Shown: positions 1-36,660 of the stretch, piece after piece
How positions within the stretch are numbered: the stretch's first letter is position 1
How the letters are laid out: each line of letters begins with the position of its first letter
DNA from: a bacterium
Lineage (GTDB): Bacteria; Patescibacteriota; Andersenbacteria; UBA10190; CAIZMI01
Direction of reading: 5' to 3'
DNA length: 36,660 nucleotides
Assembly (NCBI GenBank): GCA_030647555.1
Contig: JAUSJG010000004.1
Span: 1-36,660 of the forward strand
Notes under the pieces: generated by a model
Database searches by the model: none
The model's input: the letters and a program-made list of their open reading frames with translations, nothing else
Told to the model about the DNA's origin: nothing
Position numbers and translations under genes: made by a program

Positions 1-91
1 TATTCTAAATCCGGCGCGAAAAGAAAGTTTTTCTGCGGTGTTGCGCGCAGGGCGCGCGGTGGCGGGGCTGGCCTCCATTATTCGGTTACGT

Positions 92-285
92 TCAGCCGTT
101 TCGCATAAAATGGGTTCGAGCCGTTTCAAAAAGACGCTCCAAGATGTGACTTTCCGTTTTTTTACCGCTTTTTTCATTGGCGACGTCCAACGCCGACCAC
201 GGCTCGACGGACGCGTTTTGTGGGGGGAAACTGTCGCCGACTGGCGGACGCGGACGCATTTCGCGGTTCGCCAAGACGAGGTTCG
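92..285 (-). pseudogene. C-terminal fragment of a serine recombinase (inverted duplicate)
   Basis: On the minus strand this stretch encodes about 65 residues, from NLVLANREM through WSALDVANEK to a stop at 92-94. They are nearly identical to the C-terminal segment of the intact recombinase at 318-1946 (NLVLANREM...ALDVANEKSGQKTESQILER). The two versions part after ILER: this copy ends LFETARTHFMRNG, while the intact gene continues into antisense tRNA. No resolvase domain is attached, so it is a remnant or a silent alternative C-terminus. It sits head-to-head with the intact gene, so an inversion between the repeat arms would connect the recombinase body to this ending. Confidence 0.7.
135..285. 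repeat. Left arm of 151-bp inverted repeat flanking the recombinase
   Basis: Read as reverse complement, this segment matches 1717-1867 over 151 bases with only about five or six mismatches, most of them clustered at 142-146. Its outer end CGCTCCA equals the last seven bases of the tRNA-Gly gene that ends in the right arm. The two arms enclose the unique part of the recombinase gene (about 286-1716). Confidence 0.92.
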
Positions 286-317
286 TCTCCCGCGCGCTTA
301 TTTTGTCTAATAATTTT

Positions 318-1946
318 ATGAACATAAACAACAACAAATTCTTTCTCTATGCCCGCAAGTCAACGGATGTGGAAGATAAACAGGTTTTATCTATTGAAGC
401 GCAGATCGCGGAATTACGCGCGTATGCTGTTCAATCTGGATTAAATATCGTTGAGGAGTTTATCGAAAAACAGTCTGCCAAAATTCCGGGCAGACCGATC
501 TTCGGGAAAATGCTGGAACGTATCGAGAAAGGTGAAGCAAGCGGAGTTTTGGCGTGGCACCCCGATAGATTGGCGCGTAATTCCGTGGATGGCGGGAAAA
601 TAATCTATCTCGTTGATTGCGGACATATTACAGCCTTGAAATTCGCGCAGTTTTGGTTTGAGCCAACACCGCAAGGAAAGTTTATGCTCTCTATCGCTTT
701 CGGACAAAGTAAATACTATGTGGACGCGCTTTCTGAAAATACAAAACGGGGCTTGCGCCAAAAAGTAAGGCGTGGTGAATATCCCTCGCTTGCCCCTGTT
801 GGCTATCTCAATGATTCGCGGACAAAAACGGTGGTGGTGGATAAAAAACGCGCTTCGCTTATTCGCAGGGCGTTTGAGCTGTATGCCAAGAACGAAAGCA
901 GGTTAGAGGATATCTCAAACTTTTTGGCGCAATCCGGGATCACATCAAGGAATGGAAAACATCTCCACCGCAACAGAGTTACGTTTATTCTTTCCAATCC
1001 GTTTTACTACGGACATTTTCGCTATGCCGGAGAGATTCACGAAGGCAAGCACTCGCCAATCGTTTCAAAGAAAATTTTTGATCAGACGCAGGAAATACTG
1101 AAACAACGAGGCAGACCGCACCACAAGCAGAAAAATGAACCACAAGCATATTGTGGACTGCTTTCCTGCGCCTCATGCGGAATGATGATCACCGGCGAAT
1201 ACAAGGTTAAAAAACAGAAAAATGGGAATGTGCATAACTATACTTATTATCATTGCTCTAAAAAATCTAAAACTATCAAATGTCCCGAGCCCTGTATTCG
1301 CCAAGAGGAACTGGACAAGCAAATTTCCTCTTTGCTGCAAAAATATTCTTTGAGTAAAGACTGGGCGGAAAAAATGCGTGCAATGTTGGAAAAAGAAAAA
1401 TTGGAAGTCACACAATCATCCACCGCTTTTGTTCAGGAAAACCAAAACCGAATTCGCGTCATCCAAACGAAACTCCAGCGACTTCTTGACGGGTATTTGG
1501 AGCAGGATATTGAACGAGAAATCTATCGTACCGAAAAAGCAAAACTACTATCTGAAAAGAAGTCGCTGGAGGAGCAAACGGTGCGGATTGAACAAAAGCG
1601 GACGGGCTGGCTCGAACCGATGGCAAAATGGCTAAAAGAGGCGGAAAACGTGTCTAAAATCGCGCGGGAGAGCGACCTTTTTGCGAAAAAGGTTGCAGCC
1701 AAAGAAATCTTTGGCTCGAACCTCGTCTTGGCGAACCGCGAAATGCGTCCGCGTCCGCCAGTCGGCGACAGTTTCCCCCCACAAAACGCGTCCGTCGAGC
1801 CGTGGTCGGCGTTGGACGTCGCCAATGAAAAAAGCGGTCAAAAAACGGAAAGTCAGATTCTGGAGCGGGTAACGAGAATCGGACTCGTATCTCAGCCTTG
1901 GGAAGGCCGCGTTCTACCACTGAACCATACCCGCATAGATTTTTAA
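318..1946 (+). CDS. Large serine recombinase (resolvase/invertase family integrase)
   Basis: This is a 542-residue large serine recombinase that would cut and rejoin DNA at short attachment sites. The N-terminal resolvase domain has FFLYARKSTD (nucleophile Ser15) and WHPDRLARN. A recombinase domain follows (GYLNDSRTKT, ILSNPFYYGHF), then a zinc ribbon (CASCG ... YYHCSKK) and a coiled coil at about residues 355-450. ATG 318 is chosen because the family N-terminus begins there; the upstream extension to 177 lies in the left repeat arm. I see no Shine-Dalgarno sequence. The last ~75 residues come from the right repeat arm and then from antisense tRNA-Gly, so the C-terminus depends on the insertion site. 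The arrangement suggests an element integrated at the 3' end of the tRNA gene. Confidence 0.93.
   Translation: MNINNNKFFLYARKSTDVEDKQVLSIEAQIAELRAYAVQSGLNIVEEFIEKQSAKIPGRPIFGKMLERIEKGEASGVLAWHPDRLARNSVDGGKIIYLVDCGHITALKFAQFWFEPTPQGKFMLSIAFGQSKYYVDALSENTKRGLRQKVRRGEYPSLAPVGYLNDSRTKTVVVDKKRASLIRRAFELYAKNESRLEDISNFLAQSGITSRNGKHLHRNRVTFILSNPFYYGHFRYAGEIHEGKHSPIVSKKIFDQTQEILKQRGRPHHKQKNEPQAYCGLLSCASCGMMITGEYKVKKQKNGNVHNYTYYHCSKKSKTIKCPEPCIRQEELDKQISSLLQKYSLSKDWAEKMRAMLEKEKLEVTQSSTAFVQENQNRIRVIQTKLQRLLDGYLEQDIEREIYRTEKAKLLSEKKSLEEQTVRIEQKRTGWLEPMAKWLKEAENVSKIARESDLFAKKVAAKEIFGSNLVLANREMRPRPPVGDSFPPQNASVEPWSALDVANEKSGQKTESQILERVTRIGLVSQPWEGRVLPLNHTRIDF
1717..1867. repeat. Right arm of 151-bp inverted repeat flanking the recombinase
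   Basis: This is the partner of 135-285 in inverted orientation. It contains the C-terminal codons of the recombinase and, at 1861-1867, the final seven bases of the minus-strand tRNA-Gly. The overlap with the tRNA 3' end is what would be expected if the tRNA end is the attachment site. Confidence 0.92.
1861..1934 (-). tRNA. tRNA-Gly(CCC)
   Basis: The minus strand folds as a complete cloverleaf: acceptor GCGGGTA/TACCCGC, D stem GTTC/GAAC, anticodon stem CGGCC/GGCTG with loop TTCCCAA (anticodon CCC), T stem ACGAG/CTCGT, discriminator T and an encoded CCA. It is 74 nt long. The recombinase reading frame passes through it antisense, so its 3' end is probably the integration site of the recombinase element. 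Confidence 0.93.
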
Positions 1947-1975
1947 ACTATTTATATTTGTTTTGTCTCATACAT

Positions 1976-2010
1976 TGTGCAATTTTGCAATCGGAATGCA
2001 AAATTGCACA
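1976..2010. repeat. Perfect 14-bp hairpin
   Basis: TGTGCAATTTTGCA is followed by a 7-base loop and its exact reverse complement. It lies between the recombinase/tRNA-Gly unit and tRNA-Thr. There is no T-run directly after it on the plus strand, so it is not a textbook terminator. It could still stop or protect the recombinase transcript. Confidence 0.7.
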
Positions 2011-2115
2011 GAAAAATAAGTTGATTACTTGTCAAAAGTGACTTTTTTTGCTTAGATTTGTCTGTTGAGGAGTAGGTTCTGATTTCCGATTTCTGACATC
2101 CGATCTCCTAGTCTT

Positions 2116-2186
2116 GCCGGAGTAGCTCAATGGCAGAGCAATGCTTTCGTAAAGCAGAGATACGGGTTCGATTCCCTTCTTCGGCT
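2116..2186 (+). tRNA. tRNA-Thr(CGU)
   Basis: The cloverleaf has acceptor GCCGGAG/CTTCGGC (one G-U pair), D stem GCTC/GAGC, anticodon loop TTCGTAA (anticodon CGU) and a T arm with GGGTTCGATTCCC. The first anticodon-stem pair and one T-stem pair look mismatched. CCA is not encoded (the sequence after the discriminator T is CTC), unlike the other two tRNAs here. A hairpin array begins ten bases downstream. Confidence 0.88.
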
Positions 2187-2196
2187 CTCAAGATTA

Positions 2197-2590
2197 GTTT
2201 CGCTTTGCGAAACAATCAAATGTACACAATACAACCAAACATCCTGTTTGGTTGTATTGCACAAGAATCGAAGAACTCCGAAACTCGGTTTGCCGGAGCG
2301 AATCGAGTTTCGGAGCACCTCAGTTACCATCTAAGCTGTTTTACACAAGAGTCAAAGAACTTCGAAAAATACGTCTGCTGACGAATTTTTCGGAGCTACC
2401 TTTCGTGTCTGCGAAGCAAAACTAATCAAATGTACACCCCGCCCTTGGCGGGGCACAAGAATCAATGAACTCTGGCGTGAGGTTTATTCTCAATAAACCG
2501 AGTGGCAGAGCCAAGAGATCTCGCGCCAAGAGGCGCGGAGTCTCGGAGCGACCTCCTTTATCCATTGCGAAGCGAAACCATTTAACAAGA
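2197..2590. repeat. Array of imperfect tandem hairpin units after tRNA-Thr
   Basis: No gene fits this stretch; it holds at least three degenerate units. Units 1 and 3 share a GTTTCGC/GCGAAAC-like stem or its remnant, then ATCAAATGTACAC, a hairpin (14 bp at 2227-2259; 7 bp at 2437-2453), a linker CACAAGAATCRAWGAACTC, a second hairpin and GGAGCnACCT. Unit 2 keeps the linker (ACACAAGAGTCAAAGAACT), a 16-bp stem with one mismatch (2360-2395) and GGAGCTACCT. The second stem of unit 1 is a perfect 12 bp (2276-2287 with 2304-2315). The stems differ in sequence between units while the linkers are kept, as expected for structured elements. Confidence 0.75.
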
Positions 2591-2618
2591 AAAAATCCGT
2601 GTCGGCGGGACACGGATT
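2588..2618 (-). terminator. Rho-independent terminator of the minus-strand membrane protein gene
   Basis: On the minus strand AATCCGTGTC, a CCCGC-type loop, GACACGGATT and a T-rich tail form a 10-bp stem. It lies 18 bases beyond the stop codon of the gene at 2636-3001. Confidence 0.85.
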
Positions 2619-2635
2619 GGGCGGGATGACGGCGG

Positions 2636-3001
2636 TCAATCGTAGGTGATGATGCGGAACGCATCGATGCGCCACTCTTCGATCTTGTCTTCGTGGCATT
2701 CTCGCACCGTTTCATCCGCGCGACGAACGGCGATGTCGAGTGTTTTGCTAAGATTGAAATACCCGTCACTGTAAGCCTCTTGATAGCGACGGCACAGCTC
2801 TTCTTCTTTCCAAAGCCTGTGAAGAAGTTTCTGTTGCTCACTGCCCAATCCCACCAGAGCGCGTTTTTGCTTGCGACGGATTGAAATAGTGCGAGGAAAA
2901 TTCAGTAACCAGCCCACTGGGGACGAAATACAGGCAACCGCCGAAAAGACGACAGTTACTCCAAAAATTCCCAGACGCTGTTTCAAAAAACTTTCTTTCA
3001 T
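2636..3001 (-). CDS. Hypothetical single-pass membrane protein
   Basis: This is a 121-residue protein beginning MKESFLKQRLGIF. The start at 3001 is chosen because AGGAG lies eight bases upstream on the minus strand. A hydrophobic segment at about residues 9-30 is followed by a basic stretch (RRKQKR) and a charged, probably helical cytoplasmic part rich in Glu, Arg and Asp. I recognise no family. The clear Shine-Dalgarno site and strong terminator differ from the leaderless pattern of many neighbours and fit an acquired gene. It lies between the hairpin array and prfB. Confidence 0.65.
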   Translation of the reverse strand: MKESFLKQRLGIFGVTVVFSAVACISSPVGWLLNFPRTISIRRKQKRALVGLGSEQQKLLHRLWKEEELCRRYQEAYSDGYFNLSKTLDIAVRRADETVRECHEDKIEEWRIDAFRIITYD

Positions 3002-3107
3002 TGCTGGACTCCTGCTAAATGTGTATCGGGGGCGACAGAAGAACATAGAATTATACTCTTAATACGGAAAATTGTCAAGCATGATCATTTCTGATACATT
3101 TGACCCC

Positions 3108-4194
3108 ATGACCTCCAAAGAAGCCCAAGAATTAGTGCTGAGACTGCAAACAGTTTCAGACCGGCTTTGAGTTAGGTAAAAAGCGTATCCGGTTAGTGGA
3201 AATAGGCAAGAAACTGGAAGATCCGGCTCTGTGGAACGATCAAAAACAGGCCACACTGTTACAACGCGAACAATCCGCTTTGCAAAAAGAAGCGGGAAAA
3301 TTAGACGCGCTAAAAAAGGAAATCGCGGATGCGACAGAATTATTATCAATTATTGCGGAAGAAGACGAAGCATCGAAAAAAGAAATTGAAGCGACATTTC
3401 GAAAAATCACAAAGGAACTTTCCAGTTTGGAATTGTTAACCTACTTTTCCGATAAACACGATAATTCGGCGGCAATCATCACGCTATCCGCCGGTGCGGG
3501 GGGTACGGAAGCGCAGGATTGGACTGCCATGCTTTCACGAATGTATTTGCGATATGCTGAAGCACAAGGCTGGAATACGCAAGTATTGGACGAAAATCGT
3601 GGCCAAGAGACAGGTTATAAACACATTACAATTCGGATGGAAGGGGACTATGTTTATGGAAAAATAAAACACGAGGCGGGTGTGCATCGGCTCGTTAGAC
3701 AATCACCGTTTAATGCCGATAATTTACGCCAAACATCGTTTGCGTTATTGGATGTAATCCCGGAAGTGGGGAAGGAAGAAGTGATTATTCGGCCGGAAGA
3801 TTTGGATTTTGAAGCTTTTCGCAGTGGTGGAAAAGGTGGACAGAACGTCAATAAAGTTTCCACGGCAGTTCGGATTAAACATGTTCCGACAGGCATTACA
3901 ATCGCTTGTTCAACCGAACGCAGTCAGGCGCAAAATCGCGAACGCGTGATGACAATGTTGGCCAGTAAACTGGAACATTTGAGAGAACAACAACACGCTC
4001 AAAGCATCGCCGATGTGCGGGGTGAGGTTAAATCCGCTGAATGGGGCAACCAAATTCGTTCGTATGTTTTGCATCCGTATAAAATGGTGAAAGACCATCG
4101 GACAGAAGTGGAAACATCGGATGCAGAGGGAGTTTTGGATGGGGGATTGGATGAATTTATTACCGCAATGGTGACGCGGGGGAAAGATAAATAA
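3108..4194 (+). CDS. prfB: Peptide chain release factor 2, with programmed +1 frameshift
   Basis: RF2 recognises UAA and UGA stops and releases the finished peptide from the ribosome. The gene is read as 3108-3167 (20 codons from ATG), a +1 shift over T3168, then 3169-4194, giving about 361 residues, normal for RF2. The shifted frame runs LELGKKRIRL...LEDPALWND, the usual RF2 N-terminus. The RF2-specific SPF tripeptide (RQSPFNAD) recognises the stop codon, and SGGKGGQNVNK carries the catalytic GGQ. The frameshift makes synthesis depend on RF2 level. It is followed by an AT-rich palindrome and ftsE. Confidence 0.97.
3165..3170 (+). promoter_or_regulatory. prfB +1 frameshift site CTT TGA
   Basis: In the prfB frame CTT (Leu) is followed directly by TGA, the canonical slippery site of bacterial RF2 genes. 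The AGGGGG-type internal Shine-Dalgarno element usually found three bases upstream is absent (the sequence is CAGACCGG), so slippage may be weaker or differently stimulated. Confidence 0.9.
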
Positions 4195-4197
4195 ATT

Positions 4198-4325
4198 ATC
4201 AATTTTCAATGGCCAATTATCAATTAATGTTCAATTTTTAAATTATCAATTATCAAAAATCCGCAGCGTTTGATAATTAGAGTATTTGATAATTAATTGA
4301 ACATTGATCATTGAGAATTGAAAAT
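4198..4325. repeat. AT-rich imperfect palindrome
   Basis: The left side (TTATCAATTTTCAATGG..., TTAATGTTCAATTTT, AATTATCAA) is mirrored by the right side (TTGATAATTAATTGAACA, TTGAGAATTGAAAATT), giving a long imperfect inverted repeat between prfB and ftsE. It contains no gene. It could form a transcript-end hairpin or be a small relic element. Confidence 0.6.
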
Positions 4326-4389
4326 TAGCCAAAGCTGATTTTCCAGTTGGGTTAGAAATATCTGTTGAATTATCTTTCATCGACGTTTG

Positions 4390-4398
4390 TGCTATAAT
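4390..4398 (+). promoter_or_regulatory. Extended -10 promoter of ftsE
   Basis: TGCTATAAT combines an extended -10 TG with a perfect TATAAT at 4393-4398, six bases before GTG 4405. Transcription would start at about the G of the start codon, so the ftsEX mRNA is probably leaderless. Confidence 0.75.
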
Positions 4399-4404
4399 TC
4401 CCCC

Positions 4405-5085
4405 GTGATTCTCTTCCAAAACGTCAGCAAAAATTATACTAAGGGAACCTCCGCGTTGGACGACATAAACCTCGAAATACAAACCGGTGAATTCGTTTCA
4501 ATTGTAGGACAGAGTGGTGCGGGAAAAAGTACGTTACTGCGCTTATTGTTTGCCGAGGAATTTCCCACGAATGGTTCGGTGATTATCGATGGTTGGGATA
4601 TTACATCTATAAAACCTTGGCAAATTCCGCACCTACGCCGTCAGATTGGCGTTGTGTTTCAGGATTTCAAACTGATTACCGATAAGACGGCTTTTGAGAA
4701 TGTCGCTTTTGCGATGGAAGTCACCGGTGAAGATACACGAGATATAAAAAGAACGGTTCCCCAATTATTAAAACTTGTGAACCTTTCCGATAAAACTGAA
4801 AACTATCCTTGGCAAATGTCCGGTGGTGAACAGCAACGTGTTGCTCTCGCGCGAGCATTGGCTTTCAAGCCACAGATTATTTTAGCTGACGAACCGACAG
4901 GTAATCTCGACGCATTACACGCGTGGGATATTATTCAGTTGCTTCTTAAAATTAATAAATTGGGCACGACGATCTTGCTCGCTTCACATGATGAAGCGAT
5001 TGTTAACGCCGTGAAAAAACGCGTCGTGACATTAGATAAGGGAAAAGTTGTTCGTGATCAAAAAACAGGGAGATACGCACTATGA
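4405..5085 (+). CDS. ftsE: Cell division ATP-binding protein FtsE
   Basis: FtsE is the cytoplasmic ATPase of the FtsEX complex, which links the divisome to control of peptidoglycan hydrolases. This 226-residue protein shows Walker [10 protein letters not shown], a Q-loop (VVFQDFKLI), the ABC signature MSGGEQQR, Walker B IILADEPT and a switch His (LLASHDEA). The start is GTG 4405, since a perfect TATAAT ends six bases before it and family homology begins there; the upstream in-frame TTG overlaps the promoter. The stop overlaps the ftsX start by four bases (ATGA), indicating translational coupling. Confidence 0.95.
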
Positions 5086-6002
5086 AAATGCAAGCACTGG
5101 GTCGGGCAATTAAATCCGGCGCAACCCATTTTTGGCGCAATATCTGGTTGTCGTTGGCGGCAACGGGGGTAATGGTTCTCACATTGGCGATGCTCGCGTT
5201 AATAATGGTTGTGTCTGTTCTTGGACAAAACATTCTTAGTGGGATTGAGTCTAAGGTGGATATAACCGTATTTATGGCGGAAGATTCGGCGGAAGCGGCA
5301 ATTATGGCCGTGAAAAACGATATCGAGGGTTTAAAGCAGGTTTCCGAGGTTGTATATGTGTCAAAAGAAAAATCGCTTTCCGCTTTTCAAGAAAAGCATA
5401 AAAATAATCCGCGTATTGCTCAAGCTTTAACGGAGCTTGGTAGTAATCCAATGCAGGCGGCACTGGTGGTGAAGGCGGAAAATATTGAAGCCTATAACGC
5501 GATTAATGAATCTCTAAAAAGTCCCAAATATCAACGCTTGATTGCGCGGGTTACCTATGAAGACAATAGTGAAATTATTACGCGATTGTCGGCTGTAATT
5601 AAAACGGCGCGAAAGGTTGGGATGGCTATCACTCTCGCGTTGGCGGTAATCGCGGTGCTTGTCACATTCAACACGATTCGTTTGGCTATTTACGGTTACC
5701 ATCGGGAAATTGAAATTATGACGTTGGTTGGGGCCTCACCATGGTTTATTAAGGGGCCGTTCGTAATTGAAGGGATAATTTCCGGGTTTGTGGCTTCCTT
5801 TTTTACTATTCTTCTGCTTTACCCATTTCTACGGATAGTCTCGCCCGGTGTAGGCGCGTTTTTTGTGGATAATCAATTCAGTATCTATCAGTGGGCGAAC
5901 GATAATTTTGTGATGGTGATCGCATTGGTGGGTAGCGCGGGAATTTTGCTTGGCGCGATCAGTAGTATCATTGCTGTCCAACGCTATCTGAAGGCGCAGT
6001 AA
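5082..6002 (+). CDS. ftsX: Cell division protein FtsX
   Basis: FtsX is the membrane partner of FtsE. The 306-residue protein has the family layout: a membrane segment at about residues 22-44, an extracellular domain of about 120 residues, then three membrane segments near 172-198, 225-250 and 275-300 (permease fold, with NTIRLAIYGYHREIEIMTLVGA before the third). It overlaps ftsE by four bases. It converges with the minus-strand gene ending at 6019, with only a 16-base gap. Confidence 0.94.
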   Translation: MKMQALGRAIKSGATHFWRNIWLSLAATGVMVLTLAMLALIMVVSVLGQNILSGIESKVDITVFMAEDSAEAAIMAVKNDIEGLKQVSEVVYVSKEKSLSAFQEKHKNNPRIAQALTELGSNPMQAALVVKAENIEAYNAINESLKSPKYQRLIARVTYEDNSEIITRLSAVIKTARKVGMAITLALAVIAVLVTFNTIRLAIYGYHREIEIMTLVGASPWFIKGPFVIEGIISGFVASFFTILLLYPFLRIVSPGVGAFFVDNQFSIYQWANDNFVMVIALVGSAGILLGAISSIIAVQRYLKAQ

Positions 6003-6018
6003 AAAATATATCGAGATT

Positions 6019-6567
6019 TTATATCGTTGCTTTCCGCAACGAGAAATCTAATTTTACGACCTTAACTTTCTTCGCTTTTGGCACGAAGATTTTTTTACTG
6101 GTTGTTTCGTAGCCTCTTCTGGAACAAAATACGGTATAATTTCCCGGTTGTAAAAGAATAAAGAATAAACCGGAATTGTCGGTAATACGTACCTGGACAA
6201 ATCTGTCTCCGGAAGCGACGCGAATCGTTGCTATGTCTAAAGGTTGACCGGTAGAAGCGTCAACAACAGTGCCTGTTTGTTTTCGACGTCTCAACATTTG
6301 AATTGTTTTGTAACCAAAAACGATAACATAAAGACATTCAAAAATAATGTTGAGTGTCGAGGGTTCATTAACCAAAAAATATGTATTAAGGAACACACCC
6401 AGAATCAAAAAAGGAAAGCTGTTTATATCAAGCCATTCTATGAATTTGGAATACGAGTGTATTATAAAATGCTGGAATGGTGTTCTTTTGTTTTCACGAT
6501 CCATGAGAACAAACATACGTGGCAAAACCTTACTTTCAGTCTCGTTTTTGATTGGTTGATCAACCAT
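6019..6567 (-). CDS. Membrane protein with C-terminal carboxypeptidase-regulatory-like domain
   Basis: This 182-residue protein has two hydrophobic segments (about residues 49-66 and 70-90, FPFLILGVFLNTYFLV and IIFECLYVIVFGY). A basic stretch (RRRKQ) and a small beta-sandwich domain at 97-182 follow: GTVVDASTGQPLDIATIRV, DNSGLFFILLQPGNYTV, RRGYETTSKKI. This is the carboxypeptidase regulatory-like / Cna-B-type repeat signature, usually an adhesion or scaffold module. The basic stretch suggests that the domain may be cytoplasmic. It overlaps the upstream gene by eight bases (ATGGTTGA), so the pair is translationally coupled. Confidence 0.75.
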   Translation of the reverse strand: MVDQPIKNETESKVLPRMFVLMDRENKRTPFQHFIIHSYSKFIEWLDINSFPFLILGVFLNTYFLVNEPSTLNIIFECLYVIVFGYKTIQMLRRRKQTGTVVDASTGQPLDIATIRVASGDRFVQVRITDNSGLFFILLQPGNYTVFCSRRGYETTSKKIFVPKAKKVKVVKLDFSLRKATI

Positions 6568-7636
6568 TGAGATTCATATTAGAGCGTTTAAAGTTAATTA
6601 ATCCGGAACGATATATAAATTCACCGGATTGCATTGCAAACATTGGTTCTTCAACGGAAGGGAAAATATAGCCCGGTTTTTGAACCACGAACTTGTATTC
6701 ACCTTGTTGCAATAAATCACCGGCATTTCCCGTTTTAGAATCACTTATCCATGTGGCACGAACTTTTCCGTCGGGTGAAAAAATATTGATAATAGCTCCG
6801 CCAACAGGTTTGCCTGTTACGGCGTCGATGACTTTTACCCAGTGCTCGGGACGCCGACGGTCTGTTACAAAAATGGCCGAAGAAATACTAAATAATGAAA
6901 AGGCAATCGGTATCATACCAACAACAGGGATCGCCATTACAATCGCCTTTATTCCCTTACCCAGAATAGTTTTGCTACAAGCCGCGATGGCGCCGGAACC
7001 GGAACTGTTAAAATCATCATCCGTATTAAAAGAGGTTGTGGTTGAAGTTGTGGGAGAACCGGATGGCTCCGGGGACGGCTCGGCTGTTGCACTTGGAGTA
7101 AGTGTAGATAGTGGTTCAACCACAGGAGAAGGAGAAGGGGTGGGGGTGGCTAAAATGTCCCGGCAAACTACAACCTTTCTCTCTTTTTCATATTTACCCG
7201 TAACATCATACCCGACGCTATTTGCCTCAAAGGTTGTTCGAATGATAAAAGATGAACAAATATTGGTGCCCCCAGCGCGCCCTTCTTTTTCAAAATCCAG
7301 AGGAATTTTGACGTCAAATTCTTGAAGATGCGTTTGATCGATGGGGTTGATGTGTTGGATAATCGTGGGATCGATAGTTTTGTCTTTTGATGTGGTAATA
7401 ATTTGTGTTCGTAACCCACTCTTAAAAAACTCATGATAAATTGATTCATTAAGCTCAATTCGCATATTTAATATTTGGCCGTAATTGGAGTTTATATTGC
7501 CAATGGGCTCTGTTTCGGATTTTTCGAGGATTTTTATTGCCGAAAAAGCATCCATCCAGGTGGTAGCTCTTGCTTGTGGCGCGATTAAAATAGCAGTTGA
7601 TATCAGTATTCCAAACCCTATTTTACCTATTTTCAT
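6560..7636 (-). CDS. Exported membrane protein with Pro/Ser/Thr linker and carboxypeptidase-regulatory-like domain
   Basis: This 358-residue protein starts with a signal peptide (ILISTAILIAPQARA, cut near residue 25). An N-terminal domain of about 140 residues follows, then a low-complexity P/S/T/E linker (about 168-210), a hydrophobic segment near 235-262 (IVMAIPVVGMIPIAFSLFS) followed by DRRRPE, and a C-terminal domain with VIDAVTGKPVGGAIINI and LLQQGEYKFVVQKPGY. That domain matches the type in the downstream coupled gene. A minus-strand TACAAT six bases before the ATG suggests a leaderless transcript. The likely role is in the cell envelope; the N-terminal domain is unrecognised. Confidence 0.75.
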   Translation of the reverse strand: MKIGKIGFGILISTAILIAPQARATTWMDAFSAIKILEKSETEPIGNINSNYGQILNMRIELNESIYHEFFKSGLRTQIITTSKDKTIDPTIIQHINPIDQTHLQEFDVKIPLDFEKEGRAGGTNICSSFIIRTTFEANSVGYDVTGKYEKERKVVVCRDILATPTPSPSPVVEPLSTLTPSATAEPSPEPSGSPTTSTTTSFNTDDDFNSSGSGAIAACSKTILGKGIKAIVMAIPVVGMIPIAFSLFSISSAIFVTDRRRPEHWVKVIDAVTGKPVGGAIINIFSPDGKVRATWISDSKTGNAGDLLQQGEYKFVVQKPGYIFPSVEEPMFAMQSGEFIYRSGLINFKRSNMNLNG

Positions 7637-7642
7637 GATATT

Positions 7643-7648
7643 ATTGTA
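7643..7648 (-). promoter_or_regulatory. -10 box of the 6560-7636 gene
   Basis: On the minus strand TACAAT lies six bases before the ATG at 7636. This matches the leaderless spacing seen repeatedly in this window. Confidence 0.6.
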
Positions 7649-7699
7649 CTAAACTTACTGTAAAGCGTCCAAATTAATACAAACGTAACTTTTGAGTAC

Positions 7700-7884
7700 T
7701 TAGGACTTGGTAATTAATAAACGCTTCATCTTATGTTCAATCCATCTCCAAATACAACTGCTTCTCAATCAAAAATTTTTCAACGTACGTTAAGTACGTC
7801 TCAAAATTTTGTTCAATCAAAGACAGTCGTCTTTGAAGCGCATTGAACATAATATTAAAGCGTTTATTAATTACCAAGCCCTAA
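7700..7884. repeat. Giant-hairpin element, copy A
   Basis: This 185-bp imperfect palindrome has outer arms of 27 nt (7700-7726 with 7858-7884) with one mismatch, beginning TTAGGACTTGG and ending CCAAGCCCTAA. Inner arms of about 60 nt are partly complementary, and the tip is ACGTAC-GTTAA-GTACGT. The core blocks CATCTTATGTTCAAT, ACTGCTTCTCAATCA and AGCGCATTGAACATAAT recur in copies B and C. It fills the divergent intergenic region, and its last base is the A of the ATG of the DUF4012 gene. Confidence 0.9.
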
Positions 7885-9725
7885 TGAAATTAAATAAAAA
7901 AACTATCATATTAGTGTTGTTGGGATTCCTATTAATATTGATGGTTGGTTTTTTTGTACTAAAATTACGCGCCGTGTATGGAGATGTACAGGGAGCAGTT
8001 AGTGCAAAGAGTGAACTTCTGTCCGCTATTAATTCTAAAGATACAAAGCGTGTCAAAATAGCAATTATCACAACAAGGGAAGCCGTCACCAAGGTTGATG
8101 AGGATTTAAACATTTTTCGCTATTTTGCTTTTGTTCCAAGGGTAAAAAGGGAAATGAATACGGCAAAAGATGTAATCTTGCAAACAAACTATTTGCTGGA
8201 TTCAGCCAGTCTGGCAATCAAAATTATTAATGAATCGGGGGTGGATGTTATATCGCCAAATATGGATGTGACGAGCGCGGAAGCGTTGAAAAAAATTGAT
8301 ACCGCTCTTGTAAACAATAAATCGGATATGCAAAAATTGTTGGAGCGCGGGGATAAAATTATTGTTAATAAAGTCGCGAGTAGCAGTTTTCGGCAAATCA
8401 GATCCCTACACGAACAAATTACGGGTTATTCAAAAATAGCTCAACAGGTGGAAAGATTGATTATAACCACAGAAGATGGTACGGCTACTCTTTTGGGTTT
8501 ACGCGGTGAAAAAAAATACTTATTAATGTTTGAAAACAGTGATGAGCTTCGTCCTGGTGGTGGCTTGATTTCAACTTATGGTTTAATCACTCTAAAAGAC
8601 GGACAAACATCCAATCTTTTCATCGACCATGTTCAAAATTTGAAACTTTTTTATACTACGCCGATTGAACTTAATCCCGACCCAATTCAGCAAACAATGC
8701 GACACCAGAAGAATTTATATATTTACGATGCCAATTGGTTGGGAGATCCCAACGAATGGTTGGACAAAATTTTTCGTTCTTGGAATGCCCAAAAACCGCT
8801 TGTCGATGGGATAATAGTAATGAGTACGAAGATATTGGAAGATGTTGTACGGCGATACGAACCGCTTCGATTGCCTGGAACAAATGAAGAATTTCGCGCG
8901 GATGACATAGTCGCTTCCTTGGATTACAACCTTGATGTACAGCATGGTCTTTATGATGTTAGTAAATATAAGGTTTTGGGCCCCCTGGTCGACGAATTGC
9001 TGAAAAATATTAAGTCTTCAAAGCCTACGCAACTTAAAGAAATTTTAGTGAACGCGAAAAAACGTTTTCAATCACGCGATCTTTTATTTTATACAAAGGA
9101 TGAAATTGTAAATGATGCGTTAAAAAACAATGGCATTCAAAACGAAATCACTGTGCCGGCCGGTGACGAGTTTTACGCGCTGGGGGCTAACTTGGGAAGC
9201 GGTAAGGCCGATGGACGAATGAAACGCTCGCTTGCGATGCGCGTTTATGCTCAAGAAATTTATCCGGCAACTTCGGCTACAATTACGCAAGATTACACCG
9301 CGGGTGTTGATGATTTTCGTGCCAGTGGATATTATGGATATCTCCGTTTCTTTTTACCTCTTGGAAGCAAGCTTGGTGCTTTTGATAATTTTAACTTGGT
9401 CGAAGATGAAAATATAATAGAGGCAGGGCGACAGGTTTACGGTAACTATTTCAGTGTTGCCACGGGAACAAAAAAAGACGTCGCGATTACATACGCGTTG
9501 GCCGAGAGCGTTGCCAAGCAAATTAAAGCTGGAAATTATTCGTTAACTCTGCGCAAGCAAGGTGGCGTAGAAATGCCGTTTGAGGTGAAAATAAATATTC
9601 CCGATAGTTGGAAAAATCCGGTAATTACGACATCCGACGGAACAACCGAATTTACAAAAAACCAAAGCACGGTCACATGGAAGGGGATATTAACAAAGGA
9701 TATGCAAATCGAAATTAAAAAATAG
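7884..9725 (+). CDS. DUF4012 domain-containing membrane protein
   Basis: This 613-residue protein is anchored by one N-terminal membrane helix (about residues 5-25, IILVLLGFLLILMVGFFVL). A helical region follows and then the DUF4012 domain, whose hallmark YLLMFENSDELRPGGGLIS is visible at about residues 213-231. DUF4012 proteins are common in CPR and Chloroflexi-like bacteria; their function is not established, although a cell-surface role is usual. The start is ATG 7884, where the hydrophobic anchor begins; the longer frame from 7809 runs inside the giant hairpin. Promoter elements, if any, must lie in the hairpin's right arm. Confidence 0.88.
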   Translation: MKLNKKTIILVLLGFLLILMVGFFVLKLRAVYGDVQGAVSAKSELLSAINSKDTKRVKIAIITTREAVTKVDEDLNIFRYFAFVPRVKREMNTAKDVILQTNYLLDSASLAIKIINESGVDVISPNMDVTSAEALKKIDTALVNNKSDMQKLLERGDKIIVNKVASSSFRQIRSLHEQITGYSKIAQQVERLIITTEDGTATLLGLRGEKKYLLMFENSDELRPGGGLISTYGLITLKDGQTSNLFIDHVQNLKLFYTTPIELNPDPIQQTMRHQKNLYIYDANWLGDPNEWLDKIFRSWNAQKPLVDGIIVMSTKILEDVVRRYEPLRLPGTNEEFRADDIVASLDYNLDVQHGLYDVSKYKVLGPLVDELLKNIKSSKPTQLKEILVNAKKRFQSRDLLFYTKDEIVNDALKNNGIQNEITVPAGDEFYALGANLGSGKADGRMKRSLAMRVYAQEIYPATSATITQDYTAGVDDFRASGYYGYLRFFLPLGSKLGAFDNFNLVEDENIIEAGRQVYGNYFSVATGTKKDVAITYALAESVAKQIKAGNYSLTLRKQGGVEMPFEVKINIPDSWKNPVITTSDGTTEFTKNQSTVTWKGILTKDMQIEIKK

Positions 9726-9869
9726 GGCAGTAACGTTTCCCTCCCTTATTCAGGTTGCACACGCTTCGGCGGTGTTACTCTGATGAGCAAAGGGCGAGGG
9801 TGGGTTTTGTGAGAAAGTTTGCCATGTCTGGACGTAAAATCCAAAAAAGAGTAGTTTCAATAAACATTT

Positions 9870-9943
9870 TCCGGGATCGTCTAATGGCAGGACACGAGAC
9901 TCTGAATCTCGTAATCTTGGTTCGAGTCCAAGTCCCGGAGCCA
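9870..9943 (+). tRNA. tRNA-Gln(CUG)
   Basis: The cloverleaf has acceptor TCCGGGA/TCCCGGA, D stem GTCT/GGAC, anticodon stem CGAGA/TCTCG with loop CTCTGAA (anticodon CUG), T stem CTTGG/CCAAG, discriminator G and an encoded CCA. The CCA is shared with the stem of the cruciform-like sequence that follows. Upstream, 9726-9869 contains no convincing gene. Confidence 0.95.
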
Positions 9944-10064
9944 CGTAAAGAAAATTGCAAAGCAATTTTCCACGTGGCAGGCCGCCACGCAGACTGCTAC
10001 GTGGTTTACTTTACGTGAGCCGCGTAGGGACGTGAGCGCGATGCGCTTTTACGTCCTTTACGCG
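9942..10064. repeat. Cruciform-like structured sequence directly after tRNA-Gln
   Basis: An outer stem CACGTAAAG/CTTTACGTG (9942-9950 with 10009-10017) encloses two hairpins: GAAAATTGC/GCAATTTTC with loop AAA, and an imperfect CCACGTGGCAG/CTGCTACGTGG. A second long hairpin follows at 10021-10064 (CGCGTA/TACGCG, GGACGT/ACGTCC, inner GCGC/GCGC). The outer stem uses the last two bases of the tRNA's CCA. It resembles, without sequence identity, the hairpin-rich DNA after tRNA-Thr. Confidence 0.75.
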
Positions 10065-10128
10065 ATCAAATAGTTTGAAATATCGCTGATTTGTATAGTT
10101 TTTTGGAATCAGATAAAATATGATCACG

Positions 10129-10422
10129 ATGAAACCAAAAAGTAAAACAAAGCAAGATGCTGTAAAGGCAGATGATAATCAGAAATATTTTATTGCGATA
10201 AATCAGGAACTCAATTCTATTAGAAGCGAAATGGCAACGAAGGTTGAGTTAAGGGATATGGAAGAAAGAATTTTCCAGCACTTTGACGTTTCTGTGGAAA
10301 AAATTGAATCATCACTGCGCGGTGCAAATTCAGATCACATATCATTGCTTGATGAAAAGAAAAACGATCACGAGGTTCGAATTACAACACTAGAAGTCCG
10401 TGCGGGGCTACGCTCCATATAG
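10129..10422 (+). CDS. Small coiled-coil hypothetical protein
   Basis: This protein of about 97 residues (MKPKSKTKQDAV...) is lysine-rich at the N-terminus and then strongly helical and charged, with heptad-like spacing (INQELNSIRSEMATKVELRDMEERIFQ and later KKNDHEVRITTLEV). Such short coiled-coil proteins occur often near mobile DNA; no family can be named. ATG 10129 lies nine bases after TAAAAT, close to the local leaderless spacing; ATG 10120, three codons earlier, is the alternative. It has no membrane segment. Confidence 0.6.
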   Translation: MKPKSKTKQDAVKADDNQKYFIAINQELNSIRSEMATKVELRDMEERIFQHFDVSVEKIESSLRGANSDHISLLDEKKNDHEVRITTLEVRAGLRSI

Positions 10423-10591
10423 CATTTAGTTCGGAGCGAATACAAAACCGTTATCGTTCAACATTTCGGGGCAATCTAGTAAAAAGTAATCCTGTGTTTC
10501 ACTTGTTTATCAGGTGTTTTGTGTTGGATTTGGCCTAAAAACGTCACTTGAATTTTCTAAAAGAGTAGTAAATGGTAGACTAATGGTACCC

Positions 10592-10822
10592 ATGCAAGAC
10601 AAAACGGAGATAGAGAACCTGACACAGGAAATAAAAAAACTAAGTGCTAATTTTAACTGGCGTAGTTCATTTATCCACGGAATAGTGAGCGGTTTTGGTA
10701 CAGCCATTGGTGCCGGCTTGTTGGTGGCTTTAGTCATATTACTATTAGGACAGCTAACCAATATGCCAATACTGGGACAACTCTTTAAATTCTTGGTTGG
10801 AAACTTGTCGGGCATAAAGTGA
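10592..10822 (+). CDS. DUF5665-like small membrane protein
   Basis: This protein of about 76 residues (MQDKTEIENLTQEIKKLSANF...) has a short amphipathic coiled-coil start, the stretch GIVSGFGTAIGAGLLVALVI and a second hydrophobic turn LGQLTNMPILGQLF. The order (charged helix, Gly-rich membrane helix, LLGQL...P.LG) matches my memory of the DUF5665 family, whose function is unknown. ATG 10592 lies ten bases after TAGACT; ATG 10583 is possible. The extension to a GTG at 10514 is not family-like. Confidence 0.65.
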   Translation: MQDKTEIENLTQEIKKLSANFNWRSSFIHGIVSGFGTAIGAGLLVALVILLLGQLTNMPILGQLFKFLVGNLSGIK

Positions 10823-10885
10823 AAATCGTGTTACTGTTATGTAACAATTAAGATAAGATTTAGTTTAAAAAGGAGGTGAGAAAAT

Positions 10886-11080
10886 ATGGCGACTATCATA
10901 AATAATCCACCAGCTAATGATAATTCAGGTGGACCCATCGGTATAATTATCGGGATTATCGTCCTGATTGTTCTAGGATATCTCGGATACGTGTATGGGC
11001 TTCCTGCGGTAAGACAAAAGGGAACTCCGCAGATTAATGTACCAAGTAAAATTGATGTAAACGTTAATCAAACTAAATAA
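10886..11080 (+). CDS. Small single-pass membrane protein
   Basis: This 64-residue protein has an N-terminal segment rich in Asn and Pro, one membrane helix at about residues 17-37 (PIGIIIGIIVLIVLGYLGYV) and a polar tail (INVPSKIDVNVNQTK). A near-perfect Shine-Dalgarno sequence AGGAGGTGA precedes the ATG, as in the next gene. A possible -10 (AAGATAAGAT region) and a short TGTTAC/GTAACA hairpin lie upstream. The function is unknown. It probably forms an operon with 11118-11264. Confidence 0.75.
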   Translation: MATIINNPPANDNSGGPIGIIIGIIVLIVLGYLGYVYGLPAVRQKGTPQINVPSKIDVNVNQTK

Positions 11081-11117
11081 CATACGATGAACGTATGTGC
11101 TAAAGGAGGTGAAAAAT

Positions 11118-11264
11118 ATGGGAATTATTGAAATCATTGCAATTGTGTTAATAGTCATGTGGCTTGGTGGATTTGCGCTTCAGATAGGCGGAGGACTTAT
11201 TCATATCTTGCTCGTCATAGCGATAATTGTATTCTTATTGCGATTTATTAGAGGAAAATCTTGA
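11118..11264 (+). CDS. lmo0937-family small membrane protein
   Basis: This 48-residue protein begins MGIIEIIAIVLIVMWLGG and ends FLLRFIRGKS. Two short hydrophobic helices, with an internal GGGLIHILLVIAII and a C-terminal RxIRG motif, match the lmo0937/DUF5670-type family, whose role is unknown (stress-associated in some Firmicutes). A strong AAAGGAGGTGA site precedes the ATG. The TGA stop at 11262-11264 runs directly into the repeat at 11264-11290. The paired strong ribosome sites mark these two genes as different in style from their leaderless neighbours. Confidence 0.82.
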   Translation: MGIIEIIAIVLIVMWLGGFALQIGGGLIHILLVIAIIVFLLRFIRGKS

Positions 11265-11290
11265 AGCGTTTATTAATTACCAAGCCCTAA
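11264..11290. repeat. Solo copy of the outer arm of giant-hairpin element A
   Basis: These 27 bases are identical to the right outer arm of copy A (7858-7884), ending TTAATTACCAAGCCCTAA. Here they abut copy B, sharing its first TAA. No matching left arm is present nearby. Confidence 0.85.
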
Positions 11291-11471
11291 GGCGACTGAC
11301 GTAAATAACCTATCCATCTTATGTCCACTACATCTCTGACTACAAACACTACTCGGTCACGAAATCCCTCAACGTACTTACAGTACGCTTCAAGATTTCG
11401 TTCGGTCGCAGTATTCGTATTCAGAGCGTATTGAACAGAATATGGACAGGTTATTTACGTCAGTCGCCTAA
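11288..11471. repeat. Giant-hairpin element, copy B
   Basis: This 184-bp imperfect palindrome has outer arms TAAGGCGACTGACGTAAATA and its near-exact complement ending GTCGCCTAA. Its core matches copy A: CATCTTATGTCCACT, ACTACTCGGTCA, AGCGTATTGAACAGAAT. The tip is CGTACT-TAC-AGTACG. The outer arms differ in sequence from those of copies A and C but pair with each other. It ends two bases before the ATG of the oxidoreductase at 11474. Confidence 0.9.
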
Positions 11472-11473
11472 GG

Positions 11474-13159
11474 ATGAACGCTGATCAACACACGTCGCAT
11501 AGGACAGTCGCAGTCTTTGGGGCCGGTATTGCAGGTTTAAGTACAGCCCATGAGTTTGCTCGAAGGGGATATAAGGTATCTGTGTATGAAGTAAATCCAG
11601 ATGCAGGTGGATTTTTTCGCAGTGCTCGGATGCCCACAGATGATCATATGCCTTCCGAGTACTCATGGCATGGCATTGGGCCTTGGTATCACAATGTATT
11701 TGATCTCATGAAACAGATTCCGTTTGACGAGACGGGGAGCATGTATGACAAGGCATTATCTCGACCGATTGCTTTTGGATTAGTTTCAGATAAAGGAAAA
11801 GCGGCATTTGATGATACGCTTTTTTTGAATGTGAAGAATATGTTTCGTATGTCATGGCTAGATGTTGTTCTGGGAGGTTGGTTGATGATGAAAACTTGGA
11901 CAGCTAATCGTAGAACTGTTGAGCAGTACGCTACATGTAATGCGGCTCAAGCATGGAGACCTTTGTTACGTGATCGCGCTTGGAAGGCCTGGAGATCTTC
12001 TTTTGGTCCTTGGGTTGGTTCTGATTGGAAAAATGTATCTCTCCATACGGCTGGGCAATTTTTTCGTAAACAATTAATAATGAAACCATCCCATTTTCAT
12101 AAAGCTGATGAGCAAGGCCCGGCGTGGTGGCATGGATCACGGGATGGATGGCTTCTTCTGCGTGGACCAAGCAGTGAATATTGGTTTGATAGATGGGTTG
12201 CATATCTTAAAACAAATGGTGTTGAATTTTTTTGGGAAAAGGCGTTAGAAAAATTAGATTTTGATGGGGAAAAAATACTAGTTGCACATTTAGAATCCGG
12301 AGATGTTGTGCGATCCGATGTGTATGTTCTAGCAACAAATCCGTTCGCCGCTGCAGATATTTTGGAACGTACACCTGATCTTGAAAAGCAGGATCAGTTA
12401 CGTCTACTTCGTCCGCTTGTGCAAGATGGTCCACATATTCAAGTATCTTTGCGCATCGCCTTCTCGGAGAAAATAGCATGGCCCAAAGAGCGGATGGCAG
12501 TTATAGTCGCCGATTCTGAATTTAATTTGACGCTGTTCGCAGAGGAACAGGCTTGGGACTCCCAAGTGTCTTTGGGTAATAGTATTAAGTCTTTGTGGAC
12601 GGTTACGGCTTGTGTAAGCTCTGTTCCGGGTCCACTCTTTGGTCTGCCACTTTCTAAATGTACGAAGGAGCAATTTATTGAAGAAGTAAAAGAGCAATTA
12701 TTTCGTTGTGAAGGGATAAACACATTAATTCAAAAACATAATCGCGGTAGAGAGTTAAAGGATTTTCCCATTGTAAAAATAGAAGTTTGGCATGAATGGT
12801 TATTTTCTTCCCAGGGGATTACATCTCCTCAGCCGAAATGGGTAAATACAACAAATACACAACAATATTTACCTACCCAAGCAACGCCTGTTTTAAATCT
12901 TGTGTTAGCGGGCGCACACACTAAAACACAGGTTGATGTGTGGAGTATTGAAGCTGCCGTAGAAAGCGGTCGGCGTGCGGCTCAAGTAATTATTCCTGAT
13001 GTGAAAGTTGTACCTCAATATAAACCGATATGGTTGCGTATGATCAGTGCTCTTGACGATGTTTTATTTGCTGTTAAAGGACCTCATATACTGAATGTTC
13101 TTGGGTGTTTTTTGATTATTATCGTTGTTGCTTTGATTTTTGTGAATTTGAGAAGATAA
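11474..13159 (+). CDS. FAD-dependent oxidoreductase with C-terminal membrane anchor
   Basis: This 561-residue flavoprotein of the amine-oxidase / phytoene-desaturase fold has an N-terminal dinucleotide-binding motif VAVFGAGIAGLSTAHEFARR with the following acidic YEVNPDAGG. A long substrate domain follows, and a C-terminal FAD motif near VLAGAHTKTQVDVWSIEAAVESGRRAA. A hydrophobic C-terminus (LGCFLIIIVVALIFVNLRR) would tether it to the membrane. The closest groups I can name are hydroxysqualene or carotenoid desaturase-like oxidoreductases; the substrate is unknown. The ATG lies two bases after hairpin copy B, so its 5' leader is inside or absent from that element. Confidence 0.85.
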   Translation: MNADQHTSHRTVAVFGAGIAGLSTAHEFARRGYKVSVYEVNPDAGGFFRSARMPTDDHMPSEYSWHGIGPWYHNVFDLMKQIPFDETGSMYDKALSRPIAFGLVSDKGKAAFDDTLFLNVKNMFRMSWLDVVLGGWLMMKTWTANRRTVEQYATCNAAQAWRPLLRDRAWKAWRSSFGPWVGSDWKNVSLHTAGQFFRKQLIMKPSHFHKADEQGPAWWHGSRDGWLLLRGPSSEYWFDRWVAYLKTNGVEFFWEKALEKLDFDGEKILVAHLESGDVVRSDVYVLATNPFAAADILERTPDLEKQDQLRLLRPLVQDGPHIQVSLRIAFSEKIAWPKERMAVIVADSEFNLTLFAEEQAWDSQVSLGNSIKSLWTVTACVSSVPGPLFGLPLSKCTKEQFIEEVKEQLFRCEGINTLIQKHNRGRELKDFPIVKIEVWHEWLFSSQGITSPQPKWVNTTNTQQYLPTQATPVLNLVLAGAHTKTQVDVWSIEAAVESGRRAAQVIIPDVKVVPQYKPIWLRMISALDDVLFAVKGPHILNVLGCFLIIIVVALIFVNLRR

Positions 13160-13308
13160 CCAGGTTCTCACTTCCTCTTAACTCCTGCGGGTTAAAGTTT
13201 GGAATATAAATAAACTCGTTCTGTCTCTGAAAAACAGTTCTAACGTCGTTCACGATGTGGAGCACTTAAAACAGGTTCTAAACGCGACCATTACCTATCG
13301 CTAGAAAA

Positions 13309-13341
13309 ATTAAAATAAGAGCATTGCGCCCTTATTTTAAT
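13309..13341 (-). terminator. AT-rich hairpin terminator, possibly bidirectional
   Basis: ATTAAAATAAG and CTTATTTTAAT form a perfect 11-bp stem around an 11-base loop. On the minus strand it is followed by TTTTTC, so it should terminate the gene at 13364-13759. It could also serve the oxidoreductase from the other side. The rest of 13160-13308 shows no gene, only repeated ACAGGTTCT-type words. Confidence 0.65.
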
Positions 13342-13363
13342 CCATATTTGTATAAATTTTGCC

Positions 13364-13759
13364 TTACATTGTTACGTTTACGTCTGGTTGCTCCTTAGTC
13401 AGTCGTTTTATGTTCAATATCAAATAAAAATTAATACATAGATCAATTAATAAAATGACCAAAACAGAAAATTGAGCGCTAATAATAAATGTGAACAAAC
13501 TTTCTAAAACAAAAAATACCATTTGAGCGATAAGACACTTAACTATCAAGTTGGCAGATTTTAGCATAATTTCGTTTAGTTTAATACCAATATATATATA
13601 TAGAATTCCAAAAATTAGACCAATGATTCCAACTAATCCCAAAATTAAGTTACCTTGAAAAGTTTTAAATAAATTTATTATATTATAAACTTCATACATA
13701 CCAATAATCAAAAAGAACCCTTTTAATGATTTTGTTGTTTCTAGAGTAATTTTTAGCAT
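13364..13759 (-). CDS. Hypothetical polytopic membrane protein
   Basis: This 131-residue, AT-rich gene encodes three or four hydrophobic helices (FFLIIGMYEVYNIINL; LILGLVGIIGLIFGILYIYI; CLIAQMVFFVLESLFTFII; FSVLVILLIDLCINFYLIL) with short polar loops and a tail RLTKEQPDVNVTM. I recognise no family. Its AT content is higher than that of the surrounding core genes, as is that of the divergent neighbour at 13865, suggesting the two came in together. Confidence 0.6.
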   Translation of the reverse strand: MLKITLETTKSLKGFFLIIGMYEVYNIINLFKTFQGNLILGLVGIIGLIFGILYIYIGIKLNEIMLKSANLIVKCLIAQMVFFVLESLFTFIISAQFSVLVILLIDLCINFYLILNIKRLTKEQPDVNVTM

Positions 13760-13864
13760 TTAAGTTTAAATATAATTAATACTACTAGACTAGCATTAGT
13801 GTAAAAAAGTGTATAGCATTACGAAACAATTGAACCCGTAAATAAAAATGCTATAATTTGATAG

Positions 13865-14476
13865 ATGAAAAAAGCGATACCAATAATTATCATCGTTCTT
13901 ACAAGTTTCTACTTGATTTATGATATTTTGCTTCTTGGGCACAATCGTGATGATATTTTTGTAGTTTATTTTTTTGAGGCAATAATTTTTGGTGTATTCT
14001 GTGTTTTGAAAATGAGAAAGACGATAAAGTATGACTTAATCTCAAGTGAAAATAGATCTGACAGTATAAGCAAATCAAAAGAGTATCAAGCAAAACTAAG
14101 AACCTCTGATGGTGTTGTTGGACTACTTACGTCTATTTATTTCTGTGTTCTTGCCGCTTTTTTTGTGTTGACTTATGTTTTTGTAAGTGAAGGAATATTT
14201 GAAATACAAATTAATTTTACCAACATATTACAACTATTGGTTATTCTTTTACTGGGACAATCCGTAGTTTACGTATCTGATTATATTATAGGCAATGATT
14301 ACAAAAATGCAGATATAGAAAAATTATTTAGCCTTCCTTACTATAGGTTGATTATTTTGAGTCTTGTAATTATTTTAGGCTCTTTCTTTGGTTTTCCTGT
14401 AGTAGTTTTGATTATAATGAAATTGGCATTTGAAATTTGGTATAGCATCTTTGAAAAATCGAAAAATAAATTCTAG
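13865..14476 (+). CDS. Hypothetical polytopic membrane protein
   Basis: This 203-residue protein has about five hydrophobic segments: IPIIIIVLTSFYLIYDILLL, VVYFFEAIIFGVFCVL, SIYFCVLAAFFVLTYVFV, ILQLLVILLLGQSVVYV and LIILSLVIILGSFFGFP. A charged loop at about residues 55-80 separates the second and third. No family is recognised. TATAAT at 13852-13857 lies seven bases before the ATG, so the mRNA is probably leaderless. It is AT-rich like the divergent gene at 13364-13759. Confidence 0.65.
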   Translation: MKKAIPIIIIVLTSFYLIYDILLLGHNRDDIFVVYFFEAIIFGVFCVLKMRKTIKYDLISSENRSDSISKSKEYQAKLRTSDGVVGLLTSIYFCVLAAFFVLTYVFVSEGIFEIQINFTNILQLLVILLLGQSVVYVSDYIIGNDYKNADIEKLFSLPYYRLIILSLVIILGSFFGFPVVVLIIMKLAFEIWYSIFEKSKNKF

Positions 14477-14531
14477 AGCCCTTGCTCGTATTCAGTCCAT
14501 GAGAAGAAAAATGAGCAAAATAAATGTTTTG

Positions 14532-14723
14532 TTAAAACCAAGTCGTTTTTGATTTCTTTGTCCGAATCATCTTTGATTTCAAATACAGTGTCGTGGTAAC
14601 GCAGCCCATTATCGCTTGTTTATCTTCTCGCTTCCCAGTCATGAGTATATGTTTGGCGTAGTCGCAAATATCAACGTTCGTTGCTTCGAATGAACTGTCG
14701 CTTTGTTTTAGTACACTTTCCAT
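14532..14723 (-). pseudogene. Possible decayed C-terminus of a serine recombinase
   Basis: The 63-residue frame contains FEATNVDICDYAKHILMTGK and REDKQAIMGCVTTTLYLKSK. This resembles the usual recombinase C-terminus (a helix, then KR..I......L.LK.K). Upstream on the same strand (14798-15013) a second frame carries CPLCGQ...GCTKN, which could be a worn zinc ribbon. Stop codons separate the pieces and no resolvase domain is seen. The call rests on weak motif similarity; it may instead be a meaningless open frame. Confidence 0.35.
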
Positions 14724-14828
14724 GAATCCTCAGTAGCGAATCAGATCTTCTGTAAACCGATTTTCAACCACCAGTTTATCAATATTCACTTTGTCGATTA
14801 GGTGGCTGTATTTTTTGTGCATCCGGGA

Positions 14829-15180
14829 AGCAAGCCACCTTCGTGGCTTGTGACGACATTGTTTTGTCCGCAAAGCGGACACAAAATTATTGATGAGCTT
14901 GTGTCCCTAAATTGCCACAAGCAATTCATGAACACTTCGCTCGGATTTGATGGCCGGAGCGATGTTTTTGTTTGCCCAACAGGGCAAGGCAAAAACCCCG
15001 CCATGCCCATCATAGTTTTACCGCGTCACGCCGTAGCTTTATGCGGAGGGTGAGCGGAGTGGAGAGGCCGGGGTCGAGGAAATTTTCGTCCGTCCTCGTT
15101 TCTTGCCCCGTAGCATCCCGCAAAAGCGGGATTGCTTCTGGGGTTCCGCCACCGAATTTCGTGCCAACGAAGTCGGTGCG
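14829..15180. repeat. Hairpin-dense noncoding stretch
   Basis: Successive hairpins cover this interval: CAAGCCAC/GTGGCTTG (14831-14850), a TTTTGTCCGC stem (14862-14886), GCTTGTG/CACAAGC (14897-14922), TCGCTC/GAGCGA (around 14937-14962), a GTTTTTG...CAAAAAC stem (14964-14997), CGAGGA/TCCTCG flanked by GGGG/CCCC (15069-15110), a CCCGC-AAAA-GCGGG hairpin (15112-15135) and CACCGA/TCGGTG (15150-15178). CACAAGCAATTCATGAAC at 14916 closely resembles the conserved linker of the array after tRNA-Thr. It may be a structured RNA or a pile-up of hairpin elements. No convincing gene fits 14724-15304. Confidence 0.6.
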
Positions 15181-15304
15181 TTGCCTACGATTCCAAAATC
15201 CTCATCAAGCCTGATTCAAAATTCTTGTATCGATTTTCTTGTTCATCTTTCGAAATAGCCATTTTCTGGTTGCGTGCCGGATAAAGAGATGAGATAATAT
15301 TAAT

Positions 15305-15640
15305 ATGGATTTTCTAGATTTTTTGCGACAGTTTAGAATTGGGCCGTTTGCAATTTTTGATACCGCGCTTGCGTATGTGGGTATTTTTCTTGTGGCACCG
15401 CTTCTGACTAAATTATTTTCTCGACTTCATCTCAATATTTCCAGAACTGCGTGGCTTTGGCTAACTTTGCCCATTGCGGTGATATTCCATCTTGTGTTTC
15501 GCCAAAACACACCGTTCATGAAAATGTTTTTGGATCCCAATGGTTTTTACATGGTAAAAATTATACTTTTGTTTATGCTTTATATGGGCTTAAGAAATAT
15601 TAGAACCAAAAAGCAGGTTAACGATTATTCAAGAGCTTAG
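15305..15640 (+). CDS. Hypothetical membrane protein
   Basis: This 111-residue protein has three predicted membrane helices (FDTALAYVGIFLVAPLLTKL; TAWLWLTLPIAVIFHLVF; MVKIILLFMLYMGL) and the loop RQNTPFMKMFLDPNGFY. I recognise no family. A -10 box GATAAT at 15293-15298 lies six bases before the ATG, giving a leaderless transcript. The metalloprotease gene begins 40 bases downstream and may be cotranscribed. Confidence 0.7.
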   Translation: MDFLDFLRQFRIGPFAIFDTALAYVGIFLVAPLLTKLFSRLHLNISRTAWLWLTLPIAVIFHLVFRQNTPFMKMFLDPNGFYMVKIILLFMLYMGLRNIRTKKQVNDYSRA

Positions 15641-15680
15641 TCTAATTTTTCGGAAAAACGGGATGAATCCGACATAAGAC

Positions 15681-16631
15681 ATGAAATTTTTTCGAATTAA
15701 ATTTTTTGTTGGCACACTAGTTATTTTTTTGCTTCTGGGTTTTAGCTATCGCTACAGAGGAGATATGGTTCGTATTTTGCCACCGACAGGATTTCTAAAC
15801 CAAGCACCCTGCCAAAAGCCGATCACATATTCTATCGCAAACATCGACCCGCGTTTCGGTTTAACGGAAGCGGAATTATTGAACATTGTGAAACAATCAG
15901 AAGAAATATGGGAATCGCCGATCAATAAACAGTTATTTGAATATTCACCCATGGGAAATTTAAAAATAAATCTCATCTACGACAATCGGCAGGGAGTCAT
16001 AGACTCGTTGAGAAAAATAGGAACATCTATCAGCGACGACCAGTCTGCATATAACATAATAAAAACTAAGTACGATTCACTTGTTGTCTCGTACGACAAA
16101 GCAAAAGCGCAACTGGAAGTCTTAATCGCGACCTATAACGCAGACAAAAGTGCTTATGAGAGCGACGTTATTTATTGGAACAGTCGAGGTGGGGCACCAA
16201 AAGCGGAACATGACGCGCTGGAGCAGAGAAGAGTTGCTTTGAATAATCAAGTTGCAAAAATTAATCAAACCGAAGACTCTTTCAATGGAATAGTTGAAAA
16301 CATTAATTCAACAAGAACAGAACTCAACAAATTGGCTGCCACGCTGAATATTCAGGTAAACACATACAACAACGTTGGTTCATCAAACGGCAAGGAATTT
16401 GGTGAGGGTGAATACGTAAAAGACGCAAGCGGAACGGCAATTAATATTTTCCAATTTGACGATAAGAATCAGCTTGAGATAGTTCTCGCTCATGAACTTG
16501 GACACGCGCTGGGACTGGCGCACGTTGATAATTCCAAAGCCATTATGTTTTACCTGATCAACAAGAGTATAGAAAAAAAATTAACAAAAGAAGATCTCGC
16601 AGCACTGGTAAAAGTGTGCGGGGGTAAGTAG
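15681..16631 (+). CDS. Membrane-anchored matrixin-like zinc metalloprotease
   Basis: This 316-residue protein has an N-terminal anchor (about residues 7-22, KFFVGTLVIFLLLGFSY), then a domain with an IDPRFGLTEAE segment. A long helical coiled coil follows at about 110-235, and then the catalytic site HELGHALGLAH (about 271-281) with a nearby Met (AIMFYL), which fits the metzincin Met-turn. HExxHxxGxxH binds the catalytic zinc. The enzyme would act outside the membrane, cutting envelope or external proteins. The coiled coil inserted inside a matrixin-type frame is unusual. The substrate cannot be deduced. Confidence 0.85.
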   Translation: MKFFRIKFFVGTLVIFLLLGFSYRYRGDMVRILPPTGFLNQAPCQKPITYSIANIDPRFGLTEAELLNIVKQSEEIWESPINKQLFEYSPMGNLKINLIYDNRQGVIDSLRKIGTSISDDQSAYNIIKTKYDSLVVSYDKAKAQLEVLIATYNADKSAYESDVIYWNSRGGAPKAEHDALEQRRVALNNQVAKINQTEDSFNGIVENINSTRTELNKLAATLNIQVNTYNNVGSSNGKEFGEGEYVKDASGTAINIFQFDDKNQLEIVLAHELGHALGLAHVDNSKAIMFYLINKSIEKKLTKEDLAALVKVCGGK

Positions 16632-16800
16632 AAAAGGAAAAGGTTAGTGATACGGAAGTATTTGTGGAGTAGATAAATAAAAAAATATTAAGTCCGGCCG
16701 TTTAAGTAATCATTTGCATTATTTTATAGTTTTGTTATGGTGCGTCAGTAGCTAGCCATTGTGGCGAGCGTGTTCGTTTCAACTGAAAAGGAGAAGGGCG

Positions 16801-17808
16801 ATGCCGAGGATTCCCGAGCGTGTGGCGAGTCATGAATTTCATTTCGATCTTATTATGGCCGGTTTTGTCCGTGTGCACAGTGGTAAGGTTCGAGATACTT
16901 ACTGGCGTCCTGGTGCGGATTGGCTTTTGGTGGTGGCCACCGACCGCGTCAGTATTTTTGACTTGGTTATGCCGTTCACAATGGATAGGAAGGGCGAATT
17001 CCTAGTGGCGTACACAGTGTTGTGTTTGACGGAGATTTTGAAAAACATCGACCACCACTTACTGGCTTACGGGAACAGTATCGACAAGTATCTTAATTCC
17101 GTGAAGTTGCGGGATAATATCGGTCTGCAGAAACGGGCAATCGTGGTGAGGAAGGAACAAGTGATTCTCATTGAATGTGTTGTCCGGGGGTATCTCACCG
17201 GATCGGGTTGGAAGGAGTATCAACTAGCCGGAGAGGTCTGTGGAAATAAGCTTCCAGACGGATTGTTTGATGGCGCACGTTTGCCCGAACCTATTTTCAC
17301 GCCGACAATCAAGGCGGCGGAAGGGCATGATGACCCGCTTAATGTCCGAGATGTGGATCCGGAACTGGCGCGACGCTCGATTGAAGCGTACAAGCAAGGT
17401 GCGAAGTACGCATTGACGCGCGGAATTATTATCGCGGACACCAAATTTGAATGGTCAAAGAAACTTCTTGTCGATGAAGTCCTGACGCCCGATTCCAGCC
17501 GATTCTGTTTGGAAGAAGAGTGGAAGGCGTGTTCAGCATTACGCCAGTCTCCTCCATCCTATGACAAGCAACTCATTCGTAATTGGGGTCTGCAGGTCGA
17601 AACGCCATGGGGCAAATTGGACAGCTTGGATCCGGAACAGGAGGGACTTGATCCTGTGATTAAGGAAGCCCAGTACGCCTTTATTGGCCAACTTCAGATT
17701 CCCGCGGAAATTCTACAGCTTACCGGTGTCCGTTACGAGACGATTCTGAGTCGTTTGAGTGGACACTCACTCCCAGAATTTCAACAGAAATACATGGGAA
17801 TACGTTAA
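16801..17808 (+). CDS. purC: Phosphoribosylaminoimidazole-succinocarboxamide (SAICAR) synthase
   Basis: PurC joins CAIR and aspartate using ATP, a late step of purine synthesis. The 335-residue protein has the family motifs HSGKVRDTY, ATDRVSIFD, VVRGYLTGSGWKEY, PIFTPTIKAAEGHDDPLN and IIADTKFEWSK. Residues beyond about 240 (YDKQLIRNW...) correspond to the longer PurC type. ATG 16801 has AGGAGAAGGG upstream, so it uses a leader, unlike many neighbours. No other purine gene is present in the window; CPR genomes usually lack this pathway, so the gene may be acquired or part of a partial route. A strong terminator follows. Confidence 0.93.
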   Translation: MPRIPERVASHEFHFDLIMAGFVRVHSGKVRDTYWRPGADWLLVVATDRVSIFDLVMPFTMDRKGEFLVAYTVLCLTEILKNIDHHLLAYGNSIDKYLNSVKLRDNIGLQKRAIVVRKEQVILIECVVRGYLTGSGWKEYQLAGEVCGNKLPDGLFDGARLPEPIFTPTIKAAEGHDDPLNVRDVDPELARRSIEAYKQGAKYALTRGIIIADTKFEWSKKLLVDEVLTPDSSRFCLEEEWKACSALRQSPPSYDKQLIRNWGLQVETPWGKLDSLDPEQEGLDPVIKEAQYAFIGQLQIPAEILQLTGVRYETILSRLSGHSLPEFQQKYMGIR

Positions 17809-17834
17809 CCGCTTAGTAGCAGTTGATGACCCGC

Positions 17835-17860
17835 CACCGTCCAGCGCGACGGTGTTTTTT
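17835..17860 (+). terminator. Rho-independent terminator after purC
   Basis: CACCGTC, loop CAGCGC, GACGGTG and a run of six T residues form a classic terminator 27 bases after the purC stop. Confidence 0.93.
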
Positions 17861-17876
17861 AATTACCAAACCCTAA
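17859..17876. repeat. Solo arm-like sequence of the giant-hairpin family
   Basis: TTAATTACCAAACCCTAA differs by one base from the end of the outer arm of element A (TTAATTACCAAGCCCTAA). No partner arm is nearby. It lies just upstream of the gene at 17914, as the full copies lie upstream of 7884 and 11474. Confidence 0.55.
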
Positions 17877-17913
17877 AGTGGTATAGTGATTGTATAAATA
17901 ATTATTTATTAGA

Positions 17914-18300
17914 ATGTTTAAAAAATCTATTATAATTTTTGGCTTTGCCTTGCTTTTTAATTGGTTTTGGGAAATTGCGCACAGCGTGCTGTATGTTAAT
18001 TATCAAGGTGGAGCGATTACTTCATTTGTTTTATTTCGGGCGGCGCTTGTTGACGCGGTAATAATTCTTTTTTTGATTTTCATTGCCGAGATATTCAAAT
18101 TGAATAAAACGTTATTTATTGTTGGTGGTGGCTTACTTGTCGCCATCGTCATTGAAATTTGGGCGATGCACATCCACCAGCGGACATACAATGCATTGAT
18201 GCCGATTATTCCTATTATCAAAACAGGTTTAACGCCGACGATTCAACTTGCTGTCACGGGATTAATTACCCTTAAGCTGGCTGTTAAAAATCATATCTGA
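17914..18300 (+). CDS. Hypothetical four-helix membrane protein
   Basis: This 128-residue protein has about four membrane helices: IIIFGFALLFNWFWEIAHSV, LFRAALVDAVIILFLIFIAE, TLFIVGGGLLVAIVIEIWAM and LTPTIQLAVTGLITLKL. Conserved-looking polar residues include NWFWEIAHS and a His pair near AMHIHQRTYN. I cannot name a family. It is followed closely by the gene at 18344. Confidence 0.7.
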   Translation: MFKKSIIIFGFALLFNWFWEIAHSVLYVNYQGGAITSFVLFRAALVDAVIILFLIFIAEIFKLNKTLFIVGGGLLVAIVIEIWAMHIHQRTYNALMPIIPIIKTGLTPTIQLAVTGLITLKLAVKNHI

Positions 18301-18343
18301 TGCAGTTTTAATTTATTAAAAAGTATGTTCTAATTGACTAGAC

Positions 18344-18799
18344 ATGGACATCAAACAACAATTCACAACAGTCACACGTTTCTCAAAGTTTGTGGCGTTA
18401 ACTATGCTTGTTTTGTTACCGTTTGTTGGTTTTTATATTGGGGTGAAGTTTAAAGCATCTGTGACAAACACCAGCGCGCCTATTATTGTGTCGCCAACTA
18501 TTACCCCCAAAGTTTCTTCATTACCAATAGCAAGTCCAAAAGAACAAAAGCCGGTAGAGTGCACCCAAGAGGCAAAAGTTTGCCCTGATGGTTCTGCTGT
18601 CGGTCGCACTGGCCCAAACTGTGAATTTTCAGTGTGTCCTTCGAGTAAAGATATTTTAAAAGATGATTTTATAGAATGGGCGGTTTATTCTTTTGGCAAC
18701 GAATACAGTATTAACATTAAGGCCGATGGGAGTTTTCTTTTTGTTGATGAAATACCGGGGGGGGGCAGAAATCTGATTCAGGATGCCAAAGAGGTGTGA
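18344..18799 (+). CDS. Membrane-anchored protein, N-terminal part, truncated after a G9 tract
   Basis: The 151-residue frame has one membrane anchor (about residues 17-35, LTMLVLLPFVGFYIGVKF), a Ser/Thr/Pro linker and a cysteine motif (CTQEAKVCPDGSAVGRTGP then NCEFSVCP) of a kind seen often in Parcubacterial surface proteins. A domain beginning DFIEWAVYSFGNEYSINIKA then breaks off. Inside EIPGGGR the DNA has nine consecutive G residues. With ten G residues the reading would pass straight into the frame of the next entry, so the two halves are probably one protein ending at 19080. Confidence 0.7.
   Translation: MDIKQQFTTVTRFSKFVALTMLVLLPFVGFYIGVKFKASVTNTSAPIIVSPTITPKVSSLPIASPKEQKPVECTQEAKVCPDGSAVGRTGPNCEFSVCPSSKDILKDDFIEWAVYSFGNEYSINIKADGSFLFVDEIPGGGRNLIQDAKEV
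18757..18765 (+). repeat. Homopolymeric G9 tract inside a coding region
   Basis: Nine G residues follow GAAATACC within the coding sequence of the anchored protein. Adding one G joins the upstream frame with the frame ending at 19080 without any intervening stop. The tract is therefore either an ON/OFF contingency site or an assembly error. Confidence 0.75.
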
Positions 18800-19080
18800 T
18801 ATCTAAACAGATGTACGCATCAATTATGGAATTTATAGTGTCGACGGGGTTTTTTGAGGCTGTTGACCAAGAGAGTGATAGTAATATGTGCGAGAGCGGG
18901 GAAAGTTTGCAGGTTAAAATGGGAATAAGGATGAACGCGCTATCATCAACATGTTTGGGGAATTTGGCGAAGCCTCAAAATGTTACTCAAGGAATAAAAA
19001 GAAACGAAAAAATTATCACGGACGTATATGAAAAACTAAAAAGTGCGATAGATTCAGTTCAAAAAAATGTTTGTAATTAG
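18796..19080 (+). CDS. C-terminal part of the frame-split anchored protein
   Basis: This frame (…VISKQMYASIMEFIVSTGFF…SAIDSVQKNVCN) has no independent promoter or ribosome site. It is open upstream to the G9 tract, where it would read GGGQKSDSGCQRGVIS. It carries the helical region and a cysteine pair expected to complete the domain started in the preceding frame. The GTG at 18796 is probably not a real start. The function is unknown, apart from surface exposure inferred from the N-terminal half. Confidence 0.55.
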   Translation: MISKQMYASIMEFIVSTGFFEAVDQESDSNMCESGESLQVKMGIRMNALSSTCLGNLAKPQNVTQGIKRNEKIITDVYEKLKSAIDSVQKNVCN

Positions 19081-19209
19081 AAGATGAATTTTTAACTCAT
19101 TCCGTAGTGGATTTTGAGAAACGAAAATTTTATCAATCACGGAGCGCGCAATTTTTTGAGGGAGGGACGAATCCTTATTTGAGGAATATTGTGTTTGAAT
19201 CATTATTAG

Positions 19210-19215
19210 TATAAT
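19210..19215 (+). promoter_or_regulatory. -10 box of the BaiN-like gene
   Basis: A perfect TATAAT lies eight bases before ATG 19224, giving a transcript with essentially no leader. Confidence 0.65.
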
Positions 19216-19223
19216 ATATTTTA

Positions 19224-20486
19224 ATGTCTTCTCATAAACATCCAGACGTCGTCGTAATTGGCGGGGGACCATCTGGTATGATGGCAGCCGGGCGGGCGGG
19301 AAAGCTCGGCCATTCAGTTTTGTTGTTGGAAAAAAATCTGTCTCTCGGCAGAAAATTATTACTTACCGGCGGTGGTCGCTGTAATATCACGAATCATAAA
19401 CCAACCCCGCAATTAATGATCGAAAAATATAAAGGGAGTGAAAAATATTTGTATTCTGCTTTTGCACAGTTTGGCGTGGAGGACGCGATCGAATTATTTA
19501 ACCGTCTTGGGGTGGAAACAAAAGAAGAGGCGGAAGGAAGGGTTTTTCCTACCTCCGATTCTTCGCGATCGGTTTTGCAAGCACTGGTTCGTTATATGCG
19601 AGAAGGAAACGTTTTGGTGCGCACTAACGCGGGTGTTGCGGAAATTAGTATCAATGATGAAACAAAACTTTTTCACATTAAAATGAAAGATGAAAGCGAA
19701 ATTATCGCGAAAGCGTGCGTTGTCGCGACCGGGGGTGTCAGCCACAAGGAAACCGGGTCGACGGGGGATGGTTTTCGCTGGTTAAAACAACTTGGTCACA
19801 ACATTATCGACAATAATATGGCGCTTGTTCCGGTGGCGTTAAAAGACGATTGGGCCAAAAAAATATCCGGCGTAACGCTGGAAGATATTAAACTGACCAC
19901 TTTTCAAAACAATACAAAACAAAAGTCTCAAAAAGGAAAACTTTTATTTACGCATTTTGGCATTAGCGGACCGACAATTTTAAATATGAGCAAGGGAATT
20001 GGCGAGTTATTGCAATATGGCGATGTTGTGGTGATGTTGGATCTATTTCCGGGCACAGACCACGCGGAAGTGAAAAAAAGACTGCAAGAATTATTAGTTA
20101 CAGAAAGCAACAAACAGCTAAAAAATACCTTAGCGCAATTGGTTCCACTTTCATTTGTTTCTGCCATCCTAGAACTCGGAAAGATTAGCGGTGATAAAGT
20201 AAATAACAGCGTAAGTCACGAAGAAAGATTAAAAATTGTGGCGCTCACCAAGGCGATTCCACTTAACGTAAGTGGGTTGCTTGGGGCAAGCAAAGCGATT
20301 GTTTCATCAGGTGGCGTTGATCCAAAAGAAGTAGATTTTAAAACTATGGAGTCAAGGATTGTCCCAAATTTGTTTGTCACCGGTGATGTGTTAAATATTG
20401 ATCGGCCATCCGGCGGGTATAGTCTACAACTTTGCTGGACAACCGGCTTTGTGGCGGGAAGCAATATATTGAAAATCAATATGTGA
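19224..20486 (+). CDS. BaiN/YhiN (HI0933)-family FAD-dependent flavoprotein
   Basis: This 420-residue flavoprotein shows the FAD-binding VVIGGGPSGMMAAGRAGK with acidic LLLEKN, then the family signature GRKLLLTGGGRCNITN, then VVATGGVSHKETGSTGDG and a C-terminal VTGDVLNIDRPSGGYSLQ. These mark the HI0933/YhiN/BaiN family (TIGR00275-type), probable NAD(P)H-dependent oxidoreductases with no settled physiological substrate outside bile-acid converters. The length is normal. The next gene starts 27 bases downstream with its own -10 box. Confidence 0.92.
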   Translation: MSSHKHPDVVVIGGGPSGMMAAGRAGKLGHSVLLLEKNLSLGRKLLLTGGGRCNITNHKPTPQLMIEKYKGSEKYLYSAFAQFGVEDAIELFNRLGVETKEEAEGRVFPTSDSSRSVLQALVRYMREGNVLVRTNAGVAEISINDETKLFHIKMKDESEIIAKACVVATGGVSHKETGSTGDGFRWLKQLGHNIIDNNMALVPVALKDDWAKKISGVTLEDIKLTTFQNNTKQKSQKGKLLFTHFGISGPTILNMSKGIGELLQYGDVVVMLDLFPGTDHAEVKKRLQELLVTESNKQLKNTLAQLVPLSFVSAILELGKISGDKVNNSVSHEERLKIVALTKAIPLNVSGLLGASKAIVSSGGVDPKEVDFKTMESRIVPNLFVTGDVLNIDRPSGGYSLQLCWTTGFVAGSNILKINM

Positions 20487-20501
20487 TTTTTCCGTTCGTG
20501 A

Positions 20502-20507
20502 TATGAT
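20502..20507 (+). promoter_or_regulatory. -10 box of the 1607-residue protein gene
   Basis: TATGAT ends six bases before ATG 20514, consistent with leaderless transcription from the short gap after the BaiN-like gene. Confidence 0.55.
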
Positions 20508-20513
20508 TATCGC

Positions 20514-23500
20514 ATGGGAATGGAAGGAATTAAAATAAACGTTGCTGAGGCAAATATTCAGGATCATGAACAAACAGGTGTTCAAGAAAAAAAGACCACA
20601 GAAGCGCCAGTTGAAGATTCGGGCATAAAAATTGAAAAGGAGTTGAGGTCTGGATTATTACCGGAGGCATTAAGGGAATCGTGGAAAATCGTTGATCCTG
20701 AATCGCAAGAAGCGAAAATATTTCAAGAAGAGGCGGAAAAAATTGCCATCGCTCTGTATACACCGGTACCGGGTGAGGAACATTTGCCATATTATGAGTA
20801 TCGACATCACGATTTCCAAAACAACCCTGTGCGTTTTTTGCTGTCAAAGGACGAATCGCCAAACGCTTGGTTTGTGGACAAGAGTGATCCGCCAATAATT
20901 GTTTTATCGCAGGCGCTTTTTACCAAGAAAGACGAAAATGGCGAAGCGTATATTGAATCGCCCGACGATTTAGCGGCGATTATAGGCCACGAATTGACAC
21001 ACATGAAAATGCGAGAAGTGTATGGTGCTATCTCCAACTCCAAAGCGGAAGAAGGTTTTGCGTACTCTATGCCTCTTGTGTTAATGCGGGACCACGGAAA
21101 ATCAATTGGCTTGAATCCGGAAAACGTGTTTCGTAAAAAAGGTGGCGGGGTGGGCGTCTATGAAAGACTCTGCAGAGAGCAAAAGAAAAATTTCGATTGG
21201 AATTCCTATTTTGATGTACATCCCGCTCCTGATAATATTCATTCGATAGTTTCCGATACATTGGCGTACCTTAAAAAAGAAAGAGGCACGTTGGAGCCCG
21301 ATGTCCCGGCCGTTAAACCGTATGGTCGTGATAGCCGAATTATTCAATCGGTAACACGCGCGGAATTTCATTCTTTTGTTGAATCGCGACTAGAAAAGTT
21401 TCCTGGCTATGGGGAAGCCGATTTGTTACAGAAAGCAGAAATTCTTGATTCGATTTTGGGTGAAATGGGGTCGAATAAATATGATGTTCGCGTTGGTGAT
21501 GTTGTTTCGGAAATTCGAAGATTACGGCCCCAAGTAAAAACTGCGGAGGACAAGCGGATAATCAGTCGCTTTGCGGATCGTGTATTAAAGATTGGCGAAG
21601 GTGGTGATATTAAATCAATGAAACGTCTTTACGGGGCGTTATGCAGTACTGTAAATCAAAAGTTTGAAAAAACTCCACTAGGAAGATTTAGAACAATTTC
21701 GCGTGAAATCAGAGAATTTATAAATGCCACGAATGATGGTTCAAATGCCGATATGTTGGCCACGGCCAGGAAATTTGTGGGTTTACTGGAGGATTCAAAC
21801 GGAAACACAATCGAGCCGTTTTTGGACTCTCCATATGGTCGTTCTTTTTTGGCAGAATTGGCTTGGCCACAATTTGCATTTCCAAGTGAAGAAAAAATTG
21901 CGCGTGCCCGCAGAAGAGGAGAGGGAGTCCAAGTTGAGTGGGACTCGTTAAGAAAAATTGCGGGGGAAAAAGAAGAGGTGGCAAAAGCTTGCGCGTATTT
22001 GGGTTTGATAAGGGATCCGTTTATTCTGGCCGGTGCAATGAAACATGAAGAGCTTGCATTGAGAATAATTGGTAGCCGACTTGGGGCGAAACGGCAATTC
22101 GGTTCTATCGCGGAAATATCGTCCGGTCCAAATGATGGTCACAATAAACTTAATTCAATCCGGTTTGACGCGGATGGGCTTGCAATTGGTATTAGAAGTG
22201 AGTCAAGCGATTCCTTGATGGATAAATATGTAACCAAAGCGTTAGAAGAATGGATTGAGGGTGAATTTATTCGATCCTCTGATGATCCTGAAGCGCAACA
22301 AGAATTTATGGATAAGCTTTCGGCTGTTGAAATGATGGTATCCAAAAAACAACTGATTGGATTAGATTCCATGGAAAAGAATTTTCCGCTTTTTCTGCGT
22401 GTCAACGAGGCCTTATGGCAGGAAAGAACGGCAATTAATTTTTTTCTGAAGCGATTGAACGATCTGGGGCAAAACGGCACAATACTTGCGCGAGAGTTTT
22501 TTATGTCGGAGGTTGGGGAAAGAGTGATTCAGCAATCATTCGGTTCCTTTCCTGTTGTTGGTTATTCGACAAAAAATGAAATGGAGATGGACGAAAAGGG
22601 AGAATATCTTAATGCGAATCCTTACCTTGTTTTTATATCCAAGAGCGACAGTATTTTTTCGGCTACCGAGAAATATGAGTTATTTAATAAATATATTTTT
22701 ACAAACAGAACCGGTGTTGAGGGTACGGAGTATGAAAATTTTCTAGTAGTCTGCAGTGAGCTCGATGATGAAAAGGCCAAATATTTTTGTGATTTTATAA
22801 GGCCGGTTCTTGCGGAAAACGGATTTGTTGATGATGTTGGTTCCTGGGGTGGATTAATAAAAAAAATGGGTCAAATGGGGAAAGATGACGCGTTCGGGTT
22901 GGAACAAGCTTATCTTTATAATAAATCGTTTGGTTGGTTGCAAGATAAAAATTGTCCGACCGTCCGACAGGCGGCAGATTTTCTTTCAATGGTACCGTCT
23001 GAATATATAAAAAATTCAACTTTTCAAATCTCGCTACAGGAGCAATTGCAGGAAAGATCCGGGCGTTTTGCGTCCAAAGAAATGTCCAAAATGAACTTAG
23101 ATTCGGCAATTTCACTTTGGTATACGCTATCTCGGGCCGAGGTTATTTACCCCGATGTCGCGGATGCCATGCTTGCTAGTTTAATCGGAAGGATTGAGGC
23201 GCTTGGTTCCCAAGATGAAGTTCGTAAAATGTCATTAGCCGGCAAGCTTATGGAGGGTGGACACATTCAGGATCCGCAAATGCGAAAACAATTGATCGGA
23301 GTTTGGACAGAGAGTGTTCGTGAGCTAAATGGATTAGACGAAAATGAACGTGGGTACGTGGATTCCATAACCATGCTTGCAGACAACTTAAAGACCAACA
23401 AGCTGGATCGCGCGGAAATTCTTCAAACGTTGGCGAGTACTCTTCAGGCACAGGATGTTCTTTGCAGAAAATTGAGAAGTCGCGCTTATGAGGTAACCGG

Positions 23501-25337
23501 CGAATCGCTGACTTCTACAATAAATTATCAAATATTTACTGACGCAGGGATAAATATGATCAAAAAATCTACCGCTAATCGTACCGCAACGCTGGATTTT
23601 TTGATCGCTCCTTTAACAAAACAGTCGGTTGATGCCTATGTTGATCGTTGCGCGTATTCGTTGGAATTTACCGGTCTTTCGTCGGCCGGATCCGGCGGCG
23701 CGTTCTCGATCAGTTCAACATTAGAGGAAGATCAGGGTCAGAAAGAATATCGTGAGCAACTGGCGAAATCATCATTGCGCAAGTTTTATGAAAATTTTTG
23801 GGCGGCGCCGATCGATGGGCGGGCGATTCTTGCGCGGGAGTTGTTGATTTCCCCGGACGAATCGTTGGATACAGTAGATGCCGAAACGTTCGATTACGCC
23901 GTTTCGAAGGTGTTTTCGGGGGAAGATAAGAATGAGAAGGAAGCCCGGATATTTTTACGTTCATATATTGACGCCCTCCCAAAATATCAACAGCATCTTT
24001 GTCTAGGTGCTATAATGTCTGCCGCCGAACGTCGTGGAAAAGGTGAAGTGAGAATGGGGGAAGCACTCGCGTATTTTTTGGAAAACATGGGTCCGGCGGA
24101 AACGAAGTTTGGGCAGGCCGCGCAAAGCCATCCGCAGGTTCCGGAAGATATTCGGACTGACTTGCGGCGTCTGAAATTTCGCGCCGGAGAGCCGATGCGG
24201 TGGGACATCACTCAATGGGTGGAAGAAACGAGAGATGATTTGGAACAAAATTATTTAAATGAAACAGGTAATGCCGCAACAATAACGCATATTGGCGACA
24301 TGATTGGCTCGGGTTCGATTAATGTGGTGGTGGATTTGGATATGTCGGATGGAAATTCCTACGTTCTTTCTTTACTAAGGCCAAATGTCGAAGCAAAAGG
24401 ACATTCGGGCTTCGAAACAATGCGGAGAATGGCTGACAATTTAAGCGTTCAGAATGATTCACGTGACGCGGTTCAAACGGTTCGTGAACTGATCGATCAG
24501 GCAAACGATCGATTGGTAATTGAGGTTGATTGCGGGTTAGCCAAGCAGCAATACTCAAACGCGAAGCAACTTTACGCCGGCACATCCGTTGTTATGGATG
24601 GAGAAAAATTTGAGTTTGATTCGGCGGATGTTGTTGTGGCAGGAAAAAAATATTTTATGATGCAAAAAATGCAGGGTCAGCATTATATTGAATTGCCGGA
24701 AACAACCGATGTTGAGCGCCAAGCAAAAAAGAAGATAGCACAGGCAATTCTGACTGTGGAGCTTAATAATAAATTAAGGGGTAAGTTTGATCCCGACAGG
24801 CACGGTGGAAATGTTCGTGTGTCAGAGGATTTGCATAAGATTTCCCATTTTGATTTTAAGTCTATGGCGGTCAATGAGTGGGCGGATGAGGGACTGAAGG
24901 AGTTTGCGAACCTACTGATTGGAGCGTTAACGGAAGAAAAAACCGCTGAGGAATTTTTTAATGATTTGGTTGATCAGGAACGCGTTATCAGGGAAGAGTA
25001 CGCGGCGTCGGGAAGAAGTTTGGATCCGTTTGTCGCTGAAGTTTCAAAGGGGCTTCTGACCGATGGCGAATATGCCCAAATGCTTGATAAGGAAGATTTA
25101 ATGCGCGTTGTGGTATCCGCGTTGCTTGCAGGGATTCATCCGGTTTTGAAAGAATCGTTATTGGATGCCGTTGAAGATCGTATCCCGGAACCGTTTAAGG
25201 GCGTATATTTTGAGCGAATTCGCCCGGAACTAGAGACCGCTTTGGAAACGGGCGAATTGACGCAAAATCTCTCTGATTTTTTACCTTATCGTGGAGGTAA
25301 TGACGCGTTAATCAAAATCAATAGGTCATTCCCCTAA
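20514..25337 (+). CDS. Giant protein: N-terminal M48-like metallopeptidase domain and C-terminal kinase-like domain
   Basis: This 1607-residue cytoplasmic-looking protein has no signal peptide. Near the N-terminus, LAAIIGHELTHMKMREVYG (HELTH at 159-163) and the following KAEEGFAYSM (Glu179/180) look like the HExxH and third-ligand Glu of M48-type zinc peptidases. A long helical middle (about 250-1230) has no family I recognise. At about 1255-1480 a kinase-like order appears: HIGDMIGSGSINVVVDL (glycine loop), YVLSLLRPNV (beta-3 strand), DPDRHGGNVRV (about 1426) and HFDFKSM (about 1445). This recalls UbiB/AarF-type atypical kinases, but the expected beta-3 Lys is replaced by Ser. The fusion appears intact in one frame. 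Confidence 0.85.
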   Translation: MGMEGIKINVAEANIQDHEQTGVQEKKTTEAPVEDSGIKIEKELRSGLLPEALRESWKIVDPESQEAKIFQEEAEKIAIALYTPVPGEEHLPYYEYRHHDFQNNPVRFLLSKDESPNAWFVDKSDPPIIVLSQALFTKKDENGEAYIESPDDLAAIIGHELTHMKMREVYGAISNSKAEEGFAYSMPLVLMRDHGKSIGLNPENVFRKKGGGVGVYERLCREQKKNFDWNSYFDVHPAPDNIHSIVSDTLAYLKKERGTLEPDVPAVKPYGRDSRIIQSVTRAEFHSFVESRLEKFPGYGEADLLQKAEILDSILGEMGSNKYDVRVGDVVSEIRRLRPQVKTAEDKRIISRFADRVLKIGEGGDIKSMKRLYGALCSTVNQKFEKTPLGRFRTISREIREFINATNDGSNADMLATARKFVGLLEDSNGNTIEPFLDSPYGRSFLAELAWPQFAFPSEEKIARARRRGEGVQVEWDSLRKIAGEKEEVAKACAYLGLIRDPFILAGAMKHEELALRIIGSRLGAKRQFGSIAEISSGPNDGHNKLNSIRFDADGLAIGIRSESSDSLMDKYVTKALEEWIEGEFIRSSDDPEAQQEFMDKLSAVEMMVSKKQLIGLDSMEKNFPLFLRVNEALWQERTAINFFLKRLNDLGQNGTILAREFFMSEVGERVIQQSFGSFPVVGYSTKNEMEMDEKGEYLNANPYLVFISKSDSIFSATEKYELFNKYIFTNRTGVEGTEYENFLVVCSELDDEKAKYFCDFIRPVLAENGFVDDVGSWGGLIKKMGQMGKDDAFGLEQAYLYNKSFGWLQDKNCPTVRQAADFLSMVPSEYIKNSTFQISLQEQLQERSGRFASKEMSKMNLDSAISLWYTLSRAEVIYPDVADAMLASLIGRIEALGSQDEVRKMSLAGKLMEGGHIQDPQMRKQLIGVWTESVRELNGLDENERGYVDSITMLADNLKTNKLDRAEILQTLASTLQAQDVLCRKLRSRAYEVTGESLTSTINYQIFTDAGINMIKKSTANRTATLDFLIAPLTKQSVDAYVDRCAYSLEFTGLSSAGSGGAFSISSTLEEDQGQKEYREQLAKSSLRKFYENFWAAPIDGRAILARELLISPDESLDTVDAETFDYAVSKVFSGEDKNEKEARIFLRSYIDALPKYQQHLCLGAIMSAAERRGKGEVRMGEALAYFLENMGPAETKFGQAAQSHPQVPEDIRTDLRRLKFRAGEPMRWDITQWVEETRDDLEQNYLNETGNAATITHIGDMIGSGSINVVVDLDMSDGNSYVLSLLRPNVEAKGHSGFETMRRMADNLSVQNDSRDAVQTVRELIDQANDRLVIEVDCGLAKQQYSNAKQLYAGTSVVMDGEKFEFDSADVVVAGKKYFMMQKMQGQHYIELPETTDVERQAKKKIAQAILTVELNNKLRGKFDPDRHGGNVRVSEDLHKISHFDFKSMAVNEWADEGLKEFANLLIGALTEEKTAEEFFNDLVDQERVIREEYAASGRSLDPFVAEVSKGLLTDGEYAQMLDKEDLMRVVVSALLAGIHPVLKESLLDAVEDRIPEPFKGVYFERIRPELETALETGELTQNLSDFLPYRGGNDALIKINRSFP

Positions 25338-25399
25338 GTGGTAATGCGACCAATTTTGCAGTGTGAATATTGCGGATTGATATGTGATATATTTATCGT

Positions 25400-25888
25400 A
25401 TGATCAAATATCAATTTTGCCCAAAGTGTGGTGGGGGTCTTAAGCCCAAGAATACGTCTTTATTGGTGTGTGGGGTTTGTAGTTTTTATTTCTACCAAAA
25501 TCCAAAACCAACCGCGAGTGCGTTGATTGTCAAAGAAGGTAAAGTTTTATTGGGAAAACGTACGATTGAGCCGTCCAAGGGAAAATGGAACGTGCCGGGC
25601 GGTTTTCTTGATTTGGGGGAAGATCCAAAAGTCGGTGCCAAAAGGGAAGCGTTGGAAGAAACGGGGTTGGTTGTGGAAATCAGGGAATTTGTTGGGATTT
25701 ATATGGATGTGTATGGGCCAACAAAAGAATCAACGTTAAATATTGCGTATTTGGCAAAAGTGGTCGGCGGGGAAGAAAAAATGAATGATGATCTAACCGA
25801 ATTAAAATGGTTCGCACCCGAGGAGTTGCCAAAAGAAATGGCGTTTGAGAACAACGCCAAAATGTTGGAGGCGTGGTTAGAAAAATAA
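25400..25888 (+). CDS. Nudix hydrolase with N-terminal zinc ribbon
   Basis: This 162-residue protein has a zinc ribbon at residues 7-27 (CPKCGG...CGVC) followed by a Nudix domain. The Nudix box GFLDLGEDPKVGAKREALEE plus TGL fits GX5EX7REUXEEXGU. Such zinc-ribbon Nudix proteins resemble NADH pyrophosphatase-like or ADP-ribose-type hydrolases that clear nucleoside diphosphate derivatives; the substrate is not readable from sequence. TATATT at 25388-25393 sits six bases before the ATG (leaderless). It converges with the methyltransferase gene across a shared terminator. Confidence 0.92.
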   Translation: MIKYQFCPKCGGGLKPKNTSLLVCGVCSFYFYQNPKPTASALIVKEGKVLLGKRTIEPSKGKWNVPGGFLDLGEDPKVGAKREALEETGLVVEIREFVGIYMDVYGPTKESTLNIAYLAKVVGGEEKMNDDLTELKWFAPEELPKEMAFENNAKMLEAWLEK

Positions 25889-25915
25889 AAAAATCCCCGG
25901 CGGATTTCGTCGAGG
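25888..25915 (-). terminator. Terminator between convergent genes
   Basis: On the minus strand CCTCGACG, AAATC, CGCCGGGG and then ATTTTTTT give an 8-bp stem with one mismatch and a T-run, just after the methyltransferase stop. It may also act weakly for the plus-strand Nudix gene. Confidence 0.7.
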
Positions 25916-25923
25916 TTTGGTAA

Positions 25924-26535
25924 CTAATTGTAAATGGCAATAATTTTCTTGCGTTTTTCCGGAAGCGGTTTTTGCATAACGAGCTCAAAAATTTTGTGTT
26001 CGTGGGGGATTGGGGTGTTGTCGATACGTTGAACAATCTTAAAACGTACAGGTCTAAGATCCTTCAAATTGATGAGAATTTCCTGTGCGGATTGTTCGAA
26101 ATCCACTTTGCCGGTGTGGTCAATAATGGAGAGGTTGAAATGTACGAACAGATACCCGCAGGGTTTGAGTGCCCGCGATATTTCGGCAAGAATCTTAGTC
26201 TGATTGACGTAGTGCATCAAATTGATGCAAAAGAATGCGCCGACGGAGTTATCGTCAAACGAGAGCGCTTCGCCGTTTTGTTGGTCGAATTTTAGATTGG
26301 GATGGACTAATCTTGCGGCGATTGTTTCGTCCTGGGAACGGTCAATACCAATCGTCTTAAAGCCGTTTTCGGTAAACACGGCGACGTCGTGTCCTGCACC
26401 ACAGCCAAGATCAACAATTAGATCGTCAAACTCACGCAAGCGAAGAAAATTGGCAAAATCCTCGGCATAGGTGCGGGGGTGGTTGTCCCAATGACGGCCG
26501 TTGCCATATTTGATATGCAAGTGAACGTTTTTCAT
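25924..26535 (-). CDS. Class I SAM-dependent methyltransferase
   Basis: This 203-residue Rossmann methyltransferase has motif I VDLGCGAGHD, the acidic end of beta-2 (TIGIDRS), motif II-like EALSFDDNSVGAFFCINLMHY and the post-motif ISRALKPCGYLFVHFN. It fits small-molecule methyltransferases of the Methyltransf_11/25 type; the substrate is unknown. GGAG lies seven bases before the ATG on the minus strand. It ends against a terminator shared with the Nudix gene. Confidence 0.88.
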   Translation of the reverse strand: MKNVHLHIKYGNGRHWDNHPRTYAEDFANFLRLREFDDLIVDLGCGAGHDVAVFTENGFKTIGIDRSQDETIAARLVHPNLKFDQQNGEALSFDDNSVGAFFCINLMHYVNQTKILAEISRALKPCGYLFVHFNLSIIDHTGKVDFEQSAQEILINLKDLRPVRFKIVQRIDNTPIPHEHKIFELVMQKPLPEKRKKIIAIYN

Positions 26536-26664
26536 CTCATATTCTCCGTAACAAAGAACAAGAAGAAAGAACGAGGAAGCAGTGCCAATGTATATAATTA
26601 AGTAATAAATGTCAATAATGGATTACCGTGATGGCATTGACGGTACAAAGCATACGCAGGGTGA

Positions 26665-26670
26665 TATAAT
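26665..26670 (+). promoter_or_regulatory. -10 box of the tspO-mscL pair
   Basis: A perfect TATAAT ends six bases before the tspO ATG at 26677, so the mRNA is likely leaderless. Confidence 0.65.
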
Positions 26671-26676
26671 TCAATC

Positions 26677-27075
26677 ATGAACAACACATATAATTGGTAC
26701 GCACAGTTAATTAAACCAACATGGGCGCCACCGTCTTGGCTTTTTGGACCGGTTTGGTCGGTTTTATATGTTTTAATCGCGATTTCATACGGAGCGGTTG
26801 TTTGGCTGGCGCTACAGAAGAAAATCACTTGGTTGGTTGTTTTGCCGTTTGCGCTAAATTTGTTGTTTAATGTAATTTTTACGCCGATTCAGTTTGGTTT
26901 GCGGAGTAATGTTTTAGCCGCGGTTGATATTTTGCTTGTCCTGACAACGTTGGTTTGGGCAATGGTCGCCATTTATCCGCATTCGCGCTGGATTGCTTAC
27001 GCGCAAATTCCGTATTTGTTGTGGGTTTGTTTCGCGACGGTATTGCAGTTGACGGTTACTTATTTGAATAAATAA
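26677..27075 (+). CDS. tspO: TspO/MBR family membrane protein
   Basis: This 132-residue protein has five membrane helices and the family hallmark WYAQLIKPTWAPPSWLFGP followed by VWSVLYVLIA. The second conserved part is LNLLFNVIFTPIQFGLRS. TspO proteins bind tetrapyrroles and related ligands and act in stress signalling or porphyrin handling; CPR members are uncharacterised. The length is slightly short of the usual 150-160. mscL starts four bases after the stop, so the two share an mRNA. Confidence 0.92.
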   Translation: MNNTYNWYAQLIKPTWAPPSWLFGPVWSVLYVLIAISYGAVVWLALQKKITWLVVLPFALNLLFNVIFTPIQFGLRSNVLAAVDILLVLTTLVWAMVAIYPHSRWIAYAQIPYLLWVCFATVLQLTVTYLNK

Positions 27076-27079
27076 ATAT

Positions 27080-27487
27080 ATGACAATTTTTAAAGAATTT
27101 AAGTCGTTTTTGTTAAGAGGGAATGTCGTGGATCTGGCGGTTGGCGTCGTGATTGGCGCATCTTTTGGGTCTGTAGTTACCGCGCTTGTGGCGGATATCA
27201 TGACACCATTTATTGCCGCTGTAGCTAAAGTTCCGGATTTTGGCGGGCTTGTTTTTACGATAAATGGCAGTAAGTTTATGTACGGGCATTTTATTAATAC
27301 GGTAATTTCTTTTCTGTTGGTTGCTACGGCGATATTCTTCTTTGTGATTAAACCAATCAACCTTTTAGTTTCACGTGCGCGAAAAGAACCCCCGGCAGAC
27401 CCGACAACAAAGAAGTGTTCGGAGTGTTTGAGCGAGATGCCTGTGCATGCAAAACGTTGTTCACATTGCGCGCAGGTAGTGATTTAA
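27080..27487 (+). CDS. mscL: Large-conductance mechanosensitive channel MscL with zinc-ribbon tail
   Basis: MscL opens under membrane tension to release solutes during osmotic downshock. The 135-residue protein has the family N-terminus FKEFKSFLLRGNVVDLAVGV, first helix VVIGASFGSVVTALVADIMTP, a periplasmic loop and a second helix VISFLLVATAIFFFVIKP. The C-terminus, in place of the plain cytoplasmic helix, carries CSECLSEMPVHAKRCSHC, a four-cysteine zinc ribbon seen in a subset of MscL proteins. It is coupled to tspO upstream. A region of strong hairpins follows. Confidence 0.95.
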   Translation: MTIFKEFKSFLLRGNVVDLAVGVVIGASFGSVVTALVADIMTPFIAAVAKVPDFGGLVFTINGSKFMYGHFINTVISFLLVATAIFFFVIKPINLLVSRARKEPPADPTTKKCSECLSEMPVHAKRCSHCAQVVI

Positions 27488-27512
27488 AATGCTCTGTAAC
27501 CGCTTACAAGTT

Positions 27513-27660
27513 AAGGAAAAAATAAGAACATCGCGCCCACTTCCGATGTGGTGCTGAGGCACTTCATCGGAAGTGGTGTAGGTTAGTAGCGTCGTAACGA
27601 CGTTACGCGAACCCAAACCACATCGAAGGAGATGCTGAAGCACCACCTTCGATGTGGCCA
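27513..27660. repeat. Pair of long hairpins with matching apices
   Basis: Two perfect 12-bp stems, CCACTTCCGATG/CATCGGAAGTGG (27537-27576) and CCACATCGAAGG/CCTTCGATGTGG (27618-27657), both carry a TGCTGAGGCA or TGCTGAAGCA mini-hairpin in the loop. Overlapping palindromes (CGTCGTAACGACG, CGTAACGACGTTACG) lie between them. The preceding AATAAGAACATCGCGCCC resembles AATAAGAGCATTGCGCCC in the terminator at 13309-13341. No gene fits the 285 bases 27488-27772. Confidence 0.7.
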
Positions 27661-27772
27661 CTATGGCTATTTCCTCAACCAGTGAGCGATAGCAGGATAA
27701 GAATTAAACTAGACATTTTTATAAATTTGGTCTATATTCAGGTCTGATTTTATTGTGTAATCAATCAAGTAA

Positions 27773-29239
27773 ATGGCCAATGATAATGTGATAATTAGGT
27801 TTTCTGACGTGAGTTTCGGATATCAGGAACATCGCCCTCTTTTAGACGAGGTAAGCTTTTCCGTGCGCGAAGGAAACCGTATCGCTCTTATGGGGCAGAA
27901 TGGTGCCGGAAAGAGTACTATTTTTAAACTTATTACAGGAGAAATTCAGCCAACCGAAGGACGGGTGCTAATGACGGATAATGGCACGTCTGTTGCGTTA
28001 GGGCGTCAAGTTATGCCTGATGAAGCTAAGGAATTAACGGTTCGCGAATATTTTCAAACCGCTTTTAGAGAAGAAAAGTATGATTTGGATAAACACATTA
28101 AAGAAGTTTTTGAGGTGGTTAATCTCTCGCAACCGCTCGACAAGAAAGTCGGTAAATTTTCCGGCGGTCAGCAAGCACGTCTGCTTTTAGCCCATGCCTT
28201 AATTCAAAACCCCGATATTTTATTGCTTGATGAACCAACCAATAATTTGGACCAACATGGCATCGATCATTTGATGACATTTTTAATGCTGTACGAAAAA
28301 ACTTGTATTGTAATTTCTCACGATGCAGACTTTTTGAATGCATTTACCGACGGCGTGTTGTATCTCGACGCATTTACCAAAAAAATTGAACAATACACGG
28401 GAAACTATGGCGATGTGGTGGAACAAATTAAAGTACGTATTGAACGGGAAAACCAATTGAACGCGCGGATGCTGTTGCAAATCAAGGAAAAACGCGCGCA
28501 ATCGGAAGTGTTTGCTCATAAGGGTGGAAAGATGCGTGGCGTTGCCAAACGAATGCGGGAGGCGGCTTCCGAGGCGGAAGAAAATATTGTTGAAGTGCGA
28601 GAGGAAGATCGCGCAATTAGACCCTTTAAAATTCCGACGCAAGAGTTTGAAATAGCTTTTAAAGGATTAATTATCGATTTTAACTCCATCACGGTTGTAA
28701 AAAATCACGAAGCGGTGGAAAAGGATATAAATCTGATTGTTAATCGCAAGACACACGTTTTAGTAACCGGTCCAAATGGAATTGGTAAAAGCACCTTGTT
28801 GGAAAAATTAAGCAAAGGATCTTCGCCTGCGGCCGAAATTCATCCCGACGTGCGGGTGGGTTATTACAAACAGGATTTTGGAAATTTAAACTATAATCAA
28901 AAGGCCTACGACGCCCTGGAAGAAGTAATGGAAGACAAGGATGAACATATTCTTCGTTCCACGGCGGCGGGGTTTTTGTTAGACGGCAAAGTGTTGGCGA
29001 GTGAAATTAAGTCTCTTTCCGAGGGTCAGAAAGGGTTATTATCGTTTTGTCGCTTGGCGTTGATGCGACCGGGGCTTTTGATTTTGGACGAACCGACCAA
29101 TCATATCAATTTCCGTCATTTGCCGATAATTTCGCAGGCTCTGCACGAATACGAAGGGGCGATGGTTTTGGTGTCGCACATTCCGTCATTCGTCGAACAA
29201 ATTCGTATCGACGAAACAATCGATCTGGGTAAACTTTAA
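27773..29239 (+). CDS. ABC-F family ATPase
   Basis: This 488-residue soluble protein has two ABC domains and no membrane segment. Domain 1 has GQNGAGKST, the signature KFSGGQQAR and LLLDEPTNN; domain 2 has GPNGIGKST, SLSEGQKG and LILDEPTNH. The charged linker between them (about 215-290) is the part that enters the ribosomal E site in ABC-F proteins. These factors relieve stalled or drug-bound ribosomes or tune translation; the subtype (Uup, EttA or other) cannot be fixed. The signature of domain 2 is degenerate (SEGQ), which is common in the family. Confidence 0.92.
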   Translation: MANDNVIIRFSDVSFGYQEHRPLLDEVSFSVREGNRIALMGQNGAGKSTIFKLITGEIQPTEGRVLMTDNGTSVALGRQVMPDEAKELTVREYFQTAFREEKYDLDKHIKEVFEVVNLSQPLDKKVGKFSGGQQARLLLAHALIQNPDILLLDEPTNNLDQHGIDHLMTFLMLYEKTCIVISHDADFLNAFTDGVLYLDAFTKKIEQYTGNYGDVVEQIKVRIERENQLNARMLLQIKEKRAQSEVFAHKGGKMRGVAKRMREAASEAEENIVEVREEDRAIRPFKIPTQEFEIAFKGLIIDFNSITVVKNHEAVEKDINLIVNRKTHVLVTGPNGIGKSTLLEKLSKGSSPAAEIHPDVRVGYYKQDFGNLNYNQKAYDALEEVMEDKDEHILRSTAAGFLLDGKVLASEIKSLSEGQKGLLSFCRLALMRPGLLILDEPTNHINFRHLPIISQALHEYEGAMVLVSHIPSFVEQIRIDETIDLGKL

Positions 29240-29265
29240 AAAACCAGCTTGTCAATAGAAAATGT

Positions 29266-29294
29266 ACATGTCTTGGCATGTGTTGTGTTAGAAT
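29266..29294 (+). promoter_or_regulatory. Probable peroxiredoxin promoter with ACATG-N6-CATGT palindrome
   Basis: ACATGTCTTGGCATGT (29266-29281) is an inverted repeat with 5-bp arms. An extended -10 TGTTAGAAT (29286-29294) follows, with no good -35. Transcription would begin near 29301, leaving a leader of about 25 AT-rich bases before ATG 29326. The palindrome would overlap the region normally held by the -35 box, so a repressor or redox sensor could bind it; no regulator is identified. Confidence 0.4.
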
Positions 29295-29325
29295 GAATTA
29301 TCATTAATTATTAATAATTAATTAA

Positions 29326-29889
29326 ATGGTTACAATCGGAGAAAAAGTCGCTAATTTTACCGTTGATGCTTTTGTTGGCGGTAAGATTAAAAAGATATCG
29401 TTAAATGAATGTGAAGGAAGGTGGTTGGTACTTTTGTTTTATCCGGCGGATTTTACTTTTGTTTGTCCGACAGAACTGCAAGAGGCAGCGGAATTTTATG
29501 AAGAATTTAAGTCAAATAACGCAGAAGTAATGAGCGTCAGTACCGACACGGCCTACGCGCACAAGGCTTGGCACGACACATCGGAGGCGATCGGCAAAGT
29601 ACAATATCCGATGCTGGCTGATCCAACGGGGGATCTATGCAGGCAGTTTGGGACATATATTCCAAAAGAAGGACTTTCGCTACGGGCATCATTTATTATT
29701 GATCCAAAAGGTGTTTTGAAGGCGGCGGACATGCATGACAATAGTATTGGACGCAACACGGCCGAAATTTTACGCAAACTGCAGGCATCAATCTTTGTCG
29801 CAAAAAGACCGGGGCTTGTTTGTCCGGCGAGTTGGCATCCCGGGGATAAAACATTAAAGTCGTCGGTGGATTTAGTGGGTAAAATTTAG
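29326..29889 (+). CDS. Typical 2-Cys peroxiredoxin (AhpC/Prx1 type)
   Basis: This 187-residue thiol peroxidase reduces hydrogen peroxide and organic peroxides. The peroxidatic Cys is in YPADFTFVCPTE and the resolving Cys in GLVCPASWHPG, both intact. The tail after the second Cys is short (about 23 residues), so it is closer to the AhpC type than to the eukaryotic sensitive type. No AhpF or thioredoxin reductase partner is seen nearby. It belongs with WrbA and superoxide dismutase further on as oxidative-stress defence. Confidence 0.94.
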   Translation: MVTIGEKVANFTVDAFVGGKIKKISLNECEGRWLVLLFYPADFTFVCPTELQEAAEFYEEFKSNNAEVMSVSTDTAYAHKAWHDTSEAIGKVQYPMLADPTGDLCRQFGTYIPKEGLSLRASFIIDPKGVLKAADMHDNSIGRNTAEILRKLQASIFVAKRPGLVCPASWHPGDKTLKSSVDLVGKI

Positions 29890-29890
29890 T

Positions 29891-29896
29891 TATAAT
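29891..29896 (+). promoter_or_regulatory. -10 box of the cyclophilin gene
   Basis: TATAAT ends six bases before ATG 29903, the same leaderless spacing seen at ftsE and tspO. Confidence 0.65.
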
Positions 29897-29902
29897 ATTT
29901 TT

Positions 29903-30580
29903 ATGAAAAACACAATTATCGTCGTAGCAGTTTTAGTCGTCATTGTCGGGGCGCTGGTTTTTTGGAGTAAATCCGGTAAGGAAGTGGCGGTGCGGGTTCT
30001 GGAAACACCTCCTGCAAGCCCATTGAGTACTGAAACACCATCTGTTATAGTTTCCTCTATGCTTACAACACAACCAGAGATTAAAGAAATTAATCAAAAA
30101 GTTAATGTCACACTGGAAACAAGTATGGGAAACATTGGTTTAGAATTAGACGGTACGGTTGCTCCGTTGACGGTCGGAAATTTTGTTACACTGGCAAAAA
30201 GCGGTTTTTACGATGGAACAGCTTTCCACCGAATTATCTCCAATTTTATGATTCAAGGCGGTGATCCGTTGTCGAAAGATCCAGCTAATCGCGCGATGCA
30301 GGGCACGGGCGATCCCGGCTATAAGTTTAAGGATGAATTTAATACTCTGAAATTGGTGCGTGGTTCATTGGCAATGGCGAACTCTGGGCCAAATACCAAT
30401 GGCAGTCAGTTTTTCATTGTCACGGCCGTCAGTACGCCTTGGTTGGATGGAAAGCATACTAATTTTGGTAAAGTAACATCCGGAATGGACGTAATTGATA
30501 AAATTTCCGCGGTAGAACGCGACGGCAACGATAATCCGCTCGTGCCGGTGGTTGTAAAAAAAGTTTTAGTTACTGAATAA
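29903..30580 (+). CDS. Membrane-anchored cyclophilin-type peptidyl-prolyl cis-trans isomerase
   Basis: This 225-residue protein has an N-terminal membrane anchor (about residues 4-21, IIVVAVLVVIVGALVFW), a linker of about 45 residues, and a cyclophilin domain with APLTVGNFVTLAKSGFYDG, FHRIISNFMIQGGDP, GSLAMANSGPNTNGSQFF and WLDGKHTNFGKV. The catalytic Arg (FHRI) and binding residues QGGD and NTNGSQFF are present. It would assist folding of proteins on the outer face of the membrane. Confidence 0.94.
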   Translation: MKNTIIVVAVLVVIVGALVFWSKSGKEVAVRVLETPPASPLSTETPSVIVSSMLTTQPEIKEINQKVNVTLETSMGNIGLELDGTVAPLTVGNFVTLAKSGFYDGTAFHRIISNFMIQGGDPLSKDPANRAMQGTGDPGYKFKDEFNTLKLVRGSLAMANSGPNTNGSQFFIVTAVSTPWLDGKHTNFGKVTSGMDVIDKISAVERDGNDNPLVPVVVKKVLVTE

Positions 30581-30589
30581 AAAGGAAAT

Positions 30590-31492
30590 ATGCGTATTCT
30601 CGTAACGGGTGGTACCGGATTTGTGGGATCAAATATCGTTAAAGAATTAAGCGGTAAGGGGCACGAAATTATTATTACCGGTTCGGATGCCGAGCAGGAA
30701 GTAAATAAAGATGTAGCGAAATATTTACAACCAGGACTAACAGGAATCGATTGGGAGGCATTAGGGAAGCTGGATTTGGTTTTTCACGAAGCGGCGATTA
30801 ATAATACTTTACTGAATGATCGCACGGAAATGTTGCGTGGAAATTTGGAAGCATCGCGGGAGCTTTTTGAGCGCGTCGTTAATTCTGGTTGTAAAAGAAT
30901 TGTTTACGCCTCCTCAACGGCCGTTTATGGAAATGTACCGGCGCCATTTAGAGAAGATGGTCCAATTGTTCCTTTGAATGTTTATGGCGAATCCAAAAAA
31001 ATGCTGGATGAGTTTGCGATGGATTTTGCAGAAAAAAATCCGGATATTGTAGTTGTTGGTTTGCGTTATTGTAATGTTTACGGTCCGGGCGAGGGACACA
31101 AGGGCAAGAGGGCCAGTATGATTTATCAGTTGGCTCGACAGATGCAGAAGGGGCGACCGCGCCTATTTAAGGACGGAGAACAAAAACGTGATTGGATATA
31201 TGTTGAAGATGTTGTCACAGCAAATTTGTTAGCTGTCAAAGCTCCTAAGAGTTGCGTGGTAAATTGCGGTTCCGGGAAGGCCTCTTCGTTTAATACAATT
31301 GTCGGGATACTTAATACATTATTGGGGACGGATTGGCAACCGGAGTATATTGAAAACCCACACATCGCTACGTATCAAAACTATACATATTGTGATATGA
31401 CTTATGCCAAGAAGATGATTGGGTTTGTTCCGCAATTCGACATAGAAAGCGGATTGAAAAAATATTTCGCGGCGGGACTATTTAATTCTTAA
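30590..31492 (+). CDS. NAD-dependent epimerase/dehydratase (HldD-like extended SDR)
   Basis: This 300-residue extended short-chain dehydrogenase has the NAD-binding VTGGTGFVGSNIVKEL, FHEAAINNT, YASSTAVYG and the catalytic Tyr-Lys pair in YGESKKMLDE. The segment NVYGPGEGHKGKRASMIYQL plus LFKDGEQKRDWIYVEDV resembles ADP-glyceromanno-heptose 6-epimerase (HldD/RfaD) more than GalE. Sugar-nucleotide conversion for surface glycans is likely; the exact substrate is uncertain. AAAGGAA precedes the ATG nine bases after the cyclophilin stop, so the two are probably cotranscribed. Confidence 0.88.
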   Translation: MRILVTGGTGFVGSNIVKELSGKGHEIIITGSDAEQEVNKDVAKYLQPGLTGIDWEALGKLDLVFHEAAINNTLLNDRTEMLRGNLEASRELFERVVNSGCKRIVYASSTAVYGNVPAPFREDGPIVPLNVYGESKKMLDEFAMDFAEKNPDIVVVGLRYCNVYGPGEGHKGKRASMIYQLARQMQKGRPRLFKDGEQKRDWIYVEDVVTANLLAVKAPKSCVVNCGSGKASSFNTIVGILNTLLGTDWQPEYIENPHIATYQNYTYCDMTYAKKMIGFVPQFDIESGLKKYFAAGLFNS

Positions 31493-31503
31493 TCTATAAT
31501 CAA

Positions 31504-31902
31504 ATGAAAAAAGAAAAGAAAGAAATATTCGATAAAAATAAGCAGAGCGAGATTGAGTTTCCCATTATATTTCATCACGCGCCGGAAGGACCGACTCGCG
31601 AATATCGATTGGAACAACTCAATGAAATATTGCAAAAATATGCAAATAAAATAAACAAACGTGATCCGGTTGAACGGATTGAAGTAACAATTGAACAGCC
31701 AAAAAATCCGGTGGGAAAAATTACCGGTTATGGCGTTCGTTTGCACATCTTTTTGTTTTGTGGCGAATCGTATGTCGCCTCGGCCGGATCATTTGTCGCG
31801 CGCGCTCAACATTTGGGGCTGGAAAAAAATATCCGAGAAGCAGGTAAGGAAATTATTTTGCAAATAGAAAAACACCGCTCAAAACAGATAGGGCACAATT
31901 AG
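31504..31902 (+). CDS. Hypothetical protein, possibly HPF/RaiA-like
   Basis: This 132-residue protein has a helix (EYRLEQLNEILQKYANKI), strands with IERIEVTIEQ-like and YGVRLHIFLFCGESYVASA spacing, and a final helix (LEKNIREAGKEIILQIEKHR). The order of one beta, helix, three betas, helix and the closing basic helix recall ribosome-hibernation factors, but the conserved signature is not clear. Its TAG stop lies within the first four bases of hairpin copy C. A TATAAT three bases before the ATG is too close to serve a leaderless start. Confidence 0.6.
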   Translation: MKKEKKEIFDKNKQSEIEFPIIFHHAPEGPTREYRLEQLNEILQKYANKINKRDPVERIEVTIEQPKNPVGKITGYGVRLHIFLFCGESYVASAGSFVARAQHLGLEKNIREAGKEIILQIEKHRSKQIGHN

Positions 31903-32084
31903 GCCTCGTCCATAAATAAATTCCCCAAGATTATGTTCAATGCGCTTTGAATACGAGTGTTTTGATTGAGTAAAACCTCGAGGCGTACTAGCAGTACGGT
32001 GAGAGGGTTTTACGATTGAGAAATACTTGCAGTCAAAGATGCAGTGAGCATAAGATGGGGAATTTATTTATGGACGAGGCCTTA
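31899..32084. repeat. Giant-hairpin element, copy C
   Basis: This 186-bp imperfect palindrome has outer arms of 29 nt (31899-31927 with 32056-32084; TTAGGCCTCGTCCATAAATA...) with one mismatch. The core is inverted relative to A and B: its reverse complement contains CATCTTATGCTCACTGCATC, ATTTCTCAATCG and AGCGCATTGAACATAATC. The tip is CGTACT-AGC-AGTACG. It lies between convergent genes, so here it could double as a bidirectional terminator. Confidence 0.9.
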
Positions 32085-32094
32085 GTGCCTAGGA

Positions 32095-32862
32095 TTAGTC
32101 GATCGTAATTGGGAGTGGTAATGGTTCCGTTTTTTGAAAAACCCAGTTTACTAAAGACAGGCCACCATCAATTGTGATTGTTTCACCGGTAATATACGAG
32201 GCGTTTTCGGACGAGAGAAAGAGAACCGCATTTGCAATATCAGTTGTACGGCCACGGCATTCGCCAAGCGGAACGGATGTAAATTTTGACGGTACTTTGC
32301 GATTGTTTCTGATCGCTCCAGGCGCGACGCCGTTAACGCGGATTTTTTTATCCGCCATGGAAAGGGCAAATTCCAAAATAAGCATTTTTAGGGCCGCCTT
32401 GGACATTGCGTAAGTTGCGTCACCGAGAGGTTTGTCTTGATGCACTGATGTCGTAAACACAATACTGCCACGCCGCATGTTTTTTGCGATTGCCTGGGAA
32501 AGAAAAAATGGTCCGCGTATATTGGTATTTAACACTGAATCAAAATCATCGGGTTCGGTTTCAAATAATGATTTTGATGAACCGATACCAGTATGGTTTA
32601 TTAATACCTCAATTGGGCCATGGGCTTTTTCAACTTGCTCGATAATTTGACGATGCATGATAATTTCGGTGATATCGGTGACAATTGCCAGGGCTTTTTT
32701 GTAGCCATGTTTGTTAGACCACTTACGAAAACTATTGCATCCGATTTTATCAATATCAAGAATAGTAACGGCGTCGCCGTTTTTTAAAAAGGCCTTTGCG
32801 ATCGCTAAACCAATACCGTTAGCTCCGCCAGTTACCAGGACAGATCTATTTTTTCGCATCAT
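32095..32862 (-). CDS. Short-chain dehydrogenase/reductase (classical SDR)
   Basis: This 255-residue classical SDR has the cofactor motif LVTGGANGIGLAIAKAF, the acidic LDIDKI at the end of beta-2 (suggesting NAD preference), NHTGIG in place of NNAG, the catalytic Ser of TTSVHQD and the YAMSK Tyr-Lys pair, ending with the FabG-like YITGETITIDGGLS. The substrate is unknown. Met codons 1 and 2 are adjacent; either may be the start. The gene converges on hairpin copy C. Confidence 0.92.
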   Translation of the reverse strand: MMRKNRSVLVTGGANGIGLAIAKAFLKNGDAVTILDIDKIGCNSFRKWSNKHGYKKALAIVTDITEIIMHRQIIEQVEKAHGPIEVLINHTGIGSSKSLFETEPDDFDSVLNTNIRGPFFLSQAIAKNMRRGSIVFTTSVHQDKPLGDATYAMSKAALKMLILEFALSMADKKIRVNGVAPGAIRNNRKVPSKFTSVPLGECRGRTTDIANAVLFLSSENASYITGETITIDGGLSLVNWVFQKTEPLPLPITID

Positions 32863-33009
32863 AAATTGTTGTTACTGCAAAAACTAAGATTAAAGTGCAT
32901 TAAACCGAACATTATGTCAATAGTTTTTTCTGACTATGTTTAGGAGAGTCCCTCGTTAGATAGCTACTTATTGTCATTATTATTTCATGTTATAGTGTCT
33001 TATGTAACG

Positions 33010-33372
33010 ATGAAAAATAAAAAAATTGCATTTGATACAATAATTAGACTAACGGGTTCACTCTGCCTGGTTCTTGCTGTGCTTTTTTGGATCCCGGGTT
33101 TACAAAACAGAACAATCGGAGGGGTATTCTTATGGATATCTATTTTGGCCAGCATTGTCGGTATCGTAGGGTCATATTTTGGGAAGAGATCCTGGTATAG
33201 TGGCGTGCTTCTATTGGCAACTTATTTATTTGTGATTTCACGCTACAATCCAAATCAGGTTATGCAATTTATCGTTATGGTTCTAGTTCTTTTTGTTGCC
33301 TTTGGCGGACTTACGAATAACTTTATTAAGCGCGTCTACTCTAAAAGATTATTTATCAAAAAAATCACATGA
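33010..33372 (+). CDS. Hypothetical membrane protein
   Basis: This 120-residue protein (MKNKKIAFDTIIRLTG...) has about four membrane helices (LTGSLCLVLAVLFWIP; GGVFLWISILASIVGIVGSY; YSGVLLLATYLFVI; MQFIVMVLVLFVAFGGL) and a basic tail. ATG 33010 is preferred because an extended -10 TGTTATAGT (32988-32996) lies 13 bases upstream; the longer frame from 32971 overlaps that promoter. Its TGA overlaps the rpiB ATG by four bases, so the two are translationally coupled. Confidence 0.7.
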   Translation: MKNKKIAFDTIIRLTGSLCLVLAVLFWIPGLQNRTIGGVFLWISILASIVGIVGSYFGKRSWYSGVLLLATYLFVISRYNPNQVMQFIVMVLVLFVAFGGLTNNFIKRVYSKRLFIKKIT

Positions 33373-33818
33373 AGATATATTTTGGCGCTGATCACGATGG
33401 TAATCCATTAAAGGAAGTTATAAAAAACGAGTTAAAAAGGGATGGATATGAAATATATGATTTAAGCCCAAGCACTCCTGAAGGGGGTGACGATTATCCC
33501 GACTATGCCTTTGCGGTCGCGGAAGAGATTGCAAAAGATGCGGACGCGCGGGGAATTTTAATTTGTGATACGGGTATCGGCATGTCAATCGCGGCCAACA
33601 AAATTAAGGGGGCGCGAGCGGCCCTTGTGTTGGATACTTTTGGCGCAAAAAGGGCGCGCGAACATAATGACGCGAATATTATAGTATTTGGTACAAGCGA
33701 AATTAAAAAAAATGTCGCGATAGAATCCACGAAATATTTTCTTGAAACAATGTTTAGTTCCGCCGAGCGTCATGTTCGAAGGGTTGGTAAAATTAATTTG
33801 CGCGACCGATTTTGTTAG
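33369..33818 (+). CDS. rpiB: RpiB/LacA/LacB family sugar-phosphate isomerase
   Basis: Ribose-5-phosphate isomerase B interconverts ribulose 5-phosphate and ribose 5-phosphate. The 149-residue protein has FGADHDGNPLKEVI, DYPDYAFAVAEEIA, the active-site ILICDTGIGMSIAANKIKG (Cys base) and AREHNDANIIVFG, all family hallmarks at the usual length. The following epimerase gene supplies the partner reaction. It overlaps the upstream membrane protein by four bases. Confidence 0.93.
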   Translation: MKIYFGADHDGNPLKEVIKNELKRDGYEIYDLSPSTPEGGDDYPDYAFAVAEEIAKDADARGILICDTGIGMSIAANKIKGARAALVLDTFGAKRAREHNDANIIVFGTSEIKKNVAIESTKYFLETMFSSAERHVRRVGKINLRDRFC

Positions 33819-33833
33819 AATAAATTCTAAAAT

Positions 33834-34475
33834 ATGGGATGCATAATAGAACCGGCAATAAATGTGTACGCGAAAGAGGAGTACATTAGGAGAATAACTA
33901 GCGCGAAAAAGCTTGCTCCGATTATTCAGTTCGATGTTATTGATGGTGTTTTCGCGCAACCGGGAAATTTTAACGATCCAGAAATTGTAAAAAATAATTT
34001 ACCGTCGAGACAAATTGATTTGCATTTGATGGTGATGGATTTTAAGAGAGAACTTGATGGGTGGTTAAAAATTAAGCCGGAGAGAGTAATTATACATATT
34101 GAACAGCCCGGTGATTTAGGGGAAAACCTTAAAATATTAGCAGAAAATAATATAAAAAAAGGTCTAGCGGTCGCGCCGTTTACGCCATTGGAAAAATTGA
34201 TACCTTTTGTTGGACGGATTGATTATTTGTTGTTGATGAGTGTAGTTCCCGGGAGAAATGGACAAAAGTTTATTCCTGAAACTATTAACAAGCTAAAGAT
34301 TCTTCGTGCTAAATATAAAACACTGCAAATTGGTGTTGATGGCGGTATCGAACAAGGGAACGTAAGTGAACTGGTTAAAGGCGGTGCTAACAATATCGTA
34401 GTTGGATCAGCATTGTTTAATGGTGATGTCGGGAAAAGATATCAGGAATTAACGAAAATTATTACACAGCAATAA
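33834..34475 (+). CDS. rpe: Ribulose-phosphate 3-epimerase
   Basis: This enzyme interconverts ribulose 5-phosphate and xylulose 5-phosphate. The 213-residue TIM barrel has IIQFDVIDGVF, the metal/base-bearing DLHLMV, HIEQPGD, SVVPGRNGQKFIPETI (phosphate loop) and IGVDGGIEQGN with VGSALF. The start Met is atypical for the family but well placed. TAGAAT lies 12 bases upstream, at the end of rpiB, so it may have an internal promoter. With rpiB it gives the non-oxidative pentose branch for making ribose. Confidence 0.92.
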   Translation: MGCIIEPAINVYAKEEYIRRITSAKKLAPIIQFDVIDGVFAQPGNFNDPEIVKNNLPSRQIDLHLMVMDFKRELDGWLKIKPERVIIHIEQPGDLGENLKILAENNIKKGLAVAPFTPLEKLIPFVGRIDYLLLMSVVPGRNGQKFIPETINKLKILRAKYKTLQIGVDGGIEQGNVSELVKGGANNIVVGSALFNGDVGKRYQELTKIITQQ

Positions 34476-34566
34476 TGAGGGGTTTATTTTTTATTAGGCC
34501 CTAATAATTAACCATTAATTTATGTTGGAGATTCAGAGCATCACAAAACTATAACCCCCCGCCCTC

Positions 34567-34595
34567 TTGCTTTTTTGGGCGTTAGAGACTATAGT
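34567..34595 (+). promoter_or_regulatory. Promoter of the Crp/Fnr regulator gene
   Basis: TTGCTT, a 17-base spacer and TATAGT (34590-34595) form a good sigma-70-type promoter. ATG 34605 is nine bases beyond the -10, leaving a two- or three-base leader. The -35 lies in the loop of a short CGCCC/GGGCG inverted repeat (34559-34581). Confidence 0.65.
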
Positions 34596-34604
34596 AACAA
34601 ACCA

Positions 34605-35300
34605 ATGGGTACCAGGACGGAATTAAAAATAGAATACCTTAAACAAATCTTTAAGGGATCAGATGATCTAATTCGCGATCTGGAACGAATTACACACATG
34701 CAGGACGTTACAAAAGGGCAACTCATTGCCGGGCCACAGATTAATTGCGAGAATATCTATATATTAAAAAAAGGATCGATTAATACCTATTTTGTTTATG
34801 ATGGTAAAAAAATTATTGTTGACACGCTAAAACCGGGAGATATTTTTGGTGATGTCAATGGCGTGGGTTCGGTTGCCGGTGCGTGTGACGAATCGCCGTT
34901 TGTGGAAGTTAGAGAGGACAGCGTTTTGTCGATTGCAAATAGCCGAGACCTATATCGTGTCATGCAACGTTATCCTGATTTGGCGATTCAGGTCTTAAGA
35001 AATGTCGGAAATCGTTTATCGAGGGCGGAAAGAAAAATACAAGATTTGGCGTTGCGTCCGGTGAGTGAACGTATTGTAAGGGAACTGACACGGTTGGCGG
35101 AAATTAACGGTGAAAATACGGTCGGATATTACCGACTTGATGGGACTATCACGCACGAGCAATTGGCGATGATGGTTGGTGCCACAAGGGAGACGGTTAC
35201 AAAATCATTAACAATTTTGCGGTCAAAAGGAATTGTGAATATTCGGCAGAATCATTACATTATTAATAAACAAATGACACAACCGCGTTTTACAGTGTGA
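34605..35300 (+). CDS. Crp/Fnr family transcriptional regulator
   Basis: This 231-residue regulator has an N-terminal cyclic-nucleotide-binding-like beta barrel (about 25-140: NIYILKKGSINTYFVYDGKK, LKPGDIFGDVNG), a dimer helix and a C-terminal winged helix-turn-helix (ITHEQLAMMVGATRETVTKSLTIL). The recognition helix RETVTKSL is close to that of E. coli CRP (RETVGRIL), so a TGTGA-type site is predicted, and one lies exactly at the gene's end. The barrel lacks the usual RxS phosphate-binding signature, so the ligand may not be cAMP. ATG 34605 is chosen over an upstream TTG because of the promoter. Confidence 0.9.
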   Translation: MGTRTELKIEYLKQIFKGSDDLIRDLERITHMQDVTKGQLIAGPQINCENIYILKKGSINTYFVYDGKKIIVDTLKPGDIFGDVNGVGSVAGACDESPFVEVREDSVLSIANSRDLYRVMQRYPDLAIQVLRNVGNRLSRAERKIQDLALRPVSERIVRELTRLAEINGENTVGYYRLDGTITHEQLAMMVGATRETVTKSLTILRSKGIVNIRQNHYIINKQMTQPRFTV

Positions 35301-35311
35301 CAAAAGTCACA
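35296..35311 (+). promoter_or_regulatory. CRP-type operator upstream of wrbA
   Basis: TGTGACAAAAGTCACA is a perfect TGTGA-N6-TCACA palindrome overlapping the regulator's stop codon. Its centre (35303.5) is about 41.5 bases upstream of the transcription start expected from the -10 at 35333, the position of class II activation. Confidence 0.75.
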
Positions 35312-35332
35312 ACTGGTGTAATTTTTCATAAG

Positions 35333-35338
35333 TACAAT
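35333..35338 (+). promoter_or_regulatory. -10 box of wrbA
   Basis: TACAAT ends seven bases before ATG 35346, so the mRNA is likely leaderless. The -35 position holds CAACTG, a poor match, consistent with dependence on an activator. Confidence 0.6.
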
Positions 35339-35345
35339 TCCTATT

Positions 35346-36023
35346 ATGAAATTCACTAAAAAGGTTGCTCAAAATGTTTTGTTGAAACAGGAGGTGAGGA
35401 ACCCAAAAATTCTTGTTTTGTTTTATTCCCTCTACGGACATATGTTACCAATGGCTGAGGCGGTGGCAAAAGGTGTGGAAATTAGCGGGGGAGAAGTAAT
35501 ATTTAGACAAGTGGACGAGGTTATACCGAAAAAAAAATGGACGACAGCAATGAAACAAGCTAAAAAACAAATGAGCAAAATTGCGATTGCTGACCCATAT
35601 GATGATTTAAAAGATATTGATGGCGTGATTGTTGGTGGGCCTGTGAGATATGGAACTATTTCTACCCAGATGAAAGCTTTTTGGGACCAGACCTCGCAGG
35701 CCTGGTCAGAGGGGGTCCTAAACGGTAAGCCTGCTGGAGTTTTTGGTAGCACGGCTACCCAGCACGGTGGCAATGAAGTTGGCTTGATTACCATGATTGT
35801 GACATTACTGCATCATGGTTGCTATATTGTCGGACTGCCATTTAGCGAAAAAACCAACAGTGCGGGGTTGAGAGTCGTGGATGAAGTTTCCGGCGGTTCG
35901 CCTTACGGCCCGACAACTATTACCGGACCGATGGGGGAACGATCACCATCACAAAACGAATTGTCTCTCGCGCGATTACTGGGTGAAACAGTAACTACCG
36001 CGGCAAAAAAATTAATGTTTTAA
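35346..36023 (+). CDS. wrbA: WrbA-type flavodoxin-like NAD(P)H:quinone oxidoreductase
   Basis: WrbA reduces quinones by two electrons with FMN and NAD(P)H, avoiding semiquinone radicals. The 225-residue protein begins its flavodoxin fold at about residue 20 (KILVLFYSLYGHMLPMAEAV) and carries GPVRYGTISTQMKAFWDQT, GVFGSTATQHGGNE and GSPYGPTTITGPMGERSPS. An extra ~18 residues precede the fold. A CRP-type site just upstream and the neighbouring sod gene place it in a redox-stress group. Confidence 0.93.
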   Translation: MKFTKKVAQNVLLKQEVRNPKILVLFYSLYGHMLPMAEAVAKGVEISGGEVIFRQVDEVIPKKKWTTAMKQAKKQMSKIAIADPYDDLKDIDGVIVGGPVRYGTISTQMKAFWDQTSQAWSEGVLNGKPAGVFGSTATQHGGNEVGLITMIVTLLHHGCYIVGLPFSEKTNSAGLRVVDEVSGGSPYGPTTITGPMGERSPSQNELSLARLLGETVTTAAKKLMF

Positions 36024-36041
36024 TTATAAAAAATTTAAGAT

Positions 36042-36647
36042 ATGAAATACGAATTACCAAAATTGGCATACGCTTACGACGCGCTTGAACCGCACATCGA
36101 TGAATTAACAATGCATGTACACCACGATAAACATCATCAAACATATTTAGACAAACTAAACATTGCGATTTCAGGGCACTCTGATTTTGATGGTGTGGAG
36201 ATTGAAACTGTTTTACGGAACATAAAAAGCGTGGACGAAAAAATCCAACAAGCCGTTATAAATAATGGAGGCGGGCACAGTAACCACAGTATCTATTGGA
36301 CCAATCTTTCCCCAAATGGTGGTGGGGAACCGACGGGCGAAATTAAAAAGGCGATAAAATCCGAGTTTAATAATTTTGAGGACTTCAAAGCCAAATTTAC
36401 GGAAACAGCAATGAATGCTTTTGGCAGTGGTTGGACATGGTTAGTTATTAAAGATGATAAATTGACTATTTTATCTCGCCTAAATCAAGATAGTCCATTA
36501 CTTGACGGGTATGAGCCGTTATTAAGTTTAGATCTATGGGAACACGCTTATTATTTGAAATATCAAAACAGGCGCGCAGAGTATGTCGGCAACTGGTGGA
36601 ACCTCATAAATTGGGAAAACGTAAATTCTAGATTAAAAAACAAATAG
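36042..36647 (+). CDS. Fe/Mn superoxide dismutase
   Basis: The enzyme converts superoxide to oxygen and hydrogen peroxide. The 201-residue protein has the four metal ligands in their usual settings: His27 in MHVHHDKHHQTY, His in GGGHSNHSIYW, and Asp and His in SLDLWEHAYYLKY. Fe or Mn preference cannot be decided. It starts 18 bases after wrbA and may be cotranscribed, although TATAAA ten bases before the ATG could act as an internal promoter. Peroxide from this reaction would be removed by the peroxiredoxin at 29326. Confidence 0.95.
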   Translation: MKYELPKLAYAYDALEPHIDELTMHVHHDKHHQTYLDKLNIAISGHSDFDGVEIETVLRNIKSVDEKIQQAVINNGGGHSNHSIYWTNLSPNGGGEPTGEIKKAIKSEFNNFEDFKAKFTETAMNAFGSGWTWLVIKDDKLTILSRLNQDSPLLDGYEPLLSLDLWEHAYYLKYQNRRAEYVGNWWNLINWENVNSRLKNK

Positions 36648-36660
36648 GATTATCGAGCGG

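Follow-up and report, generated by a model that had tools for sequence, protein, structure and literature searches.

A serine recombinase gene between inverted arms at a tRNA-Gly gene, probably one end of an integrative element with twin inverted attP sites in Patescibacteria

The window analysed here covers the opening 36.7 kb of contig C4 from a 1.32 Mb genome bin (G000). It very probably holds the tRNA-side end of an integrative mobile element that has inverted twin attP sites and a large serine integrase directed at the 3' end of a tRNA gene. Comparison of related sequences shows the features on which this reading is based, namely the architecture, the crossover point, a shared GTTCGA motif, the concerted change of the arms, the turnover of cargo and the occurrence of both orientations. 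Counted from tRNA-Gly, the proposed order is tRNA-core-P' (attL), the recombinase gene facing the tRNA, an inverted P'-core-P (an intact second attP), cargo, and P-core-chromosome (attR). The window contains attL and the internal attP only, the cargo arc and attR being outside the contig.

A repeat search of the window recovered the near-identical 151-bp arms reported in the initial annotation. They are inverted, 97% complementary and 1431 nt apart, which is well above chance; all four mismatches are at most about 30 nt away from the core, and the inner ~116 nt are without differences. The right arm with tRNA-Gly is assigned as attL (tRNA, core CGCTCCA, half-site P'), and the left arm with the sequence preceding it (1-141) as a second complete attP of opposite direction (P, core, P'). 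The features are as follows.

1-134, plus strand: P half-site arm of the internal attP, truncated by the contig start; fits the P consensus of 44 loci and is identical to C7:1-134
114-119, plus strand: GTTCGA motif within the P half-site arm
135-141, plus strand: core CGCTCCA of the internal attP; the attP/attL/attR junction overlaps in relatives intersect at tRNA positions 72-73
137-138, plus strand: inferred exchange dinucleotide
135-285, plus strand: left inverted arm (core and P' copy), 151 nt, 97% complementary to 1717-1867
318-1946, plus strand: large serine recombinase gene, conserved to about residue 476, its tail crossing the core into antisense tRNA-Gly
1717-1867, minus strand: right inverted arm (core and P'), overlapping the recombinase 3' end
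1861-1867, minus strand: core CGCTCCA at the tRNA-Gly 3' end, in attL
1861-1934, minus strand: tRNA-Gly (ccc), the insertion target, located with ARAGORN

The recombinase (542 aa) contains the Resolvase, Recombinase and Zn_ribbon_recom domains (Pfam PF00239, PF07508, PF13408). Its catalytic residues R13, S15, R84 and R87 are invariant in an alignment with nine relatives, and by sequence the nearest solved structures are those of the A118 integrase. The different tails noted earlier beyond the two arms are both as described: the recombinase ends in ...ILERVTRIGLVSQPWEGRVLPLNHTRIDF and the reading frame of the left arm in ...ILERLFETARTHFMRNG-stop. The right tail proved to be antisense tRNA-Gly, with the stop codon 85 nt beyond the tRNA 3' end. 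Among relatives, recombinase homology ends near a GSN motif at residue ~476, and the tails that follow are unrelated read-through into the tRNA or into P. Switching of the C-terminus, which had been suggested as the purpose of the arrangement, looks incidental on this comparison; the tail is probably whatever lies past the core and has no function of its own. The bin also encodes a second, more distant serine recombinase (G000:C13:103216-104271, 452 aa); the stretch examined for it contains no inverted arms. The window has another inverted repeat of 41 nt with AT-rich arms at 4194-4326, immediately past prfB.

Relatives were collected as the nearest recombinases in 59 related genomes and, through a GTDB contig scan, as the 80 best loci from named genomes, nearly all Patescibacteria; a phylum-wide sample of 379 genomes overlaps these sets in part, and the counts are not additive. 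In the 59 genomes, the 3' ends of the nearest recombinase genes lie on the 3' ends of tRNA or tmRNA genes of many kinds, inverted arms of ~60-190 nt again bound the genes, and in alignable junctions the right arm reaches a few nucleotides into the tRNA. The recombinase 3' end coincides with a tRNA 3' end in 62 of the 80 named loci, and near-identical arms (median 135 nt, 99.2%) are present in 66; in seven, arms were undetected without obvious truncation by a contig end. Close relatives of the window recombinase were found in 79 of the 379 sampled genomes. An arrangement first regarded as unusual for such a genome is not unusual in the phylum, and the feature itself reaches past the window into a cargo segment and attR. 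Since the same architecture is found in single-contig genomes (e.g. G017, G140 and G113), it is no artefact of short contigs. One single-contig genome has two elements close by in opposite directions, at tRNA-Gln and tRNA-Leu (L256, G168:C1; genes at 4726-6150 and 6739-8160 in reverse-complement coordinates). The contig starts at most 700 nt upstream of the gene in 29 of the 80 loci, a recurrent assembly break for which the inverted P repeat may account.

In a recombinase tree, arms are present in 75 of 91 rows of one well-supported clade and in none of the 20 rows outside it, where the check covered mostly 1.5 kb upstream and longer stretches for two loci; several of these arm-less outgroup rows also sit at tRNAs. 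The arms are near-identical within one element and differ mostly by ~5-28% between related elements, which indicates that the two arms of an element change together (concerted evolution). A search of a viral collection returned distant or partial relatives only, and no clear circle.

Alignment of all three junctions in five cases gave attL as tRNA-core-P', the internal attP as an inverted P-core-P', and attR as P-core-chromosome. The overlaps of these junctions have tRNA positions 72-73 in common. These are the final base of the acceptor stem and the discriminator base, which we infer to be the exchange dinucleotide. A second inverted P bounding the cargo segment and followed by attR was found in 23 of the 80 named loci and in five more from whole genomes; these 28 relatives have attL at the tRNA 3' end and a far-end attR with the repeated core. 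The elements measure 2.7-10.3 kb (median 5.3 kb), and their P copies have a median length of 187 nt and 98.5% identity. Terminator-like hairpins, present in 9% of control stretches, occur toward the tRNA in 37 of 70 P' arms, where they may restore tRNA termination following insertion. Such a hairpin also stands on the chromosome side of attR in 10 of 26 cases, which would fit a tRNA terminator that has been displaced.

The P half-site consensus of 44 loci reads ...AAAATAgGTTCGAgCtTgGTtgTAaAa...C/ACCA, compared with GGTTCGA.TCC...C/ACCA in the tRNA. GTTCGA is the near-universal T-loop sequence of tRNA. In P, TTCGA starts 23 nt from position 73 (33 of 44 loci), and in the tRNA 19 nt from it, as set by tRNA geometry. 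The shift between the two is accordingly 4 bp, or 5 bp in four loci, with the remainder unfitted or unanchorable; in most of the 44 loci GTTCGA therefore lies 4-5 bp farther from the core in P than in the tRNA, a spacing like that of attP and attB. In A118-type integrases, the zinc-ribbon motif of attB is 5 bp closer to the centre than that of attP (PMC3783163). These distances suggest that the zinc ribbon recognizes the T-loop motif, an ability that would make many tRNA genes accessible to one integrase family.

At the contig end where the window begins, the first 141 nt are identical to those of contig C7. Because further contig pairs of the bin likewise have exactly 141 nt in common, this identity is attributed to an assembly branch at k=141. 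If the P of the window has an inverted twin, a single missing cargo arc has to separate C4 from C7. This predicted adjacency is confirmed at the level of gene order in three relatives: G001, G002 and G003 all have the C7 gene on the strand of the C4 prfB gene, at a distance of ~3-5 kb from it and with tRNA-Gly in between. C7:1-141 is the candidate attR of the window element. Comparison of all contig ends of the bin, in which two contigs are N-masked, revealed no contig with its cargo. C7 (L008) carries three P-core-P' junctions of the same direction (1-169, 3312-3403 and 4444-4595) between gene blocks that include two DUF3800 genes; they are probably what earlier insertions at the same tRNA-Gly left behind. 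G001, a candidate empty site, has kept the gene order and has its own rearranged tRNA-Gly region. There (L226, G001:C55), positions 5573-5629 hold 57 nt identical to the 5' part of the window tRNA-Gly, near a second, diverged tRNA-Gly at 5178-5249, which looks like replacement of a displaced native tRNA. Elsewhere in the bin, G000:C27:61-125 and G000:C25:14790-14846, both near contig ends, are 79% alike to window positions 20-85 and may belong to the same family of P-like repeats.

Compared between species, the gene is oriented normally in 62 of the named loci and flipped in three, with the target RNA on its 5' side in these three of the 80: L147 (tmRNA), L137 (tRNA-Gly) and L158 (tRNA-Ala). 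The phylum-wide sample added a fourth flipped locus, L247 (tRNA-Tyr). L147, the sole complete flipped element, has attL at its 5' arm, P at its 3' arm and a second inverted P ~3.2 kb beyond, and its recombinase appears frameshifted; the contigs of L137 and L158 stop at the 3' side of the gene, as expected from the repeat there. Since flipped insertions exist, either attP is usable for docking or the arc inverts before insertion. For the A118 integrase, recombination of attP x attP reaches less than 5% of the usual rate, and none is detected for attL x attP without a helper (PMC3556126); flipping while integrated would therefore be expected to occur rarely unless a helper protein assists. The bias toward a gene facing the tRNA is strong, so flipping is not free. 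As a cause of this bias, a tRNA read-through switch that turns the recombinase on in the flipped state was considered; it is weakened by the terminator-like hairpins in the P' arms.

The invertible cassette proposed in the initial annotation stands in part: the gene does lie between inverted recombination sites and occurs in both orientations relative to the target RNA across relatives, but with its arms it very probably forms one end of a mobile element and no lone phase-switch cassette. A recombinase that flips its own gene while integrated, as a regulated switch of C-terminus or promoter context, would account for inverted arms with identical cores around the gene and for the two orientations in relatives. 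It agrees poorly with the unconserved tails, with ~95% of insertions being in one orientation and with the A118 integrase, for which no attL x attP recombination is detected without a helper (PMC3556126), while cargo, attR and exchangeable contents are traits of a mobile element; we regard such a switch as distinctly unlikely.

The same-direction junctions between gene blocks on C7, together with varied cargo that differs between close relatives, could also be read as an integron-like platform, with an attI-like site upstream of the gene and arrays that gain and lose cargo cassettes, each cassette bringing a single P-core-P' junction. However, the internal site is inverted relative to both attL and the array, and the reading was set aside on this ground; moreover, most relatives have one cargo segment and no array, and repeated insertion at the same tRNA explains the C7 junctions equally well, leaving such a platform unlikely. 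A left arm derived from the decayed end of a second, opposite element, named at the outset as the scenario that would refute a cassette, or from an assembly artefact at the contig end, would fit the start of the window at a contig end and the 141-nt branch in common with C7. This is extremely improbable, as undecayed arms are found in 66 of the 80 relatives, single-contig genomes included, and the arms, near-identical within an element and diverging between elements, change in concert.

Under the preferred reading of an integrative element with twin attP sites, the integrase would join attP to the tRNA 3' end, and excision would yield a circle with two inverted attP copies of roughly 300 bp each, split into an integrase arc of ~1.6 kb and a cargo arc of ~1-8 kb. 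The orientation of an insertion would depend on which of the two attP copies pairs with the tRNA, or on a slow attP x attP inversion within the circle; the twin sites may serve cargo exchange or circle upkeep. The cargo is unrelated between elements and includes restriction-modification systems, GmrSD, a reverse transcriptase, HydF with radical-SAM enzymes, LeuRS, alcohol dehydrogenase and transposase, among others. In L153 and L154, homology extends across the gene arc and P and ends at the cargo, which is entirely different and has been exchanged exactly between the P copies. No replication or partition gene common to the elements was present among the 55 cargo proteins scanned, no phage genes were seen in the scanned cargo, and no circular form was observed.

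Patescibacteria have reduced genomes, and their gene gain is poorly known. The elements carry restriction systems, metabolic enzymes and tRNA synthetases, and their kind is widespread in the phylum and apparently undescribed. We found no published description of twin opposed attP sites in one integrase element, or in Patescibacteria, in a literature that was mostly open-access and contained no preprints, which makes this a weak absence. We suggest tentatively that the elements could form a distinct class of gene-capture element in Patescibacteria, in which twin inverted attP sites create an integrase arc and a swappable cargo arc, the T-loop-like GTTCGA opens many tRNA genes to one integrase family, and inversion or exchange drives cargo turnover. 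The survey also provides mapped att pairs for many new integrases that apparently use a universal tRNA motif, which could aid DNA insertion in bacteria without tools.

Among known systems, the large serine integrases of the A118/Listeria type share the domain order, the attP/attB-like shift of the outer motif and the short shared core with the Patescibacteria element, which differs in targeting the 3' ends of many kinds of tRNA, in its two complete inverted attP sites and in the absence of phage genes from the scanned cargo. Genomic islands inserted at tRNA genes likewise restore the tRNA on insertion at its 3' end and have a core copy at the far end. Their usual integrase is of the tyrosine type, whereas the Patescibacteria element has a serine integrase, an inverted internal attP and only one conserved gene. 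The yeast 2-micron plasmid (Flp/FRT) carries its recombinase gene in one of the arcs between two head-to-head recombination sites (PMC6594588), an arrangement that resembles the two inverted sites dividing the predicted circle (inverted P and P' copies in 28 relatives); in contrast, the element described here combines a serine recombinase with chromosomal insertion, and no partition or replication genes were found in the cargo scanned. Integrons are similar as recombinase platforms with exchangeable cargo, and junction repeats stand in a row on C7, but here the recombinase is of the serine type in place of the tyrosine recombinase IntI, the att sites are double-stranded, the second site is inverted and there is usually one multi-gene cargo segment. 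Invertible switches such as Hin and shufflons also combine a recombinase with inverted sites flanking a segment, and both orientations are likewise seen across relatives of the window element; in the latter, however, one orientation strongly predominates and the sites are the predicted attL and attP of a mobile element.

Follow-up and report, generated by a model that had tools for sequence, protein, structure and literature searches.

Three palindromes with one core

The stretch of DNA analysed here (the window, 36,660 nt) carries three giant palindromes, and the question it raises is what kind of element shares a core and a hairpin tip between its copies, while its outer arms match only within each copy. 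A preliminary description had placed the palindromes at the positions listed below, and all three were confirmed there. They folded far better than their dinucleotide shuffles (z −12 to −16; 0/200 shuffles equally good), which rules out chance palindromes. A covariance model built from 33 copies, these three included, found exactly three matches in the window at 185–193 bits, with everything else at or below 17 bits. As had been described, the cores of copies A, B and C could be aligned end to end, the tip CGTAC...GTACG was common to all three, and the outer arms were unlike between copies but complementary inside each.

7700–7884, folding (wobble-rich) strand −: copy A, whole element with its target triplets
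7703–7728: left outer arm of copy A, GGACTTGGTAATTAATAAACGCTTCA, subfamily A; its mirror is 7856–7881
7785–7799 (limits approximate): hairpin tip of copy A, CGTAC...GTACG
11257–11290: solo right end of an A-type element, with copy B placed at its bounding TAA
11288–11471, folding strand −: copy B, whole element; TAA duplication at 11288–11290 and 11469–11471
31899–32084, folding strand +: copy C, whole element; TTA duplication at 31899–31901 and 32082–32084

The single arm mismatch reported near the T[TA]AGG end was of two sorts. For copies B and C it is the centre of a TAA...TAA direct repeat, that is, the target duplication, and for copy A it is GGAC against GGGC. The solo A-type end lies on one side of copy B, and 2 bp beyond the other side is the ATG (11474) that opens a gene for a 561-aa flavin amine oxidoreductase-like protein, the translation start of which may be influenced by the element. 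The site of copy C is empty in the sister genome (G001). A 132-aa open reading frame (31504–31902) has its stop codon, TAG at 31900–31902, made by the end of copy C, and the G001 site lacks the element.

A dispersed family in several genera

The three palindromes are members of a large mobile family in Parcubacteria-type genomes. DNA searches of the home genome (G000; 1.32 Mb, 31 contigs) found approximately 34 whole, interrupted or fragmentary copies, and approximately 17 were found in G001, a genome of the same genus. The home-genome copies fell into three arm subfamilies (A, B and C), within which whole copies were mostly 82–95% identical and the arms were conserved. Thus the earlier claim that the arms are copy-specific fails for the home genome, where each subfamily retains its own arm, and holds at the level of the family (G003, G011 and partly G012); arms conserved between copies had been named in the preliminary description itself as a finding that would count against its proposal. 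A single copy in SURF_41 (Candidatus Parcubacteria) had a fourth arm type. Searching with a covariance model, as the preliminary description had proposed, revealed further copies in three of the ten same-order genomes of another family (the other genera G003, G011 and G012), all retaining the ~183 length, the TTAGG ends and the AAATAA box with different arms; eight of the 13 genomes searched in this way had no copies. None of the 26 pattern matches in viral contigs was confirmed by the model, and most pattern matches in genome contigs were due to chance, one unconfirmed match (L060) scoring 35 bits.

In being short (~183–186 bp), without coding capacity and dispersed in many similar copies, the element has the general features of a MITE (miniature inverted-repeat element). 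Coding inside it was rejected as the AAATAA boxes give early stops on both strands, and an 'ORF' seen repeatedly near the copies of other genera proved to overlap the element. Contigs of the home genome end inside copies (C29:1, C30:55785 and C17:18), showing that the repeats break the assembly, and further copies are likely to be missing. Two copies were mosaics, one with C arms and an A/B-like core (C13:96624) and one with a left arm A and a right arm B (C7:32397), indicating that arms and cores are exchanged between copies. A solo A end at C5:22340 was considered as the terminus of a longer transposon and dismissed, the nearby open reading frames being ordinary-looking by eye.

Several home-genome copies are interrupted by other small repeats. 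A ~36-bp hairpin repeat, CCCTCCGCTCCGATGGAGCTACAGGGTGGCAGG, lies at the same GACTAC site within three of them (L028, C26:15.8 kb; L018, C7:32.5 kb; and L019, C5:7.9 kb). A B copy (L015, 1292–1621 of G000 C9) contains a ~130-bp repeat with ~20-bp terminal repeats, GTAACTGCTCACTGACTAT, flanked by two CATCTTATG words as an apparent 9-bp target duplication, and this insert is apparently a second MITE-like family. A palindromic insert, ACGTAAA...CCACGT, at the GATTGAACAA word breaks copies in both genomes (L026, 7867–8127 of G000 C17; and L153, G001 C42), and in G011 and G012 (L163–L176) small hairpin inserts, GCCTGCCGGCCGTAGCC...GGCTGG and TTTATCCTGAGCGAAGTCGAAGGG, recur, often at a shared position along the stem.

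Pairing is kept on one strand

A palindrome folds equally on both strands except at its G-T/A-C mismatches. We therefore made a strand-neutral count, in which each copy was paired with its own reverse complement. Over 58 copies there were 434 G-U versus 60 A-C cells (in related copies such counts are not independent events), and all copies leaned the same way. The mean RNA folding energy of the first 33 copies was −95.5 kcal/mol for the folding strand versus −72.5 kcal/mol for the other strand; the consensus fold gave −95.6 versus −59.1 kcal/mol, with 68 pairs, 38 of them showing two-sided changes, and the consensus fold over all 58 copies gave −79 versus −38. By parsimony, G-U pairs were gained 96 times on the tree, compared with 27 times for A-C. 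Strand-biased cytosine deamination as the source of G-U was rejected, since the folding strand had no excess of C>T (114, against 161 G>A). A control count at three ERIC loci lacked the asymmetry (8 G-U versus 6 A-C).

The compensatory change of a folded structure that had been proposed was supported by the 23 copies from the three other genera, whose folding strand was assigned by the model. Among their 70 pairs, 96% of cells were paired, and 162 cells were changed on both sides, compared with 48±6 in shuffles (0/500), a signal that vanished once the partners were slid. Judged from these patterns of change, pairing is preserved as a single-stranded nucleic acid, and on one strand only. The element matched no Rfam family above the gathering score.

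Outer arms vary but remain matched

The outer segment was more variable than the core, yet better paired: the mean pairwise difference was 0.47 in G003 (core, 0.23; AAATAA stem, 0.11), 0.40 in G011 (core, 0.16; AAATAA stem, 0.02) and 0.28 in G012 (core, 0.13). It was nonetheless Watson–Crick paired within the copy in 78–90% of cells in these three genomes and 93% in the home family. In the arms, two-sided transversions were frequent and unpaired intermediates rare (26/580 cells), whereas the core changed chiefly via transitions passing through G-U. This pattern fits either long-term selection for pairing, during which conversion has kept the cores uniform, or repair in which one arm serves as the template for its partner, a quasipalindrome process known in Escherichia coli (PMC7202029). 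The earlier suggestion that the arms are captured target sequence was rejected, because the variable segment is internal to the TTAGG end, which is constant, and comparison with empty sites reveals nothing beyond a 3-bp duplication.

Insertion duplicates 3 bp and is oriented

Occupied and empty sites were compared, as had also been proposed, by querying with joined flanks, and unoccupied sites were found for about a dozen copies. Clean empty sites had a single TAA at C26:15761, at C13:96624 (where it terminates a 616-codon frame) and at C30:55336 (unoccupied in two relatives), and a single TTA at C4:44626; at C13:42220, G001 retains an apparent short scar of the left end. Among 76 copies, the flanking triplets were TTA/TTA in 40, TAA/TAA in eight and mixed in five, the remainder being degraded, and the triplets at the two ends co-varied (Fisher test, 4.6e-6), as is expected of a genuine 3-bp duplication. 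Insertion thus creates a 3-bp TTA/TAA duplication, in a weakly YTWAR context, and the element has both the terminal inverted repeats and the fixed-length (3-bp TWA) target duplication of a MITE.

When read on the folding strand, the 40 TTA/TTA versus eight TAA/TAA copies represent an orientation bias (p 3e-6). It was also seen in copies without a frame of at least 70 codons ending at the element (13 versus 2) and in the other genera (24 versus 4, the folding strand there being assigned by the model). Many copies lie at gene ends, and several targeted a TAA stop codon. The bias reflects either an asymmetric integration complex or selective removal of opposite insertions; of the 23 copies with co-directional genes on either side, 18 had the folding strand in antisense, so post-insertion selection could in part account for it. 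The one-strand wobble, the target duplication and the orientation bias were all absent from the preliminary description.

Search for a mobilising enzyme

The reported absence of a transposase adjacent to the palindromes was upheld. The home genome has one PF01609 gene, near a B copy (C14), which from its length we take to be IS1634-like. It was rejected as the partner: being the only PF01609 gene of G000, with none in G001 or G003, it is best seen as a chance neighbour. The IS5 model NF033580 had no matches in G000 or G001, so that neither search yielded a matching IS5-type transposase. Y1 genes were present in carrier and non-carrier genomes alike, and no hairpin lay beside any Y1 gene at the loci examined. 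Across genera, we found no recurrent neighbour gene plausible as a partner, and the families searched in these fragmented metagenome-assembled genomes yielded no autonomous relative sharing the terminal repeats.

Explanations for the folded strand

The reading that we tentatively prefer, at a little under even confidence, is a non-autonomous MITE-like element of ~183–186 bp with target cutting like that of IS5/PIF-Harbinger, one strand of which must fold. The folding requirement probably serves mobilisation. A DDE transposase of the IS5/PIF-Harbinger type, of which a 3-bp duplication is expected, would act in trans and duplicate TTA or TAA in a weak YTWAR context. The comparison of copies shows that one strand has retained its capacity to form, alone, a ~70-bp hairpin that includes G-U (or G-T) wobble, and that the outer segment has remained paired as its sequence drifts. 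The machinery may recognise this folded strand rather than a linear terminal repeat alone, presumably through the structure together with the constant TTAGG end, the AAATAA box and the core; such recognition would account for both the freely varying but matching arms and the orientation rule. Templated (quasipalindrome) repair might help to keep the arms matched, and conversion between copies might help to keep the cores alike. A bolder version, a new kind of mobile DNA whose folded single strand is the substrate of 3-bp-duplicating integration and whose arms are re-copied from each other, we consider doubtful.

The same strand-specific fold could instead be selected in transcripts of an ordinary DDE-mobilised MITE, which might protect the 3′ ends of mRNAs, be cut by RNase III or act as antisense RNA, as has been suggested for hairpin repeats of other bacteria. 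Tolerance of G-U is a classic RNA trait, many copies are located at gene 3′ ends, and related repeats are active in mRNAs according to the portion of one report used here (PMC2229807). However, the antisense position of the folding strand between co-directional genes means that most read-through transcripts bear the weaker strand, and the element has neither a promoter of its own nor an Rfam match. We regard selection in RNA as rather unlikely. It is less probable still that this is a plain MITE family whose subfamilies have diverged, the arms being ordinary terminal repeats, and that the wobble bias is an accident in the history of one ancestral core. The three home-genome subfamilies with their conserved arms, and the A-left/B-right hybrid with its evidence of recombination mixing arms, agree with such a history; the excess of G-U gains across the tree, the recurrence of the wobble bias in other genera at varying positions, the arms of G011 and G003 that differ copy by copy and still pair, and the orientation bias all speak against it. 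A single-stranded intermediate, either ssDNA or RNA reverse-transcribed back, would impose a one-strand fold and an insertion orientation, and might also be read from the hypervariable matched arms and their few unpaired intermediates. We judge this very unlikely, as a 3-bp duplication that co-varies at both ends is the signature left by staggered cuts in a duplex target, Y1/HUH insertion makes no target duplication, and Y1 genes occur in element-free genomes too and never beside the hairpins.

Comparison with known systems

The element shares a one-strand fold, conservation of structure and an oriented target with integron attC sites, IS200/IS605 ends and REP/RAYT, in all of which one strand is favoured in folding, structure is conserved more than sequence and the target is orientation-specific. 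These systems have no co-varying target duplication, and their stems are much shorter. The duplication found here argues against membership in the single-strand hairpin systems, and with hairpins that have no linked Y1 gene the element resembles neither IS200/IS605 nor REP-RAYT in this respect. Should movement depend on the strand-specific fold, the element would unite structure-recognised single-strand transposition with staggered-cut, duplicating integration, so far thought to be separate.

Its 3-bp TWA/TNA duplication, terminal GG and weak Y-TWA-R context are those of the IS1031 group of the IS5 family, which has a TNA target (PMC12016507), and of PIF/Harbinger with the Tourist-type MITEs, which have a TWA target (PMC4482050). 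Unlike in these, the subterminal sequence is unconserved, insertion is orientation-biased and no such transposase was found in G000 or G001.

A search of one collection of papers found nothing combining 'miniature inverted-repeat' with Patescibacteria or the candidate phyla radiation, suggesting that the small mobile elements of these genomes are little studied. The earlier proposal of an undescribed hairpin element family is supported. Its nearest relatives in kind, going by the portions of two reports used here (PMC2229807 and PMC2267715), are the bacterial hairpin MITEs ERIC/IRU, Correia/NEMIS, RUP and YPAL/RU-2, which are likewise 100–200 bp, intergenic and non-coding, with a long stem-loop and a target duplication; YPAL too was recognised from filled and empty sites. 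The duplication is mostly TA in these and 3–26 bp in YPAL, compared with TTA/TAA here. The ERIC loci, unlike the present element, had no wobble bias, and counting G-U versus A-C in a palindromic element is a simple, generally applicable way to tell which of its strands is important, usable for every bacterial hairpin MITE. One-strand folding and oriented insertion go beyond an ordinary MITE and, together with the matched hypervariable arms, hint at an unusual mode of movement. In the same portions of the two reports, one-strand wobble, hypervariable matched arms and a target orientation rule are not among the properties described for the known hairpin MITEs.

Follow-up and report, generated by a model that had tools for sequence, protein, structure and literature searches.

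Organization of the 1607-residue protein

Can one bacterial gene join a zinc protease to a kinase-like domain, and could the two domains control each other? An earlier note raised this possibility for a locus in the window analysed here, a 36,660-nucleotide stretch of a Patescibacteria genome, in which it read a single unbroken frame at 20514-25337. The frame is open as claimed, running over 1607 codons from an ATG start to a TAA stop. The gene and the main parts of its product are as follows.

20514-25337, forward strand: single gene for the 1607-residue M48-scaffold-ABC1/UbiB protein (open frame; same domain order in homologues)
20498-20513, forward strand: putative promoter, leaderless-looking, with TATGAT at 20502-20507 (consensus resemblance only)
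20706-21263, forward strand: M48-type zincin domain, about residues 65-250 (Pfam PF01435 at residues 101-175)
21264-23771, forward strand: long middle scaffold, residues 251-1086, of no recognised family (no Pfam or NCBIfam match)
23772-24071, forward strand: pre-kinase region, residues 1087-1186, common to the family (hhalign of a nine-member profile)

Over the last ~560 residues, a homologue from a different family of the phylum is 38-39% identical, and the same domain order recurs in other genomes, so that the joining of the two domains goes beyond chance. In keeping with the initial reading that no known family lies between them, ~900 residues in the middle match no Pfam or NCBIfam family, and this part does not align with other family members. 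The nine-member profile aligned using hhalign with residues 1087-1450 (E 4.7e-10) and weakly with residues 105-165 around HExxH (E 2.4e-4).

The N-terminal domain carries an M48-type zinc site

The Pfam Peptidase_M48 model (PF01435) matches residues 101-175 with 25.2 bits against a curated cut-off of 20.3 (E 1.7e-5). Three motifs stand out within the domain.

20988-21002, forward strand: HELTH zinc-binding and catalytic motif, residues 159-163 (HExxH in 11 of 11 members with an N-terminus)
21048-21065, forward strand: EEGFAY, residues 179-184, with the third zinc ligand Glu180 (E..AD in the family; Asp replaced by Tyr184 here)
21216-21233, forward strand: VHPAPD, with His236-Pro237 of the M48 active-site plug HPX4R, Arg absent (motif definition, PMC7950410)

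The zinc site first recognized from HELTH and EEGFAYSM is thus borne out by a Pfam match above its cut-off, by Glu180 and by the HP of the plug, and the protein retains its three zinc ligands as well as the catalytic Glu160. The ligands are also largely conserved among homologues: all 11 N-termini of the giant family (as we call this protein and its relatives) have HExxH, most have the zinc Glu and nine have HP, with no recognisable HP motif in G507 and G168. HPX4R is complete in G226, G363, G073, G211, G608, G656, G030 and G683. In the 1607-residue protein the HPX4R Arg is missing and Tyr184 replaces the Asp of E..AD, so its protease could be weakened; other giants retain both residues in most cases.

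Comparison with solved structures reinforces the assignment, as a five-member family profile matches the 3c37 M48 peptidase (1.9e-13) and BepA (1.4e-6). BepA has a zinc site and plug composed of H136, H140, E201, H246 and HPX4R, and its HP plug gates proteolysis alongside a helical TPR partner domain (PMC7950410). The 1607-residue protein resembles BepA and Geobacter sulfurreducens 3c37 in its HExxH, Glu ligand and HP plug. Unlike these peptidases, it has no TPR family match, its hydrophobic stretches are too short to form a clear membrane helix and no hydrophobic signal segment is obvious. It also departs from them at the Arg of the plug and the Asp of E..AD, and in this family the M48 domain is either fused to an ABC1 domain or linked to one in an operon. 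An AlphaFold model of the M48 part from the single sequence was uninformative (pLDDT 43.6), and a fold search with it was meaningless.

The C-terminal domain belongs to the ABC1/UbiB group

The Pfam ABC1 model (PF03109) matches residues 1264-1472 with 28.2 bits against a curated cut-off of 22.9 (E 1.3e-6), and the NCBIfam UbiB model TIGR01982 aligns from residue 1164 (E 8.9e-13) with 47.6 bits, far under its equivalog cut-off of 487.55. The motifs below were placed by alignment.

24102-24116, forward strand: TKFGQ, residues 1197-1201, the UbiB KxGQ motif (GPAETKFGQAAQSHPQVPED) with Lys1198 and Gln1201 (also within the TIGR01982 match)
24306-24320, forward strand: GSGSI nucleotide loop (A-rich in UbiB), with Gly1267 where ADCK3 has Ala339
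24363-24383, forward strand: beta-3 VLSLLRP, residues 1284-1290, Ser1286 replacing the lysine (ADCK3 Lys358)
24519-24545, forward strand: IEVDCGLAK, ExD kept (Glu1337, Asp1339) and Ala1343 at the alphaC Glu (ADCK3 Glu411)
24795-24812, forward strand: DRHGGN catalytic-loop motif, residues 1428-1433, with Asp1428 and Asn1433
24846-24860, forward strand: HFDFK metal-binding motif, residues 1445-1449, with Asp1447; the DFG Gly is Lys1449

The catalytic Asp1428 and Asn1433 and the metal-binding Asp1447 are all present, the last being the equivalent of ADCK3 Asp507. ADCK3 Lys358, Glu411 and Asp488 (numbering per PMC4718504) correspond to Ser1286, Ala1343 and Asp1428. In ADCK3, the KxGQ and ExD motifs occlude the active site and bind nucleotide (PMC4718504). 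The kinase-like character proposed for the C-terminus is upheld by both family matches, but not its start: since the UbiB-typical KxGQ lies at 1198-1201, the kinase-like part begins earlier than first stated. The nucleotide loop reads GSGS here. Of the other giants, 12 have GSAS or GAAS and G168 has GGGS; two stand-alone UbiBs have AAGS.

A profile built from six C-terminal domains, including those of the 1607-residue protein and G407, its closest relative, matches the solved structures 5yjz (2.5e-19), 7cy2 (1.4e-13) and COQ8A-type proteins (3e-6 to 9e-5); a profile of these two alone matched no solved ABC1 protein. The AlphaFold model of the kinase part, computed from a three-sequence alignment, is of low confidence (pLDDT 50.8, pTM 0.44). 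ADCK3/COQ8A and mycobacterial ABC1 proteins nevertheless occupy the first eleven PDB positions in a fold search with it (best E 5e-3), a result that is supporting only, given the low model confidence and low TM-scores. Sequence placement and fold search thus agree with the UbiB-like fold that had been suggested. The other initial suggestion, an AMPylase or SelO-like domain, is rejected, as searches of Pfam, NCBIfam, PDB sequences and PDB folds returned no such match. Kinship with PI3/PI4 kinases through DRHxxN was set aside as convergence, the KxGQ extension and the profile scores pointing to ABC1/UbiB.

The protein shares the KxGQ extension, ExD and the D/N/D residues with COQ8A/ADCK3, Rv3197, MSMEG_1954 and bacterial UbiB. 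It differs from these in that the module lies at the C-terminus of a giant chain that also comprises a protease and a scaffold of ~900 residues, and in that its branch has no counterpart of either Lys358 or Glu411 and reads DFK in place of DFG.

A family of fused and split giants in Patescibacteria

We scanned the phylum for ABC1 domains and then with family profiles, and found that the architecture recurs among other CPR genomes, with giant relatives in 13 other Patescibacteria: six fused, five split and two (G493 and G407) cut by contig edges. The fused proteins are those of G226 (1799 residues), G363 (1887), G073 (1911), G683 (1817), G030 (1965) and G168 (1651). M48 precedes ABC1 by Pfam in G226, G073 and G683 and by motifs in G363, G030 and G168, the M48 assignment of G030 and G168 being HExxH with surrounding motifs and not a Pfam match. 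Neighbouring M48 and ABC1 genes occur in the same order in G211, G608, G656, G507 and G605, with an ATGA overlap in G211 and G656 and gaps of 3-12 nt in the other three; the M48 half of G605 is cut by a contig edge and was counted as split without an M48 motif in sequence. Two subgroups of the family are homologous over their full length (1473 columns, E 2.5e-33).

In a maximum-likelihood tree, from which L009 and L010 were left out as wrong frames, the kinase-like domains of 13 of the 14 giants group in a single clade (support 100/97) that excludes 16 stand-alone UbiBs, a separation that distinguishes these giants from the latter. Placement of G168, outside this clade on a very long branch, is unsure. 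The 1607-residue protein and G407 are sisters (100/100) with a branch length of 3.07. A single ancestry of the kinase-like module in these 13 giants is thereby shown from sequence.

Used whole as a query, the 1607-residue protein found no close relative among 192 relatives or in the viral collection, and its N-terminus alone found nothing convincing (E 0.005). A profile of the 1607-residue protein and G407 run against 85,000 species genomes returned only the G407 record JAHJTR010000108.1. Across family members, no gene neighbourhood or partner gene is conserved. The open-access literature searched held nothing relevant on an M48-ABC1 fusion or on UbiB in CPR. Each of the two domain types is known. 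Neither that literature nor the libraries searched contained the joining of the two, the family in its fused and split forms or the lysine-less branch.

A proposed nucleotide-gated protease

The two modules, their residues and their repeated linkage, fused or adjacent, are demonstrated at the level of sequence; what we infer is that the protease is active, that nucleotide is bound and that the two are coupled. Repeated linkage of this kind, as fused or coupled genes, implies one functional unit, and the recurrence of the domains both as fusions and as adjacent, translationally coupled genes strengthens the idea that one domain controls the other. We tentatively favour a single gated machine comprising a soluble, plugged M48 protease, a scaffold and a nucleotide-binding UbiB-like module. 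The N-terminal zincin would cut proteins, with its own HP plug keeping it closed; the long scaffold would position the protease and probably recognise substrates; and the C-terminal module would bind nucleotide and change shape, thereby opening or closing the protease. Our best guess, by analogy with BepA and ADCK3, is that the nucleotide state of the UbiB-like module would set protease access via the scaffold.

A lysine-less branch within the family

The beta-3 lysine is replaced by Ser1286 in the 1607-residue protein and by Ala in G407, and the alphaC Glu by Ala in both. Every other giant and stand-alone UbiB that could be scored has the lysine, and those with an alignable alphaC have the Glu. 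The description of the domain as lysine-less therefore holds for this protein but extends only to its small branch, not to the family. At the position of the DFG Gly, the pair has Lys, G168 has Pro and the others have Gly.

The two proteins are 69% identical in the KxGQ segment and 61% in the catalytic-loop segment, compared with 39% overall (permutation p of 0.0005 and 0.002, respectively). That the pair is most alike in these segments favours retention of the nucleotide site over decay, a reading that two sequences make suggestive, not strong. We predict nucleotide binding in this branch since the Lys-Glu pair is lost but KxGQ, ExD, DRHGGN and Asp1447 are kept. Most likely, the module would still bind nucleotide as a sensor or use a moved lysine, and would not be a standard kinase. 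WNK kinases likewise miss the beta-3 lysine while their remaining catalytic residues stay (PMC4718504), as is the case in the 1607-residue protein. They belong to a different fold branch, however, and the candidate replacement here is Lys1449 (DFK) or Lys1198 (KxGQ) instead of a beta-2 lysine. It is rather improbable that the module is a working ATP-dependent one in which the HFDFK or KxGQ lysine would bind phosphate, WNK-like, and drive or gate the fused M48 protease.

Alternatively, the family may work as proposed while the protein of this branch serves as a scaffold or adaptor, with catalysis lost in one module or in both. In favour are the joint loss of the beta-3 Lys, the alphaC Glu and the DFG Gly, the further loss of the HPX4R Arg and E..AD Asp, and the long branch (3.07). 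On the other hand, the D/N/D metal- and base-type residues and KxGQ are kept within the segments most conserved relative to G407, as are the three zinc ligands and Glu160. We regard this explanation as unlikely.

The locus and further alternatives

The giant gene is sporadic, a single-gene insertion between genes for a BaiN-like flavoprotein and a NUDIX protein. In G001, a genome of the same genus, the corresponding genes (88% and 66% identical, respectively) adjoin with ~50 bp between them, leaving the site empty. The other 12 genomes of the class hold no relative, and no close relative was found within the genus, family or order. A 16-base block, GTGATATGATTATCGC (20498-20513), abuts the ATG of the giant gene and a similar one, GTGATATATTTATCGT (25384-25399), that of the next gene; the pair look like leaderless promoters or an insertion footprint.

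The sporadic occurrence, the very divergent middle and the large size would suit a conflict protein, that is, a defence factor or an effector against a host cell or competitors, with a sensor scaffold unleashing the protease. Against this, a defence library gave no match for the 1607-residue protein and only weak kinase-motif PD-T4-6 matches in two relatives, no defence or secretion genes adjoin the gene, a hydrophobic signal segment is not apparent, and the viral, phage and plasmid collections searched contain no relatives. We consider such a role quite unlikely.

It is very unlikely that the gated machine outlined above should instead be read with the ABC1/UbiB module as the enzyme, performing lipid- or quinone-type ATPase work as COQ8 does, and the M48 domain trimming or maturing it or its client. 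UbiB-type residues are intact in most members, and the closest solved structures are ABC1/COQ8 proteins, but all members with an N-terminus retain HExxH, the TIGR01982 score (47.6) is far under the equivalog cut-off (487.6) and quinone-pathway genes are absent from the neighbourhood.

Finally, a chance join of two genes by assembly or annotation has next to no probability and no point in its favour, being already refuted by relatives: the same fusion occurs in independent genomes, the closest relative, from another family, has the same pre-kinase linker, and the base composition of the gene equals that of its neighbours.

Implications and additional observations

The ABC1/UbiB group is of ancient origin and broad distribution, and what its proteins do biochemically is a matter of continuing debate. 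A family joined to a protease would offer a direct read-out, as nucleotide at the UbiB-like site either alters proteolysis or does not, and its lysine-less branch a natural test of which residues are truly needed for nucleotide binding in the superfamily. Small Patescibacteria genomes retain ~5-7 kb accessory machines that are absent from current family libraries.

Elsewhere in the window, a serine-recombinase-type protein is encoded at its left edge (177-1946), ~18 kb from the giant gene. A second zincin, at 15681-16631, is secreted-looking and has HELGHALGLAH, the extended HExxHxxGxxH zinc motif. Two neighbouring membrane proteins encoded on the minus strand (6019-7636) have a common carboxypeptidase-regulatory-like C-terminus (TGQPLDIATIRV and TGKPVGGAIINI).

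Other long proteins were seen in Patescibacteria. Proteins of ~800 residues combine PAP2, a protein-kinase-like domain and an LPG-synthase (MprF-type) membrane domain (L041:7830-10274; L044:8840-11206 and 6473-8836). Genome G158 encodes two giants of 1391 and 1367 residues with a protein-kinase domain in mid-protein (L038:9792-13964 and L039:6144-10244), and the neighbour of the second (L039:10352-14653) carries an HELKH motif.
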